NCBI GenBank assembly: GCA_039583875.1 | Contig: CM077147.1 | Coordinates: forward strand, 110,716,124 to 110,780,123 | Reading direction: 5' to 3' | Length of the DNA stretch: 64,000 bases | DNA from: Platanthera guangdongensis | Lineage: Eukaryota; Streptophyta; Magnoliopsida; Asparagales; Orchidaceae | Shown: positions 1-64,000 of the stretch, one piece after another | How the letters are laid out: the number at the start of each line of letters is the position of its first letter | Position numbering within the stretch: the first letter of the stretch is position 1 | The notes under the pieces: model-generated | What the model saw: the letters and a program-made list of their open reading frames with translations, nothing else | Database searches by the model: none | Told to the model about the DNA's origin: nothing | Made by a program: the position numbers and the translations under genes

Positions 1-2
1 CG

Positions 3-560
3 GGCGAAGCTCGGGTTTTTAAACCAAATGAGGTTGAGGAAGCAAACTCAACCATACGAATGATTCGCGAGAAGCTACTTATTGCTCAAGATCGACAAGC
101 TAAGTACTACAATGCCAAGCACCGGAACGTGGAATTTGCGGTTGGCGATTGGGTCTACTTGAAGATCAAGCCATTCAAAGGTGTCTCCAGGATTCGACGA
201 TTGAAAAAGTTGAGTCCAAGATATTTGGGTCCTTTTGAAGTGGTTGAGCGAGTTGGCGAAGCGGCTTATCAGCTAGCTCTGTCGGCAGACTTGGGTGGAT
301 TACATGATGTATTTCACATCTCGGTGCTTCGGAAGGCCATGAAAGATCCAGCTCAAGTGATCGCGGATGATCGTGTGCCGATGGAGTATGGGCTAACAAC
401 GAGAGTGAGACCCCTTCAGATCGAAGATCGAGCCGAGAAACAGTTGCGGAACAAGACGGTCGGCATGGTGAAAGTCCGATGGGACAACTACGGCCGTGAA
501 GAACTGACATGGGAGCGAGAGCAAACTATGCGAGAAGAGTTCCCCGAGCTGTTTTTGTAA
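3..560 (+). pseudogene. TK1 pol C-terminus: integrase tail and chromodomain (Tekay/Del-like chromovirus)
   Basis: Open from the window edge to the stop at 558-560; the ATG at 60 is internal, since codons are open in frame from 3. The protein carries the integrase C-terminal signature (AQDRQ...YYN, then FAVGDWVYLKIKPF, KLSPRYLGPFEV, LHDVFHISVLR) followed by a chromodomain-like end (VKVRWDNYGREELTWERE...EFPELF). In the family this tail helps target integration to chromatin. The 3' LTR follows 122 bases downstream, as expected for the last domain of gag-pol. The part seen has no internal stop, the best-preserved coding stretch in the window. Upstream pol lies outside the window. Confidence 0.93.
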
Positions 561-668
561 TCTGTGGAGAGTATTGTGTTGTAACATAAAAAGGTGAATG
601 TTATAACATTTTTCTTGCTGGTTACTTATTGCCTTCCAGTATAGGAATTTCGAGGACGAAATTTCTTG

Positions 669-682
669 TAGGAGGGGAGGAT
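669..682 (+). other. TK1 polypurine tract
   Basis: A purine-rich run (AGGAGGGGAGGA) directly before the TGTAACATCCC LTR start. It is the usual plus-strand primer of LTR retrotransposons and fixes the element's orientation and the LTR's left edge. Confidence 0.85.
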
Positions 683-714
683 TGTAACATCCCAATTTTC
701 TCAACATGCAATTT

Positions 715-1376
715 TTGGGTGACACGGCCTGGGACACGGGCGTGTCCCAGGGCGTGTCAAGCTGGAGTCGACGATTTGGCCGCGAGGTCGACGAAATTTG
801 GAGTCGACGGTCATCGAACAACAGACACGGCCTGAGACACGGGCGTGTATCAGGGCGTGTCGAGGCCGTGTCGACGATCGGCCTTGGTGTCGACGTTTTT
901 CGCTCGACGATGTGTCGAGAGAAGGCACGCGGCCAAGGACACGGGCGTGTCCAAGGCCGTGTCGTGTGCTCGACGATCGTCGAGTGTCGAGATGTGGTCT
1001 TCGAGTGTCGAGATGTGGTCGTAGAGTGTCAAGACGTTGCACACGGCCTGTGACACGGGCGTGTCACAGGGCGTGCCAATTCGGGTCGACGAACTCAGCC
1101 CGACGAATTTTGCGCTAGGGCGTATCGAAGTGCCGTGTATGGGCACACGGCCTGGGACACGGGCGTGTCACAGGCCGTGTGAAGTATCAGGTTCTTTTGG
1201 GATTATTTTCGCTGATGCACACGACCACAGAAACGGGCGTGTCTGGAGGCATGTTGGGTGACACGGCCCATGATACGGGCGTGTCCCATGGGCGTGTCAT
1301 TGGTTTGGATCAGTCGGTTGACCACCGCTTGAGGCACACGGCCTGGGACACAGGCGTGTCACAGGCCGTGTCAGGT
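715..1376 (+). repeat. Seven-unit hairpin array in TK1 LTR U3
   Basis: Each unit centres on GACACG-GG-CGTGTC and extends outward to about 36 bp: left arm ACACGGCC plus a variable five bases, right arm a matching five bases plus GGCCGTGT. Centres lie near 739, 842, 944, 1058, 1162, 1278 and 1353, so spacing is mostly 102-116 bp. Between the hairpins sit several TCGACGA motifs (for example near 767, 786 and 885). In three or four units the variable bases of the two arms change together. Translation of this sequence gives false Arg/Cys/Pro-rich ORFs on both strands. Confidence 0.9.
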
Positions 1377-1656
1377 CAAATTCAGCTTTTCTGGCATTTT
1401 TGTGGCCGTCCGTTCCTTCAGCCTGGATCTAAAGGCTGAGCTTCTTTCCTCTTTTACTAAAGGCCGAAAACTGAGAACATAGTCTCATTTTGCTTAAGCC
1501 TTCATCTTTTTACAAGTTAAAGAGAGAAAGGGAGAGGAAGAAGAAGGAAGAAGAAGAAGGGCTGTGCTGGTGGAGCTTGAGAGTATCAAGCTGCGATCCG
1601 AAGCCGGCGTTGCGGAGGAAAAGTGCTTGTGATCCATTCAAGCTAGCTTTGTGTTC

Positions 1657-1680
1657 ATGACACCGAAGCGGTCGTCAAGG
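1657..1680 (+). other. Conserved 24-nt gag first exon plus splice donor (TK1 LTR copy)
   Basis: ATG followed by seven codons (M-T-P-K-R-S-S-R) ending AGG, then GTAACG at 1681. The same 24-nt reading frame and AGG|GTAACG donor occur at 43574, 54299 and 63618. In the 5' LTR of TK3 this exon joins gag in frame; here it sits in a 3' LTR and is a passive copy. Confidence 0.6.
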
Positions 1681-2754
1681 GTAACGACTTTCCTTCCTAG
1701 CCATGTGAAGGCTTCCTTTTGGCATATATTTGTGATTCCCCCACCAAGAGGTGGCTGATTTTGGGAGTCTTTTGGGTGATTCATGAAATCTCCTTTGTTG
1801 GCATATAGATCCAAAAATGGAGTACGGAATAGGCATGCTGTGTGAAGCCCATCTGGACAGGTTGGTCTGGATTGGTGATGTTGCATACGAACCGGAGAAG
1901 ATTCCGTGATAAACGTGTAGTTTAAGGAGTCAACGAGTTATGCCTGCGAAAAGGAGTAGCAGGAAGTACTGGAGTGGTAGCCCAGGAAAATATCCGTGGT
2001 ATGTTTTTGGGTCCGACCTGTGAATGAGGCATAGGAAATACTGATGTGACCAAGAAAGACCCTTTTGTGATGCTTGATGTCGTAGGGTGTCCACCTGTGA
2101 CGCGAGTAACAGGAAGTACTAGCGTGGTAGCCAGGAAAGACCCCTGACATTTGTGATTTTGCGGTGTCCACCTGTAAAGCGAGTAACAGGAAGTACTGGG
2201 ATGCCCAGGAAAGACCCGATGTTGTGATAAGGAAATGAGCATAGAGAAATAACCAGGCTGTGTGCCAAGAACAGGATTGGTGAGACCGACCCGCGCCTTT
2301 GATTAAGCCATGAGTACGCTGTACTCGGAGAAGGCAAGGCGATTTGAGCAACGGGGGGTGGAGGATCCGACCTGCGCTATGTCCGTCCGACGTGAGACCA
2401 AAAGGTGCGGTATGTTGGAGCGCATAGCAAGAGTCTTAGGCCTGCTCGCCATGACACAATGGGGGGCTACGGGCCATCCCGGTGTAGTAAGACTAACTCC
2501 GGCTGCACGCCATGGAGTAAATGCTCAAGAGATTTACCGTTGGGTTGTGACCCTAATACGGTGGTGGGCAAGAGCTTTGCCAGAATACCAAGAATGTGCC
2601 CTGAGTGCACGGACCGTTGGGCCGGGTGGCGAACGGTTGTGATGGCATGTGTGCGTAAAAGCACATTATATGATATATATTGCCATACTTGTGATATGTT
2701 ATGCCTGTAGGGAAGAATACCGCTGCCCCGAGAAAAGGTGTAGGGTTGTTATAA

Positions 2755-2820
2755 TTTGGTCAGCTAAATGCTGACCGTTGCTTCTGTTTGCCACCGTTGG
2801 GTGGATTGTCCTTGTACAGG
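2755..2820 (+). promoter_or_regulatory. Conserved twin-hairpin block with 3' splice-site signature
   Basis: GGTCAGC-taaat-GCTGACC (2758-2776) is followed by CCACC-gttg-GGTGG (2791-2804) and CTTGTACAG|GTGCTG. Equivalent blocks lie at 44388-44447 and about 55848-55907. CTGAC fits a plant branch point and the AG fits a splice acceptor. Role inferred. Confidence 0.45.
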
Positions 2821-3234
2821 TGCTGGAGAGCCAAGCAGGACGCATAAAGGCTGATGTTCCTGCTGCTGTTGCTGCTACTACTGCTAGCCCTCGAAGGCTA
2901 GTTGGAAATGATGTTCTGTTTTCTTTAATTGTGGCCGGCCTGCGCGCCAATGTTAAAGCCACTTTGTGAAAGCCATGTAAGGCCATAAGACCATCTTTTG
3001 TGCTCTTGTAAGACATTCCTATAGATATATATCCAACGTGGGTTGTGTTTTATGTTGGACATTCACTGGTGGAGTTCTAGTTGTAGTATAGGCTTCCGCT
3101 AGAATGCTTTGTGATAGGTGCGATGCGCTACTCTGATATCATCCCGTACCTTCACCGCCTGTTTTGTGATATATACTGTGAGGCCCCGACCGGACCTTCT
3201 AGTATATACCATATGAACAGATGGGGTTGTGACA

Positions 3235-6200
3235 GAGAATCAGGCTAGTTCGCCGGAGCAAGCTTCGGCCATGGAGCACCACCACCGCACAAGCCGCCAA
3301 GCCCGGCTAGACGTCTGTTTCACCTCACCTCACCCCGTGCTAGCTTTTTAGCTCAATTAGGAGAGACATCGGGCTCAATTGAGCCCGATACCATGAGAGC
3401 CAGAGGGAATTTTCCCAAGCATTTCTTCCAGCTCGGGATCGCCGGAGGAGCCGACTCCGGCAGCCTCACCACCGGGAAACGCTAGTCACCACCTCAACGG
3501 AGCTGGTGGCGATAATCGCCGACGGTGGCGCCGGACCAGGTGGCCGAAAAAAGGCCAGCAAACTTGCCCAGGATGGTTCAATCTCAACCGTTGGTTGTTG
3601 GGAACGATGAACGGATACCGTCCATTTAATTCCAGATTGATTAATTAAATTGATTAATATGAACAGTGTAAATTCTGTCACTCATTTACAGTGACTTTGC
3701 ATTTTAAATATAGGTTCCTTAGATGCAATTTCAGAACTGGTCACCAACATAATAATTGTAGATCTATGTATTAACTTGTTTTGACACCCTAAACATGTAA
3801 TTTGGAGCAGTGGGCTCCCTGTAGGGCCATTCTACCAAGGCTGGTCCTAGGCCAGGGCAAATTTTAAAACAAATGCCCAAGCCAAACCATAAGTCACCAT
3901 GACTTGAAATTTTGGCCAGGCTTGTTTAGGGGTAAAACTAGTGTCTGACCAAAAATGAGAATTTTTGGTCAGAACTTTTTCATAGTATTTGATGAAATAC
4001 TAAAAATTAAATTAAGTGTATTTTTGGAGACATATGACTCCAAAAGCCCCCAAATTTGGGTGGGATGGTCATTAGGTCAAGATGAATCCATGATAAAAAT
4101 TTCAGGTCATTTTGACCTCTGCATGATTGGGAAATCACACATGCATGAGATTGACATATTCAAATTTGGGGTGCCAATAATAAAAATTGAAAAAAATATA
4201 TGAATTTAGCCCAATTGGGTCATTGTAAGTCCATGAAACTCTAGACAGAGGCTCATATGAATGTAATATACCTCCCATGAGAAATTTGGGATTTTGGGGA
4301 TCAAAAATCCCATTATTTGGAATTATTGGAAAATGTGCCTAGTTAGGAAATAAATTTGGAAAATAGGGAAATAAATTCATTAAATTATGAATTTTTGACA
4401 CAAGCTCTAGTAGGGCAAATTTCACCTCTGGAAAAATTTATGGCTCTGTTTCATAAATTTTCCTTTGATTTTAAGTAGATTTTACCATTTTGACCGTTGT
4501 GGAAATAAATTAAAAATAAGGGAAATTTGTGTTTTAAAATTATGAAAAATTTTACAGTGGTTTATTATTGTGTTTTGATTTCTAATAAATTATTTGAAAA
4601 TTTTTGGATGCCCCTATATGTTAAAAACCCTAATAATGACACTTTTGTAATATTGTTTAAATAAATATAAGATATGTCAGATCATTATTTAAGATTTGAA
4701 AATTCTGCACTTAGCCTTATGATGTCATCATGAACACCCATAAATTTATCAGAATTTTTGGTTGAGAAGGTGAGGTACTTTATTTGGAAAGTGGTTGAAT
4801 TGGAATTATAATATTAAATGGGAAATAAATAGAAATTTGCATGGAAATAATATGAAACATGAAAGACAATAATATTTAACCTTATGAAACACGTAGCAAA
4901 CTCCTTAGGTAGGTTGAACCATTATATGTAGTACTTCATGTTCAAAGTGACCTCGGTCGCACAATTAAAAGAATTAATTTAGGCCCTGAATCCCTTGAAA
5001 AAATAATGAAACCTGGTTCGATCATTATCACACGTCATAACAACCATGATAAATAATTAGGGGCATTTGACCCAAGAGTTTGGATGACACGTTATACGGG
5101 TCAACATTAGGTCATGGGAGTGCTTAACAAAATATAGCACATGTCTCTGGGACCCACAGGGGATTCGATAGAAGGTTGAGTTGGTAACTATATTGAGAAG
5201 ACAAAGCCTGATTGGTGTCTAGTAGGTCACTCCATAGTATCAAGCGATAGAGTGCAAGACCCAAGGATAGTAGCTAGAACGGAGACCAGATGAAGACCGC
5301 CGATTCCCCAATAATAACTTAATTCATTAGTTTTGCTTATAGATAAATTTGGGACCATTTAGGAGCACCATTAGGCCTTCATCCTATCCTATTAAATATA
5401 GTAGTCAAAGAAAGAGAGATAGCCTTGATCTGAAAGCAAAATTTAACATCAAACCAGCATTGAATTCACTCCCAATTCCACTCTGGATACTCAGAAATGA
5501 GAATTGAAACACGGCCAAATGTCGTAATAATTTGAAGTTTATAGAGGTGGGTTACTCGAGGAGAGGATCTGAAAGTGCCCATGCATCATGGAGTAGTCAG
5601 ATAGACTTTCCATTGCCCACCACCCATCGATTATGTGGGAGAATAAGGTGAGCGTGCCCAAATATGTAACATCTCATTTCCAATTAGACCCCTCTACTTA
5701 GGTTGGGTTGGGACATGTGGTGGGGGCATGAGTTTAGGCTAGGTTTGAACCATGGGGTTAGGGTGTAGTCATATGGGACCTACTATATGGCCCAAGTTAA
5801 CTCAAGTCAAACTAACCCAAATTGGGGTCTTAGCCACACATTGGTCCACCCCTACACCCCTAACCCTTGTAACAACCTAAGTGAACCATAAGCCACATCT
5901 TTGGGTCACCTATTGACCCATGTTGACCCAAGTCAACCCTAAACCCTAATTTGGTCAAACCTACACTTAAAGGTCCAATTAGCACAAGTAGGGCATCACC
6001 TTGACCCAACCCAAGTTGGGTGGTGCCATAGGGTCCATGACCCTCAAGTGAGGTCAGCCCACTCACCATGTTGACCAAGTCATCCTAAAAGTCAACAAAG
6101 TGGCCTAAAAGAGAAAAGAAGGAACCAAGCCCACCCCTCATGAGCTAAGCCCATGAGTTAAGGCCCATGACCAGCCCAAGAGGTTAATGTCAGCCTCTAA

Positions 6201-6538
6201 CCCCCAAAATCAGGAAAGCGAATGCATGCATGGGGGTAATTTAGACATTTTGGAGAAAAAGAGGAGAGAGAAGAGAGGGAGATAGGGGATGAAGGCCATG
6301 TGGCCCTCCTTCCCTCTGCCCAAGCTGTTGGCTGAGCTTCCAAGGATTATTCCAGCAAGGTGGAGGGGTTGGTGGACACCTAGTGGCCAGGAGGAGATTC
6401 CAAAGTCATGGCCGACCACCCCCTTAATTCAAACATCTCCCACAGCCACTCCCAGCCAAATATAGGCCCACCATCAGCTTCAGGAGGTGGAAACGAGTGG
6501 AGTTCGACTGCTGGAGCAAAGCTTTTGTTGGAGAAACG
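3235..6538. repeat. TR unit 1
   Basis: First full copy, cut at its left by the TK1 insertion. It holds an 82-codon ORF (3955-4203, MRIFGQNFFIVFDE...) also open in unit 3. I do not recognise the peptide. TGTAACATCTC at 5666 resembles a gypsy LTR start, but no matching LTR end was found. Confidence 0.85.
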
Positions 6539-9500
6539 GAGAATCAGGCTAGTTCGCTGGAGCAAGCTTCGGCCATGGAGCACCACAACCGCACAAGCAG
6601 CCAAGCCCGGCTAGAGGTCTGTTTTGCCTCACCTCACCCCGTGCTAGCTATCTAGCTCAATTAGGCGAGACATCGAGCTCAATTGAGCCCGATATCATGA
6701 GAGCCAGAGGGAATTTTCCCAAGCATTTCTTCCAGCTCGGGATCGCCGGAGGAGCCGCCTCCGGCAGCCTTACCGCTGGGAAATGCTAGTCACCACCTCA
6801 ACGGAGGTGGTGGCGATAATCGCCGGCGGTGGCGCCGGACCAGGTGGCCGAAAAAAGGCCAGCAAACTTGCCCAGGACGGTTCAATCTCAACTGTTGGTT
6901 GTTGGGAACGATGAACGGATACCGTCCATTTAATTCCAGATTGATTAATTAAATTGATTAATATGAACAGTGTAAATTCTGTCACACATTTACAGTGACT
7001 TTGCATGTTAAATATAGGTTCCTTAGATGCAATTTCATAACTGGTCACCAACATAATAATTGTAGATCTATGTATTAACTTGTTTTGACACCCTAAACAT
7101 ATAATTTGGAGCAGTGGACTCCCTGTAGGGCCATTCTACCAAGGCTGGTCCTAGGCCAGGGCAAATTTTAAAACAAATGCCCAAGCCAAACCATAAGTCA
7201 CCATGACTTGAAATTTTGGCCAGGCTTGTTTAGGGGTAAAACTAGTGTCTGACCCAAAATGAGAATTTTTGGTCAGAACTTTTCCATAATATTTGATGAA
7301 ATACTAAAAATTAAATTAAGTGTATTTTTGGAGATATATGACTCCAAAAGCCCCTAAATTTGGGTGGGATGGTCATTAGGTCAAGATGAATCCATGATAA
7401 AAATTTCAGGTCATTTTGACCTCTGCATGATTGGGAAATCACACATGCATGAGATTGACATATTCAAATTTGGGGTGGCAATAGTAAAAATTGAAAAATG
7501 TGAATTTAGCCCAATTGGGTCATTGTAAGTCCATGAAACTCTGGACAGAGGCTCATAGGAATGTAATATACCTCCCATGGGAAATTTGGGATTTTGGGGA
7601 TCAAAAATCCCATTATTTGGAATTATTGGAAAATGTGCCTAGTTAGGAAATAAATTTGGAAAATAGGGAAATGAATTCATTAAATTATGAATTTTTGACA
7701 AAAGCTCTAGTAGGGCAAATTTCACCTCTGGAAAAATTTATGGCACTGTTTAATAAATTTTCCTTGGATTTTAAGTAGATTTTACCATTTTGACACTTCT
7801 AAAAAATAATTAAAAATAAGGGAAATTTGTGTTTTAAAATTATGAAAAATTTTACAGTGGTTTATTATTGTGTTTTGATTTCTAATAAATTATTTGAAAA
7901 TTTTTCGATGCCCCTATATGTTAAAAACCCTAATAATGGCACTTTTGTAATATTATTTAAATAGATATAAGATAGGTCAGATCATTGTTTAAATTTTGAA
8001 AATTCTGCACTTAGCCTTATTATATCATCATGAACACCCACAAATTTCTCAGAATTTTTGGTTGAGAAGGTGAGGTACTTTATTTGGAAAGTGGTTGAAT
8101 TGGAATTATAATATTAAATGGGAAATAAATAGAAATTTGCATGGAAATATTATGAAACATGAAAGACAATAATATTTAACCTTATGGAACACCTAGCAAA
8201 CTCCTTAGGTAGGTCGAACCATTATATGTAGTACTTCATGTTCAAGGTGACCTCGGTCGCACAATTAAAAGAATTAATTTAGGCCCTTAATCCCTTGAAA
8301 AAATAATGAAACCTGGTTCGATCATTATCATACGTCACAACAACCATGATAAATAATTAGGGGCATTTGACCCAAGAGTTTGGATGGCACGTCATACGGG
8401 TCAACATTAGGTCATGAGAGTGCTTAACAAAATATAGCACATGTCTCTGGGACCCACATGGGATTCGATAGAAGGTTGAGTTGGTAACTATATTGGGAAG
8501 ACAAACCCTGATTGGTGTCTAGTAGGTCACTCCATAGTATCAAGCGATAGAGTGCAAGACCCAAGGATAGTAGCTAGAACGGAGACCGGATGAAGACCGC
8601 CGATTCCCCAATAATAACTTAATTCATTAGTTTTGCTCATAGATAAATTTGGGACCACTTAGGAGCACCATTAGGCCTTCATCCTAGCCTATCAAATATA
8701 GTAGTCAAAGAAAGAGAGATAGCCTTGATCTGAAAGCAAAATTTCACATCAAACCAATATTGAATTCACTCCCAATTCCACTCTGGATACTCAGAAATGA
8801 GAATTGAAACACGGCCAAATGTCGGAATAATTTGAAGTTTATAGAGGTGGGTTACTCGAGGAGAGGATCTGAAAGTGCCCATGCATCATGGAGGAGTCAG
8901 ATAGACTTTCCATTGCCTACCACCCATCGATTATGTGGGAGAACAAGGTGAGCATGCCTGAATATATAACATCTCATTTCCATTTAGACCCCTCTACTTA
9001 GGTTGGGTTGGGACATGTGGTGGGGGCATAGGTTTAGGCTAGGTTTGCACCATGGGGTTAGGGTGTAGTCATATGAGACCTACTATATGGCCCAAGTTAA
9101 CTCAAGTCAAACTAGCCCAAATTGGGGTCTTAGCCACACATTGGTCCCACCACTGCACCCCTAACCCTAGTAACAACCTAAGTGAACCATAAGCCACATC
9201 GTTTGGTCACCTATTGACCCATGTTGACCCAAGTCAACCCTAAACCCTAATTTGGTCAAACCCACACTTAAAGGTCCAATTAGAACAAGTAGGGCATCAC
9301 CTTGACCCAACCCAAGTTGGGTGGTGCCATAGGGTCCATGACCCTCAAGTGAGGTCAGCCCACTCACCATGTTGACCAAGTCAACCTAAAAGTCAACAAA
9401 GTGGCCTAAAAGAGAAAAGAAGGAACCAAGCCCACCCCTCATGGGCTAAGCCCATGAGTCAAGGCCCATGACCAGCCCAAGAGGTTAATGTCAGCCTCTA

Positions 9501-9839
9501 ACCCCCAAAATCAGGAAAGAGAATGCATGCATGGGGGTAATTTAGTCATTTTGGAGAAAAAGAGGAGAGAAAAGAGAGGGAGAGAGGGGATGAAGGCCAT
9601 GTGGCCCTCCTTCCCTCTGCCCAAGCTGTTGGCTGAGCTTCCAAGGATTATTCCAGCAAGGTGGAGGGGTTGGTGGACACTTGGTGTCCAGGAGGAGATT
9701 CCAAAGTCATGGCCGACTACCCCCTTAATTCAAACTTCTCCCACAGCCACTCCCAGCCAAATATAAGCCCACCATCAGCTTCAGGAGGTGGAAACGAGTG
9801 GAGTTCGACTGCTGGAGCAAAGCTTTTGTTGGAGAAATG
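6539..9839. repeat. TR unit 2
   Basis: Second full copy. The 82-codon ORF of units 1 and 3 is closed here by a CAA-to-TAA change at the codon after AGC CCC (near 7352), a C-to-T event. That argues against a selected protein. Confidence 0.85.
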
Positions 9840-11932
9840 GAGAATCGGGCTAGTTCGCCGGAGCAAGCTTCGGCCATGGAGTACCACCATCGCACAAGCC
9901 GCCAAGCCCGGCTAGAGGTCTGTTTCGCCTCACCTCACCCCGTGCTAGCTTTCTAGCTCAATTAGGCGAGACATCGAGCTCAATTGAGCCCGATACCATG
10001 AGAGCCAGAGGGAATTTTCCCAAGCATTTCTTCCAGCTCAGGATCGCCAGAGGAGCTGCCTCCGGCAGCCTCACCGCCGGGAAACGCTAGTCACCACCTC
10101 AACGGAGGTGGTGGCGATAATCGCCGGAGGTGGCGCCGGACCAGGTGGCCGAAAAAAGGCCAGCAAACTTGCCCAGGACGGTTCAATCTCAACCGTTGGT
10201 TGTTGGGAACGATGAACGGATACCGTCCATTTAATTCCAGATTGATTAATTAAATTGATTAATATGAAGTGTAAATTCTGTCACACATTTACAGTGACTT
10301 TGCATGTTAAATATAGGTTCCTTAGATGCAATTTCAGAACTGGTCACCAACATAATAATTGTAGATCTATGTATTAACTTGTTTTGACACCCTAAACATG
10401 TAATTTGGAGCAGTGGGATCCCTGTAGGGTCATTCTACCAAGGCTGGTCCTAGGCCAGGGCAAATTTTTAAAAAAATGCCCAAGCCAAACCATAAGTCAC
10501 CATGACTTGAAATTTTGGCCAGCCTTGTTTAGGGGTAAAATTAGTGTTTGACCAAAAATGAGAATTTTTGGTCAGAACTTTTTCATAGTATTTGATGAAA
10601 TACTAAAAATTAAATTAAGTGTATTTTTGAAGACATATGACTCCAAAAGCCCCCAAATTTGGGTGGGATGGTCATTAGGTCAAGATGAATCCATGATAAA
10701 AATTTCAGGTCATTTTGACCTCTGCATGATGGGGAAATCACACATGCATGAGATTGGCATATTCAAATTTGGGGTGCCAATAGTAAAAATTGAAAAATGT
10801 GAATTTAGCCCAATTGGGTCATTGTAAGTCTATGAAACTCTGGACAAATGCTCATAGGAATGTAATATACCTCCCATGGGAAAGTTGGGATTTTGGGGAT
10901 CAAAAATCCCATTATTTGGAATTATTGAAAAATATGCCTAGTTAGGAAATAAATTTGGAAAATAGGGAAATGAATTCATTAAATTATGAATTTTTGACAC
11001 AAGCTCTAGTAGGGCAAATTTCACCTCTGGAAAAATTTATGGCACTGTTTAATAATTTTTCCTTGGATTTTAAGTAGATTTTACCATTTTGACACTTATG
11101 AAAATTAATTAAAAATAAGGGAAATTTGTGTTTTAAAATTTGGAAAAATTTTACAGTGGTTTATTATTGTGTTTTGATTTCTAATAAATTATTTGAAAAT
11201 TTTTGGATGACCCTATATGTTAAAAACCCTAATAATGGCACTTTTGTAATATTGTTTAAATAGATATAAGATAAGTCAGATCATTGTTTAAGATTTGAAA
11301 ATTTTGCACTTAACCTTATTATGTCATCATGAACACCCACAAATTTCTCAGAATTTTTGGTTGAGAAGGTGAGGTACTTTATTTGGAAAGTGGTTGAATT
11401 GGAATTATAATATTAAATGAGAAATAAATAGAAATTTGCATGGAAATATTATGAAACCTGAAAGGCAGTAATATTTAACCTTATGGAACACCTAGCAAAC
11501 TCCTTAGGTAGGTTGAACAATTATATGTAGTACTTCATGTTAAAGGTGACCTCGGTCGCACAATTAAAAGAATTAATTTAGGCCCTTAATCCTTTGAAAA
11601 AATAATGAAACATGGTTCGATCATTATCATACGTTATAACAACCATGATAAATAATTAGGGGCATTTGACCCAAGAGTTTGGATGACACGTCATACGGGT
11701 CAACATTAGGTCATGAGAGTGCTTAACAAAATATAGCACATGTCTCTGGGACCCACAGGGGATTCGATAGAAGGTTGAGTTGGTAACTATATTGGGAAGA
11801 CAAACCCTGATTGGTGTCTAGTAGGTCACTCCATAGTATCAAGCGATAGAGTGCAAGACCCAAGGATAGTAGCTAGAACGGAGACCGGATGAAGACCGTC
11901 GATTCCCCAATAATAACTTAATTCATTAGTTT
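9840..11932. repeat. TR unit 3 (truncated)
   Basis: Matches the first ~2.1 kb of units 1 and 2 through ATTCATTAGTTTTG, then switches abruptly to TK2 LTR sequence. The ORF at 10558-10827 is the counterpart of that at 3955. Confidence 0.85.
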
Positions 11933-13673
11933 TGTTCCAGAGTAACAACGAGAGCTGGGTTGGGATCATGGGTAGACATTGATAAAAATAAATATCCTTG
12001 CGAAAGGGAGCTTTGGGTTTTAACTCATCATAGCTCCTAGTGCTCTCGAGAGTCTTTCACCGGGCACGCCTTGGCAGTCTTGCGATTAACCCTAAAATTC
12101 TAGGTATAATAAACACTAGACAAGAGTAGTCTAATAGACTAAGGCATTGATTTTCTTCTCACCCGTGATGGGTTGGAGGGATTCAGAATAAAGGCAATAA
12201 TGTGCAATCTCACCCGTGATGGGTTGGAGGGATTCAAAATAAAGGCACTAATGTTATGGGTTGGAGGGATTCACAATAAAGGCATTAATGTGCAATCTCA
12301 CCTGTGATGGGTTGGAGGGATTCAGGACAGGTTGGTCTAGCGAGCTGGAGGCTCGGGTTGGAATATCTTGCATGTGCATAAACTTGTGGCGGGTTATGCG
12401 GTACACTGATGCTAGTACGGTGACTCTAGTGAGGTGTGATGGTTTGAGGGGCCAGTGGGGGTTTTTACACTACGGTCTGGAGGACGATCCCCAAGAACGC
12501 ACACTCGACCAAAAAGACTAGTGGGTAGCCAACAAATAGTATACAAAGACTCTAGAGTGCACCTAGGATGTGTACAGAGGCGTATGAGAGGTCTATGCCT
12601 GGTAGTGTGTATACCCGCCTAGGAGTGGAGATGACCGCTCCACTGCTATCGTACCCACAATGGTGGTGCCAGAGAGTGATGCTAGCTCTGAAAAGTGGGA
12701 ACTAAAGGTCTGTGATCACAGAGTCGTATGTGTGAGTTGCACTTACATGAACCATAAAACACATGCATATCATACATTCATAACTAGGTCATATGCACCA
12801 TAGATCCTTATCATATAAATTAGTATGGGCTCTTTTATATGATAAGTTATATTTCTGGAAACCTTAACTTATAAGTTTGTATAGACATTCATATAAGTTT
12901 AGGTACTTCTGTGATGGTAGATTAGTAGTAGCTTATTTTACTTGCTGTCTTTACTCTGCTTACTTTCAGTATTTGCTTACTTACAACACTTTACTTGTTT
13001 CTGTTCAGTTCTTGTTACCTTTCATTCAACATATATATAGAACCGCTAGAATAGAAATAACTGACATATATATTCTTCTTAGAATAGTTCCACTGTCACA
13101 TGTTTCCTTTGCTATACCCCTTGTTGTCCTCCGCTTCATCCTCCCGCCTGGTGCCTAGGAGTTGCGGGGGTGAGGTGTGGAGGAAACGACTTAGTCTTTG
13201 TGATTAACGGTCGGTGTGACCAATCATTTTAGGTGCTCGAGGAGATAGAGTACCAGTAGGATGAGGTGGCAGGACGTGAGGAGCTGATACCACCACTACC
13301 TACTACTACTATAGCCCGTCGTTAGGTGGGATGAGTTTTCTGAAGATAGTATAGCTTCCGCTTGTTGACATTTGTGAGAGAGAGATTTGATATTATGTAA
13401 AGGGCATAAGCCCTTTTTCTCTTTTGATGTACTAATTTTGTACTCGTGTACTTTCACTTTTATTTGATTGTACTGTGACTTGTGGACTAGCAGTTATTAT
13501 ATACTGCTGTTTTTACTTCTATCTCTTAATTGGCCGAACAAGTTTTATGATCGTATTAGACGGCAGGATCGACGTGTTGCAGTGTCAACTAACCCGTGAG
13601 TTAGTGCCACTGTAAGGCGGCGGTTCTGGGCATAAGACCAGGAGCCTCCTTGGTAAGGGGGAGGGGTCTTACA
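11933..13673 (+). mobile_element. TK2 5' LTR (left edge approximate)
   Basis: Right edge: GGGGTCTTACA directly before a primer-site-like sequence. Left edge: the switch from TR unit 3; TGTTCCAGAG at 11933 could be the LTR start, but a truncated LTR is also possible. Contains a ~51-bp minisatellite (12159-12330), AT-rich sequence and no credible ORF. It does not resemble the TK1/TK3/TK4 LTRs, so TK2 is a different lineage. Confidence 0.65.
12159..12330 (+). repeat. Minisatellite, ~51-bp unit
   Basis: About three and a half units containing CACCCGTGATGGGTTGG, AGGGATTCA and AATAAAGGCA; one unit is shortened. ACCC-GTGAT-GGGT in each unit is a small inverted repeat. Confidence 0.85.
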
Positions 13674-13690
13674 AATTGATATCACTTGAA
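13674..13690 (+). other. TK2 degenerate primer-binding site
   Basis: AATTGATATCACTTG follows the LTR end. The intact form in this family, as at 44856, is TTTGGTATCAGA, matching the 3' end of initiator-Met tRNA. Several bases are changed here. Confidence 0.55.
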
Positions 13691-13859
13691 CACAACGATC
13701 ATTAGAGACGAAGTCCACATCACTGGGCCACCCCGCTCGAGCATTAGTTTGCGGACAAACTATGCAGTGGAAGCAATGGTGTGCCCATATGTAAAAAGTC
13801 ACATAAAACAGTCCACCTAAGCAATGAGTTAAGCCAATTCTAATATAAACCTTACCTTT

Positions 13860-14994
13860 ATGCAGCCTCCACAGGTCGCCGTACCGCAGAATGTGGTCCC
13901 TCCCCCACCGGATGCCACTCCTTTTCTACAGAAAGAGATATGCAAGACCCTGACGACCATTCTTGAGGCCTTCAGAGTCCAGCAGGTTCCGGCACAGCTA
14001 CCAAATCCGGGATCAAACTGGCTGAGTGCGTTCAAGAGTTTGTCCCCGCCTATATACCACGGGACGGAGAATGTGATAAAGACCGAGGAATGGCTCGAGG
14101 CTATACAGGAGATGCTGGCAGTCATCAATCGCCCTGTCATCCAGGCAGTTCATTTGGCAACTTCTGCACTGGATGCCCATGTAAATAGGTGGTGGAAGTC
14201 CATGCTGGACTCCACCTATGCAGATACGGCTCTATTAGATATATCTTGGGAGGAGTTCGGCGAGGCATTCTTGGAGCATTTCGTGTCCACCACGGACCGA
14301 GATGAGCTAGTGGAGAGGTTTTTGAACCTCAAATAGGGGACCAGGTCAGTGATCGACTACTAGAGGGAGTTTTCCCATCTGGCCATGTTTGCGGGGATAC
14401 ATGATTCAGACGACAGGAGGTACGCAAAGAGATTCTACCGGGGCCTTAGAGACGACTTGAGACATACCCTACTGTTCATCTCTCATGGCACTTCAGCTCA
14501 GATCATAGAGATGGACAAGAAGTTGGAGGCAGACCAGCTGATGGTGCAGAGCAGGGGAAAGAGACCGCTGGATAGGTCGTTCTTTGGGGAGAATAGCCGG
14601 GTCTCACAAAGAGGCAGAGTTATGAGGCACAAGAGGGGTGGGGGACGTTATCGTCCCAACTACAGGCAAGAGCAGAGATCCTCTACAACACCAGCTCCTC
14701 CACCACTACAGACACATAGCCAGATGAGGCAGGATGATCGTGGCCAACGACCAATAGTTTGTTTCGGGTTCCATCAGTCGGGCCACATTAGATCTGAGTG
14801 CCCGCATTAGTTTCATCCATTTCCTCCTCCACCTCCTCCACCTCTAGTGGCCCCTCCAGTATAGCAGGGTCGAGGCTGAGGACGAGGTTGAGGGCATGGA
14901 CAAGGCCAAGGACCTTTGGGCCGAGGCAAAGGACCAGAGCAGATGTACGCATTAGACCTCGCCGAGCCGAGGAACCCTGAGGACGTCATCACAG
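13860..14994 (+). pseudogene. TK2 gag
   Basis: One reading frame from the ATG at 13860 to the splice donor at 14995. It contains the retrotransposon Gag core (FKSLSPPIYHGTENVIKTEEWLE, then W-W-KSM, WEEFGEAFLEHF, FYRGLRDDLRH), a basic linker and a zinc knuckle CFGFHQSGHIRSEC whose second Cys is Phe. A Gly/Arg-rich tail follows and ends PEDVIT at the exon border. The frame holds about seven stops (for example 14334, 14361, 14808, 14861). Every one is explained by CAG-to-TAG or CGA-to-TGA, so no frameshift is needed. Gag packages RNA in cytoplasmic particles. Confidence 0.85.
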
Positions 14995-15088
14995 GTACAT
15001 AAATTGTATTATGAAATTAAGACATTATATATATATATAGTACTTAACCTTAAAGTATAACTACCTATTTGACTCAAATCAACCTCAG
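14995..15088 (+). other. Predicted intron between TK2 gag and protease (94 nt)
   Basis: ATCACAG|GTACAT at the donor and AACCTCAG|ACAT at the acceptor enclose an AT-rich, stop-filled stretch. Gag runs in frame 3 and protease in frame 1 of the plus strand; removing these 94 nt joins them in frame. TK5 has the same ACAG|GTACAT donor, and TK3 has an intron at the same protein position. Confidence 0.62.
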
Positions 15089-15423
15089 ACATAGTCTTTA
15101 TCAGCGGAAATCCCGCTCATACGCTGTTTGATACGGGTGCTTCGCACTCGTTCGTATCAGAAGCCTTTGTGGAAGGACTGGATGGCATGGAACGATTCAC
15201 AGGCTCGACGATGAGGGTGAGACTACTTGATGGATCGATACTATTATCATATGTCAAGTGCAACATGGAGGCAGAAATCGGCAGAAAGACATTTGAAGCG
15301 CCTGCGACGATCCTAAGGATGCCAGACTTCGACCTGATCCTAGGCATGACTTGGTTGCATTGGAAACGTGCCTTGATTGATTGCCCATCGAGGAGGATCA
15401 CATTGAGGCACGGGGACTCCTAC
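15089..15423 (+). pseudogene. TK2 aspartic protease (cut by TAT1)
   Basis: Retropepsin-type protease: active site LFDTGASHSF (Asp at 15130-15132), then ILRMPDFDLILGMTWL, the second conserved region. In the family it cleaves the gag-pol polyprotein. The sequence is intact up to about 15423, where the TAT1 LTR begins (TGTACAACCC). Coding seen beyond that point is read-through into the LTR. Reverse transcriptase, RNase H and integrase of TK2 are not in the window. Confidence 0.86.
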
Positions 15424-16120
15424 TGTACAACCCCATATTCGTTGGGTAGGACCAGGGTCCCCTCAGCAGCCAGGATTGGATTGGCTTTGGGCCTCGGGGC
15501 GGAAGAGCTCCCGCCTAGGGGTAGGCGAGATCGATCGCATAAAGTCCTAGACGAGACCCTCTTCAGTCCAAGAGGCGGGCAAGAATGCTTATACCTCGCA
15601 GGAGGCGGGAGCGGGCCTGGTCCGAGGGACCCTTCCCCCCCTTTTAGCTCCCGCCGAGTGAGGGCAGGATGGTTCTCGACATAGGGTTCTCGCCGGGTGG
15701 GGGCCAGGGCTCAGGATGAATTTACCTAGTTGCCATCAGGTAAATTACTTGTATGCCCCCAGGGTCTGCATTTAGAATTTCACAACAACGGGATTTGGCT
15801 ATTGGCAGACAAGCCAAGGGTATTTTAGTAGTTTTAGGTCAGTAAAGACTATAACTAGACCCGCATGGGCTCTTCAGAAAGCACGCTTTCATTTTCCTCT
15901 AAGACTCTCTAGCGCTTTTTGAGGATCTCCCAACCTAGCTTTTGGCTTCGGAGAGGAAGCTCTCAGAGATCTTCCGGGTAAGAGGTGTGACCTCCCTGCT
16001 GAGGCTTTGGGTCAGTTCTAGGCCCTTTACAACCAGTCAATGGTCGGGGCTTGAGAGAAGTACATGTTAGCTGCACCCTTATTTTTGAACTCTCGTTGAG
16101 GTTAATTTTTGGCTTCAATT
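15424..16120 (+). mobile_element. TAT1 5' LTR
   Basis: Starts TGTACAACCCCATATTCG and ends near GGTTAATTTTTGGCTTCAA. Both edges were set by comparison with a related solo LTR at 54436-55050 (TATACAACCCATATTCG...GGCTTCAACA), which is bounded by a TSD. GC-rich, with repeated GAGGCGGGAGC/GCTCCCGCC words of opposite orientation. The right edge is uncertain by about ten bases. No primer site could be read with confidence. Confidence 0.68.
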
Positions 16121-16178
16121 GTTCTGGTGTGGTGAACGTGGAGCGTAGCCGATACAAGAAACTCTCAACTCAAGTCTC

Positions 16179-16515
16179 ATGGCCAGAGGTGGAGGAGAAG
16201 GAGCTGGCTCGGGAGGTTCTCCCTTCCGGGAGAGTGGGGTGACGTTGGGAATGTTAGAGGACTTCAGGCGGGATGTCTTGCAGACTATCCACTTGGCCTT
16301 CTCGGCGAGAGGCGAGTGGGAGAATCCGCAGGTCCCGGTGGCGGTTGCTTTGTCATTGGGTGAGAACGCTCCCAGACATCGTCCTGGGAAGGAGATTCCG
16401 GCTGAGGCGGCGGAAAGAGACATCCCCAGACGGGAGCTGTTCCCGGGATAAGCAAGTGCAGACAGAGCCAGTGAGCCGAGGTCGCGGGAGGAGCCTTCTC
16501 GGCAAGTTGTGAGCA
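16179..16515 (+). pseudogene. TAT1 gag, N-terminal part (interrupted by COP1)
   Basis: ATG at 16179 (MARGGGEGAGSGGSPFRES) opens a frame that matches the Tat/Retand Gag start in context: LTR, short leader, Gly/Arg/Glu-rich N-terminus. A TAA at 16449 is the only early stop. The copia element COP1 entered at 16516. Taking out COP1 and one copy of its 5-bp target duplication (4580 bp) brings this frame into register with the Gag domain at 21158. Confidence 0.7.
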
Positions 16516-16945
16516 TGTTAGAAACGAACCGAAACAAACCGGAAGTGGTTTAACAGAAACTTTATTATCCCAAAAAGGTATCAATTACAACGGTATAGCC
16601 TCCCTTTTATAGAATGGAGGAGATGAGAGAGATTACAAATAAGCAATGTGGGACTAAAAATTTATAAGTATATGCGGCTTTACAAAATGACAAACCGGAC
16701 AAGTCGTGCGGTTAGACAAACCGGCTAACCACCCGACCACAACCAGGATGGGAGAACAAGCACCCCGGAGAGTAAGTCGTCACAGGAGACCGCTAGACCG
16801 CCCGGTCTCCAAGTCGTCTGAGACAAGCCGCCTGACCGCTGGGACACCAAACTGCAACAACCAAGCATACAGACCGGCTAGGATAAACCGCCAGACCGCC
16901 CGGTCTCCGAACAACAACAGACCGCCCGGTCTCCATCCTGCAACA
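16516..16945 (-). mobile_element. COP1 3' LTR
   Basis: On the plus strand it begins TGTTAGAAACG and ends ATCCTGCAACA. On the element's strand U3 comes first (16945 side) with three copies of the inverted repeat AGACCG-CC-CGGTCT, followed by a TATA box CTATAAAAGGGA (minus, 16601-16612). 430 bp, the same length as its partner. Confidence 0.92.
16780..16935 (-). repeat. COP1 U3 palindrome array (3' LTR copy)
   Basis: AGACCGCCCGGTCT occurs three times, with related AGACCGGCT and GACCGCTGGGACA words between. It lies about 170-330 bp upstream of the TATA box. The 5' LTR repeats it at 20925-21080. Confidence 0.82.
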
Positions 16946-16961
16946 CTCCCCCTCAAGCTGG
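16946..16961 (-). other. COP1 polypurine tract
   Basis: CTCCCCCTCAAGCTGG on the plus strand (CCAGCTTGAGGGGGAG on the element strand), directly beside the 3' LTR. Confidence 0.82.
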
Positions 16962-17340
16962 AGCATAGATATCAATCATGCCCAGCTTCTCACAGATATG
17001 GAAAAAGGATGCGGATACCGGCTTGGTGAAGACGTCTGCCAACTCGTTGTCAGAAGTGACAAACGGAGTGCAAATATGCTTCTTCAATATCTCTTCCCGA
17101 ATAAAATGACAGTCAACTTCTATGTGTTTTGTTCTCTCATGAAAGACCGAATTTTTTGGAAATGTATATCGCGGCCTTGTTGTCACAGAACATAAGAAGA
17201 GGATAGTTGTAAACCTCTCCTAAGTTAAGCATGAGTGCCCGCAACCATTTCAACTCACATGTAGTCGACGCCATACTGCGGTATTCCTCCTCTACACTAG
17301 ACCTGGAGACCACAAACTGTTTCTTGCTCTTCCAACTCAC
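16953..17340 (-). pseudogene. COP1 RNase H
   Basis: Copia-type RNase H in two frames: SRSSVEEEYRSMASTTCELKW and FCDNKAAIYIS (17340-17137), then RTKHIEVDCHFIREEI and DVFTKP (17186-16953). In the family it degrades the RNA of the RNA/DNA hybrid. A frameshift near 17150-17190 separates the halves; the end runs into the polypurine tract. Confidence 0.87.
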
Positions 17341-17520
17341 AAGATTGCCTCCAACAAACGTGCAGAAACCTGATGTCGATTTGCGGTCCCCTTTGTCATC
17401 AGCATAACTTGAATTAGAGTACGCTTCAACCCGTAGGTGACCATTCTTTTGAAAGAGGAGTCCTTTCCCTGGTGCTGCTTTAATATACTATAATATCTTC
17501 AGGGCAGATTGTAGATGACA

Positions 17521-18428
17521 CTACCTAGGAGCTTGCATGAACTGGATCACCTTGCCAATAGCATAAGCAATGTCAGGCCTGGTTACCGTGAGATAAATGA
17601 GCTTGCCTACCGGACGCCGGTACCTCGTAAGATCGGATAGAAGAGGCGAGCCATCTGTCCAAGTTTTGTCTTCTCCAGTAGGCATAGGACAACAGGCAGG
17701 TTTAGCACCAGTCAATCCTGCCTCCTTTAAAAGATCAAGAGCATACTTTCGTTAGGAAAGGACCATGAAGTTGGGCTTCCTAGAGATTTCAATCCCCAGA
17801 AAGTATTTCGGGGACCCCATATCCTTTGTGACCAGGTGTTGACGAAGGTGTTTCTTTGTCAGCAATACCCCATCCTGATCATCACTAGTGAGAAGAATGT
17901 CATCAACATAAACCGCAAGAACAACCAGGTTTTCCGAACAAACAAGAAGTGATCTGCTGAGTTTCTCGTAAAACCAATGGCCGCAACAATGCCACTGAAC
18001 TTGTCAAACCAGGCACAAGGGATCTGCTTGAGGCCATAGATAGCCTTCTTTAGCCGGCATACTCGTGTCTCCCCCTGAGCAACATACCCAAGAGGTTGCT
18101 CCATGTAAACATCTTCCTGCAGATCACCATAGAGGAAAGCATTCTTAACATCCAGCTGCGAAATGAGCCAATCCCTGTTGACAACGATAGAGAGAAGGAC
18201 CCGAATGGTGCTGAGATGAGCCACAGGAGAGAAAGTATCAAAGTAATCAACACCATATGTCTGAGTGAAACCTTTGGCCACCAGGCGGGCCTTGTAGCGA
18301 TCCATGCTACCATCGGGATAGAATTTCACAACAAAGACCCAACGACAGCCAACAATATTCGTGCCCAAAGGTGGGGGAACCAGGGTCCAGGTGCCCCATT
18401 CAGTGAGGGTAGCAATTTCCTCATCCAT
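17521..18428 (-). pseudogene. COP1 reverse transcriptase
   Basis: Copia reverse transcriptase: GTWTLVPPP, GCRWVFVVK, RYKARLVAKGFTQ, GVDYFDTFSPVA, QLDVKNAFLYGDL and AIYGLKQIPCAWF are clear. The catalytic YVDD is present near 17900 but in a neighbouring frame, because an indel follows LFVRK. The C-terminal part (17715-17521) has the conserved YRRPVGKLIYLTVTRPDIAYA. It copies element RNA into cDNA. At least two frameshifts make it inactive. Confidence 0.9.
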
Positions 18429-18437
18429 AGCAGTCTT

Positions 18438-20146
18438 CTAATGAGGAATAGTGAGAGCCTCCTGGTAGGTGCGGGGAGTGGCGGTCTCAGAGATAGCCAA
18501 TACAAATGTCCTGCGAGGAGTCAGATGATCATATGAAACGACAGCAGCCAGCGGGTGCTGGGTATATGTCCGCACCCCTTTGCGAAGAGCTATGGGTAGA
18601 TCCAGGTCGGCATGTTCCTCAGCAACCGGAGCATCCGTGGCGGAGAGAGCTGGCCCGGGAGGAGAGAGCGACAATGACGAAGAGGAGGGAGATGGGGGAG
18701 AAGAGGCGGGAGAGGATGGAGATGGTGGAGATGGTGGAGGTGGCGGAACCGTAGTAGGAGCAGAGGGAATTGTGGAGTTGTGGTGAGAGGTAGGATCAGC
18801 AGGAGTAGAGGAGGAAGATGAAGAGAAGTAAGATGCATTTTCAAAGAAGGTGACATCCGCAGAGACAAATTGCTTGCGGGTAACGGGGTCAAAGCAACAA
18901 TAACCTTTCTGAGTGGGAGAGTACCCCAGAAAGACACATTTAGTGGACCGTGGGGAGAGTTTGTCGCGGGTGGCAGAGGGAGCATACACAAAGGCTGTGC
19001 AACCAAAGATACAGAGAGGAAGAGGAAAGGGTTCTTTGCCCGGATAGAGAATGGAGAAAGGGGTTTGACCACGAAGAATGGTGGAGGGAATGCGATTGAT
19101 GAGATAGCAAGCAATGAGAACAGCATAGCCCCAGTAGGAGCGAGGGACATGCGTTTGCGTGAGCAGAGTGCGAGCGACATCAAGGAGGTGACGGTTTTGC
19201 GTTCTGCTACTCCATTTTGGTGGGAGGTGTAAACACAACTGGTTTAATGAATAATCCCATGTTGCGTGCAAAAAGAGGAAAAAGCTTGACTGAGATATTC
19301 TTTGGCATTATCCGAGCGTAAGATTTTAATGGAGACATCAAACTGAGTTTGAATGGAATGGTAAAAGGATGTCCATACATCAAAAAGTTCAGAGCGGTCG
19401 CGTAAGAGATATACCCAAGTACAGCAAGAAAAGTCATCAATGAAAGTAACAAAATTGGAACTACCCCGACCAACGGTAAGGGTAGGAGCAGGACCCCAGA
19501 TGTCGGAGTGAACAAGATCAAACGGGCGGGTAGAACCACGATCTTGATTTGGAGGAAAGGAGGAGCGGTGATGCTTGTCAAGTTGACATGCATCACAATT
19601 AAGAGGAGGATGATGTGGAGGGATGTGGGGCAGGAGCTGGCGAAGAAGCCGGGGAGGAGCATGACCAAGGAGAAGATGCCATTGGAGAAGATCCGTAGAG
19701 GAGGAGGAGGAGAAGGCGGATAGAGCAGAGACGTTGTCGAGGAAGTAGAGGCCGCCGCTCTCAGTCCCAGTAGCAATCGTCCGTTGGGAGTCCGGATCCT
19801 GAAAAGAACAAGAAGTAGGAGTGAATGTGACGGAGCGCCGTAGTTGCTTGCATAAAGAAGTAACCGATAATAAATTGCAAGGAAACTGGGGCACATAGAG
19901 GGTATCTGCCAGGCACAGAGAGGGAGTGACTTGAACTATGCCCGTCCTATGGACCGGGGAGGGAGAGCCATCAACAACGATGACCGGGGGCAACCGATCA
20001 TGTGTTTCTAGATGAGAGAAAAACTGAGGATTGATTGTCATATGATTTGTAGTACCAGAGTCGATCAACCATCGTCTACGAGTAACAATATGGGCACTAC
20101 CAGAAGAGGTGACCACCAAGGCGGACAGCTTGGAGGTGGAATCCAT
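18438..20146 (-). pseudogene. COP1 protease and integrase
   Basis: From ATG at 20146: a protease with WLIDSGTTNHM (Asp in DSG), then the integrase zinc-binding region (WHLLLGH...CDACQLDKH) and catalytic core (FDLVHSDIWGP, FVTFIDDFS, ILRSDNAKEY). The core's C-terminal half continues in another frame from 19271 to 18438, with GQTPFSILYPGK, FGCTAFVYAP and KCVFLGYSPTQKGY. A Ser/Pro-rich linker leads to reverse transcriptase. It is broken near 19250 by a frameshift and a stop. It would process pol and insert cDNA. Confidence 0.9.
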
Positions 20147-20159
20147 TGAAGAGAGACGA

Positions 20160-20647
20160 TGAGAGAACAGGAAGCAGCGGCGACAACAATAAGTCGCAAG
20201 CCGGGCGAACAGAATCAGGCCGCGCGGCTAGGAAGGCCGCAGACATGAGAAAACAGGTCGGTAGGCAAAAGAGAGGCCGCAACGACTAGTTAGAAGGAGC
20301 GGCGAGAAGGAAACAAGGTCGCGACGACTACTAAACAGGTCGCAACGACTAATAGGAGGAGAGCGGTGAGAACAGGTAGTGGTGAGAACAGGTCGCTGCG
20401 ACTTAAGGACAGGCCACGACAACAAAGAAGAGCATCTAGAGAAGAGAAGCAAGGAGAAACAAGCCGCACGAACAGGACAACGGTCAGAAGAGAAGGCAAG
20501 CCGCGAAGATAGGTCGCGGAAAGCAGAAACAATCCGCGCGAATAGGGCAACGGTCAGAGGAGGAGCAATCCGCGAAGACAGGTCGCGGAAAGAAGAATCA
20601 AGCCGCGAGAATCAGAGAGTACACACAATCAGGAGGGAAAGACCGTT
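20160..20647 (-). repeat. COP1 leader minisatellite in place of gag
   Basis: GC- and purine-rich imperfect repeats built from GGTCGCGACGACTA, GAACAGGTCGC and AAGCCGCGA words, between primer site and protease. Long apparent ORFs here on both strands are low-complexity artefacts. No Gag core or zinc knuckle could be found. Confidence 0.78.
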
Positions 20648-20660
20648 TCCTCTGATACCA
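20648..20660 (-). other. COP1 primer-binding site
   Basis: CCTCTGATACCA on the plus strand is the complement of TGGTATCAGAGG, matching initiator-Met tRNA, and touches the 5' LTR. Confidence 0.85.
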
Positions 20661-21090
20661 TGTTAGAAATGAACAGAAACAAACCGGAAGTGGTTTAACA
20701 GAAACTTTATTATCCCAAAAAGGTATCAATTACAATGGTATAGCCTCCATTTTATAGAATGGAGGAGATGAGAGAGATTATAAATAAGCAATGTGTGACT
20801 AAAAATTTACAAGTATATGTGGCTTTACAAAATGATAAACCGGACAAGCCATGCGGTTAGACAAACCGGCTAACCGCTCGATCACAACCAGGATGAGAGA
20901 ATAAGCACCCCAGAGAGTAAGTCGTCACAGGAGACCGCTAGACCGCCCGGTCTCCAAGTCGTCTGAGACAAGCCGCCTGACCGCTGGGACACCAAACTGC
21001 AACAGCCAAGCACACATACCGGCTAGGAGAAACCGCAAGACCGCCCGGTCTCCGAACAACAACAGACCGCCCGGTCTCCATCCTGTAACA
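20661..21090 (-). mobile_element. COP1 5' LTR
   Basis: 430 bp, plus-strand ends TGTTAGAAATG and ATCCTGTAACA. Differs from the 3' LTR by a modest number of base changes (for example ACGAACCG versus ATGAACAG at the start) and no large indel. TATA-like TTTTATAG at about 20749-20757. Confidence 0.92.
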
Positions 21091-21697
21091 GAGCGGGAGC
21101 CCCTTTATTGAGCTTATCATTTAAGCCCCGGTCCCGGAAGGATTTAGGGAGCCGGACATGTCATACTACACTGGGAGGGACGAACCTACACAACATGTGC
21201 AGTGGTTCGAAGATGCTGTTTCCATAAGGCAAATGTTGGATGCCTTCAAGTGCATGCTCTTTGCCATCACGTTGAAGGAAAAGGCGAGGGACTGGTTCCA
21301 CCAGTTACCCACGAGCTCGATTTACTGCTTTGAAGATCTAAGATACGGATTCTTGTCGAGGTTCTCAATGTACAAGAAGAGAAAGAAGGGAGCAGAGTGC
21401 TTGTTTGCCATCAAGCAGAGGTCAGAGGAGACGTTGGGATATTATGTCGACATGTTCCAAGAGGAGATTCTGCAGGTGCAGGAGATGCCGGGGTACACGG
21501 TGATGCTGGCCTTCACTCTGGGGTTGAGGCCCAGTTTCTTTAGCATGGAGCTAAAGAGGGTTCCCCCCCTCTCCTTCAAGGAGCTGATGGAGAGGGCATC
21601 AAAAGAAATTGAGATTGAGTCGACCAATCTGGCATTTACAAGGAGGTTAGCCAAGTTGGCGGAAGAAGATGGAAAGGAAGTTGGAGCAGGGAGGTAG
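21091..21697 (+). pseudogene. TAT1 gag, core domain
   Basis: Resumes after COP1. The protein shows a gypsy/Tat Gag core: YYTGRDEPTQHVQWFED, then AITLKEKARDWFHQLP, FEDLRYGFLSRF, LFAIKQRSEETLGYYVDMF, and FTLGLRPSFF...SFKELMERASKEIEIE. It forms the particle shell. One upstream in-frame stop lies near 21115. It ends at 21697 and is followed by a purine-rich degenerate tail. Confidence 0.85.
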
Positions 21698-22208
21698 AGA
21701 GAGCGAAGGGAGGAGAGAAGGAGAGAGGAACCCCGAGATCAGGGGCAGCAACAAGGTTAGGGGCCGCGGGAGCCGAACAACAGGTTAGGGTGGAGGCCCC
21801 AAGAGGGCCACCCTCAAGGACAAGGTGGATGATTTCCTGGCAAAGACAACTATCGGGAGAAAAGGAGGATCAACCAGACAGATTGGAGGCAGGGGCAGAG
21901 GGTCCCTATTCGCCCGCAATAGGAAGCGATAGAGATAGTGAGGGGAAGAGGAGGAAGGAGAGGAGCTCGGGGAGGAGCGAGGAGGAGAGAAGACAGGGTG
22001 GCGTTGCCCTTATGCGACTTTCACCAGGAGGTAGGCCACGTGACGGCCACCTGCCCAGAATTTTTGGAGATAAGGGCAGCAAGGGGGTAAGCTCATCAGC
22101 AACCCCCTATGAGGTATGAGGAAGTTCTGCCATGAGGAGAAGGAAATGATAGATGTGAAGACCGGGTGAATGTGGGGACCCAAGGAGGGATCAGGGTGAT
22201 CCACGGAG
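21698..22208 (+). pseudogene. TAT1 gag tail / linker, degenerate
   Basis: AG-rich sequence coding short Arg/Glu/Gly-rich stretches in shifting frames, as in the linker before protease in Tat elements. Stops and indels prevent one continuous reading. No other feature seen. Confidence 0.5.
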
Positions 22209-22800
22209 GTGTGGGGATCGAAGCTACCCGCAAGAGGAGTTTTCAAACCATATATCGAAGGAGCGTCGCCTCGCCCTCACAGACACCCCCCCACCCCCCC
22301 GCCGGAGGAGAAGATCACCTTCTCAGTGAAAGACATGCCGGACTATGAGGATCCATTCTGCGACGCCTTGGTGATCCAGATAGCGATAGAGAATTTCACG
22401 GTCTCCCGGATACTGGTGGACAACGGGAGTTCCGTGAATGTGATCTTCAAGAAAGCCTTTGATGGGATGAAGGTGGAGGCTCCGAGGGTGCTAGCCTCGG
22501 ATGGACCGTTGTTTGGGTTCTCGGGGGAGCGAAGGAGTGGAAGGAGGGGTAGGGCTGCATGTGATGTTTGGGGGGGGGGGTATCGAGGAATTGTCGGTTC
22601 ATCATCATTGACGCTCCGAGCAGCTACAACGCAATATTCGGGCGGCCTCTTATCGGCGCCTTTCATTGCATCCCGTCCTCATTCCATCAGTGCCTAAAGT
22701 TCAATAGCGGAGGGGTATAGGTCAGGATCAGGGGAGATCCGAGAGTGGCGAGGCAGTGCTACATGACTGCCGTTAACACTATATCCTGGATGGAGGAAGC
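22209..22800 (+). pseudogene. TAT1 aspartic protease
   Basis: KITFSVKDMPDYEDPFCDALVIQ leads to the active-site region RILVDNGSSVNVIF (Tat elements usually carry D-x-G-S-S) and KAFDGMKVE. The frame then shifts at a run of G near 22568-22580, after which FIIIDAPSSYNAIFGRP and HQCLKFNS continue the protease fold in the next frame. It stops at 22800 where the TK3 LTR begins; the rest of TAT1 pol is not in the window. Confidence 0.84.
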
Positions 22801-22877
22801 TGTAACACCCCGAAACTCAAAAGAGCGACGGGTGGCGTTTTGAGCCAAGTTTGGAACTTGGTAGGGGTCACACGGCC
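22801..22877 (+). mobile_element. TK3 5' LTR, first 77 bp
   Basis: TGTAACACCCCGAAACTC...GGTCACACGGCC. It is the left tip of a Tekay-type LTR that resumes at 42853. The last five bases, CGGCC (22873-22877), are repeated at 42848-42852 as the TSD of SIR1. Confidence 0.88.
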
Positions 22878-23525
22878 TGAAAGTAAGGGTTAGATCTGAA
22901 ATACTCTAAAGGGGGGGGGAGTGAATAGAGTATCTTGAAAACTTAAAACTTTTAGCTGTAAATAAAAACAAACATAAGATAAAGTAATCTAGCATGACAT
23001 ATCACAAACACAGCAACCTAGCTAGCACAGCCATAACAAGAACAAAAGAAAAAGAACAGCAGACAACATAAGAATTTTATAGTGGTTCCCCTAAACTTGG
23101 GTACATCCACTCTTCTACCACCCTGGTAGGAATCCACTCAGGTTTTTGATCAGGTGACTGCCACCAATGAGCTTTTGATCAGGTGCTCAAAAACCAATCC
23201 TCAAGTCTTTTGGTCAGGTGACTTGCAACCAAGAATAACTTTTGAAGGGAGTTAAGAACCCTTTATATAGTGGGGGATGAGAGAGTGATTATGTCTTCTC
23301 TTTCTCAAATACAACTGAGAAGACTCTAGTGGATCTTGATTTTGACAAAACTCCCCCTGAGATCTAGATTTGTTCATGAAGGATGGAGCTTTGCTTCAGG
23401 GTGAGTAGGCCTTCAGAGTTTCAGCCTTGACCAGTAGATATCCAGGTGCTTCTTGACTGATATTATAATTGTTATCCTTTGAAGAATCCTGGGATGAAGA
23501 CAGAAGAAGACTCTTGATTTAAATG
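22878..23525 (-). mobile_element. SIR1 3' LTR, R-U5 part
   Basis: Begins TGAAAGTAAGGG and carries the box TTTATAGTGGTTCCCCT then TTGGGTACATCCACTC that all SIR elements here share near the LTR end. It also matches the SIR3 LTR (49471-) including TTTTTGATCAGGTG repeats. It stops at AAATG, the target of SIR2, and resumes at 32133. Confidence 0.88.
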
Positions 23526-23827
23526 TGAAAGATAATAGTTGCCAACCTAAATCACCTAGAAGGGGGTGAATAGGTGAGTTGTGCGTCTTTTTACGGAATA
23601 AAAAAAATCTCAACCAAAGCACAGATCTATCTACCAAACAAGCAAGCACAGACGAGGCAAGATTTATAGTGGTTCCCCAACCTTGGGTACATCCACTTTC
23701 CCTCACCGATCTAGCAATACACTAGACTCGGCTACTCCACTATCTCGGATTGGAAAACAATCCTACCCTCGGAACAACATTCCTACAAACTCGATCCACA
23801 AACGGATCTACACTCGGAAGGCAAAAC
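23526..23827 (-). mobile_element. SIR2 3' LTR remnant (U5)
   Basis: Closely matches 30134-30447 of the 5' LTR from TGAAAGATAATAG to GGAAGGCAAAACTTC, then identity stops sharply. The rest of the LTR is missing. Confidence 0.88.
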
Positions 23828-24076
23828 TTCATACACAGTGAGTTTAATGGTGATACCTTTGACTGAAGACTTCAAAACTGTGCCATGGTGCTTGACCTTG
23901 ACATTCCTGAAAAACTCTGCAACTTCGGGGAAGAGGATGTGACATGGTTCTTGGAGAACGAATGTTAAGCCGACGGTGTCGAGCAAAATCAGGAGATTAT
24001 GGAAATCAGCGAATAGGTCTGCAATCCCAACAACGACTAATTCCGAGCCAACACCGATCTTAGATGAGGCGGCCAT
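23783..24076 (-). pseudogene. SIR2 3' ORF, N-terminal fragment
   Basis: Starts MAASSKIGVGSELVVV at 24076. The stretch FADFHNLLILLDTVGL, FPEVAEFFRNVKV and VKGITIKLTVYEVL aligns by eye with the start of the SIR1 3' ORF (36540-): spacing of hydrophobic blocks and the xEFxxN...V...L pattern agree. Both resemble the widespread 'putative plant transposon protein' domain seen in plant retroelements. The last codons run into LTR sequence because of the deletion. Function unknown. Confidence 0.55.
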
Positions 24077-24227
24077 GATTCAGAAGTCTTGGAGATGGCG
24101 AAACCCTAGAAAGCGTCGATGGGGAGACGGAAAGGGCGCGACTCTGCAACTGATGGAGGAAGGCGAAGAGGCAGACAGGTACTCGAGAGACGGAAATGAT
24201 TTCGTGTAGATGAAATTTGCGGATTTT

Positions 24228-24240
24228 CTTATTTATATAA
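24228..24240 (-). promoter_or_regulatory. TATA box before the SIR2 3' ORF
   Basis: TTATATAAATAAG on the minus strand, about 150 bases upstream of the ORF's ATG and downstream of the ACTCGAGTA array, the same order as in the SIR2 U3. Confidence 0.5.
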
Positions 24241-24369
24241 CCCTAGGTTTAGGTCTAATTATTTTAAAAAAATACTGAAGTAAACCATAGAATAGGCGGC
24301 ATAAGCCTTTGGTTTGCGCATAAGAAAATTTGAATAAGAGATGACTCGGCATATACACGAGTGAGGAAA

Positions 24370-24640
24370 TATCTCGAGTAGATAAGTCTGGAGTTACTCG
24401 GGTAAGTATACAGAAGTACTCGAGTAGATGTATGGAAGTACTCGAGTAGGTCAATGAGGTACTCGAGTAAGTGAAGTTGACTACTCGAGTATGTCAGTCT
24501 GCTACTCGAGTAGGTCAAGTCGACTACACGAGTATATCATTCCACTACTCGAGTAGGTCAAGTTGACTACTCGAGTATGTCATTCTACTACTCGAGTAGG
24601 TCATATACTTACTCGAGTATGCTGTTACTTACTCGAGTCA
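24370..24640 (-). repeat. SIR2 internal ACTCGAGTA array
   Basis: CTCGAG (or one-base variants) begins at 24372, 24397, 24419, 24441, 24462, 24484, 24505, 24526, 24548, 24570, 24591, 24612 and 24632: a spacing of 20-22 bp after the first. Most copies are the palindrome TACTCGAGTA. It lies between pol and the 3' ORF, outside the LTR, yet has the same motif as the SIR2 U3. Confidence 0.93.
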
Positions 24641-24716
24641 AAAACTTAAACTTTTGGAAAACTCCAACTTTTGACTAACCTTTGAGCCTTGAGCCTTCTT
24701 GAAAGTCCAGCTTCTT

Positions 24717-26498
24717 CTAGTCTTCCTTGTTGAGCATCCCAAGTTCTATTTTGAAGAACGAGAAATTGGTCTCGTCCGGCGGCTTCGTGAAAATATCTGC
24801 AATTTGCCTATCTGTAGGGACATATTGAAGGTCTATGTCCCCATGCTCCACATGCTCCCGGATGAAATGATACCTTAGCTCTATATGCTTTGTCCGGCTG
24901 AGCGAGACTGGGTTGTTGGCTATTGCTATTGCGCTGGAGGAGTCGCAAAACAATGGAATCTTTGCAAACTTCATGTCGTAGTCTTCGAACTGATTCTTTA
25001 TCCACAGTAAATGTGCACAACAACTGCCTGCAGAGATGTACTCTGACTCGGCTGTTGAGATTGCCACACAGTTTTACTTCTTGCTACTCCAGGAGATAAG
25101 TCTTCTTCCAAAGAATTGACAAGTCCCCGAAGTGCTTTTCCTGTCGTCTTTGCTACCTACAAAATCTGCATCTGAAAAACCTATTAGTTCGCTATCATTA
25201 CTTCTTGGGTACCATAAGCCAAGATTTGGTGTACCTTTAAGGTATCTCAAAATCCGATTCGCAGCAGCGTAGTGAGATTCCTTAGAGTTCACCTGAAATC
25301 TAGCACAGACACATGTTGAGAATATTATGTCAGGTCTACTTGCAGTAAGGTAGAGCAAGGATCCAATAATTCTTTTGTACTTGGTTTCATCAAAAGGTTT
25401 CCATTTTTCATCCTTGTCCAGAGACATTGTTGAACCCATTGGAGTCCTCATCGAGGTTGCGTTCTCCATTCCGAATTTCTTAATTAGCTCTTTGGTGAAC
25501 TTGGTCTGTGAGATGAAAATTCCATCTTCAGACTGTTTCACTTGAAGCCCTAAGAAATACTTCACCTCGCCCATACTGCTCATTTCAAACTTCCCTTGCA
25601 TAAGTTTTGAAAACTTCTTGCAGAGGTTGTCATCAGTAGAGCCAAAAATAATGTCGTCGACATAGATTTGCACTAGCAAAATCTTGCCTTTAATTTCCCT
25701 AAGAAATAATATCTTGTCTATCTTTCCTCTTGTGAACTTGTTCTCAAGTAGAAAGCTAGACAACGTCTCATACCAAGCTCGAGGAGCTTGTTTCAGAGCA
25801 TACAATGCTTTATTCAGTAAATAAACGTAATCAGGAAAGTTAGAATCAACAAAACCTGGAGGTTGTTCCACATACACCTCTTCCTTTATGTCACCATTAA
25901 GGAAGGCAGACTTCACATCCATCTGGTAGACAGTGAAACCTTTGAGTGCAGCATATGCTAGGAATAACCTTATAGCCTCCAGCCTTGACACTGGAGAGTA
26001 CGTCTGGTCGAAGTCAATTCATTCTTCTTGACGATAACCTTTGGCGACAAGTCTGGCCTTGTTCTTTACTATCGTTCCATCCTCGTCCATCTTGTTCCTG
26101 TAGACCCATTTTGTCCCAATGACGTTCTTACCTTTGGGTCTTGGAACAAGCTTCCATACTTTGCAGCACTTGAACTGGTTCAGTTCTTCTTCCATTGCCA
26201 TTATCCACGATGCATCTGAGTTTGCTTCCTCAAACTTCTTTGGTTCAACCTGCGAGAGAAAACTTAAATATAGATTCTCATTAGTTGTACCTCTACGAGT
26301 TCTGACACCATCTCGGGGATCTCCTATGATCTGTTCCATGCGATGATCCTTCAAATATCTGAGCTCTAGAGTCCTTGCATCTGGATTGTCTTCTATCACT
26401 GGAGTGACTTCTTCATCTTGATCATCAGCCTCTCCAATAGGGGTTGGAGTGGTGATCTTGATGAACTTTTCACCTTTGTCTTCGGATGGTTCATCCAA
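24717..26498 (-). pseudogene. SIR2 reverse transcriptase and RNase H
   Basis: Copia reverse transcriptase: [33 protein letters not shown], then from 25991 [36 protein letters not shown] and an intact catalytic [11 protein letters not shown]. RNase H follows with SISTAESEYISA, FCDSSSAIAIA, RTKHIELRYHFIRE and DIFTKPP. Only two breaks are seen: TGA in place of Gly at about 26018 and TAA in place of Gln at about 25073. It is among the best-preserved pol segments here. Confidence 0.93.
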
Positions 26499-26555
26499 GC
26501 TAATTTATTTCAGCTTTGCACCTGCATCTTAAATAAGCATACTAGAAGAGTTGCT

Positions 26556-27428
26556 TTACAGCAAGCTCGTCTCATCAAATACAACATGTATCGATTCTTC
26601 TACCACCCGGGTTTTTCTATTAAAAATCCTATATGCCTTACTATGACTACTATAACCTACAAAAATACCTTCAAAACTCTTTTCGCTAAACTTAGTAGTA
26701 TGATACTTGCCATTGTTTAGCACGAAGCATTTACAGTCAAAAATTCTAAAATATGAGACTGTTGGTTTCCTGCCCTTCAAAAGTTTGTAAGGTGTCTTAT
26801 CGTGGTCTTTGTTTATGAGAGCTCGATTTTGCACGTGACATGCAGTGTTGACGGCTTCAACAAAAAAATATTTCGGAAGTGAAGCATCACTCAACATGGT
26901 CCTGCAGGCCTCTATGAGTGTTCTATTACTTCTCTCGGCCACTCTATTTTATTGTGGAGTACGAGGAGAGGAAAACTCATTAAAGATACCTAAGCTTTCA
27001 CAAAATTCTGTCATGGCCCCAGACTTAAACTCTGTTCCATTGTCACATCTGATTTTGAATATGGAGCAGTTGTTCTCATTCTGGACTTCCCTGACAAAAT
27101 TAGTAAAGATGTCGAAGGTATCTGACTTGTGTTTTAGAAAGAACACCCACACAAAGCGCGAGTAATCATCAACAATTATCAACGTATAATCCTTACCTCC
27201 CAAACTTCTAATTTGCAGTGGACCAAACAAGTCCATATGCAGTAGATGAAGACATCTATTAGAATCCTTGCCAATAACGCTTTTAAAGGTAGCCCTTCTT
27301 TGCTTGCCTTTTACACATACATGACAAGGTCTATCTTTGATGTACTTGACATTTGGGGCATCACGTACTAAGTTCATTGAAAATAGTTTATTTATAGTTT
27401 TGGAATTAATATGTGCTAATATCTTGTG
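26556..27428 (-). pseudogene. SIR2 integrase
   Basis: Zinc-binding part with CHVCVKGKQ, then the catalytic core: LHMDLFGPLQ (Asp), IIVDDYSRFVWV, FKIRCDNGTEF (Asp) and AERSNRTLIEA (Glu). A TAA replaces a Gln codon just before the Glu segment (near 26946), splitting it. The C-terminal part has TPYKLLKGRKPTVSYFRIFDC and GIFVGYSSHSKAYRIFN. It would insert cDNA into the genome. Confidence 0.92.
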
Positions 27429-27700
27429 CTATTGGTCACCAAGAGACGCACTATCTTTTGCTAAAAAGCACACTGGTGTCGAAGAGTCTATACAGATGAA
27501 ATTCAAACAGAAAATGTTTCTGCTTCGAGTGCCGGATAGAATTATTTCCATATTGTCAACAGATTTTATCAAGCACTTGTCAGCGTGTAACTCAACTATG
27601 TATCCTTTATCGTAGAGTTGGCTTATGCTTATAAGGTTATGTTCCAAACCTTTAACATAAGCCACATCTGAGAAGGATACATTACCGTTAGTAATCATAC
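27429..27700 (-). pseudogene. SIR2 protease, C-terminal part only
   Basis: ITNGNVSFSDVAYVKGLEHN and LISISQLYDKGYIVE match the downstream half of copia protease, as in SIR3 at 47171-46740. The catalytic DSG segment that should precede it is missing: coding sequence jumps from the gag tail to this part. Confidence 0.8.
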
Positions 27701-27739
27701 CAGATTGGCGTTTTGTTGGCCTTTGGACATTCCTGCAAT

Positions 27740-30051
27740 CATAATCAGTTAGCCTTAGGAACCCAAATACGTTTGGGTCCTTGGTCTTGGGTTAGAACAC
27801 TCCCCCTACGAATATTAGCATTAGGAGTGGTCTTCCTCATATTGCCAAACATGTGGGTTGCAGCATTTCTAGGATTAAACCAACAATCAATGGCAAAGTG
27901 ACCAATTCTGCCACAACACCAACGGTCAAATCTATTGTATCTTTGCCTTAAGTTCTCCTGCTTGACCTTTTGGAACTATGGTCTAGCAGAGTCAGCATTC
28001 TTGGAGGAAGATGCCTCATGATGATGACAATCACATGACTTCTTCTCCTTTACAGGCTTTTCTACAATAGGCTTTACCTTTGGTGCCTTCTTGAAGTTAT
28101 GGTCATGATTGAAAGGGCCATAGCTCTGAAGAATGACTTCTTCATAAGGTGTCTTAAAGACACTTTCGCCAAAGTTTCTGGGTCGAGTCCATCCTTGATA
28201 CTGGGACTTTGGCTCTACATAGGTAGGCCTAGCAAAGTTCCCGTAGGATGAGTCAAAATCAAACTCATTTGAAGGAAATATAACCTTCTTGAACGTGGTC
28301 TGATCTTGAGGGGCTTTCCCCTTCTCTTTGGCTAAGGCCTTTTTTGGCGGCCTTATTCTTTCGTTGAGCCTTATTTCTCCTAGAGGATTTACTAGGAGAT
28401 TCTTCATGGCCTAATCCAGCACCCTTGGCCTTGGCTGAGAATTCAGCAACGAATGGAAGAACTGTCTTGGGCTTCGAGAAACTTTCAACTAGTTTCTTTT
28501 CAGCAGCAAGTTGGGCTTCCAGTTCCTTGATGATTTTATCTTTGAGGTCAAGGTGCTCAAGAGCCTTGTTATATTCTTCAATAACATTATTGAAGTTTTC
28601 TTTGAGCGAGTCAGTCTTTGCGACTTTATCTCTCAAGATGCTCTCTTCAGCTTTGAGAGACTTTATCTCTTTAGCCTGAGTTTTCAAGACTCGGCGACAT
28701 TTGTCGTAGGCCATGATTAACTCCTTATATTGGGCCATAAGTTCTGACTCATCGTCAAAAGAGCTATCCTCATAATCATGTTTAAAAACTTTAGAATCAG
28801 AGAGAGGAGTGTGAGAGTTTACATTCCCAGTGAACTGGGGCTCTTGTTCATCATCAGTTTGAGCCATGAGTCCAAAATAGGATTCTTCTTCTTCACTCGA
28901 CTCAGGTGAGTCAGAGTCACTAAGAGTTTTGCCCTTTTTGGCCATCAAGCTCTTCTCTGTCCTCTTCTTGATGTACAAGGACTTCTTTTCCTCTCTCCTA
29001 CCACCCTCCTTCTTCTTGTGAGGGCAGTCAGCGATGACGTGTCCTGACTTATTACAACAATAACAAATAATATCAGTCGAAATATGTTTGTTCTATTTAG
29101 AATTATACCTGTCATGGCTGTTTGAGCCTTTTCTTTGCCGATCACCATCGCGTTGTGATCTTCTATAGGATGCATCCTTGCCTTTCCACTACTTCTTCTT
29201 GTTCAGGAATTTCTTGAACTGCCGAGAGAGTAGTGAGAACTCTCCTTCTGATAGTTTAGAGCCTGAGGTGCTTGGCTCTGAGGTTTCTTCTTCACTAACT
29301 TCTGCTGCTGGAGTAGGAGGAACAGCCTTGGACTTCTTAGAGGTGTCTGCCTTTAAAGCAACAAACTTCTCCTTGAATGCAGACCTGTTTTTCTCTTCTT
29401 CAGCCTTCCTGGTGTTGAGTTAGAGCTCATAGGATATCAGCTTCCCGAAGAGATTTTGAGGATCTGTCTCGGCCAGTTTTCCAAACTCCCTTATAACACA
29501 GACCTTGTTATCCCATTTCTTAGTCAGGGATGTCAAGAACTTATCATTTAGCTCTCCATTAGTGAAGACTCTTCCATAGACCCTTAGCACATTCACTATC
29601 TTGAAGAAATTCTCAAAGGTGTCAACAATGGTTTCTTTGTTTCCTTGTCGGAAGGCCTCATACTTCTGATTTAGAAGGGATCTTCTATCATCCCTTACTT
29701 CTTCTGTACCTTCCATTAGGGTAACTAATGACTGCCATATCTCCTTTGCAGACTGGCAGTGAATCAGATTTTGCAGCATTGAATCATCGACTGCACTTGC
29801 TATGATATTTTTCGCCTTTTTGTCCAATGAGACAAGTGCAATCTAATCCTTATCTAGATCCATAAGTTTCTTGGGGACTTTCTTAGTTGGATCTATAGTG
29901 GAGACAGTCATGGGAATATAAGGACTTCTTCAACTATCATGAAGATCCTTGGATCCACAGCTTCCATGAAGAACTTGATTCTCTCTTTCCACATAGGGAA
30001 ATTATTTTTGTTGCACAGAGGAAGCTTGGCAAAATCTTTAGTCTTGTCCAT
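27740..30051 (-). pseudogene. SIR2 gag
   Basis: Starts MDKTKDFAKLPLCNKNNFPM at 30051. A UBN2-type Gag core follows (NIIASAVDDSMLQNLI, EIWQSLVTLMEGTEEV, RRSLLNQKYEAF, LTSLTKKWDNKV). A zinc knuckle CYCCNKSGHVIADC lies near 29040-29070. Then come an acidic Ser/Glu stretch and a coiled coil (about 28720-28430). A second knuckle near 27905-27940 has lost its first Cys. Stops and frameshifts lie near 29930, 29420 and 29080. Confidence 0.88.
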
Positions 30052-30120
30052 TTGGTAGATCTCAAATGACAACTATTTAAGAATCTGATCAAGGTGTTAA
30101 CATTTTAAAGATCAACCTCC

Positions 30121-30133
30121 CTCTGATACCAAT
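30121..30133 (-). other. SIR2 primer-binding site
   Basis: CTCTGATACCAAT on the plus strand (ATTGGTATCAGAG on the element strand) touches the 5' LTR and matches initiator-Met tRNA. Confidence 0.87.
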
Positions 30134-30891
30134 TGAAAGATAATAGTTGCCAAACTAAATCACTTAGAGGGGGGGGGGGGGGGGTAAATAGGTGAGTTGT
30201 GCGTCTTTTTGCGGAATAAAAAAATCTCAACCAAAGCACAGATCTATCTACCAAACAAGCAAACACAGATGATGCAAGATTTATAGTGGTTCCCCAACCT
30301 TGGGTACAGCCACTTTCCCTCACCGATCTAGAAATACACAAGACTCGGCTACTCCACTATCTCGGATTGGAAAACAATCCTACCCTCAGAACAACGTTCC
30401 TATAAACTCGATCCACAAACGGATCTACACTCGGAAGGCAAAACTTCCTACAATCTCGGAGTTGAAAACTCCTACACTCGGAGAAATCTTCTCCTATAAT
30501 AATGAAATAAAACAGTACATAAATACAAACAGTAAATTCTCTTGTTCAGATCTGCAACAGAAAATTAGAAATTCCTTCTTCTAGGTGTGCGACATTATCA
30601 GAATATTGAAGAAGAATCTCGACAATATCAGATCTGGAACTTCTCGACTTTACACGATCGAATGAGAAGATGAAGCGTTGAGCGGAGATCTCGATCTGTA
30701 GAGTCTTCTTAATCCGAATCCTCAAAAAGGTGAAACCCTAGCCGGTCGGAAATCTGCGATGGCAGTGGCGCGTGTTTCGTTCTTGGAGAGAGAGAGAGAG
30801 GAGACAAAATTCTTTTTGGAAAGTACGGCTGCAAAAACTTTCTTAGAATAATTTGCTTTAAAAAAACTTAGGGTTTGTCGGTTTGACAAGA

Positions 30892-30902
30892 CCTTTTATA
30901 GG
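30892..30902 (-). promoter_or_regulatory. SIR2 LTR TATA box
   Basis: CCTATAAAAGG on the minus strand, about 120 bp downstream of the ACTCGAGTA array. A textbook plant TATA sequence; likely start of the genomic RNA. Confidence 0.7.
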
Positions 30903-31024
30903 AGAAGAAAATATTAGACTTAAATTAGTCATTATGAGAGAGACACGTGGACCAATCACATCAGAGTTTAAGAATAAGATCGTTAGGTCTAGACTTAAAG
31001 AATTTCTGAAAAGTTCAAAGTAAT

Positions 31025-31815
31025 AAATTACTCGAGTCAAGTAGAACTACTCGAGTATATGCAGCACTACTAGAGAAGGTAGAAGATGACTACTCGAGTA
31101 CATGAGAAAAATTACTCGGGAGAAAAAGAAATCATTACTCGAGTACATGGAGTCAACTACTCGAGTAAATAAGAATGAGAAAGACTCAGTTACTCGAGTA
31201 ACAAAAATGACTTACTCGAGTACTTAAGTACTTACACGAGAGGTGGAGTAAATTACTCGAGTACAAGAAATACTACTCGAGTATATAAGAATGAACTACT
31301 CGAGTATATCAGAAACTACTCTAGACAAACACTTAAAAAATTTCTAGAATAGGAAAACAAAACTACTCGAGTATATAACATGAACTACTCGAGACAGAAT
31401 GAACTACTCGAGTATATAACATGAACTACTCGAGTAATTCACTTAGAGAAATTTTCTGGAATAGAATTCTGGATTACACGAGTAAAAACATTGGACTACT
31501 CGAGTAGTAGATGAACTACTCGAGTATATGATTTAGAATACTCGAGCAAGTAGGAACTACACGAGTGTAAGAATCCAATTACTCGAGACATAAGATAGAA
31601 CTACTCGAGTATATATAATACTACTCGAGTATTTCACTTAGACAAATTTGAGAAGAGAAAATCTGAAAACTCGAGAGATAAAAGGAGACTACTCGAGTAT
31701 ACAAGATGAACAACTCGAGAGCCATAATTGGACTACTCGAGTATATTTTAACTATTCGAGTATAAACTCAGTAACTTACTCGAGTAAGTAAGGGACTACT
31801 CGAGTACTTTACTTA
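31025..31815 (-). repeat. SIR2 U3 ACTCGAGTA array
   Basis: More than twenty CTCGAG sites, most in TACTCGAGTA. Site starts at 31031, 31050, 31070, 31094, 31115, 31138, 31160 and then 31215, 31235, 31256 show the same ~21-bp rhythm as the internal array. Sequence between sites varies, so the motif and its spacing are kept, not a whole repeat unit. Confidence 0.93.
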
Positions 31816-32536
31816 GGAAAATGTTTCTGACAGATTTTCTTCTTCTAGGGGAAATCAACATCAAGTATTTTCACATAGTCCTAGAGCTTGAATATGAAAT
31901 GTATCCAAATAGAGAGGCTACACATGAGTCAACACTTTGGAACACACAATGAGGGATTACATTGTATGGTACTGTGTTTGGTGACATTGTAGACTGACAT
32001 TGGTATACACTTCCCATTAGAATCCTGCAAACACATAACTCAAACCAAGCATCAAATACAACTTAATTCATCTTATTTCAAGGGTGACTTCATCAAATCT
32101 GGGTTAGTGTGGATACAATACCCAACAAAATGGTTCTTCTTCTTCTTAAGCTTGCTGTTCTTCCTCTAGTCTAGGGCTTCTGATTTTGCTATGTTATTGG
32201 CCTGTGTATTTTGTTCTGTGTTCCGATGAGCAGGAAAAAGAAGAGCCTTTTCACTGTGTTGTTGTCTGTTCTGCTTAGGGAAGAGAAAGAAAAATCCTTT
32301 TTATCTTTCTTCTGAATTTGAATTTCTTCCTTCATTCAATGCTGACGGCCTGGAGAATATTTGCATTGATTGATTTCCCCAACTGTCCCATGGAAAAACA
32401 ACAAGCAATAATCCTGATGAAGATCGTAATCAATGCTTGCTTCTAACGGTAATATTCAGAGAATATTTAAGCATTGATTACTCAGGAATTATTGCAATAA
32501 AAAAAGAACAGAGGGAGGGTAATTTCTAAGTCTGGA

Positions 32537-32548
32537 ACTTTATAGAAT
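32537..32548 (-). promoter_or_regulatory. SIR1 LTR TATA box
   Basis: TTCTATAAAGTT on the minus strand, directly downstream of the last TCGTCGA-type site. Confidence 0.6.
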
Positions 32549-32549
32549 T

Positions 32550-33230
32550 CGTTGAGCAGAGAACATAATTTGTCGAGCTGGGTCCAGAGTTCATCGAGCA
32601 GAGAAGTCAAGTTCGTCAACCAGATAATCTTTGTTCGTCGAGCTGAGATCCAAGATCATCGAGCTGAGGACAGAACTGCTTTCTCTATAACCTTGCCAAC
32701 TCTGTGCATCAAGGTTGTCGAGCTGAAAATATAACTTCGTCGACTGAATAACAGAATTCCATATTTCTTGGACTTAAGAATGTTGAAGTAACGTGTCCAA
32801 AAATCGTCGACCTCAGAACTGGGTTCGTCGACCTGAGAACTAGTTTCGTCGAGCTGAGGGCTTCTAACTGCTACTTGATAAATCTTGCCAAGACTATGGT
32901 CTAAGTTCATCGAGCTGAGAACTAAGTTCGTCGAATGGAGTGTGATCCTGGACTTAGAATACTTAGATGTTTCTGGAGTAACATGTTGAAGTAGAATACC
33001 CAGCAATCGTCGACCTGAGAACTAAGTTCGTCGACCTGAGAACTAAGTTCGTTGACCGGAGTTAAGTGTGAAGAATTCTGGACTTGGAATGTTGAAGTAT
33101 ACTCTGGAAATCGTCGTCCTGAGATTCAAGTTCGTCGAGCTCAGCTCAGAGAATTTTCTCTAAGTTCGTCGAGCTGAGCACAACTTTCGTCGACATGAGT
33201 TCGACGAATGTCGAACTCATTTTCTGACTC
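32550..33230 (-). repeat. SIR1 U3 TCGTCGA array
   Basis: Repeated TTCGTCGAGCTGAG / TTCGTCGACCTGAG words. Core starts nearest the TATA box at 32551, 32572, 32593, 32615, 32637 and 32658 are 21-22 bp apart. Farther out the spacing is looser. Inverted copies (TTCGACGAA) occur near 33200. Confidence 0.9.
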
Positions 33231-33402
33231 TGAAATTTCTCTAAGTCTTGAGTCTTTTGCAGTCTATTGATGGCTGGTCCATGTAGGGTTGACTCTAAGG
33301 ACATGGCCTAAACTCTAGGACACACACATGACCCTGGCTATACATGTTGGGTCAAACATCCTAATTTAGTGAACCTAGCCCAAATCCAACTAGGGATCCA
33401 AT

Positions 33403-33419
33403 AATCTCCCCCTATTTGG
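33403..33419 (-). other. SIR1 polypurine tract
   Basis: TCTCCCCCTATTTGGG on the plus strand, i.e. CCCAAATAGGGGGAGA on the element strand, next to the 3' LTR. Confidence 0.82.
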
Positions 33420-33661
33420 GTAAGGTCACTAATTACAGACCCACTTTAATAACAAAATAATAAAATATATATCTGTCATGAAAAATTTAAATGTGCAGCA
33501 GATATATATACACAGTGCTTTGTATCAGAATATAAACAAACAGTTTTAAAATAATCAAAAGACTTAAACAGTTTAAAGTTCATTTCTTCTTCTTGGGCTC
33601 CTTTGGCTTATCTTCCTTAGTTTTGTCACCAGGCTGTGTAAACTTGATTTACCTGTTAGGA

Positions 33662-36540
33662 TCAGCTGCTTGAGCTTTTGTCAGTCATGTCTGCAGCTCC
33701 AATGATATTCAGGGAGGTGGCTCTTGGCACTACAACTTCAGGATGTAACTTCATATAATCTTCAACATTGAAAAATTTGTTAGCCTTAGCAAACCTGTTA
33801 AGTTCTTCCTTTCTGTACTTGGACATTGTAGTATATTCAGATGGATCCTTTCCTTCAGCTCTTGCTTTGTTGATCATGGATAAGCCAACCAATTCTTGGA
33901 ATCTAGCCATCCTAGCAGTTGTAGCTGACTCTGGATCTTCAAAGGGTACAGGAGGGGAAGCAGGTCTCTTGGGGATTTCAGCCTTTTGATATTCAGTGAA
34001 TTGTTGCTGTTGATGTTGTTGATGCTGCTGCTTGCCAGATGAATAATGCCTTTGCTGGCTACTTCCTGAAGAGGAGGACCTACCCTGTTGTCTTTGATAG
34101 GTTTGAAACTGGGTAGTCCTTTGAGTTGAAGAACTGGAAGCACCAGCAGTAGGTGGAGGAGGAGGAGGATCCTTTATGTATCTTTGAGGAGGTTAGGAGT
34201 ATCTCCTGCTTTTCTTCCTTTCTTTCTGTTGATTTTTGGACAGCCACATCCATGCTGGCATGCCCTTATAGGGTGTGATCTTCTAGAGTATGTAGTATGG
34301 AGTGTCATTTACTGGATTTGGCTTTGGGGCAGGAGGTGGAGGAGCTTTCCACTTTTTAGATACTTTCTTTTTCTTAGGCTTATCATCTGAGTCCTCTTCA
34401 TCATCATCCTCATCATCAGAATCTTGAGGAGCATCATATAAGGTATCAATGGTCTTTAGTACTGATTTATCAATTGGCTTTTCAGCCTGAGTAGGAGCTG
34501 GAGAAGGAGCTGAAGCTGGAACAGGAGGGCTATACAGAACAGTGCTTTCAACCACTATTTTATTTTCTTCTTCTATATCTGTCATGATCAGTGTATCAAG
34601 ATCAGGCATGGGTGAATCATCCATAATAAAAACTAGAGCATGAGGAGATGAGATAATGGGGGGAAACAGCTCTGGGAGGAGATGAAATAGCTGGAACCTC
34701 TATTATAACAAAAGTAGCATTTAGTTGCTTGGCAACCTTGGGGCTTATGGGAGAGGTGTATGGGACTATAACTAAAGATGGCTTGATGCTGTCTGCTGGC
34801 AGATTATTCAAATAAGCTATATCAAAAATTCTCAATAAATATAATAAATCTACTGTGGGATTTATAATATAATCACCAGCAGTATCTATTTCAGCCAAAA
34901 TAGGCTCATCCATCTCAGCATCTGATTCTATTAAGTCTATGATTTGAAAAGGATCTGGTATATCTTCAGAAGAATCAGTCATAAAGGAATCAAACTCTGC
35001 TGCTGCTGCTTCTTTTATTGCTGCCGCTGCTTCAAATTTTGCTACTACTGCTGTTACTGGAGCTTATTCATCATGAAGCATCTCCCCCTGACTGGCTGCA
35101 GAGGGTCCTGGAGCCAGTCCCTCAGAAGAAGGGACAGGAGATAGAGCAGCAACTCGGGCAGATAGAGTTTGGATGGAAGCAGTGAGAGGAGCTAGAGCTT
35201 TATTTAAAAGAATTTGAAGAGTGGGAGAGATGAATGCAAGTAAATCTTTAGCAATATTAGAGAAATTTAAATAGAGAGATTCAGGAGCAGTGGAGGAGTA
35301 GGGATTGTGATGACCACAATTGGAGCAAATAGAAAATGCACTAGATATGTCTGTATGTGTGTAGTCAGGTGCAGTAGATGGAAGGTCTGTTTGGACCAGG
35401 AAAGGGAAGGGGACAGAGGGAGGAGCTGTTGTAGAGGGTGGAATTTGTGGTGTTGGGATGGGTTCTTGATGTGGGGATGATGGGGGAATCACCAGATTGA
35501 ATGTGTGGGAGGAGATAAAGGTGTCAGGATTTGTGACAGTTAAGTGAGGTGGAAGGGGGGAGTGAGGTGGAGATGGTTGTGGTGATTGGGAAGGATAGGG
35601 TTGATGGGATTCCTGAATGGGGGAAGAGGAGATGTCAGTGATAACTATGTGTGGATAGGGAGCTGGAGTAGGAATATGAACTGGTTATTGTGGTTGTTGT
35701 TGTTGTTGTTCAAGAGAAGGAATGTTGGAAGAGGAGGGAGCTGCTTCTGAGGGTGAGGGAGAGGCTATTACTGCCCTTGTGCTTTCAGAAGGCCTGGAGG
35801 AAGAGTATGGAGCCTTATAGGGCTTAGTGATGGTCCTCTCTCACTTTCTAAAAAGGGCACAAGTGAGCTTCTTGGAGGCATTGATGAATATGGTCGGGGA
35901 GACCAGTGATTCAACAACCTTCTCCTTCAGGAAGATTCCTAATATTCTTCCAAAGCAAACCTCTTTTTTTGTATTCTTTTTCTTAATCAGATCAAACATG
36001 ATCTGAGCCCAGTTCACCTACTTCTTGTTCACCACAGCACACATTACCAGGAATTGGTGCCTTGTTATGTAATCATGGGCAGTGTGCTTGCCCAACAACA
36101 CTTTCCCCACAATGTCTGCTAGAAACTTGAACTCGACAGACAAGTGTTTCTTTAGCAATTTATTTGGGGTTTCTCCAGTATACCCCATCATACTCAACAT
36201 CACATCAAATTCCTCAGTATTAATTTCTAACTCGTCTTCACTGTTAAGTGATCCAAAAATTTCTGTGAGAACGGCGGGATTAAGTGGAACATCATTACTA
36301 GAGATTGTCCATGTCATGGTGTTCTCATCGGCGGTGAAAGAAGTGTAGACCCACTCTCTGATCTCAGTGCTAGCTATTTTGATCCAGGTGGATAACAGAT
36401 TCTTCAAATGCTATTCTTCAAGGAGTTGGAGGATGTCCAGGAAGATTGGGTCTGAATGTTGGAAGTAATCAAAATCAACATCAAATCCAGTGTCGAATTT
36501 CATTACTGCGAGGGTGCCTGCTGCAATCGCCATTAGTTCA
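33662..36540 (-). pseudogene. SIR1 3' ORF downstream of pol (about 950 codons, degenerate)
   Basis: Begins MAIAAGTLAVMKFDTG at 36538-36540. The frame continues, with a stop near 36410 and others in the linker, to about 34617, shifts once near 34620, and runs on to 33662. N-terminal ~250 codons: a helical domain (IREWVYTSFTADE, FGRILGIFLKE) like the 'putative plant transposon protein' domain. Middle: Pro/Ser-rich stretch (about 35860-35400), then IAKDLLAFISPTLQILLNKA. C-terminal third: acidic DEDDDEEDSDDKPKKKK and Gln-rich segments. SIRE-type elements often carry an extra ORF here, in some an env-like one. I see no clear signal peptide or membrane segment. Confidence 0.72.
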
Positions 36541-36659
36541 CCTGCAAGAGAAAAGCGAAGATCAAGTGCAAGGGAACTGAAAGCGTGAGATAGAGGTCGA
36601 AGAAAAACTAGATATAAGGTTTTCCAGAATATGAATCGACAAACTCCGTTCCATGGAAA

Positions 36660-36915
36660 ATAATATAATTCTTCGATCAGAGGTCGACGAAATAATTTGG
36701 AGGTAAACAATTTGTCGAGCTCAGTCTGAAGATTTGAAGACATTTCGTCGAGTTCCGTTCGACGAAAGGTTTATAAAGTAGATTAGTCGATCTCCGTTCG
36801 ACGAAAACAACTTCACTCACAGAGAGTTCGTCGATCTCCGTTCGACGAATATCTCAAGAACTTTTCCCAGTTCGTCAAGTTCCGTTCGACGAAATTTGAA
36901 GAATTCGTCGAGTGC
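36660..36915 (-). promoter_or_regulatory. SIR1 internal TCGTCGA array and TATA box before the 3' ORF
   Basis: Between RNase H (end 36930) and the 3' ORF. Full inverted repeats TCGTCGATCTCCGTTCGACGA occur, with GTCGAT/GTCAAG cores at 36786, 36830 and 36874, exactly 44 bp apart. CTTTATAAACC (minus, 36768-36781) could be a TATA box. Closer to the ORF lies CTTTTCTCTTGCAG|GTGAACTAATGG, a good splice-acceptor sequence just before the start codon. The motif is that of the SIR1 U3. Confidence 0.62.
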
Positions 36916-36929
36916 AGACAGAAGTTAAA

Positions 36930-38636
36930 TCAAAGCTTCTCCATTGTCATGTCCAGTTGATTTATAAAGAACAAGTGATTCCTTTCATCCAAGGGCTTGG
37001 TGAAAATATCAGCTCTTTGTAAATCAGTGTAGATATAAACAAGTTTGATTTTGTTTTTGTCTACACACTCTCTAATGAAATGATGCCTAATGTCTATATG
37101 CTTAGTCCTACTGTGATGGACTGGATTCTGTGCTATAGATATAGCACTTGTGTTATCACATAGTATTGTTGAATTATTTAAGTTGAAACCATGGTCTAGG
37201 AGTTGGTTTTGAATCCACAACATCTGTGAACAACAACTGCAGCTGCAATATATTCTGCTTCACCAGTTGATGTGGACACAGATGATTGTTTCTTACAGAA
37301 CCAAGATACTAGTCTCATACCAAGGAACTGGCAAGTTCCTGAGGTACTTTTCCTGTCAACCCTGCATCCAGCAAAGTCAGCATCTGAATATCTAGTTAAA
37401 TTAAATTCTGGCTCAGTAGGATACCAAAGGCCTAGACTAGGACAACTCTTTATATATCTCAAAATTCTTTTTAGAAAAATTAGGTGAGATTCTTTAGGGT
37501 TCACTTGGAACCTAGCACAAAGACATGTGACAAACATTATATCAAGTATGCTAGCTGTAAGATATAATAGGGACCCAATAATGCCCCTATATAACTTCTG
37601 GTTAACAGGTTTCCCTTGTGGATCAGAATCTATTACAGCATTAGTAGCCATAGGTGTTTTCTTTACTGAGGCATCAACCATCCCAAACTTCTTAAGAAGC
37701 TCTTTAGCATACTTAGCCTGGGATATGAAGATGCCATCAGGTAGCTGCTTCACTTGGAGACCAAGGAAGTAGGAGAGCTCACCCATGTTACTCATCTCAA
37801 ACTTAGAATGCATGAGGTCAGAAGACCTCTTGCATAGTTTAGAGTCAGTAGACCCAAATATGATGTCATCCACATAGATTTGTACTAACAAGATTTTATC
37901 CTTATGGTGTATAGTGAATAATGTTTTATCTACTATGCCTCTAGTGAATTCATGCTCTATTAGAAAGCTAGCTAAAGTCTCATACCAAGCTCTTGGAGCT
38001 TGCTTTAGACCATAGATGGCTTTGTGCAATCTAAATACATAAGAAGGATGGGTTGGAGAGATAAAACCTAGAGGTGTTCAACATAAACCTTTTTTTTAGC
38101 ACTCCATTTAGAAAGGCACTTTTCACATCCATCTGGTAGACCTTAAACTTCTTGTAGGCATCATAGGCAAGAAAGATTCTAATTGCTTCTAACCTTGCAA
38201 CTGGTGCAAAGGTTTGATCATAGTCCACGCCTTCTTCTTTCCTATATCCTTTAGCAACAAGCTTAGCCTTGTTCCTCACAATTGCATCTTGGGCATCTAG
38301 TTTGTTTCTATATACCCATTTGGTTCCAATGACTGGGTAGTCTTTGGGTCTTGGAACCAAATCCCAAACTCTTTATCTCTCAAACTGGTTGAGTTTCTCT
38401 TGCATTGCAATGATCCAGTGGGGATCTTGCTCAACATCTGTTATGGATTGAGGTTCATCTTGGTTAAGTTGATGCCTTATCTCTACACCTACTTTTATGT
38501 CTCCAATCACTTGGGATCTAGGGTGATCCCTTAGTGTGACAAGATCAGTGGGTGGAGTTGGTTCAACAACAACATTTGGATTTAATTCCTCTTGTGGAAT
38601 TATGTTTGCTGTTGAATGAGGTTCAGCCTCTTCCAA
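36930..38636 (-). pseudogene. SIR1 reverse transcriptase and RNase H
   Basis: Linker (38636-38373), then reverse transcriptase: [50 protein letters not shown], frameshift near 38030, [25 protein letters not shown] (catalytic residues intact) and GSLLYLTAS. RNase H: TSTGEAEYIAA, frameshift near 37223, ILCDNTSAISIAQNP, RTKHIDIRHHFIRE and DIFTKPL. Three frameshifts or so make it inactive. Confidence 0.92.
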
Positions 38637-38814
38637 AGATTCATCTTCACTGTCTTCAGCAACTTATGGAGTAGGAGGTGATATAACTTCTTGTGGAAGG
38701 TTCAACCCACCCATTTTCTCACACAAGTGAGGTACCTGCAAAGTGTTACTGGTAGAAATCTCATTCTCCTTATAAGACATGTTAGTTTCATCAAAGGTAA
38801 CATGAATAGATTCT

Positions 38815-39650
38815 TCAAATTTTCAAAGAAGATTTGTTAAATATCCTATAAGCTTTGCTTACTTGGGAATATCCTAGAAAAATTCCCTCTTCAGGCTTAG
38901 CTTCAAACTTTCTAATATATTTCTTATTATTATTATGTATATAGCATACACATCCAAATACTTTAAAATAGGTGATTTTAGGTTTCTTCCCTTTAAGTAA
39001 TTCATAGGGAGTCCTATTCTTAAGTTTATGTATCAAACTTCTGTTCAGTATATAATTTGCTGTGCTTACAGCCTTTGCCCAAAAGGATAATGACATATAA
39101 GCATCTGCAAGTAATGTGCATGCAGCTTTAATCAGGGTTCTATTCTTCCTTTCAGCTACCCATTTTGTTGGGGAGTTCTAGGAGCTGAGAAGCAGTGCCT
39201 GCTACCTTCCTTATCATAGAACTCATACATAAGAAGATATTCAAACTCTGTACCATGATCACTTCTGATCAATGCAACATGAGTAGAGTACTCAATCTAT
39301 ATGGTCATGAGAAAATCTGTAAGAACCTTAAAGGTATCTGACTTAGATCTCAGAAAGAACACCCAAGTTAATCTTGAGAAGTCATCTACAATGACTAGAG
39401 TATAAGATTTCCCTCCTAGACTTTGTACAGCAATGAGTCCAAAGAGATCCATGTATAACAAGTACAAGATCCTAGGTGAATCACTTTTATTAATTGATTT
39501 AAAACTAGATTTAGTTTGTTTGCTTAGTTGACAAGCCCTGCAAAGGCCTTCCTTCTTGTAGGGACCAGAAGGCAAGCCTCTTATAAGACTGTCTTTAGAT
39601 AACCTAGCATTATTTTTCATGTTTACATGTCCTAGTCTTTTATGCTATAA
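38815..39650 (-). pseudogene. SIR1 integrase
   Basis: CRACQLSKQTK (zinc-binding Cys pair), LYMDLFGLIAVQSLGG (first Asp), VIVDDFSRLTWVF, SDHGTEFE (second Asp, in a broken stretch near 39260), AERKNRTLI (Glu, near 39150), then WAKAVSTANYILNRS, TPYELLKGKKPKITYFKVFGC and GIFLGYSQVSKAYRIFN. Broken by stops and frameshifts between 39300 and 39100. Confidence 0.9.
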
Positions 39651-39699
39651 TTCATTTTGATTGCAAATAATATTAAGAAAACAAATATCTGAATTGACA

Positions 39700-40060
39700 G
39701 AAAGAAAATCAACTTAGTATATGTTTCCTGGTCTATTTCCAATTAAAACATTTTGTTTTTCATTATTAGAGATAATACAGGATGTAGAGTTAAAGTGTAT
39801 CTGATAACCTTCATCACATAATTGGCTGATAGAGATGAGGTTATGCTTGAGTCCTTTTACATAAGTCACCTTCTTGAATGTGACTGCTCCAATCTTTACT
39901 TCTCCATAGCCTTCAGACTGGCCACACTTGAATCACCAAAGATAACCTTTGGTCCCAGCTTGGACTTATAATTGTATAAGTTGTCCTTGCTGCCAGTCAT
40001 GTGCTTGGAGCAACCACTGTCCAGATACCATAGTTGATTAACAACTAGATAGCTCTTCTC
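39700..40060 (-). pseudogene. SIR1 protease
   Basis: WYLDSGCSKHMTGSKDN near 40010-39960 is the copia protease active site (Asp-Ser-Gly). KLGPKVIFGDS follows, then a small deletion and frameshift; LKHNLISISQLCDEG is recognisable further on. Confidence 0.82.
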
Positions 40061-40289
40061 CTGCAGAGAAAATAATTAATTGTTCTTGACCCAGGTTACC
40101 TTGGGTCCTTTATTTTGATGATAGGAAAAACTTGAAATCACAGAATATTCAGGTTGTGATTTATATCCTAGTGGGTGATATCTTCTAGGTGGTATTATCC
40201 AATCAGCAAGAGGGTTAAAGGGTTTTCTGGTTTGATTAGGGTTGCTGTTATAGTTATAATTTTTATTAAGTCTTCCTGGGTTCAATGAA

Positions 40290-40520
40290 ATGTTGTGAGT
40301 TCATCGACTAGAGTTCGACGAAATGGGATGAGATCGTCGATCTCTGCTCAGAGAATGAACATAGTCATTTTCTGTGCCCCAAGTTCGTCGATCTTTACTC
40401 GACGAACCATACAGAGTTCATCGATCGCAGTGAGATGAATAATTATTATATAAATTTGCGTTCAGAGTTCGTCGACTTGAGTTCGACGAACTGTCCACAA
40501 TTCGTCGATCTGAGTTCGAA
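40290..40520 (-). repeat. SIR1 TCGTCGA array between gag and protease
   Basis: At least five TTCGTCGA...TCGACGAA inverted repeats, such as TTCGTCGACTTGAGTTCGACG near 40469. They overlap the end of the gag frame. SIR3 has its own array at the same place (47360-47610). Confidence 0.85.
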
Positions 40521-42022
40521 AAAATTTGCTGAACTTTGTTTTTACCTAAGGTTTTCTGGTTTCTGTTTTTGTGTTTTTTAAAGTCGGGCATTTCTTCTGT
40601 GATTTGTTTACTGGTTATTATTTCTTTGTCTTTACCAGAAACAAATTTAATAGGGGTTGATAAAATATTCTTTTTAAGAATGGGGGGTAAACTTGATGAA
40701 GCACCCATACCCAGTTTGCCATTTAGTCTGGCATTGACTGTGCTTGTAATGTCCATCAGCTTAAGGCTTCTCCCATTGAGAGATTCCTCAAGTTGTTTGG
40801 CCTCACATAACTGTGTTTTCAAAGAGATAATTTCTTCATTGGCTAGATTTAGTTCATCCTTTAACATAGTGTTTTAAGAAATCATAGTTTCTTGATTAGC
40901 TAATTTTTCCCTAAGTGCTTTGATTTCTTTCTCAGAGTTTATTAAATCAATACACATGATTTTGAATTCAGATTTAAAACTGTCAGAGCTATGATCAAAA
41001 GTTGACAATACCTGATCAGCTTCTGATTCAGAAGCTTCTTCATTGTCAGATGCATCTTCTTCATCTGATTGACTTCTGGAGGCATCAATTGCCATAAGGC
41101 ATACTTCCTTAGCCCTTGCCTCTTCTTCATCTTCACTGGAGCTGGAGGAAGTGGATTCATCCTCAGTTTCACTCCAGGATTCAGCTACAAAGCCTTTCTC
41201 CTTCTTTTTATATTTGCTGGAGGAAGGTCTTGAACTCTGTTGTCTTCTTGTATCCTTTTCTCTTCTTTTCTCTTTCTTCTGATTCTCTGGACATTCTGAG
41301 ATGAAGTGTCTAAGTTTCCTGTAACCAAAGCAAACCACCTCTTTAGTAGGGGTTTTGTTATACCTTGGATTGTCATCCTGCCGGGATGACTTTCTTCTAA
41401 AGTCCTTCCTTGCCATCTTGTAAAATATTTTGGCTAAGAGACTCATTAACTCTTCATTCACTGTTGAGGCTTCAGATTCTTCAACAACCTTGAATGCCAG
41501 ATTGTGTTCCTTCCTGGCTGGTGGAGGTGTCCTTTGCTCTGCTGCTTCTCTGGATTTAATGAGCTGTTCATAAGATTTGAGCTTTCCTAAAAGAGATTCT
41601 GTGGAAATCTCATTTAGGCTTCTGGCCTCCTTGATTGGCTAGATCCTTGAATACCATGAGATTGGGAAGCACATGAGGATTTTGTCATTCACCTCAGTGA
41701 GGGTGATGTCCTTGTCCAAGGTTTTCAGCTCATTGATGATTGAGCTCAGCCTGTTGTACATATCTGCTATAGATTCTGCTTCATCTTTCTTGAAGTTCTC
41801 ATATTGGGATATGAGATTGGATCTTCTGTCTTTTCTTTCATCAGCAGATACAACCACCATTTGATTAAGGGAATCCCAAATTGCCTTGGCTGATGTGCAT
41901 TCAGCCACTTTCTGGAAGATGTCATCTAATATTGTTTAGGCCAGAATATTCATGGCTTTGGTATCAGCAACTTTAGCTTTCTTCTGGGATTCAGTCCACT
42001 CAGGTGGTGGAACTGCATTGGC
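40418..42022 (-). pseudogene. SIR1 gag (5' end deleted)
   Basis: Starts abruptly in the Gag core at the deletion junction (PPPEWTESQKK, DTKAMNILA, AKAIWDSLNQM, RRSNLISQYENFKK, INELKTLDKDI). It runs in one frame with a few stops, one a CAA-to-TAA at about 41938. The zinc knuckle is damaged (CFGYRKLRHFISEC, second Cys is Tyr). An acidic Ser/Glu/Asp region and a coiled coil (FKIMCIDLINSEKEIKALRE) follow. Compare SIR3 gag, which keeps its start. Confidence 0.87.
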
Positions 42023-42024
42023 TG

Positions 42025-42847
42025 GGTCCAGAGTTCGTCGAGCAGAGAAGTCAAGTTCGTCGACTAGATAATCTTTGTTCGTCGAGCTGAGATCCAAGAT
42101 CATCGACCTGAGGACAGAACTACTTTCTCTGGAACCTTACCAACTCTGTGCATCAAGATCGTCGAGCTGAGAATATAACTTTGTCGACTGAATAACAGAA
42201 TTCCATGTTTCTTGGACTTAATAATGTTGAAGTAACGTGTCCAGAAATCGTTGACCTCAGAACTGGGTTCGTCGACCTAAAAACTAGTTTTGTCGAGCTG
42301 AGTGCTTCTAACTGCTACTTGATAAATCTCGCCAAGACTGTGGTCTAAGTTTGTCGAGCTGAGAACTAAGTTCGTCGACTGGAGTGTGATCCTGGACTTA
42401 GAATACTTAGATGTTTCTGGAATAACATGTTGAAGTAGAATACCCAGCAATCGTCATCCTGAGAACTAAGTTCGTCGACCTGAGAACTAAGTTCGTCGAC
42501 CGGAGTTAAGTGTGAAGAATTCTGGACTTAGAATGTTGAAGTATACTCTGGAAATCATCGTCCTAAGATTCAAGTTCGTCGAGTCAGCTCAGATAATTTT
42601 CTCTAAGTTTGTCGAGCTGAGCACGATTTTCATCGACCTGAGTTTGACGAACGTCGAACTCATTTTTTTGAATATGAAATTTCTCTAACTTTTGAGTCTT
42701 TTGAAGTCTGTTGATGGCTGGTCCATGTAGTGTTGACTCTAAGGACATGGCCTAGACTTTAGGACACACACATGACCATAGCAATACATGTTGGGTCAAA
42801 CATCCTAATTTAGTGAACCTAGCCCAAATCCAACTAGGGATCCAACA
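42025..42847 (-). mobile_element. SIR1 5' LTR remnant (U3 only)
   Basis: Matches 32580-33402 (the 3' LTR U3) including the TCGTCGA array, and ends ATCCAACA before TSD CGGCC. R, U5, primer site and gag start are gone: U3 joins gag directly at GCTGGGTCC, a word present at both original ends. Confidence 0.88.
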
Positions 42848-43285
42848 CGGCCTATGACACGGGCGTGTCCCAGGCACGGGTCGTGCTCGGGTCGACGATC
42901 TGGCCGAGAGGTCGATGAATTTGGAGTCGACAATCGTCGAGCAGCGAATACGGCCTGAGACACGGGCGTGTCCTAGGCAGGGTCCTTCACGAGGTGAAGT
43001 AGGGCCGTGGCAGGGGTGATACACGGGGTCAGCACACGGGCCGTGTCGGGTAGACACGAGCATGTCAAATGCGACATGGGCGTGTCGAGTACCCGTGTGC
43101 CTTTCGGGCATTTTCGGTCCTGTGTCGATGGAGGAACACGCCCAGCTACACGAGCGTATACTAGATGACACAGACGTGTCAATCCGGACACGGGCGTGTC
43201 GAGAGCCCGTATTATTTTCGGGGCACGTCGGTTTCGACGACAAATAGGGAACACGGCCTTGGAAACGGGCGTGTCACAAACCGTG
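42843..43285 (+). repeat. TK3 U3 hairpin array
   Basis: At least five GACACGGGCGTGTC-type cores (near 42862, 42964, 43073, 43192 and 43264), some decayed. TCGACGA and GTCGATGA words lie between them as in TK1. Confidence 0.85.
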
Positions 43286-43573
43286 TTCGGCCCAGGTTTT
43301 GGATTTCAAGTCTGAATCGTGGCCGTCCGTTTCCTTATTTTGGGATCTAATAGCTTGGGGCTGTTCCTGCTGGGTCTTATCTGGGAATAGGGTTTTGGAT
43401 CCTTAATTTCATCTAAATTCTCTCGTTTTAAAGTTCTAGAGAGAGGGGAGAGCAAGGAAGAAGAAGGAAGGAAGATCCGGCCGCCGACGGAGCTTCGGAG
43501 CCACAAATCGCGAGCCGACTTCGGGTCTACGAAGGCGAGGAAATTGCGGTGCTTTTCATCCGCATAGATTTCC

Positions 43574-43597
43574 ATGGCGCCAAAGAGGACTGCTAGG
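43574..43597 (+). CDS. TK3 gag exon 1, inside the 5' LTR
   Basis: ATG GCG CCA AAG AGG ACT GCT AGG, then GTAACG. Joined to the acceptor at 45078 it gives M-A-P-K-R-T-A-R-V-T-R-S in the gag frame. A basic M-x-P-(R/K)-R start is usual for Gag of this family. The same 24-nt exon is kept in three other LTRs here. Inferred from sequence only; no transcript evidence. Confidence 0.6.
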
Positions 43598-44387
43598 GTA
43601 ACGATTCTCATCCTATGACATGTGAAGTCATCTTTTCTTTGCATAGGAAGCCCGCTCACACGAGTTTGCGATGAGTTTGAGGCGTTCCTTAGGGTAGACA
43701 TGAATAGTCCCTGTTGTTTAGCATGTAGAGTCCGTAATCGAGAAACGAACATAGGCATGATGTGTGAAGCCTACTTGGACAAGTTTGTCTGGATCGGTGA
43801 TGTTGCATTGCATGAATGACAGGAGAAGACACCTTGCAGTTGTTTTTTTTCGGGTTTTCTGCGCGGTAGATTGCAACAGGGAGCCTTGGGGACTAACCCC
43901 AAGGTGCACCCGAAAAACTGGGCAGATGAGTGATTCTGCCAACATGATGGCTTGGGTGCCAACTTGTACATAACTGGGTTATGTAAAGTGTGTGATCGAA
44001 TTGGGACTCGGGGAAGCTTGACCCGCGTAGACGGCTTAAGTTAACGTTGCGGTGTGAGCAACAGGTTAGGCGGAACCGTACCCGCTCTATGTCGTTCGGT
44101 AAAGAGACCTAATGGTACATGGCACTTGCCGTTGGCATAGATAGAGGGTCTTAGGCAGTGGCCAGAAAGACCAAATGCTCACGAGATATTGCCGCCCAGG
44201 GGGTGGTGGTGAGTTAACGGACTTTGACCGTGTTCACCCAGAATGTGCCCTGAGAGCACGGGGTGTGTGGCCGTGAGTGTCTGTGCCTGTAATGAAGTGT
44301 TTTTACACTATTTTGCTTGGTTATGCCAATAAAGTGCAGGGAAGGAGCATCGTCGCCACGAGTTTGGGGGCGGGATCGTTATAATTT

Positions 44388-44447
44388 GGTCAGCATAGCT
44401 GACCGTTGCTTTTGTTTGCCACCGTTGCGGTGGATTGTTGTTTGCAG
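44388..44447 (+). promoter_or_regulatory. TK3 twin-hairpin block with splice acceptor
   Basis: GGTCAGC-ata-GCTGACC (44388-44404), CCACCG-ttg-CGGTGG (44419-44433), then TTTGCAG|GTGCTG. The stems are perfect here and nearly so in TK1, where loop length differs. Confidence 0.5.
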
Positions 44448-44855
44448 GTGCTGCAGAGCCAAGTGGTAAATAACGAGCAAAAGCCCATATTGTTGAGCCG
44501 ACCCTCGAAGGCCTAATCATGATTGTTTACTTGTTTTATTCATGTGTGACCGACGTGCATGCCGATGTTTGGAAAACACTATAATTTGAGTAAACAATTG
44601 TAAGGACTTAAGGCCAATTTACTTGTGTATTGTACGTTCATTCCTATTGGGTTTTGTAGTGAACATTCATGCTTTTGATGGGTTCTTTGTTTTGCAACCT
44701 TTAATTTGCTTCAGCTAGAATGTACTCTGTGTAGGATGTTGATTCTTAGTTGGATAGTTTCCATTGAATAACCTCCCGGTCTGTCTGTGGTATATGGCGC
44801 CGGGCCACGGCCGGAACTACTGCTATATGCTATGCGACGGATAGAGGGTGTTACA

Positions 44856-44870
44856 ATTTGGTATCAGACT
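44856..44870 (+). other. TK3 primer-binding site
   Basis: TTTGGTATCAGAC directly after the LTR; matches the initiator-Met tRNA 3' end with one change. Confidence 0.85.
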
Positions 44871-45077
44871 ACTAGTTTCGGTCAACTTAAATGAATTCGT
44901 GGATGAATTCTTTAAGGGGTGGTGAGTACATGTGTGTGCGTCATCGTTATAACATCAAAAGAACCCATGAATGTCCACTTAGGAATAAAAATACACATGT
45001 TTGAGGAACCTGCGTGTTCCTATAATTGCTTTTTGCAATTTTGTTTGGTCGCTTAACAGTGTTTTATACAACTATAG

Positions 45078-46224
45078 GTGACTAGAAGTTGTGCAGGGCC
45101 GTCAGAACGCCCGGTTTTTGAGGTTTGTAGTGCACCAAATGATGCTCCTACAACACCTCCCTCGGCTGAAACCATACGATTGGTGGCCGAAGCAGTGTTT
45201 GCCATGATCAATGCGCAGCCTGCAAGGTAAATGCAGCATCCTGCTCCTGTGATGGAGCAGGTACCGCTTCAAGCGGCTGAGCAGAGAAGGGTTGAGCAGG
45301 TGGTGATGGAGCCTTTGGTGCCTAGGAGAGCAACTGAAAGGCAGCTCAAACATGTTATGGGCTTCAGTCCTCCGGTGTTCTCGGGTACGGGAACCCCATC
45401 CCAAGATAAAGACCAGCACTCCCGAGTGAAGAGAGTCTTGACAGCGACAGAAACAGAGGAGTGGCAGATGACCACTATAGCTACATTCCTGTTGGATGGA
45501 GATGTTAGGCTGTGGTGGGAAGGTCTGGAGCTACATCACTTGAGAGGAAGACAACTTACGAACGTCTCGATGGAAGAGTTCTCGAGACTGTTCTTGGAAA
45601 GGTACCTTCCCTCAGCTCAGAGGATAGCTTTGGACAATGAGTTCCAGAAGCTGACATAAGGAGAGAGTAGCGTGGATGAGTATCTCCACGAATTTACTCG
45701 GTTGGGTCGGTACGCTAGCTTTACGTTCGCGGATGAGGAGCGTAAGACAAACCATTTCTACGGAGGTTTGAGAGATGACTTAAGGCTACTACTCTCGGGG
45801 CTTATGACGCAGGGCTTCTTGACCCTGGTCAACACGACCCGGTCTTTGGAGAAGGACTTGAAGAATGTGCAAGTGAAGAAAAACTTTGGTGATAAGAAGA
45901 CTGAGTTCAAGGTGCTGGCTAACTCAAAGTCTGGGTACCGTAAGTTCCATAAGAAGGATAGGACTTCGGGTCCAACCCCACCTTCTGGTGCTTCTGGGGA
46001 GAATACGGGTCGAACCTCGGGCGCATGCTTTACTTGTGGAAAGCCGGGACACTTTACCCATGACTGCTGGAGTGGATGTCCAAAGTCCGAGAGGAAGCTG
46101 GGAGCAACGTATGAAGAGAAGGGCAAGGCGGTGGAGTCAACCGCGTCCCATTATGCTCCGGCTCAACCTAGAGTTTATAATCTTGGCCAGCAGAAAGCCA
46201 TTAAGCAAGTGGATGTGGTGATAA
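45078..46224 (+). pseudogene. TK3 gag, main exon
   Basis: One reading frame from the acceptor at 45078 to the donor at 46225, broken by only two TAA stops (45228 and 45657; the second fits a lost Gln codon). Gag core: FSPPVFSGTGTPSQDKD, RLWWEGLELHHL, FSRLFLERYLPSAQR, DEYLHEFTRLGRYA, FYGGLRDDLRLL. Zinc knuckle CFTCGKPGHFTHDC is intact. It ends KQVDVVI at the intron. Gag forms the particle and binds RNA. Confidence 0.88.
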
Positions 46225-46299
46225 GTATGGTTTAAATATATAGCAAGTTAATTTTTAAATACTTGTTATGCGCGTGTTACCTTACCACTGCTTGTATAG
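46225..46299 (+). other. Predicted intron between TK3 gag and protease (75 nt)
   Basis: GATAA|GTATGG donor and TTGTATAG|GTTTTG acceptor. Unspliced, the frame meets TAA within five codons; spliced, it runs V-V-I-S-F-V-L-I-C-E-I-P into the protease. Same protein position as in TK2. Confidence 0.58.
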
Positions 46300-46596
46300 G
46301 TTTTGTTTTGATTTGTGAGATTCCGGCTAGAGCACTCTTTGATACGGGAGCTTCACACTCCTTTTTGTCCGAAGGATTCATATCACGCATCAGAGTACCT
46401 TCTTCGATGGCGAAGGACAAACTGGATCTGTTGTTGCCGAATAGGTGTTCGATGCACGCGGATAGATCTGTGGCGTTAAGATTCGTATTGAGAGTCAAGA
46501 ATTCTATTTACAAGCGTCGTTACTACCACTGGTGGAGTTCGACATGATATTTGGCATGGACTGGCTCTCAGAGTAGCAAACTTATATTGATTGCAG
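46300..46596 (+). pseudogene. TK3 aspartic protease (truncated)
   Basis: ARALFDTGASHSFLSEGF holds the active site; near 46515 the frame shifts and VEFDMIFGMDWLSE continues in the next frame. Sequence stops at about 46596, where SIR3 begins. No TK3 reverse transcriptase is found beyond. Confidence 0.82.
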
Positions 46597-46737
46597 ATGG
46601 ATTTAAAACTATTTTTAGTTTGCTTGCCTAACTGACAAGCCCTGCAGAGTCCTTCCTTCTTGTAGGGGCCAGAAGGTAGTCCCCTAACAAGGTTGTCCTT
46701 AAATAATTTAACAATATTCCTAAAGTTTACATGACCT
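46597..46737 (-). pseudogene. SIR3 integrase, N-terminal fragment
   Basis: Matches SIR1 (39600-39500) on the minus strand: CRACQLGKQTK-like Cys pair region and the L-V-R-G-L-P segment, with stops. Ends at the truncation. Confidence 0.75.
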
Positions 46738-46739
46738 AA

Positions 46740-47171
46740 TCACTTATACCATAATTCATTAGTATTACTAATCTGGTTAAATAAGTAAATTTCTGATTTA
46801 GCTGAATTGAAATTAACTATGTATATGTTACCTTGTCTAATACCAGTTAAAATAATTTTATTTTTATCAGAGATAATAGAGCATAAGGATTTGTTAAAAG
46901 ATACCTGATAACCTTCATCACATAACTGACTTATGGAGACGAGGTTATGCTTCAGACCATTCACATAAGCAACTTTCTTGAATGTCACTGCTCCAACTTT
47001 GACATTTCCATAGCCTTCTGTTTGTGCATAATTGGAGTCTCCAAAGATCACCTTGGGTCCAAGCTTTGCCTTGAAATCACTGAGGTTGGCCTTTGAACCT
47101 GTCATGTGTTTTGAGCAACCACTATCTAAGTACCACTGTTGCTCTGTGGTAGTATAGTTCTTTATCTGCAA
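46740..47171 (-). pseudogene. SIR3 protease
   Basis: A clean 143-codon stretch: WYLDSGCSKHMTGSKANL (active site Asp-Ser-Gly), KLGPKVIFGDSNYAQTEGYG, VKVGAVTFKKVAYVNG, LKHNLVSISQLCDEG. The stop at its end fits CGA-to-TGA (Arg in relatives). Best-preserved copia protease in the window. Confidence 0.9.
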
Positions 47172-47359
47172 GAAAGCAAGTTAAGAGTTTTTGACTCAGG
47201 TTACCTTGGGTCCTTGATTTCTTTCATAAGAATAATCTGGTTGATCCTTATAGCCTAATGGGTGATATTTTCTAGGTGGAATTATCCATTGGTTAAAAGG
47301 ATTGTTAAAGATTTTAGTTTTCTTAAAGTTCTGAAAATGATTTAAGTTTCTCTTGCAAC

Positions 47360-47610
47360 TTCCTGGGTTCGACAAATTACAGTAAGTTCGTCGATCTGCG
47401 TTCGACAAATAGGGATGAGTTCATCGAACTCCGCTCAGAGAATGAGAATATTCATTTTCTACTCCTTAATTTCGTTGATCGCGGTTCGACGAACCATATT
47501 GATTTCGTCGATCGCAGTTAGAAGAATAATTATATAAAGAGTCTGCGTTTATAGTTCGTAGATCTGAGTTCGATGAACCATATAAATTTCATCAATCTTG
47601 GTTCGACGAA
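47360..47610 (-). repeat. SIR3 TCGTCGA array between gag and protease
   Basis: TTCGTCGATCTGCGTTCGAC near 47386 and related pairs up to 47610, some decayed to TTCGTTGA, ATCAATC or TTCGATGAA. Same position as the SIR1 array at 40290-40520. Confidence 0.8.
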
Positions 47611-47811
47611 AAATGTTGAACATTGTTTTATTAAAATTTTTCCTTTTCATTTTCTTAGGTTGATTTTTAGATAAAATTTCTGTTGGTTTATTATTAACCT
47701 CTACTTTCTCTTCGCCCTTTTCTGATATAAATTTGATGGAGGGAGATAAAATATTTTTCTGTAAAATAGGAGGCTGACTTGATGAAGCTCCCAAACCCAG
47801 CTTGCCATTAA

Positions 47812-47941
47812 GCCTCCGTTTGGGAGGACTTATTTTCACCGGTCAAGCGGTTTCGACCGCATGAACCGGATCTTAATTAAGGTCCGGTTCATGCGGTCGT
47901 AACCGCTTGACCGGTGAAAATAAGTCCCCCCAAACGGAGCC
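47812..47941. mobile_element. 130-bp palindromic MITE in SIR3 gag
   Basis: Almost the whole element is one inverted repeat, centred on ATCTTAATTAAGGT; outer ends GCCTCCGTTTGG / CCAAACGGAGCC. Flanked by TAA (47809-47811 and 47942-47944), the target type of PIF/Harbinger elements. No coding capacity. It would fold into a hairpin of about 60 bp. Confidence 0.88.
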
Positions 47942-49456
47942 TAAGTCTGACATTGATTGTGCTTGTGATGTCCATCAACTTAATACTTCTCCCATTAAGG
48001 GATTCTTCAAATTTATTAGCCTCATTTAATTTAATTTCTAAAGAACATATTTGATTATTGGCAGTTTTTAATTCTTCTTTAAGTTGTAAATTTTCTGAAG
48101 AAATATTTTCAAAATCAATCAATTTCTCTTTGAGAAGTTTGATTTTCTTCTCAGACTTAATTAGATCAATGTATAATAATTTAAATTCAGTTTTAAATTA
48201 TTCTGAGGTAAAATCAAAGGAGGAGATTACTTGATCCTCTTCTGGTTCAGATTCTGCTTCTGAATCTTCAGCTTCTGAGTGGCTGCAAGTGGCATTGATT
48301 GCCGTCAAGCTTATCTCTCTCGTTGTTGCTTCTTCTTCATTCTCACTGAAGCTGGATGAAGAGTCTGAATCTGTGTCACTCCATGTCTCAGCTACAAATC
48401 CTCTATCTTCCTTCCTTTATTTGTTGGAAGAAGATTTCTTTAAGTGTTTTCTGGAGTCTATCTCCTTCTTCTTTTCTTTCTTCTTTTCAGGACATTCTGA
48501 CAAAATATGTCCAGGTTTCCCGCATCCATTACAAATAATTTCTTTAGTGGGGGTTTTGTCATACCTTGGTTTGTCTTCATGTCTGGATGATCTTCTTGTG
48601 AAGTCCTTCTTGGCCATTTTATAAAATCTTTTGGCTAGAAGACTCATGAGGTCTTTATTTGTTGGAATAACTTCGTCTTCAACTGTAGCTTGGAAGGCAA
48701 TGCTCTTTTCTTTCCTGGGTGATGGTGAAGCTATTTTCTCAGCTTCCATTGTCTTGATATGTTTCTCATAGGAATTGAGCTTTCCCAACAAGGTCTCTAT
48801 TGAGATCTCATTTAAGCTTTTGACTTCCTTGATTGGCTAGATCTTGGAGTCCCATGTGCTAGGGAGGCACATAAGAATCTTGTCATTTATCACTGTTAAA
48901 GAGATGTCCTTGTCAACAGTTTTCAGCTCATTGATGATGAGACTGAGTCTGGTGTATATGTCAGCAACTGATTTTGATTCACCCTTCTTGAAGTTATCAT
49001 ATTGAGAAATCAAGTGGGACCTTCTATCCTTTCTTTCATCTGCTGAGCCAGCAACCATTGAATTTAGGGAATCCCGGATATCTTTGGCTGAAGAGCATTA
49101 GCTACTTTATGGAAAATATTATCAGACATTGTTTGAGCTAGGATGTTCATAGCTTTTGCATCAGCTATCTTCAACTTCTTCTGAGCCTCTGTCCATTCTA
49201 GTGGTGGTATTGTTGAGGTGCTTGTTGTTGCCACTGGTTGTGGGGGACCTGTCAAGATAGAATTGTATATGTCCTCATCAATAGAATTCATATATAATCT
49301 AATCATGGCCTTCCAAAGAGTAAACGTATTTAAGTTGCACACTAGAGGTCTGGTGCTTGAGTACTCTTTGTTTTGTGCCATGAGAAAAGAAACAAACTAG
49401 AATAATTAGGATCTTTTGGTTCAAGTGTTAGCATGTATAACCAATTAACCTAACCT

Positions 49457-49470
49457 CCTCTGATACCAAT
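49457..49470 (-). other. SIR3 primer-binding site
   Basis: CCTCTGATACCAAT on the plus strand, next to the LTR; complement of ATTGGTATCAGAGG. Confidence 0.87.
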
Positions 49471-49726
49471 TGAAAGTGATATCAGATATGTTCTGATACA
49501 ATAAAAAGTGAAGGATAGATCTTATGTTTACTCTAAGGGGGGGGGGGGTGAATATAGTATAAAAAATTTATTCACTGGTTTCTATTGCAGATTAAAAGTA
49601 TGATGATATATATATATATAAGAAAAGAAATCACAACACACAAACAAAAAAGTAAAGGCAATCCAGACGACATAAGTAAATTATAGTGGTTCCCCTAAAA
49701 CTTGGGTACATCCACTCTTCTATCAC

Positions 49727-50187
49727 TGATGATGTTTGGGCATGCACCCACACGCCACCCTGGCTGGCGTCACACCAGCCCAGGGGTCCACCATGGAGTC
49801 ACACCATGGGGCCATTATCAGGACCGCGGTCCGTACACCCCAACCCCTCTCCGGGCCCAATCACATGTGCACGGTAGGTTGTTGAGGCTAGGTTTCAATC
49901 CCCTGACCTCCTTGATAAAATGCTTTTAGGCAAGCTCTCATCAACCAACTGAGTCGCGGCTTAGTTGGTTGATGAGAGCTTGCTTGAAAGCACTTTATCA
50001 AGGAGGTCAGGGGATCGAAACCTGGCCTCAACAACCTACCGTGCGCATGTGGTTGGGCTCGGAGAGGGGTTGGGGTGTACGGACCGCGGTCCTGATAATG
50101 TCCCCATGGTGTGACTCCATGGTGGACCCCTGGGCTGGTGTGATGCTAGGCAGGGTGGCGTGCGGGTGCGATGCCCAAACGTCATCA
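49727..50187. mobile_element. 461-bp foldback element with tRNA-like promoter boxes in both arms
   Basis: Two arms of ~230 bp meet at 49956/49957 with almost no loop. Ends TGATGATGTTTGGGCAT / GCCCAAACGTCATCA. TSD ATCAC at 49722-49726 and 50188-50192, inside the SIR3 LTR. From the centre outward each arm reads like the head of a tRNA-derived SINE: GGCTTAGTTGG (A box) and GGATCGAAACC (B box, 50012-50022 in the right arm). It could be a head-to-head inverted SINE pair or a DNA foldback element. No ORF. Confidence 0.85.
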
Positions 50188-51059
50188 ATCACCCTGGTAG
50201 GAATCCACTATAGGTTTTTGATCAGGTGCCCTGCCACCATAGATTTTTGTTCAGGTGCCTTGTCACCACAAGATCAATTTTTCTAAGGGAGATCTAACAA
50301 CCCTTTGAGCTTTTGATTAGGTACCCAAAAACTAAACTAAGTCTTTTGATCAGGTGACTTAACAACCAAAGAGGCTAACTTTTGAAGGGAGTTAAAACCC
50401 TGTAAACAGTTGGAAATAAAAGAATGATGATGTTCTTCTCTGTCAACAATCTGAGAGAAGACTAGTGGATTGATATATTATCAAAGCTCCCCTTGAGTTA
50501 TAGATCTGATCAGGAGAATGGAAGCTTTGCTCAGGGTGTAGGTCTTCAATGATGAACTTCTCCTTCTAGTATATGTATCTGAGTGATTGAACTTTTGGTC
50601 TCAGATTAGTGATTATTTGCTGGAGGAAAAGCTTGAGGAAGAAGAATATGATGAACACGAAGTTCTTTATCTGTTTCTTGTTCTCTAATTGAGATATTCT
50701 CTTTGTTCTTCTTCTTGACTTAGTAAAATTTCTCTGTAACTGTTGTGTGTGTATTATGTATATCTGTTAACAAACTTCTGAAATTTTCCTTCATATATGA
50801 CTGCAGATTTGAAATTCAAATTCCTTTTGCATAATCTATGGAAAATGAAACAACTGTATTTTGTCTTCAATGAATTTCCTCAACTGTCCCAGTAAATATG
50901 CCAAGTAATAACTCTATGAAATCCTAATTAATGCTGTCAAGAACGGCTATATTCTTGGAAATATTAAGCATTAATTATCAGAGTATTACAGTCTTAATAC
51001 TTAAAATAAATTTAGCTTAGTCGATCTGAGAATCTATAGAGAAGATAGTCAAACAGAAT

Positions 51060-51350
51060 CTGGATGGAGTTAGTCAAACTTAGGAAAGAATTCATCGACC
51101 AGAGCTCCTAGATCGTCGAGCTGATAAATCTTATTCGTCGAGCTAAGCTCCAAGATCGGCGAGCTGAAAATGTACTTTCCAAACTGAGCATCAAGTTCGT
51201 CGTGCTGAGAAGGCATATCGTCGAGCTGAGATCCTGATATAAACTCATAGTTCATCGACCTGAGCTAGACTTTCATCGAGCTCAACTCAGAGAAGGAATT
51301 CTGAGTTCGTCGATCTGAGATCAACGATCATCGAGCTGAGTTCAGCTATC
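51060..51350 (-). repeat. SIR3 U3 TCGTCGA array
   Basis: GTCGAGCTGA and ATCGACC words, less regular than in SIR1 and with several sites mutated to TGGCGA, ATCAAA and so on. Same motif family as SIR1. Confidence 0.82.
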
Positions 51351-51566
51351 ATCAAACGACTAATTTTGCTATCTTCAAAACTTCCTAATCTCTTTAGTCT
51401 TGAATCTCTGAAGTCTTCTGAAGTCTTCTGAAGGTAGATCTCAGTATTCTGACATAAGTGATTGACCTAAAAACAAACCGGAACTAACAAATGACCCTAA
51501 ATTATACATGATGGGTCATTAATCCTAATAGTGAACCTAGCCCAAATCACAAGTAGGGTTCTAACA

Positions 51567-51912
51567 ATCTATAAATAGCTTACCCCCGCTATTCTAAATA
51601 ATTATATGCAGCCCTGTAAGGGCACCCAGGTAATTTCACCTCTAGACCCCACTAGGCGAGTGGTCCATGAGAGCACCACTCACCCAAAGGGGCGAGTGCT
51701 GGGGAAGCCAGACACTCACCTCCTCAACACCTCATTGGGAGAGTGGTCCTTGGGGGCAGCACTCGCCTAAAAGGTGCGAGTGCTGGGGGGAGCCCGACAC
51801 TCGCCTCCGTGGCACTCCTCTACGGATGATTTTGGAGGTCCCGTACTATACAATGCTAAGGAATAGAAGACGCCAAATGCACTTGGATACACTCAACGCC
51901 AAGGAGCAGAAG
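51567..51912 (-). mobile_element. LTR-like fragment with CACTCGC/GCGAGTG repeats
   Basis: Two ~90-bp repeats hold opposed GGCGAGTG and CACTCGCC words (51650-51830). On the minus strand these precede GCTATTTATAGAT (51567-51582), a TATA-like box. I infer the promoter end of an old minus-strand LTR, cut by SIR3 on one side and the TK4 solo LTR on the other. The ORF at 51667-51978 is not credible. Confidence 0.45.
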
Positions 51913-51939
51913 TGTAATGACCCAAATTACTTAAGGCAA

Positions 51940-52405
51940 GAAATGGTTCTCTGGAGGTTATCGCCCGACGGCAGCTAGTTACCGTGTGGCGGTAGCTCCC
52001 GGGATAGTGTCAATAGTGCTGAGAGAGTTGAGTCGAATCAACGCTGGACGTACCGCATGGTGGAAAGTTCTTATCGCGTGGCAGTAGCAGGGGAATTAAA
52101 CTAGCAGAGCTCTCGGGAAGCTATCGCCCAATGATAGTATTACCACTGGCGATAGCTGGGTCAATTTAATTGATATAGTTCTCGGGATTCTACCGCGCGA
52201 CAGTAGCAGTTAGCGTGCAGCGATAGCGGCGAGTGTCGTGTCATAACTGACGTCGGCTATCTCACGGCATTAACATCCTATGGCACGACGATAGGGAATC
52301 CGTAATAGAGTGGCCATGTGTCGGCCCGCGATTGGAAGGTTTTTGTGGTTATGCTCGGAACGAGGCATTGAATTAAGGTACCGCACGACGATAGCTAGTT
52401 ACCGC
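51940..52405 (+). repeat. TK4 U3 array (TACCGC/GCGGTA words)
   Basis: Repeated GGTAGCTAGTTACC, CTATCGCCC, TACCGCRTGG and GGCGATAGC words in both orientations, forming many small inverted repeats such as CTATCG-CC-CGATGATAG (clear at 60331). The TK5 LTR repeats the series at 60150-60510. Confidence 0.82.
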
Positions 52406-52409
52406 ATGG

Positions 52410-54086
52410 TGATGAGGAACTTTATAGTTTTAAAATTATATCCAAACTATAATCTCGAAATAGGCAAGTGCACCTATTGAAATATAGTATAAGAAATGCC
52501 GTATTAGACACGAGGCCTGTTGAGTATTTCTACTCACGCAAATTATACTATTTTATCGTTTAATAAAATGAGTTAATTTAAACTACAACTAGAAAACAAA
52601 ATAAAATATAGCACTTGATCTAGAATCCCCTTGTACTAAAACTAACCTCCTTTATGAACATAAAGTACGCAAGACTTTTAAATTGCTCACCCGACCATGG
52701 AGGTTCCTTAAGTACAAAAGCGTCTCTCTCGAACTCATGCTTTTGACTAACCTTAGGTTGATCGATTATGACCTCTCAGCCAGTCGAAACCCTAAGCTTG
52801 CTTTAGGTGGTGAACTCCTCTATTGGATTTGACTCCAATCCGGAAGATTTATGTCGTCCTCTCTCGAGGAGTGCATGCGACTCCTTTTGTCTTTGAGTGA
52901 TCTCCTCGTATCCGCAACCTCTCGGTCATTTAGGATACTGATCTTAGATCGAAGAACATATCCACGCAATATGAATTCGATACAATATAAATCAAAGATA
53001 AATCGTTAGTGAGTAAAGTAAAGGACTTGACATTTTTAATAAAGTTGAGAAGCTTATTTTATTCCAAGATTCATCATGATCAAGTGCTAAAAGAAGTTTA
53101 GCTACTAAGCATGATGATGAAATTACATAGAAAGAAGGGCAGCAACATGATTAATAAGAAGAGAGTAATTGAATTAAACATAAAGAAATGCAAACTAAAC
53201 TATGAAGCTAAGGGTTACATAAAGAAAATGCAGCAAAACAGAGAAATAAACGAGGTAAAACTACTCCTAGATTGGCCTCCTATCTCCCCCTCTGCTCTTG
53301 AACTTATCTGGAATTTATAGGAAAAACTTCTGGAAGGTCACGCCCTGGGTCACGCCCGTGACCTAGGGCGTGTCAGGCTCGAAACCGCCGTCTTGAAAGC
53401 CCGGGAATGTTGGAGGAGAAAATGCCAAAATCTGTTAAATGGCGGGTCACGCCCCTAGGCCACGCCCGTGACCTAGGGCGTGTTATTTCTGTTTCTGGAA
53501 AATGGTAGGAAGCTGAAAATGGCGGGAGTAAACATGTGTTGATGGAGGCGTCACGCCCCATGGTCACACCCGTGACCAGGGGCGTGTCAAGCTGTAACGG
53601 AAATCTGGCGCAACGACAGGAACAGCTGATTTACTGGCTAGAAATGCACATGCCACGCCCTTTGTCACGCCCATGAACTTTGGGTCACGGGCATGTACTT
53701 GACTGTTCGAAGTTCTTCGATCGACGAATTGAACCCCGTGGTCACACCTTCGGGTCACGCTTGTGGCCCATAGGTCACGCTAGTGACCAGTGGCGTGTAG
53801 CTTTAAACTGATGTGTCCCGTTCTCTGGAATTCCTCTATGGGTCACGACCACATGCCACGCCCATGACCTGAAGGTCACACCCGTGGCATGGCCGTGAAA
53901 AGTTGATTTTTCCAGGATTGCTCTGTCTGTTCTGCTGATCAGCATAGCATGCTCCAATTTGTTATCTACAGCCCAAATAAAATAGAAATAAGAAAACAAA
54001 GCATTTTAACACAAATATTAAAATAAACTAAATAAACTATTATAAATAAAAACTATATAAAAATAACTATAAATAAAGACTTATCA
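52410..54086 (-). mobile_element. SL1: 1.68-kb solo LTR inside TK4
   Basis: Plus-strand ends TGATGAGGAAC and GACTTATCA, TSD CATGG (52405-52409) / CGTGG (54087-54091); the uninterrupted TK5 LTR confirms the site. On the minus strand: AT-rich start, array of CACGCCCGTGACC hairpins (53905-53340), TATA box TCCTATAAATTCC (53325-53313), then a leader. No coding sequence. Same TGAT...ATCA ends and promoter layout as SL2. Confidence 0.82.
53340..53905 (-). repeat. SL1 hairpin array
   Basis: Units of about 34 bp, for example CACGCCCTG-GGTCACG-CC-CGTGACC-TAGGGCGTG at 53340. Further units near 53450, 53551, 53653, 53755 and 53850, thus ~100 bp apart as in TK1. One TCGACGA lies at about 53721. Confidence 0.87.
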
Positions 54087-54298
54087 CGTGGCGGTAGCTT
54101 TATTTATAAGCATGGTTTGGCTGTTTCTCTTCATCTTTTTTTGGAGAGGAGTTGGTGCCCTGGTTTTTTGGAGGAGGAGCAATGCCAGGAAGTAGGGTTC
54201 TTACCGCCGTTCGTGTTTTAGGTCTCAAATTCGTAAGGCAAGTTCTGATTTGCGGAGGCAAGGTCAGAGCGGTCGTTTTAAACCCTCTCGATTCTCCC

Positions 54299-54322
54299 AT
54301 GGAACCAAGTCATACATCAAGG
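54299..54322 (+). other. Conserved 24-nt gag first exon plus donor (TK4 copy)
   Basis: ATG GAA CCA AGT CAT ACA TCA AGG then GTAACG: same length, start and donor as at 43574, with four changed codons. Confidence 0.55.
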
Positions 54323-54435
54323 GTAACGATCCTCTTCCTTGGACATGTGAAGTCCTTTCTTTTGGAATTAGAGGGTAGACACTGCACAAACACATGGATG
54401 TGGTTCTCCCGATGGGTAGATCCGTGTTTCCCCAT

Positions 54436-55050
54436 TATACAACCCATATTCGTCGAGGATGGGTCACAACTAGGTCATCAGAAGTCAAGGTCAACAAGTC
54501 AAGATAGAAGTCAACATCAGCGCGCAAGACCATAGAAGGCCTGGGTGAGTATGGCGAGCTCCCCACACATACTCACCAAGTAGGCGACTAGACGAGATAC
54601 TCGCCCAGCCCGTGCGAGTTCCTCCGGAAGTCGCCTAGTCTCCAGGGGTAGGGTATAAATATGACCCCCCTCCTTGGATTTGCCTATAAATAGGACCCCA
54701 ATGGTACGAGGTGATGCACTTGAAATCCACTGCAGGATACTCACGAGCTCTCATTTCTAGATACTAGCCGAGTCTTTGGATTCCATTTTCTTAGAGATCA
54801 AGTCGCGACCTTGTGACTTCGTCACCAGCTAGTCTCCCTCATACCCAGTTCGGCTATTTTTGGTGGAGAAGGGCCCGCTCCTTTCAAGCATCCGAGTATG
54901 TGGTGGGACCTTCCTGCCGCAACATCTGGGGTCTTGTTTGACTTGGTTCTTCATCCTAGTCACCCTAGCTGTACGATCTTGCCCCTGAGCCGGTAACCTT
55001 AGGCGGCAATGGTCCGAATTCTGAGGTTGGGAATTTTCCTGGCTTCAACA
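54436..55050 (+). mobile_element. Tat-like solo LTR (615 bp) inside TK4
   Basis: TATACAACCCATATTCG...GGCTTCAACA, bounded by CCCAT (54431-54435) and CCCGT (55051-55055); the uninterrupted TK5 site reads CCCCGTAGT. Start and end words match the TAT1 LTR at 15424. It holds opposed GGCGACTAG/CTAGGCGAC words, then TATA boxes GGTATAAATATG (about 54652) and GCCTATAAATAGG (about 54682). Confidence 0.8.
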
Positions 55051-56319
55051 CCCGTAGTATTGCATTTAGATCCTGAATCAAAGTATATAATAGACATGCT
55101 GTGTGAAGCCCATCTGGACAGGTTGGTATGGATTGGTGATGTTTGTATGTTTTGTATGCTGGAGAAAACTCTGTGATTATTATATAGATTTCAGAGTCGC
55201 GGGGTGTGTAGGTGACTGCGTTGAGAGTACTGGGCGAAGTCTCCAGGAAAACACACGTATAGGGGGAAGAACTGATAATCTATCCCCTACCGCGCCATCG
55301 ATAGCTTCCTGTAAGCTATGTTTGTATGTTGAAGCCTGTCTCTGGGAGACTTGTGGGCTATATTTTTTGGTTGAGCGTGAGCTTATATTGCTCAGCTTTG
55401 GTAGCCATGTGTGCTAGCCAGGATCCTTACAAAGTTATGGATCATGCAGAAAAGGGAAAGGGGATGCTGACACGCGTCAGGCCTCCGAGTCAGACAATTT
55501 GAGCACAGGATATGGCTGAACTATACCCTCCCCTATGACGGTCAACTTGGAGTGGCCACGTGTACATCACATGACTTGTCATAGCACTGGGGCATTGTCT
55601 CTGGCCTTGGCCCTTGTGAGACTAAAAGCTCAAATGTTATTGACCGTCATAGGGAACGGTGATGCGACCCTTGAGGTCCTGTGCATTAAGAATGTGCTAT
55701 GAGAGTACGGGGCGTTGGGCATTTGTGCCAAAGTTTGTGGATAACGGTGCTTAAGTTACACGTTTTGATTGCCAAGTGTTGTTTAAGCTAATGCCTGTAG
55801 GGAAGGAGCACCGCCACCCCGAGTGAGGGGTGGGGTCATTATAATTTGGGCAGCTAATACTGACCGTTGCTTTTGTTTGTCATCGTGCGGTGGATTGTTC
55901 TGTGTAGGTGCTGCTAAGCCAAGCAGGAAGTAGTGGGCTGAAGCCCAGAAATGCTGTGTTGGCCCTTAAAGGCCAAAGCGAACTATTGTGTTATTTTATC
56001 GTTCATGTGTGGCCGGCCTACGTGCCAAAGTATATAACACACTTTAATTCAAGTTGAACATTGTAAGGCCTTATGGCCAAGACCTTATTTGTGTATTTGT
56101 TTTACATTCCTAATTGTGGTAGTGAACATTCATGTTATTATTGTGTTATATTTCTAACATTTAATTACTTCTGCTAGAATGCACTCTGTGGTAGGATGCA
56201 GAATATTGGATTATGGTTTCAATTTAGTAACTCCTTGGTCCGTCCGTTGTATATGGCGTCGGGCCCCGACTGGACCTTCTATTATATGCTAAGTGACTGA
56301 TGGAGGTGTTACAAGAAGG

Positions 56320-56755
56320 TTCACTCAATGCCAAGGAGTAGATGGCTTGAGTGCACTCAGTGCAAAGTCTAAATACCGCAGGATATGGCATAAGAGGTCT
56401 AGAACATCTACTGATCAAGCTCCATATTCTTGCCATACCCTTGGCAAGTCAGGCCACCTTGCCCGCGATTGTCATGCTAATGTCCCAAAAACAAAGAAAG
56501 TAAAGTCAGGAGAAGTGTTAGGGCGCATTCCACTTACTTGCTATACGTGTGGCAAGATAGGACATATTGCCGGAAAATGTCAGAGTGGTACTCTAGTGGC
56601 AAAGGAGTCTGGGTCTGAAGCAAGCTTTGGGCGAGGAGGCCCAATCCACTATTATAACTGTGGCAAGCCGGGACATATAGCCCGTGATTGTTGCGGTGGG
56701 CTTCCAAAGACAAAGGAAAAGGCAGAAGGCCATAAGCAAAGGGACGAAATGACAG
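56320..56755 (+). pseudogene. TK5 gag, zinc-knuckle end only
   Basis: The open frame holds three knuckles: CHTLGKSGHLARDC (second Cys lost), CYTCGKIGHIAGKC (intact) and YYNCGKPGHIARDC (first Cys lost). It ends DEMT at an intron donor. The Gag core, leader and primer site are missing. A TK4 solo LTR lies immediately upstream, so the 5' end was lost before or with that event. Words like CACTCAAYGCCAAGGAGYAGA flank the solo LTR on both sides. Confidence 0.82.
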
Positions 56756-56851
56756 GTACATTTTAGTTTATAGCTTTTATACCTATGACTTGGTTAGTTA
56801 CTGGTATATGACTTGTGTAAGGTAGGCTTTATTCTACTCTTGATTGTATAG
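56756..56851 (+). other. Probable intron between TK5 gag and protease (96 nt)
   Basis: ACAG|GTACAT donor identical to TK2 and a TTGATTGTATAG acceptor like that of TK3. The downstream protease is too decayed to test the frame. Confidence 0.4.
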
Positions 56852-57079
56852 AGCACTGTTCGTTGCATGGTTTCTCTCTCCTTAGTATCTAAGGTTTTTG
56901 GTGGTTCGTCCTAGTGCTTCCCGTTGTATCGTTTACGGGTATACAAACCTAACGAAAACATTATCATTAAAGATCGTAAGTGGTTTGATCTTAGATATGG
57001 ACTGGCTCTCGGGGCAGCATGCATAGGTTGGCTACATCCCTATGGGGCCACACTAGGGTAAAACACTAAACGCGAGACT
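56852..57079 (+). pseudogene. TK5 protease remnant
   Basis: Only VSKVFG-like and ILDMDWLSGQHA segments are recognisable, in different frames; the active-site triad is not readable. Confidence 0.5.
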
Positions 57080-58016
57080 ATGTTAGCAGTTCCTAAGGGG
57101 GGGGGGGAGTTGTTATTAACTCTACTAGAGACTAAGAAGCCCAAGCCTGTTTTGACTAGTATTCCAGTGGTGTCGGAATTTGCCGACGTATTCCCCAATG
57201 ATCTCCCTAAAGCTCCACTTCAACGTGAGATTGATTTCATCATTGAGTTCGTTCCTGGTGCCAAGCTGGTGTCGCGGTCTCCTTACAGCTTAGCACCGAG
57301 AGATGGCAGAGTTGAAGACGCAACTTCAAGAATTGATGGAGCAGGGGTATGTGCGGCCAAGTACGTCACCTTGGAGCTCCCCGGTCCTCTTCATGAAGAA
57401 GAAGAATGGAAGTCTGCGACTGTGTATTGATTATAGGGAACTCAATAAGTTAATATAGAAGAACAAGTACCCGATTCCAAGAACCGACGATCTGTTTGAC
57501 CAGCTGGTTGGGTCAACGATGTATTCCAAGCTGGAGGTGAAGTCTGGCTATTGTCAGCTAAGAATTAGGGGAAGCGATATTCCCAAGACAGTGTTTAGTA
57601 CACGTTATGGGCATTACGAGTTTACAGTCATGCCTTTTGGGATGACTAATTCACCATCCGTGTTCATGGACTTGATGAACCATACATTCAAAGAATATCT
57701 AGATCAGTTCGTGATAGTGTTCATTGATGATATCTTCATGTACTCCCAGTCTGAGTTAGATCATGCAGAACATTTACAGATTATTCTAGAGATTTGAGAA
57801 GCAGTCATCTTTATGTCAAGTTCTCGAAGTGCGAGTTCTGGATTTCTTTGGTAGAATTCCTTGGTCATATTGTTAGTGGTGAGGGAATCACAGTGGATTT
57901 AACAAAGATTGCTGCTATTCGGGAGTGGCCTATATTGTCTTCGGTGGGGGAAGTATGGAGTTTTCTGGGGCTTTCCTGCTACTACAGGTGCTTCGTGGAG
58001 AACTTCTCGTGAATAA
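57080..58016 (+). pseudogene. TK5 reverse transcriptase
   Basis: EFADVFPNDLPKAPLQREID, then after a frameshift near 57300 the segments [17 protein letters not shown] and [13 protein letters not shown], a stop near 57452, and a clean stretch: [49 protein letters not shown], catalytic [13 protein letters not shown] stop at 57795 and a frameshift lead to KFSKCEFWISLVEFLGHIVS and the thumb. Typical chromovirus type, inactive. Confidence 0.92.
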
Positions 58017-58029
58017 CATTACCCCCCAC

Positions 58030-58735
58030 GACCATGACAAGGAAAGATTAGAAGTTTGTCTGGACGTCGGCGTGTGCGCAAGCTTTTGAAGAACTAAAAA
58101 GTCATCTGACCACAACACCCGTCCTGTGTTCGCTATGTGGTACAGAAGGCTTTGAGATATACAACGACACTTTGGGCAACAACTTAGGATGTGTTCTACT
58201 TCAACATGGGAGTGTAATAGAGTACAACTCACACCAAATGAAAGTGCATGAGATGAATTATCCGGTCCATGAATTGAAGTTGGCGGCCGTGATATTCTCT
58301 CTAAAGCTTTGGAGGCACTACCTATATGGTGTGAAGGTCAATATTTCTACTGAGCATAAAAGTCTGAAGTATCTGATAGATCAGAAGGACCTAAACATGT
58401 GACAATGAAGGTCAATGGAGTTACTTGGGGACTACACCTTCAAGATACACTATGTGCCTTGGAAAGATAATGCGATTGCGGATGCATTAAGTCATGGAGC
58501 TCACACGCAGGCCAATTGGTTATCAATGTATGACGAGCATTTAGTTCGAGAATTAGATGCTTTGGAGATCTCTTGTGTTGATAAGAGGTCTAGTGCTGAA
58601 GCTCAGCTAAACTGGACAGGGGTGTATTATGACCTAGCTGATCGGATATAACAGGCATTGAAGTTGAATGACAGCATGAAGCAGTTCATTACTGAGGCTT
58701 TGGATGGGTCAAATGCCTAATTTACTGTCGATGAT
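58030..58735 (+). pseudogene. TK5 RNase H and linker
   Basis: LGCVLLQHGSVIEYNSHQM, YPVHELKLAAVIFSLKLWRH, STEHKSLKYLIDQKDLN and, after a stop near 58400, ELLGDYTFKIHYVPWKDN and ADALSHG. The last is the usual end of gypsy RNase H. A variable linker follows with stops near 58649 and 58720. Confidence 0.9.
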
Positions 58736-58741
58736 GGGTTA

Positions 58742-59824
58742 TTGTGGAAGGACAGTCGTTTGTGCATCCCATGTGTGGGTGAACTATGGGAGGAATTGAT
58801 GTACGAGGCTCATCATACTAAGTATTCGATTCACTCGGGGAGCACAAAGATGTACAGAGATTTGAAAAAGCTGTTCTTGTGGCCGGGACTGAAGGACATA
58901 ACACTTTATGTGGCGAAGTGTCAAATGTGTGCCTTGGTAAAGGAGGAGTGCAAGATGCCCGGAGGATTCTTGAAGTCTTTGCCTATATCAGAGTGGAAGT
59001 TTGATGATATATCCATGGATTTCGTGTATGGTTTGCCGAGATCGCAAAAGGGAAACGACACCATCTGGGTGGTCGTAGATCTTCTGATGAAAGTCTCGCA
59101 CTTCATCCCAAATAGGAAGGATGATTCAGTTGAGAAACTGGCAAAGTTGTATGTAGAAAACATTGTATGACTGCACGGTGTGCCCCATAATATTGTATGA
59201 CTTCACGTCCAATGACTGGAGGTTGGTGCATCAACTGTTGGGGACCAAGCTGAAGTTCAGTACGACCTTTCATCCGCAGATAGATAGTCAGACTGAGAGG
59301 GTCAACATGATGATGGAGGATTTGCTTCGCATGTGTGCCCTGGATTTTGGTAAAAGGTGGGAAGATCACATGTATATGATTGAGTTTTCTTAAAAAATAG
59401 CCACCAGACAAGCATTCAAATGGTGACCTTTGAGGCCTTAGATGGTAGGAAGTGTCGTACTCCGTTGTCTTGGTTAGAGACAGGCGAGTCAAAGCTTTAT
59501 AAGTGGAAGGAAGTAGAAGATGTGACTTTGATAGTGCAAACAATCCGTGAGCGGTTGTTAGTTTCTCAGGATAGGCAGGCAAAGTATTATAACACTAAGC
59601 ACATGAACGTTGAGTTCGCCGTAGGCGATTGAGTATATTTGAAAATTAAGCCTTTCATGGGTGTCTCAAGAGTTCGACGCTTGAAAAAGCTGAGTTTGAG
59701 ATATCTTGGGCCGTTTGAGATACTTGAGAGTATTAGAGAAGCTGCCTATCGGTTAAAGTTATCAACGGAACTGAGTGGTCTACATGATGTATTCCACATA
59801 TCGTTGTTGCGAAATGCAGTATAA
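58742..59824 (+). pseudogene. TK5 integrase
   Basis: Zinc-binding domain HHTKYSIHSGSTKMYRDL...CQMCALVK (HHCC intact). The core begins KFDDISMDFVYGLP (first Asp); the second Asp region is decayed (TSNDWRL) after a frameshift near 59165-59190. FHPQIDSQTERVN keeps the Glu. After a stop near 59390 the C-terminal part shows SQDRQAKYYNTKHMNVEFAV, a TGA for Trp at 59630, KLSLRYLGPFEIL and LHDVFHISLLR. It parallels TK1 3-350. Confidence 0.92.
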
Positions 59825-60041
59825 GAGCCTATGCAAAGTGATTGCTGCAGATCAAGTACCAGTTGATAGTGAGTTGACAACGAGGGTCATGCCCATTTGA
59901 ACTGAGGATGTAGAAGTCAAGAGACTACGCAATAAAGAGATCAGGATGGTCAAGGTTGGATGAGACAACTATTGCCAAGATGAGTTTTCATGGGAGTGGG
60001 AGCAAACCATGAAGTCGGAGTTCCCCGAGTTATTCAATTAA
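59825..60041 (+). pseudogene. TK5 chromodomain
   Basis: After a frameshift at about 59822: LTTRVMPI, EVKRLRNKEIRMVKV, DNYCQDEFSWEWEQTMKSEF and PELFN, ending TAA at 60039-60041. Stops at about 59899 and 59961. Same domain as in TK1. Confidence 0.85.
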
Positions 60042-60105
60042 GGTACATAGTTTAAAGTTAATTTAATTCCTTAGTTTCCTGCATAATTTAATTTCAGGAC
60101 AAAAT

Positions 60106-60124
60106 TCTTTAAGTGAGGGAGATT
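60106..60124 (+). other. TK5 polypurine tract
   Basis: TTTAAGTGAGGGAGATT directly before the TGTAACGCCC LTR start. Confidence 0.75.
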
Positions 60125-60149
60125 TGTAACGCCCTAAATTCCTTAAGGC

Positions 60150-60510
60150 AGGAAATGGTTCTATGGAGGTTATCGCCCGACGGTAGCTAGTTACCGCGTG
60201 GCAGTAGCTCCAGGGATAGTATCGACAGCGCTGAGAGAGTTGAGTCGACTCAACGCTGGACTTACTGCATGGCAGAAAGTTCTTACCACGTGGCGGTAGC
60301 AGGGGAATTAAACTGACAGAGCTCTCAGGAAGCTATCGCCCGATGATAGTGTTACCGCTGGCGATAGCTGGGTCAAATTAATTGATATAGTTCTCGGGAT
60401 TCTACCATGTGACAATAGTAGTTAGCACGCGGCGATAGCGACATGTGTCATGTCATAACTGACATTGGCTATCGTGCAACGTTAGCGTCCTATCACACGA
60501 CGATAGGGAA
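60150..60510 (+). repeat. TK5 U3 array (TACCGC/GCGGTA words)
   Basis: Same series as 51940-52405, with individual sites changed in each copy, e.g. TTACCGCGTGGC here versus TTACCGTGTGGC there. Confidence 0.82.
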
Positions 60511-60699
60511 TCCGTAATAGTGTGGCCATGATTAGTAGTAAATATAAGTATTTTTACGTACAATAAATAAGTTGTTTATTTTCTTTTTGTTATTTTTAGT
60601 TATTTTTCTTTAATAAATTGCTTCTTTTTTGTAAATATTTTCTAACTTTATTTATTTTATTTTTTTGAAATTTTCCAGAAATTGTACAAATTTCATGTT

Positions 60700-61145
60700 A
60701 CATACCCGTGTACTTCAGATCACGCCCGTGACCTGGGCGTGTACCTTCAATTCCAAGTGAAATCAGTCGCCCGCAAAGAAATTATTGAACACGCCCAAGT
60801 ACACGCCCGTGTCCAATATGACACGGCCGTGACCACGCCCCGTGTCACGCCCTCGATGATTTTGCGCTCGATGTTCGTTGACCCGACCGACACGCCCGCG
60901 TCAAGATGAAACACAGCCATGACTTCTCCACGTGGCCCAAGACAAGACGTCTCCAGCGACTTATTGATACGACGCCGTCCCCAGTTCAACCTTCCCGACA
61001 CGCCAATGTTACACGCCTGTGTCAGCAGAGTCATGCCCGTGACTGCCACGTGTATAGCCATAAAGTCAAACCAGCCATCACTTCTCTGGATCACATCATG
61101 AATAGTGCTTACACGCCTCCCTACACGCCCGTGACCTAGGGCGTG
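60700..61145 (+). repeat. SL2 hairpin array
   Basis: TCACGCCCGTGACC, ACACGCCCGTGTCC and GACACGGCCGTGACC units, the last CCTACACGCCCGTGACCTAG at about 61120, some 25 bp before the TATA box. Confidence 0.85.
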
Positions 61146-61160
61146 TACTTTGAAAATTTT

Positions 61161-61170
61161 GCCTATAAAT
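61161..61170 (+). promoter_or_regulatory. SL2 TATA box
   Basis: GCCTATAAAT just downstream of the array; SL1 has CCTATAAATT in the same place. Confidence 0.6.
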
Positions 61171-61884
61171 TGAACTTTTTTGTTTGAATTTCTATTCCTC
61201 TTTTTTGAACCCTTTTGCCTTAGGGTTGTGCTGTTTAGATGTATTTCCAAGGCTATGTAAGGGACATTCTCCCCATCTCTTATGTTTGTTTTTAGCTTTT
61301 TGTAACAACACTCTTTTTAGCTTAATAAAATGTTTAGATTTTTGTCTCCTTATGTTGTTTTTGAATGCATCTATGTGCCCCTCCTTAAGCAATCTTATTT
61401 ATTTTTGTTTTATCTTTATTTTTCTCGTCTTTAAAATGGGTGTGTGTGTGTATGAGTTTAGTTTTATGCTTTCATAGTTTTCATGATTTTCATAGCTTAA
61501 CTTTTTAGTACTCTTTATGTTCATTCTTATGAGTTTATAAAGATGTCTTAAAAATGGTTTTGATTTTTCTTTAACTTAGTTTTTTTGTTAGGATGTAAAA
61601 CTTTTCGTTCTTTTTCTGCTTTATTTCCACTTTTTAAGCTCTTTTATAAAATTCTAAGAATGAAAAAGTTATCGTTTTAATTTTTCGAGCACTTTGATTT
61701 TCCCTTTTATTTGCAAAACGTTTTGCTCCTTTAATTTTTATTTTGTCTTTTTTTTGCATTTCTACCACATTCTAGCGGTAGAAATGTAGTTGTTTTAATT
61801 TTCCAGTCACTTTGTTTTTCACATTTTTCGTATGTGTGCGTGCATGTATGAATTATTTTTTATAGCTTTCTTTCATTACTGTAG

Positions 61885-62195
61885 AGAGTGTGTGTGTGTG
61901 TTTACATTTCTATAGAGTGTGTGTGTGTTTTAATTTCAGTGGAGTGTGTGTGTGTGTTTTTAATTTCTATTGAGTGTGTGTGTGTTTTTATTTCTATAGA
62001 GTGGAGTTTTTAATTTCAGTAGAGTGTGTGTGTTTTTATTTCAGCAAAGTGAGTGTGTATTTTACTCTATGTAGAGTGTGTGCGTTTTTATTTTAGTAGA
62101 GTGTGTGTGTGTGTTTTTAATTGCTGTAGAGTGTGTGTGCATTTTTATTTTCTGTAGAGTTTGTGTGTTTTCATTTCTGTAGAGTGCGGGTGTGT
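61885..62195 (+). repeat. GT-rich interrupted microsatellite
   Basis: About ten blocks of GAGTGTGTGTGTG followed by TTTTTATTTC, a ~35-bp higher-order repeat within SL2. Followed to 62330 by opposed CTACTCGTTTGAGTAGGACT words. Confidence 0.88.
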
Positions 62196-62955
62196 GTGTA
62201 TTTATTTCCTCCTACTCGTTTGAGTAGGACTCGCTTTCATTTCCCGCCTAATCATTTGAGTAGGACTTGTCATTTACTGCTTTCATTTCCCATCTACTCG
62301 TTCGAGTAGGACTCACAATTTACTGCTTTCTTTACTGCTTTCATTTATCGCTTTTTTTATTGCTTTATTTTCTGCTTTCATTTTATTGCTTTCTTTCCGC
62401 AAGCCGTCCTCATTCCGATGAGTGGCTAACCGCTCTTAGCCCTCAGTATCGAAGAGCATTGAGACAGATAAAATCTCTTTAAATAATTAAAGGTCCTATT
62501 TTTCTAATTAATTAAATTACTTAAGGTTTGCCTCGGGTTTACGACGCGTAGAACCACATATCGATGTGTGGGCTCTATTTCTGTAGTCCATACGCTAGCT
62601 AGCCAAGAGGCTGTGCGTATGGACTGATTGCCCCTTGGTAAATGGAGTTTCGTACTAACCCTTGAAAGAGGAGGTGCGGAATTCTACCGAATTGGGCTCC
62701 CCACCCAATAGCTGGGTTCTTAGCGTAATGCAAGCATTAAGAGGAATCCTTTGTCGGACGAGAGCCCGGTCGAGTAGTCTTAATGTTTAGGTAAGCGATA
62801 GTCGTAGAGATAGGTGAGCTCATGTTTGTGTAATCTCTACGGCCAAGTCTCCGCCTTAATTAATTTGAACTTTTGGATCTCTTTTTATTCAAAATTATTT
62901 TAGTTAGAATTCTTTTAGATACAGTTGCGCTAAGTTCTTCATCGGCTCCATTTTA

Positions 62956-62961
<6 letters not shown>

Positions 62962-63039
<78 letters not shown>
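62962..63039. repeat. (TA)n microsatellite
   Basis: About 39 TA dinucleotides without interruption. Confidence 0.97.
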
Positions 63040-63044
<5 letters not shown>

Positions 63045-63617
63045 GTACCCGAGGGAAGAGTAGAAATAATACACGATAAAATAATAGTCCCCTCCAGGGA
63101 ATAGTAGAAATAATCAACCCGTACCCGAGAACAATATGACCCCGATATTTCTCACCGAAATATCCTGTACTACACACGATAGGTGCATTTGCCTTCTTTC
63201 GTTAAAACTCGATTTCAACTATTTTATATCCAAATAATAAATACGCGCGCCCCGTCTTCCTAAATAAAACCAAATCCGCTTTTTCTAAAATAAACCGCTT
63301 AGGGCGCCACGTGTCCTAAATAGTTTTTTGAGTTTTAACCCTCCATCAAGCCATGTGTTGGCTTGTGATTGGAAGGTTTGGGTGGTTACGCCCGTAACGA
63401 GGTATTGAATTAAGGTACAGCACAGCGGTAGCTAGTTACCACGCGACGGTAGCTTTATTTATAAGCCTGGAGTTGGTGCCTTGGTTTTCTGGAGGAGCAG
63501 CGCCAGGAAGTAGTGTTCTTGTCGCCGTTCGTGTTTTAGGTCTCGAATTTGCATGGCAAGTTCTGATTTGTGGAGGCAAGCTCAGAGTAATCTTTTTCAA
63601 CCATCTAGATTTTTCCC

Positions 63618-63641
63618 ATGGCGCCAAGGCGTACATCAAGG
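63618..63641 (+). other. Conserved 24-nt gag first exon plus donor (TK5 LTR copy)
   Basis: ATG GCG CCA AGG CGT ACA TCA AGG then GTAACG. Fourth copy of the exon; codes M-A-P-R-R-T-S-R. Confidence 0.6.
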
Positions 63642-64000
63642 GTAACGATCCTCTTCCTTGGACATGTGAAGTCCTTTATTTTGGTATTAGAGGGTAGACA
63701 CTCCATGAACACATAGATGTGGTTCTCCCGATGAGTAGATCCGTGTATCCCCGTAGTATTGCATTTAGATCTGGAATTGAAGTACGGAATAGACATGTTG
63801 TATGAAGCACATCAGACAGGTTAGTTTGGATTGGTGATGTTTGTATGTTTTGTATGCCAGAGAAGACTCCGTGGTTATCGTGTAGATTTCAGAGTCGCAG
63901 GGTGTGCAGATGACTGCGTTGAGAGTACTGGGGGTAAGTCTCCAGGAAAACACACGTATAGGGGAAAGATCTGATAGTATATCCCCTACCTCGCGGCGGT

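Follow-up and report, generated by a model that had tools for sequence, protein, structure and literature searches.

CpG-bearing words in U3 arrays are common to Copia and Ty3 LTRs of Platanthera guangdongensis

Ty3 LTRs of the Tekay-like and Tat-like types bear words that are also found in Copia Sireviruses. We analysed a 64,000-nucleotide stretch of DNA (hereafter the window) together with additional sampled LTRs, and the words TCGTCGA and GTGTCGA have three or more copies each in the U3 region of six LTRs, with both Copia and Ty3 included. In 100 shuffles, no word common to Copia and Ty3 went beyond two. Sixteen 7-mers reach three or more copies in a Copia U3 as well as in a Ty3 U3, versus 0.4±0.7 after shuffling, and 15 of these 16 overlap TCGTCGA or GTGTCGA at least partly. 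The first-pass annotation had proposed that LTR families share one promoter design, and because Copia and Ty3 have identical words, this proposal is supported in a more specific form. What the shared words best suggest is recruitment of host factors. However, the words of SIR2, COP1 and B9 differ by family, and therefore no one factor would serve all. The words are absent from three sampled LTR families (B6, B7 and B8) and from TK4/TK5.

There are 286 perfect inverted repeats (arms of at least 6 nucleotides, spacers of at most 8) in the window versus 113.8±9.3 in 15 shuffles, and 105 that carry CpG versus 25.9±5.2. The initial observation of such repeats is borne out for the greater part. The features on which the analysis rests are as follows.

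3..557, plus strand: ORF with SH3_Tf2-1 and chromodomain matches (Pfam), the 3' end of pol of the chromovirus that owns the TK1 LTR
683..1460, plus strand: U3 of the TK1 3' LTR, starting with TGTAACATCCC just past the polypurine tract (PPT)
16514..16945, minus strand: COP1 3' LTR, three AGACCG-SS-CGGTCT dyads
20659..21090, minus strand: COP1 5' LTR, three AGACCG-SS-CGGTCT dyads, TATA 197 bp past the start of the last dyad
24417..24619, minus strand: SIR2 3' LTR array, 9 TACTCGAGTA at a spacing of mostly 21-22 bp
31048..31806, minus strand: SIR2 5' LTR array, 20 TACTCGAGTA, with a CTCCTATAAAAGG box at about 30900
32635..33207, minus strand: SIR1 3' LTR array, 12 TCGTCGA, for the most part in direct repetition, with several spaced 21 bp
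36490..36911, minus strand: SIR1 internal array 2, with CTTATATCTAG (65 bp) next in sense and then, 85 bp on, an ATG
40315..40508, minus strand: SIR1 internal array 1, on the 5' side of the internal region
42035..42582, minus strand: SIR1 5' LTR array of TCGTCGA words
42845..43310, plus strand: TK3 LTR array with words as in TK1 (3 CACGGGCGTG, 3 TCGTCGA, 3 GTGTCGA)
51913..55295, plus strand: TK4 LTR, split by SL1, with two GGTAGCTAGTTACC-type dyads only; a weak case
52411..54150 (approximate limits), probably minus strand: SL1, a Tat-like nested LTR with nested palindromes
60125..63994, plus strand: TK5 LTR, split by SL2, with two GGTAGCTAGTTACC dyads; a weak case
60529..63200, plus strand: SL2, a Tat-like nested LTR that in stretches has 68-82% identity with the sampled LTR B5
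60718..61147, plus strand: SL2 palindrome array

Most of the individual motifs named in the first pass are present as described. There are seven exact copies of the TK1/TK3 motif GACACG-GG-CGTGTC (733, 938, 1052, 1156, 42856, 42959 and 43187), 29 of the SIR2 motif TACTCGAGTA, and six of the COP1 motif AGACCG-CC-CGGTCT, three in each COP1 LTR; TTCGTCGA and TCGACGAA number 28 and 14 in the window. The SL1/SL2 motif GGTCACG-CC-CGTGACC occurs once exactly (53348) and three times with one mismatch (53458, 53562 and 60718), and there are 26,571 exact copies genome-wide versus none of a reversed control. The motif type claimed for TK4/TK5 is present, but at only two GGTAGCTAGTTACC-type sites per LTR. 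The supposed Tat-like pair GGCGACTAG and CTAGGCGAC is found once each (54583, and 54630 as the complement) and therefore forms no array. Among 264 kb of sequence, TCGTCGA is the top over-represented CpG 7-mer (247 versus 12.6), and 506 of 535 words lie inside 38 clusters. Similar clusters occur on a second contig, including mixed arrays in L029, which is Ty3 by its integrase domain (Integrase_H2C2), and in L030, which was assigned by array likeness only. A comparison of the motif letters with the literature gave nothing relevant among the matches listed.

In nine LTRs, all 141 array words are located upstream of the mid-LTR TATA box (73.6 expected) and in the first half of their own LTR, where the boxes are the analyst's choice, earlier TATAWAW boxes within or before the array were skipped (B9 332, SIR2 214, SL1 43), and the orientation of SL1 was set partly from its TATA box. 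Measured from where the last word starts, the TATA box lies 39-41 bp away in the Tat-like LTRs B5, SL1 and SL2, 141-254 bp away in B2, B3, B4, B9 and SIR2, and 197 bp away in COP1. One of the two SIR1 LTRs has TATAAA 91 bp past its array. A search for TATAWAW boxes gave none in TK1, TK3 or B1, and none within 200 bp past the array of L029; among the Ty3 LTRs, a CpG-palindrome array ahead of a TATA box is present in B5, SL1 and SL2. Sirevirus arrays are partly internal, so arrays are not confined to LTRs.

The Ty3 LTRs have in common a 38-bp nested palindrome centred on CACG-SS-CGTG. In the U3 of TK1, nested CACG-GG-CGTG palindromes recur every 102-114 bp with 7 TCGTCGA and 6 GTGTCGA between them, and the last units of B5 have a similar period (104-107 bp). 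The final core lies 41 bp ahead of a CCTATAAATTCC box (at about 53319) in SL1 and 40 bp ahead of CCTATAAATTGA (at 61164) in SL2, and the second GGTAGCTAGTTACC dyad of TK5 lies a short way ahead of TTTATAAGC. SL1 is probably on the minus strand, as judged from its TATA box and, by eye, from the likeness of its 3' end. The TK4 and TK5 LTRs each enclose a nested Tat-like LTR, SL1 and SL2 respectively, and this nesting clarifies or corrects the first-pass annotation; SL1 and SL2 are LTRs without a coding region. The ORF upstream of TK1 matches PF24626 (E 4.9e-22) and PF00385 (E 4.5e-4, under its curated cut-off), B5 encodes RT_RNaseH and Integrase_H2C2 domains, and TK3 has only a weak gag/zinc knuckle ORF; no Copia coding domains were found for TK1, TK3, L029 or B5.

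We rejected the idea that TK1 and SL look alike only because a single family was read from opposite strands. TK1 sits after the chromodomain ORF, whereas for much of its length SL2 is similar to the Tat-like B5, as is SL1 in the units of its array and, judged by eye, at the 3' end. TK1 and B5 gave no match at the comparison cut-off and only word-sized matches in a second comparison. The Tekay-like and Tat-like LTRs share the 38-bp unit, an exact 22-bp string, above-shuffle similarity of units and a like period. It is therefore doubtful that this pair is unrelated, as the LTR families had been called, and exchange is as likely as convergence for it.

The flanking arms of the nested palindromes covary, with 254 complementary pairs versus 212±7 and none of 5000 permutations reaching this value. 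There are nine distinct complementary linkers versus 2.6±1.1 by permutation. Covarying arms are unnecessary for a simple dimer site, and this observation counts against the explanation that we favour below.

PBS and PPT place COP1, SIR1 and SIR2 on the minus strand, which clarifies the earlier annotation. The Copia domain RVT_2 is encoded by ORFs of L011 (B2) and L013 (B3) and by window ORFs 25077-26018 (SIR2) and 37199-38077 (SIR1), while B1, B4 and B9 are taken as Copia from likeness of LTR, PPT and PBS only. The Sirevirus PPT AGGGGGAG adjoins the 3' LTR in B2 and B3 and, reversed, in B1, B9 and SIR1; B4 has AGGGGGAA in its place, and in SIR2 no PPT was seen because the limit of the 3' LTR was left unplaced. 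At least eight copies in the upper LTR half ahead of a TATA box are found for the set of SIR1, SIR2, B1-B4 and B9, where B9 has just 5 TCGTCGA plus longer palindromes and B1 lacks a TATAWAW box. Copies in SIR1, B3 and B4 are mostly direct half-sites. Strict 10.5-bp phasing was rejected, as the B2 spacings of 19 and 38 misfit.

A generic TATA scan did not support internal arrays as simple promoters, with boxes found on either side, and this model was rejected. The consistent order of array, TATA-like box and ATG came only from direct reading of the array behind pol, and holds for five of five Sireviruses inspected, which represent three independent families (B9, SIR2 and the C4 elements were left out) and whose TATA-like strings differ and were picked by eye. 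The ORFs that begin at this ATG encode 40-67 amino acids in four of the five and 228 amino acids in B2.

Survival of array CpGs after insertion, which had been considered conspicuous, is not upheld. Pooled over eight LTR pairs, 56 of 298 array CpGs have changed versus 37 of 193 outside, with SIR1 adding to the in-array count without an outside part. Changes are fewer inside than outside in six of seven pairs (B5 is the exception), or in four of seven for transitions only, and the clearest pair is COP1 (0 of 13 inside versus 7 of 13 outside); outside counts are mostly 5-13 and are inflated by CpGs gained from TpG/CpA. These counts omit B6b, the pair truncated where its block ends at 193045, TK4/TK5, SIR2 and the C4 pairs. 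Stratified analysis of transitions gives an odds ratio of 0.63 (p=0.19), or 0.85 (p=0.76) without COP1, and CpG protection was rejected as unproven.

We consider it somewhat probable (about 55%) that the arrays are upstream activating sequences, in which clustered sites would be bound by a few host DNA-binding factors. The words, their clustering and position, their sharing between superfamilies and the arm covariation of the nested type are observed, whereas protein binding, activation and the identity of the factor are inferred. Candidate sites would precede the TATA box within U3 and, for Sireviruses, a probable internal promoter as well. The main units may be half-sites such as YGTCGA (TCGTCGA, GTGTCGA), either paired in dyads or directly repeated with a spacing of about two helical turns, while units of CACG/CGTG might be recognised as nested dyads. 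Tandem duplication would enlarge and shrink the arrays. The common words suggest that the host factors exploited by Copia Sireviruses are also exploited by Ty3 elements of the Tekay-like and Tat-like types. Reuse of the arrays across lineages by convergence or exchange is the best reading, and the array module has perhaps been exchanged between the two Ty3 lineages. A bolder version, which we entertain only tentatively, is that a single host regulator, or a small family of them, with a YGTCGA half-site has been captured by at least three lineages in two superfamilies, with an interchangeable promoter module moving by recombination and arm-copying in the course of reverse transcription keeping the nested CACG-SS-CGTG palindromes symmetrical.

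One possibility, which we regard as unlikely, is that the arrays serve as hairpin-forming RNA or DNA, wherein folded read-through transcripts would supply host small-RNA silencing, as has been proposed for maize Sireviruses (a precedent drawn from PMC10760457). The nested CACG palindromes with covarying arms would suit such a role, and folding relative to shuffles is strong in most arrays (mean z of -9.4 for B9, -5.9 for SIR2, -5.3 for B5, -4.2 for B1, -3.7 for B2, -2.9 for TK1, -2.8 for TK3 and -2.3 for SL1), while LTRs without the words give 0.2 (B6), 0.2 (B8) and 1.3 (B7). However, there is little folding in other LTRs with words, namely B3 (-0.3), B4 (-1.0) and SL2 (-1.2, although its downstream end reaches -3.0). 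Since the related LTRs B3 and B4 carry the same words with folding near zero, the hairpin potential envisaged in the first pass is not the common denominator, and the mostly direct half-site arrays of B3, B4 and SIR1 fit protein half-sites better. Moreover, flanks of the plain dyads TACTCGAGTA and GTGTCGACAC exhibit no covariation (66 versus 69; 93 versus 95), G-U type mismatches in sense orientation do not exceed A-C type (30 versus 34), and feeding silencing would presumably bring no benefit to the element. Quite improbable is a purely mutational origin through reverse transcriptase slippage, template switching at palindromes and unequal exchange, which would create palindromic minisatellites and make them uniform, with no selected function. 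The unequal SIR2 arrays (9 versus 20 exact copies) and the nine complementary linkers, as arm-copying would produce, agree with this idea, but it fails to predict that different superfamilies have the same words, that these keep to the first half of the LTR, or that the TATA distance is near-constant in Tat-like LTRs.

VANDAL transposons have arrays for the anti-silencing protein VANC, and docking of a comparable element-encoded protein is a very improbable alternative here. The words are clustered, family-specific and quick to change, and an ATG lies behind the internal array of Sireviruses here, as does a 228-aa ORF in B2, but recurrence of the same words in two superfamilies with unlike coding content points to a shared host protein. 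We give least credence of all to CpG-dense docking for methyl-CpG-reading activators, in which exact words would be secondary. Every main word contains CpG, TCGTCGA, GTGTCGA and TACTCGAGTA include TCGA, and CpG changes are fewer inside most arrays; yet the words are much more specific than CpG density needs, and the CpG difference is not significant when stratified.

LTRs of the Tnt1/Tto1 type carry short repeated cis boxes upstream of the TATA box that are bound by host factors. These boxes number two or three copies, in contrast to arrays here of about 30 dyads, and we know of no sharing of such boxes between superfamilies. Box I of Tnt1 is among the LTR enhancer boxes cited in PMC2829016, as far as the available part of that paper goes. 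The same portion describes repeated motifs (RM) in Sirevirus LTRs as Sirevirus-specific within Ty1/copia (Bousios et al. 2010), and thus the promoter design was already published for Copia Sireviruses, while the presence of the same words in Ty3 LTRs is new. As here, the RM are high-copy short CpG palindromes in the upper LTR half ahead of a mid-LTR TATA box, and the linker that precedes an extra ORF holds more of them. Published RM cores are CGG-CCG (Tnd-1 excepted), whereas no such core was found in SIR1, SIR2, B1-B4 or B9, whose words are TCGTCGA, GTGTCGAC and TACTCGAGTA; RM are also said there to be absent from classic Ty1/copia, whereas the design here extends to Ty3 and to the short-LTR Copia COP1. 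Excerpts of PMC5311732 and PMC10760457 cite Bousios 2016 for maize Sirevirus palindromes as siRNA hotspots, likewise a palindrome-rich cis region with hairpin potential, and the latter excerpt adds that no structured motif is more abundant in maize Helitrons than this palindrome, which sets a precedent for the occurrence of one palindrome in two classes of transposable element. In the present case, the words are shared by the LTR promoters of Copia and Ty3, and folding is near zero in two related LTRs that carry them. Tat-lineage (Retand/Tat) Ty3 elements also have tandem repeats of 8-100 bp, but in the consulted part of PMC11963269 these are internal, mostly between pol and the 3' LTR, rather than in the LTR U3 before the TATA box.

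Palindromic promoter arrays had been described as a Sirevirus speciality within Ty1/copia; here their words reach two Ty3 lineages, and Sireviruses show an internal order of array, TATA-like box and ATG. Much of the retrotransposon load of this 4.2-Gb genome may be under the control of a small number of host factors, a testable claim for which three words provide defined probes. If the YGTCGA regulator reading were true, there would be a common trans-switch for much of the LTR retrotransposon load of these genomes.

There are 286 perfect inverted repeats in the window, against 113.8±9.3 in 15 dinucleotide shuffles; 105 bear a CpG (25.9±5.2 shuffled), and 40 of these have arms of at least 7 (7.7±2.7). 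The core GGTCACGCCCGTGACC of the SL LTRs has 26,571 exact copies genome-wide and its reversed control has none. Palindrome arrays are a real and strongly non-random feature, and the motifs named in the first-pass annotation are found in the window where it placed them. Neither an array in the TK4/TK5 LTRs nor a TATA box directly after every array was borne out, and the motif pair that it listed as a 'Tat-like' array proved to be single-copy.

The window belongs to contig C1 of a 4.25-Gb genome, which its LTR lineages suggest is a plant's, and the test sample from outside it consisted of 200 kb from C1 (L009-L028) and 50 kb from a second contig, C4 (L029-L033). Nine LTR pairs of the C1 sample (B1-B9) were analysed, with B6b and one pair cut by a block end omitted. 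B1, B2, B3, B4 and B9 are Sirevirus-like, with a AGGGGGAG tract (AGGGGGAA in B4) and related 3' ends; Copia RT is present in B2 and B3, and the others are assigned by the tract and 3' ends. B5 is a Ty3 element with a PBS of TGGCGCC type and, with SL1 and SL2, is taken by us to be Tat-like from LTR ends and PBS types. TK1, TK3, L029, B6 and B8 are presumably Tekay-like, judged by such features and by the chromodomain of TK1, which a chromodomain ORF precedes. B7 is without a lineage class.

No CpG 7-mer is more over-represented than TCGTCGA in the 264 kb that window and C1 sample make up, with 247 copies where an order-2 model predicts 12.6; GTGTCGAC, CACGCCCGTG and TACTCGAGTA also rank high, and 506 of the 535 words, as we call these short CpG-bearing motifs, fall into 38 clusters of at least three. 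Clusters in the C4 sample are similar. All 141 words in nine LTRs lie upstream of a mid-LTR TATA box, where a uniform spread predicts 73.6; in this count one GTGTCGACAC dyad equals two words, B2 supplies 54, the TATA boxes were chosen by us with earlier boxes in B9, SIR2 and SL1 skipped, and the orientation of SL1 was partly set by its TATA box. Whichever TATA box is taken, the start of the last word falls within 0.22-0.49 of the LTR length in 9/9 LTRs. No TATAWAW box was found in the scanned pieces of B1, TK1, TK3 and SIR1, which were excluded from the upstream count; in B1, TK1 and TK3 the words likewise sit early in the piece. Words are absent from the B6, B7 and B8 LTRs.

Sixteen 7-letter words are present in three or more copies in at least one Copia LTR and at least one Ty3 LTR, compared with 0.4±0.7 (maximum 3) in 100 shuffles, the 16 U3s compared being in part related (e.g. 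TK1 and TK3). GTGTCGA, like TCGTCGA, is repeated in this way in six LTRs, and shuffled words shared by Copia and Ty3 never reach more than two. In the U3 of TK1, GACACGGCCTGG-GACACGGGCGTGTC-CCAGGGCGTGTC, a nested palindrome, and its variants recur every 102-114 bp, both words being interspersed. The nested palindrome of B5, GTCACGCCCAGC-GTCACGCCCGTGAC-CTGGGGTGTGAC, spans 38 bp as in TK1 and has a period of 104-107 bp over the last units, some of which are again separated by TCGTCGA/GTGTCGA. An exact 22-bp string is common to TK1 and B5, and 16 bp to B5 and the Sirevirus B4; L029, a Ty3 LTR on C4, has nested palindromes together with GTGTCGACAC, the unit from which the Sirevirus B2 array is built. 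CpG 9-mers in common number 27 for B3-TK1 (2.6 shuffled, maximum 9), 43 for TK1-B5 (4.6, maximum 13) and 18 for B3-B5 (2.7, maximum 10); other pairs, e.g. B9-B5, B1-B5 and B2-B5, remain at or below the maximum of the 60 shuffles. SIR2 and the short-LTR Copia COP1 share neither TCGTCGA nor GTGTCGA.

Spacers between nested palindromes, nine per lineage with none from TK3 or SL2, align between Tekay-like and Tat-like LTRs at 18.8, against 14.0±0.4 shuffled and slightly above the reverse complement (16.9). Module exchange and convergence would each explain this likeness, and we prefer neither. Copia and Ty3 have little in common beyond the words. Pooled over LTR pairs, 56/298 CpGs changed in arrays and 37/193 elsewhere in the same LTRs (stratified odds ratio for CpG transitions 0.63, p=0.19). 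Changes are fewer inside arrays in 6/7 pairs, most strongly in COP1 (0/13 vs 7/13), so array CpGs may be weakly protected; source lineage and recent insertion would sufficiently account for their density.

Around CACG-SS-CGTG cores there are 254 complementary flank pairs, and permuting right arms within each array gives 212±7 (0/5000 as high; 54 sites in nine arrays, a minimum of three exact cores per array having removed SL1 and L030); flank positions 4 and 8 are not significant singly. L001-4 and L008, whose sites are identical, are probably one element; without L008 the values are 221 and 186±6.6, and with one core mismatch permitted 400 and 337±10 (95 sites, eleven arrays). There are nine distinct complementary five-base linkers (2.6±1.1 permuted, maximum 7), so the nested palindromes are not one duplicated unit, though their arms are still linked through tandem duplication. 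Covariation is absent from the flanks of TACTCGAGTA (66 vs 69) and GTGTCGACAC (93 vs 95), which are plain ten-base dyads; the COP1 and TCGTCGA-N7-TCGACGA dyads have too few sites for this test. Read in the sense direction, mismatches are not biased towards G-U (30 vs 34), and folding is strong in most LTRs and hardly present in B3, B4 and SL2. In B3, B4 and SIR1, TCGTCGA is mostly a direct half-site, most commonly spaced at 21 bp. A half-site read by a protein would fit all array types, and a hairpin some only.

Sirevirus elements of this genome also have arrays behind pol. The sense order in 5/5 inspected (B1, B2, B3, B4 and SIR1; three independent families) is array, TATA-like box chosen by eye, then ATG, with the box 37-92 bp past the array and the ATG another 85-126 bp on; a generic scan also finds TATA boxes on the opposite side of some arrays. 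Only one word in total lies past the ATG (500 bases in each of five elements). A second array lies on the 5' side and shows no clear sign of acting as a promoter or of coding.

Internal Sirevirus arrays
L009 9500-10000, array, TATA-like box and ATG behind pol
L011 6651-7450, the same
L013 3440-4100, the same
L015 3200-3800, the same
Window 36300-36950, minus strand, the same
L013 68-275, 5'-side array
L010 3481-3645, 5'-side array
Window 40315-40508, minus strand, 5'-side array

The stretch behind pol is a candidate internal promoter of an extra ORF. Bousios et al. (PMC2829016) suggested an internal promoter at this site and were unable to identify one.

Several neighbouring features were recorded. 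SL1 and SL2 are nested in both LTRs of one TK4/TK5 element at points about 90 bp apart, and SL1 adjoins a GGTAGCTAGTTACC-type palindrome; LTR retrotransposons are reported to prefer palindromes weakly (PMC6911290).

Window 52313-52410 and 54081; 60530 and 63350, SL1/SL2 nesting points
Window 54583-54700, GGCGACTAG and GTCGCCTAG once each, then two TATAAATA boxes
Window 62962-63039, perfect (TA)39 microsatellite within the SL2 LTR
Window 3232-11937, CpG-poor ~3.3-kb unit in three head-to-tail copies (third partial), 95-96% identical

The LTR B7 (L024), unrelated to SL2, also has a long TA-rich tract. No ORF of at least 130 aa lies in the triplication among the window ORFs listed.

PMC10760457 describes cis-regulatory regions of TEs as often arrays of repeats, some palindromic, and a maize Copia palindrome as also the commonest structured motif of Helitrons, and thus offers a precedent for sharing across TE classes. 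Among the matches listed, which cover few subscription papers and include PMC11963269 and PMC6911290, there is no report of palindromic promoter arrays in Ty3 elements or chromoviruses, and PMC12786077 gave no match for such arrays. The palindrome arrays already known from Sireviruses are found here in Ty3 lineages too, and the likeness reaches down to particular shared words; we infer that the arrays act by recruiting a host factor.
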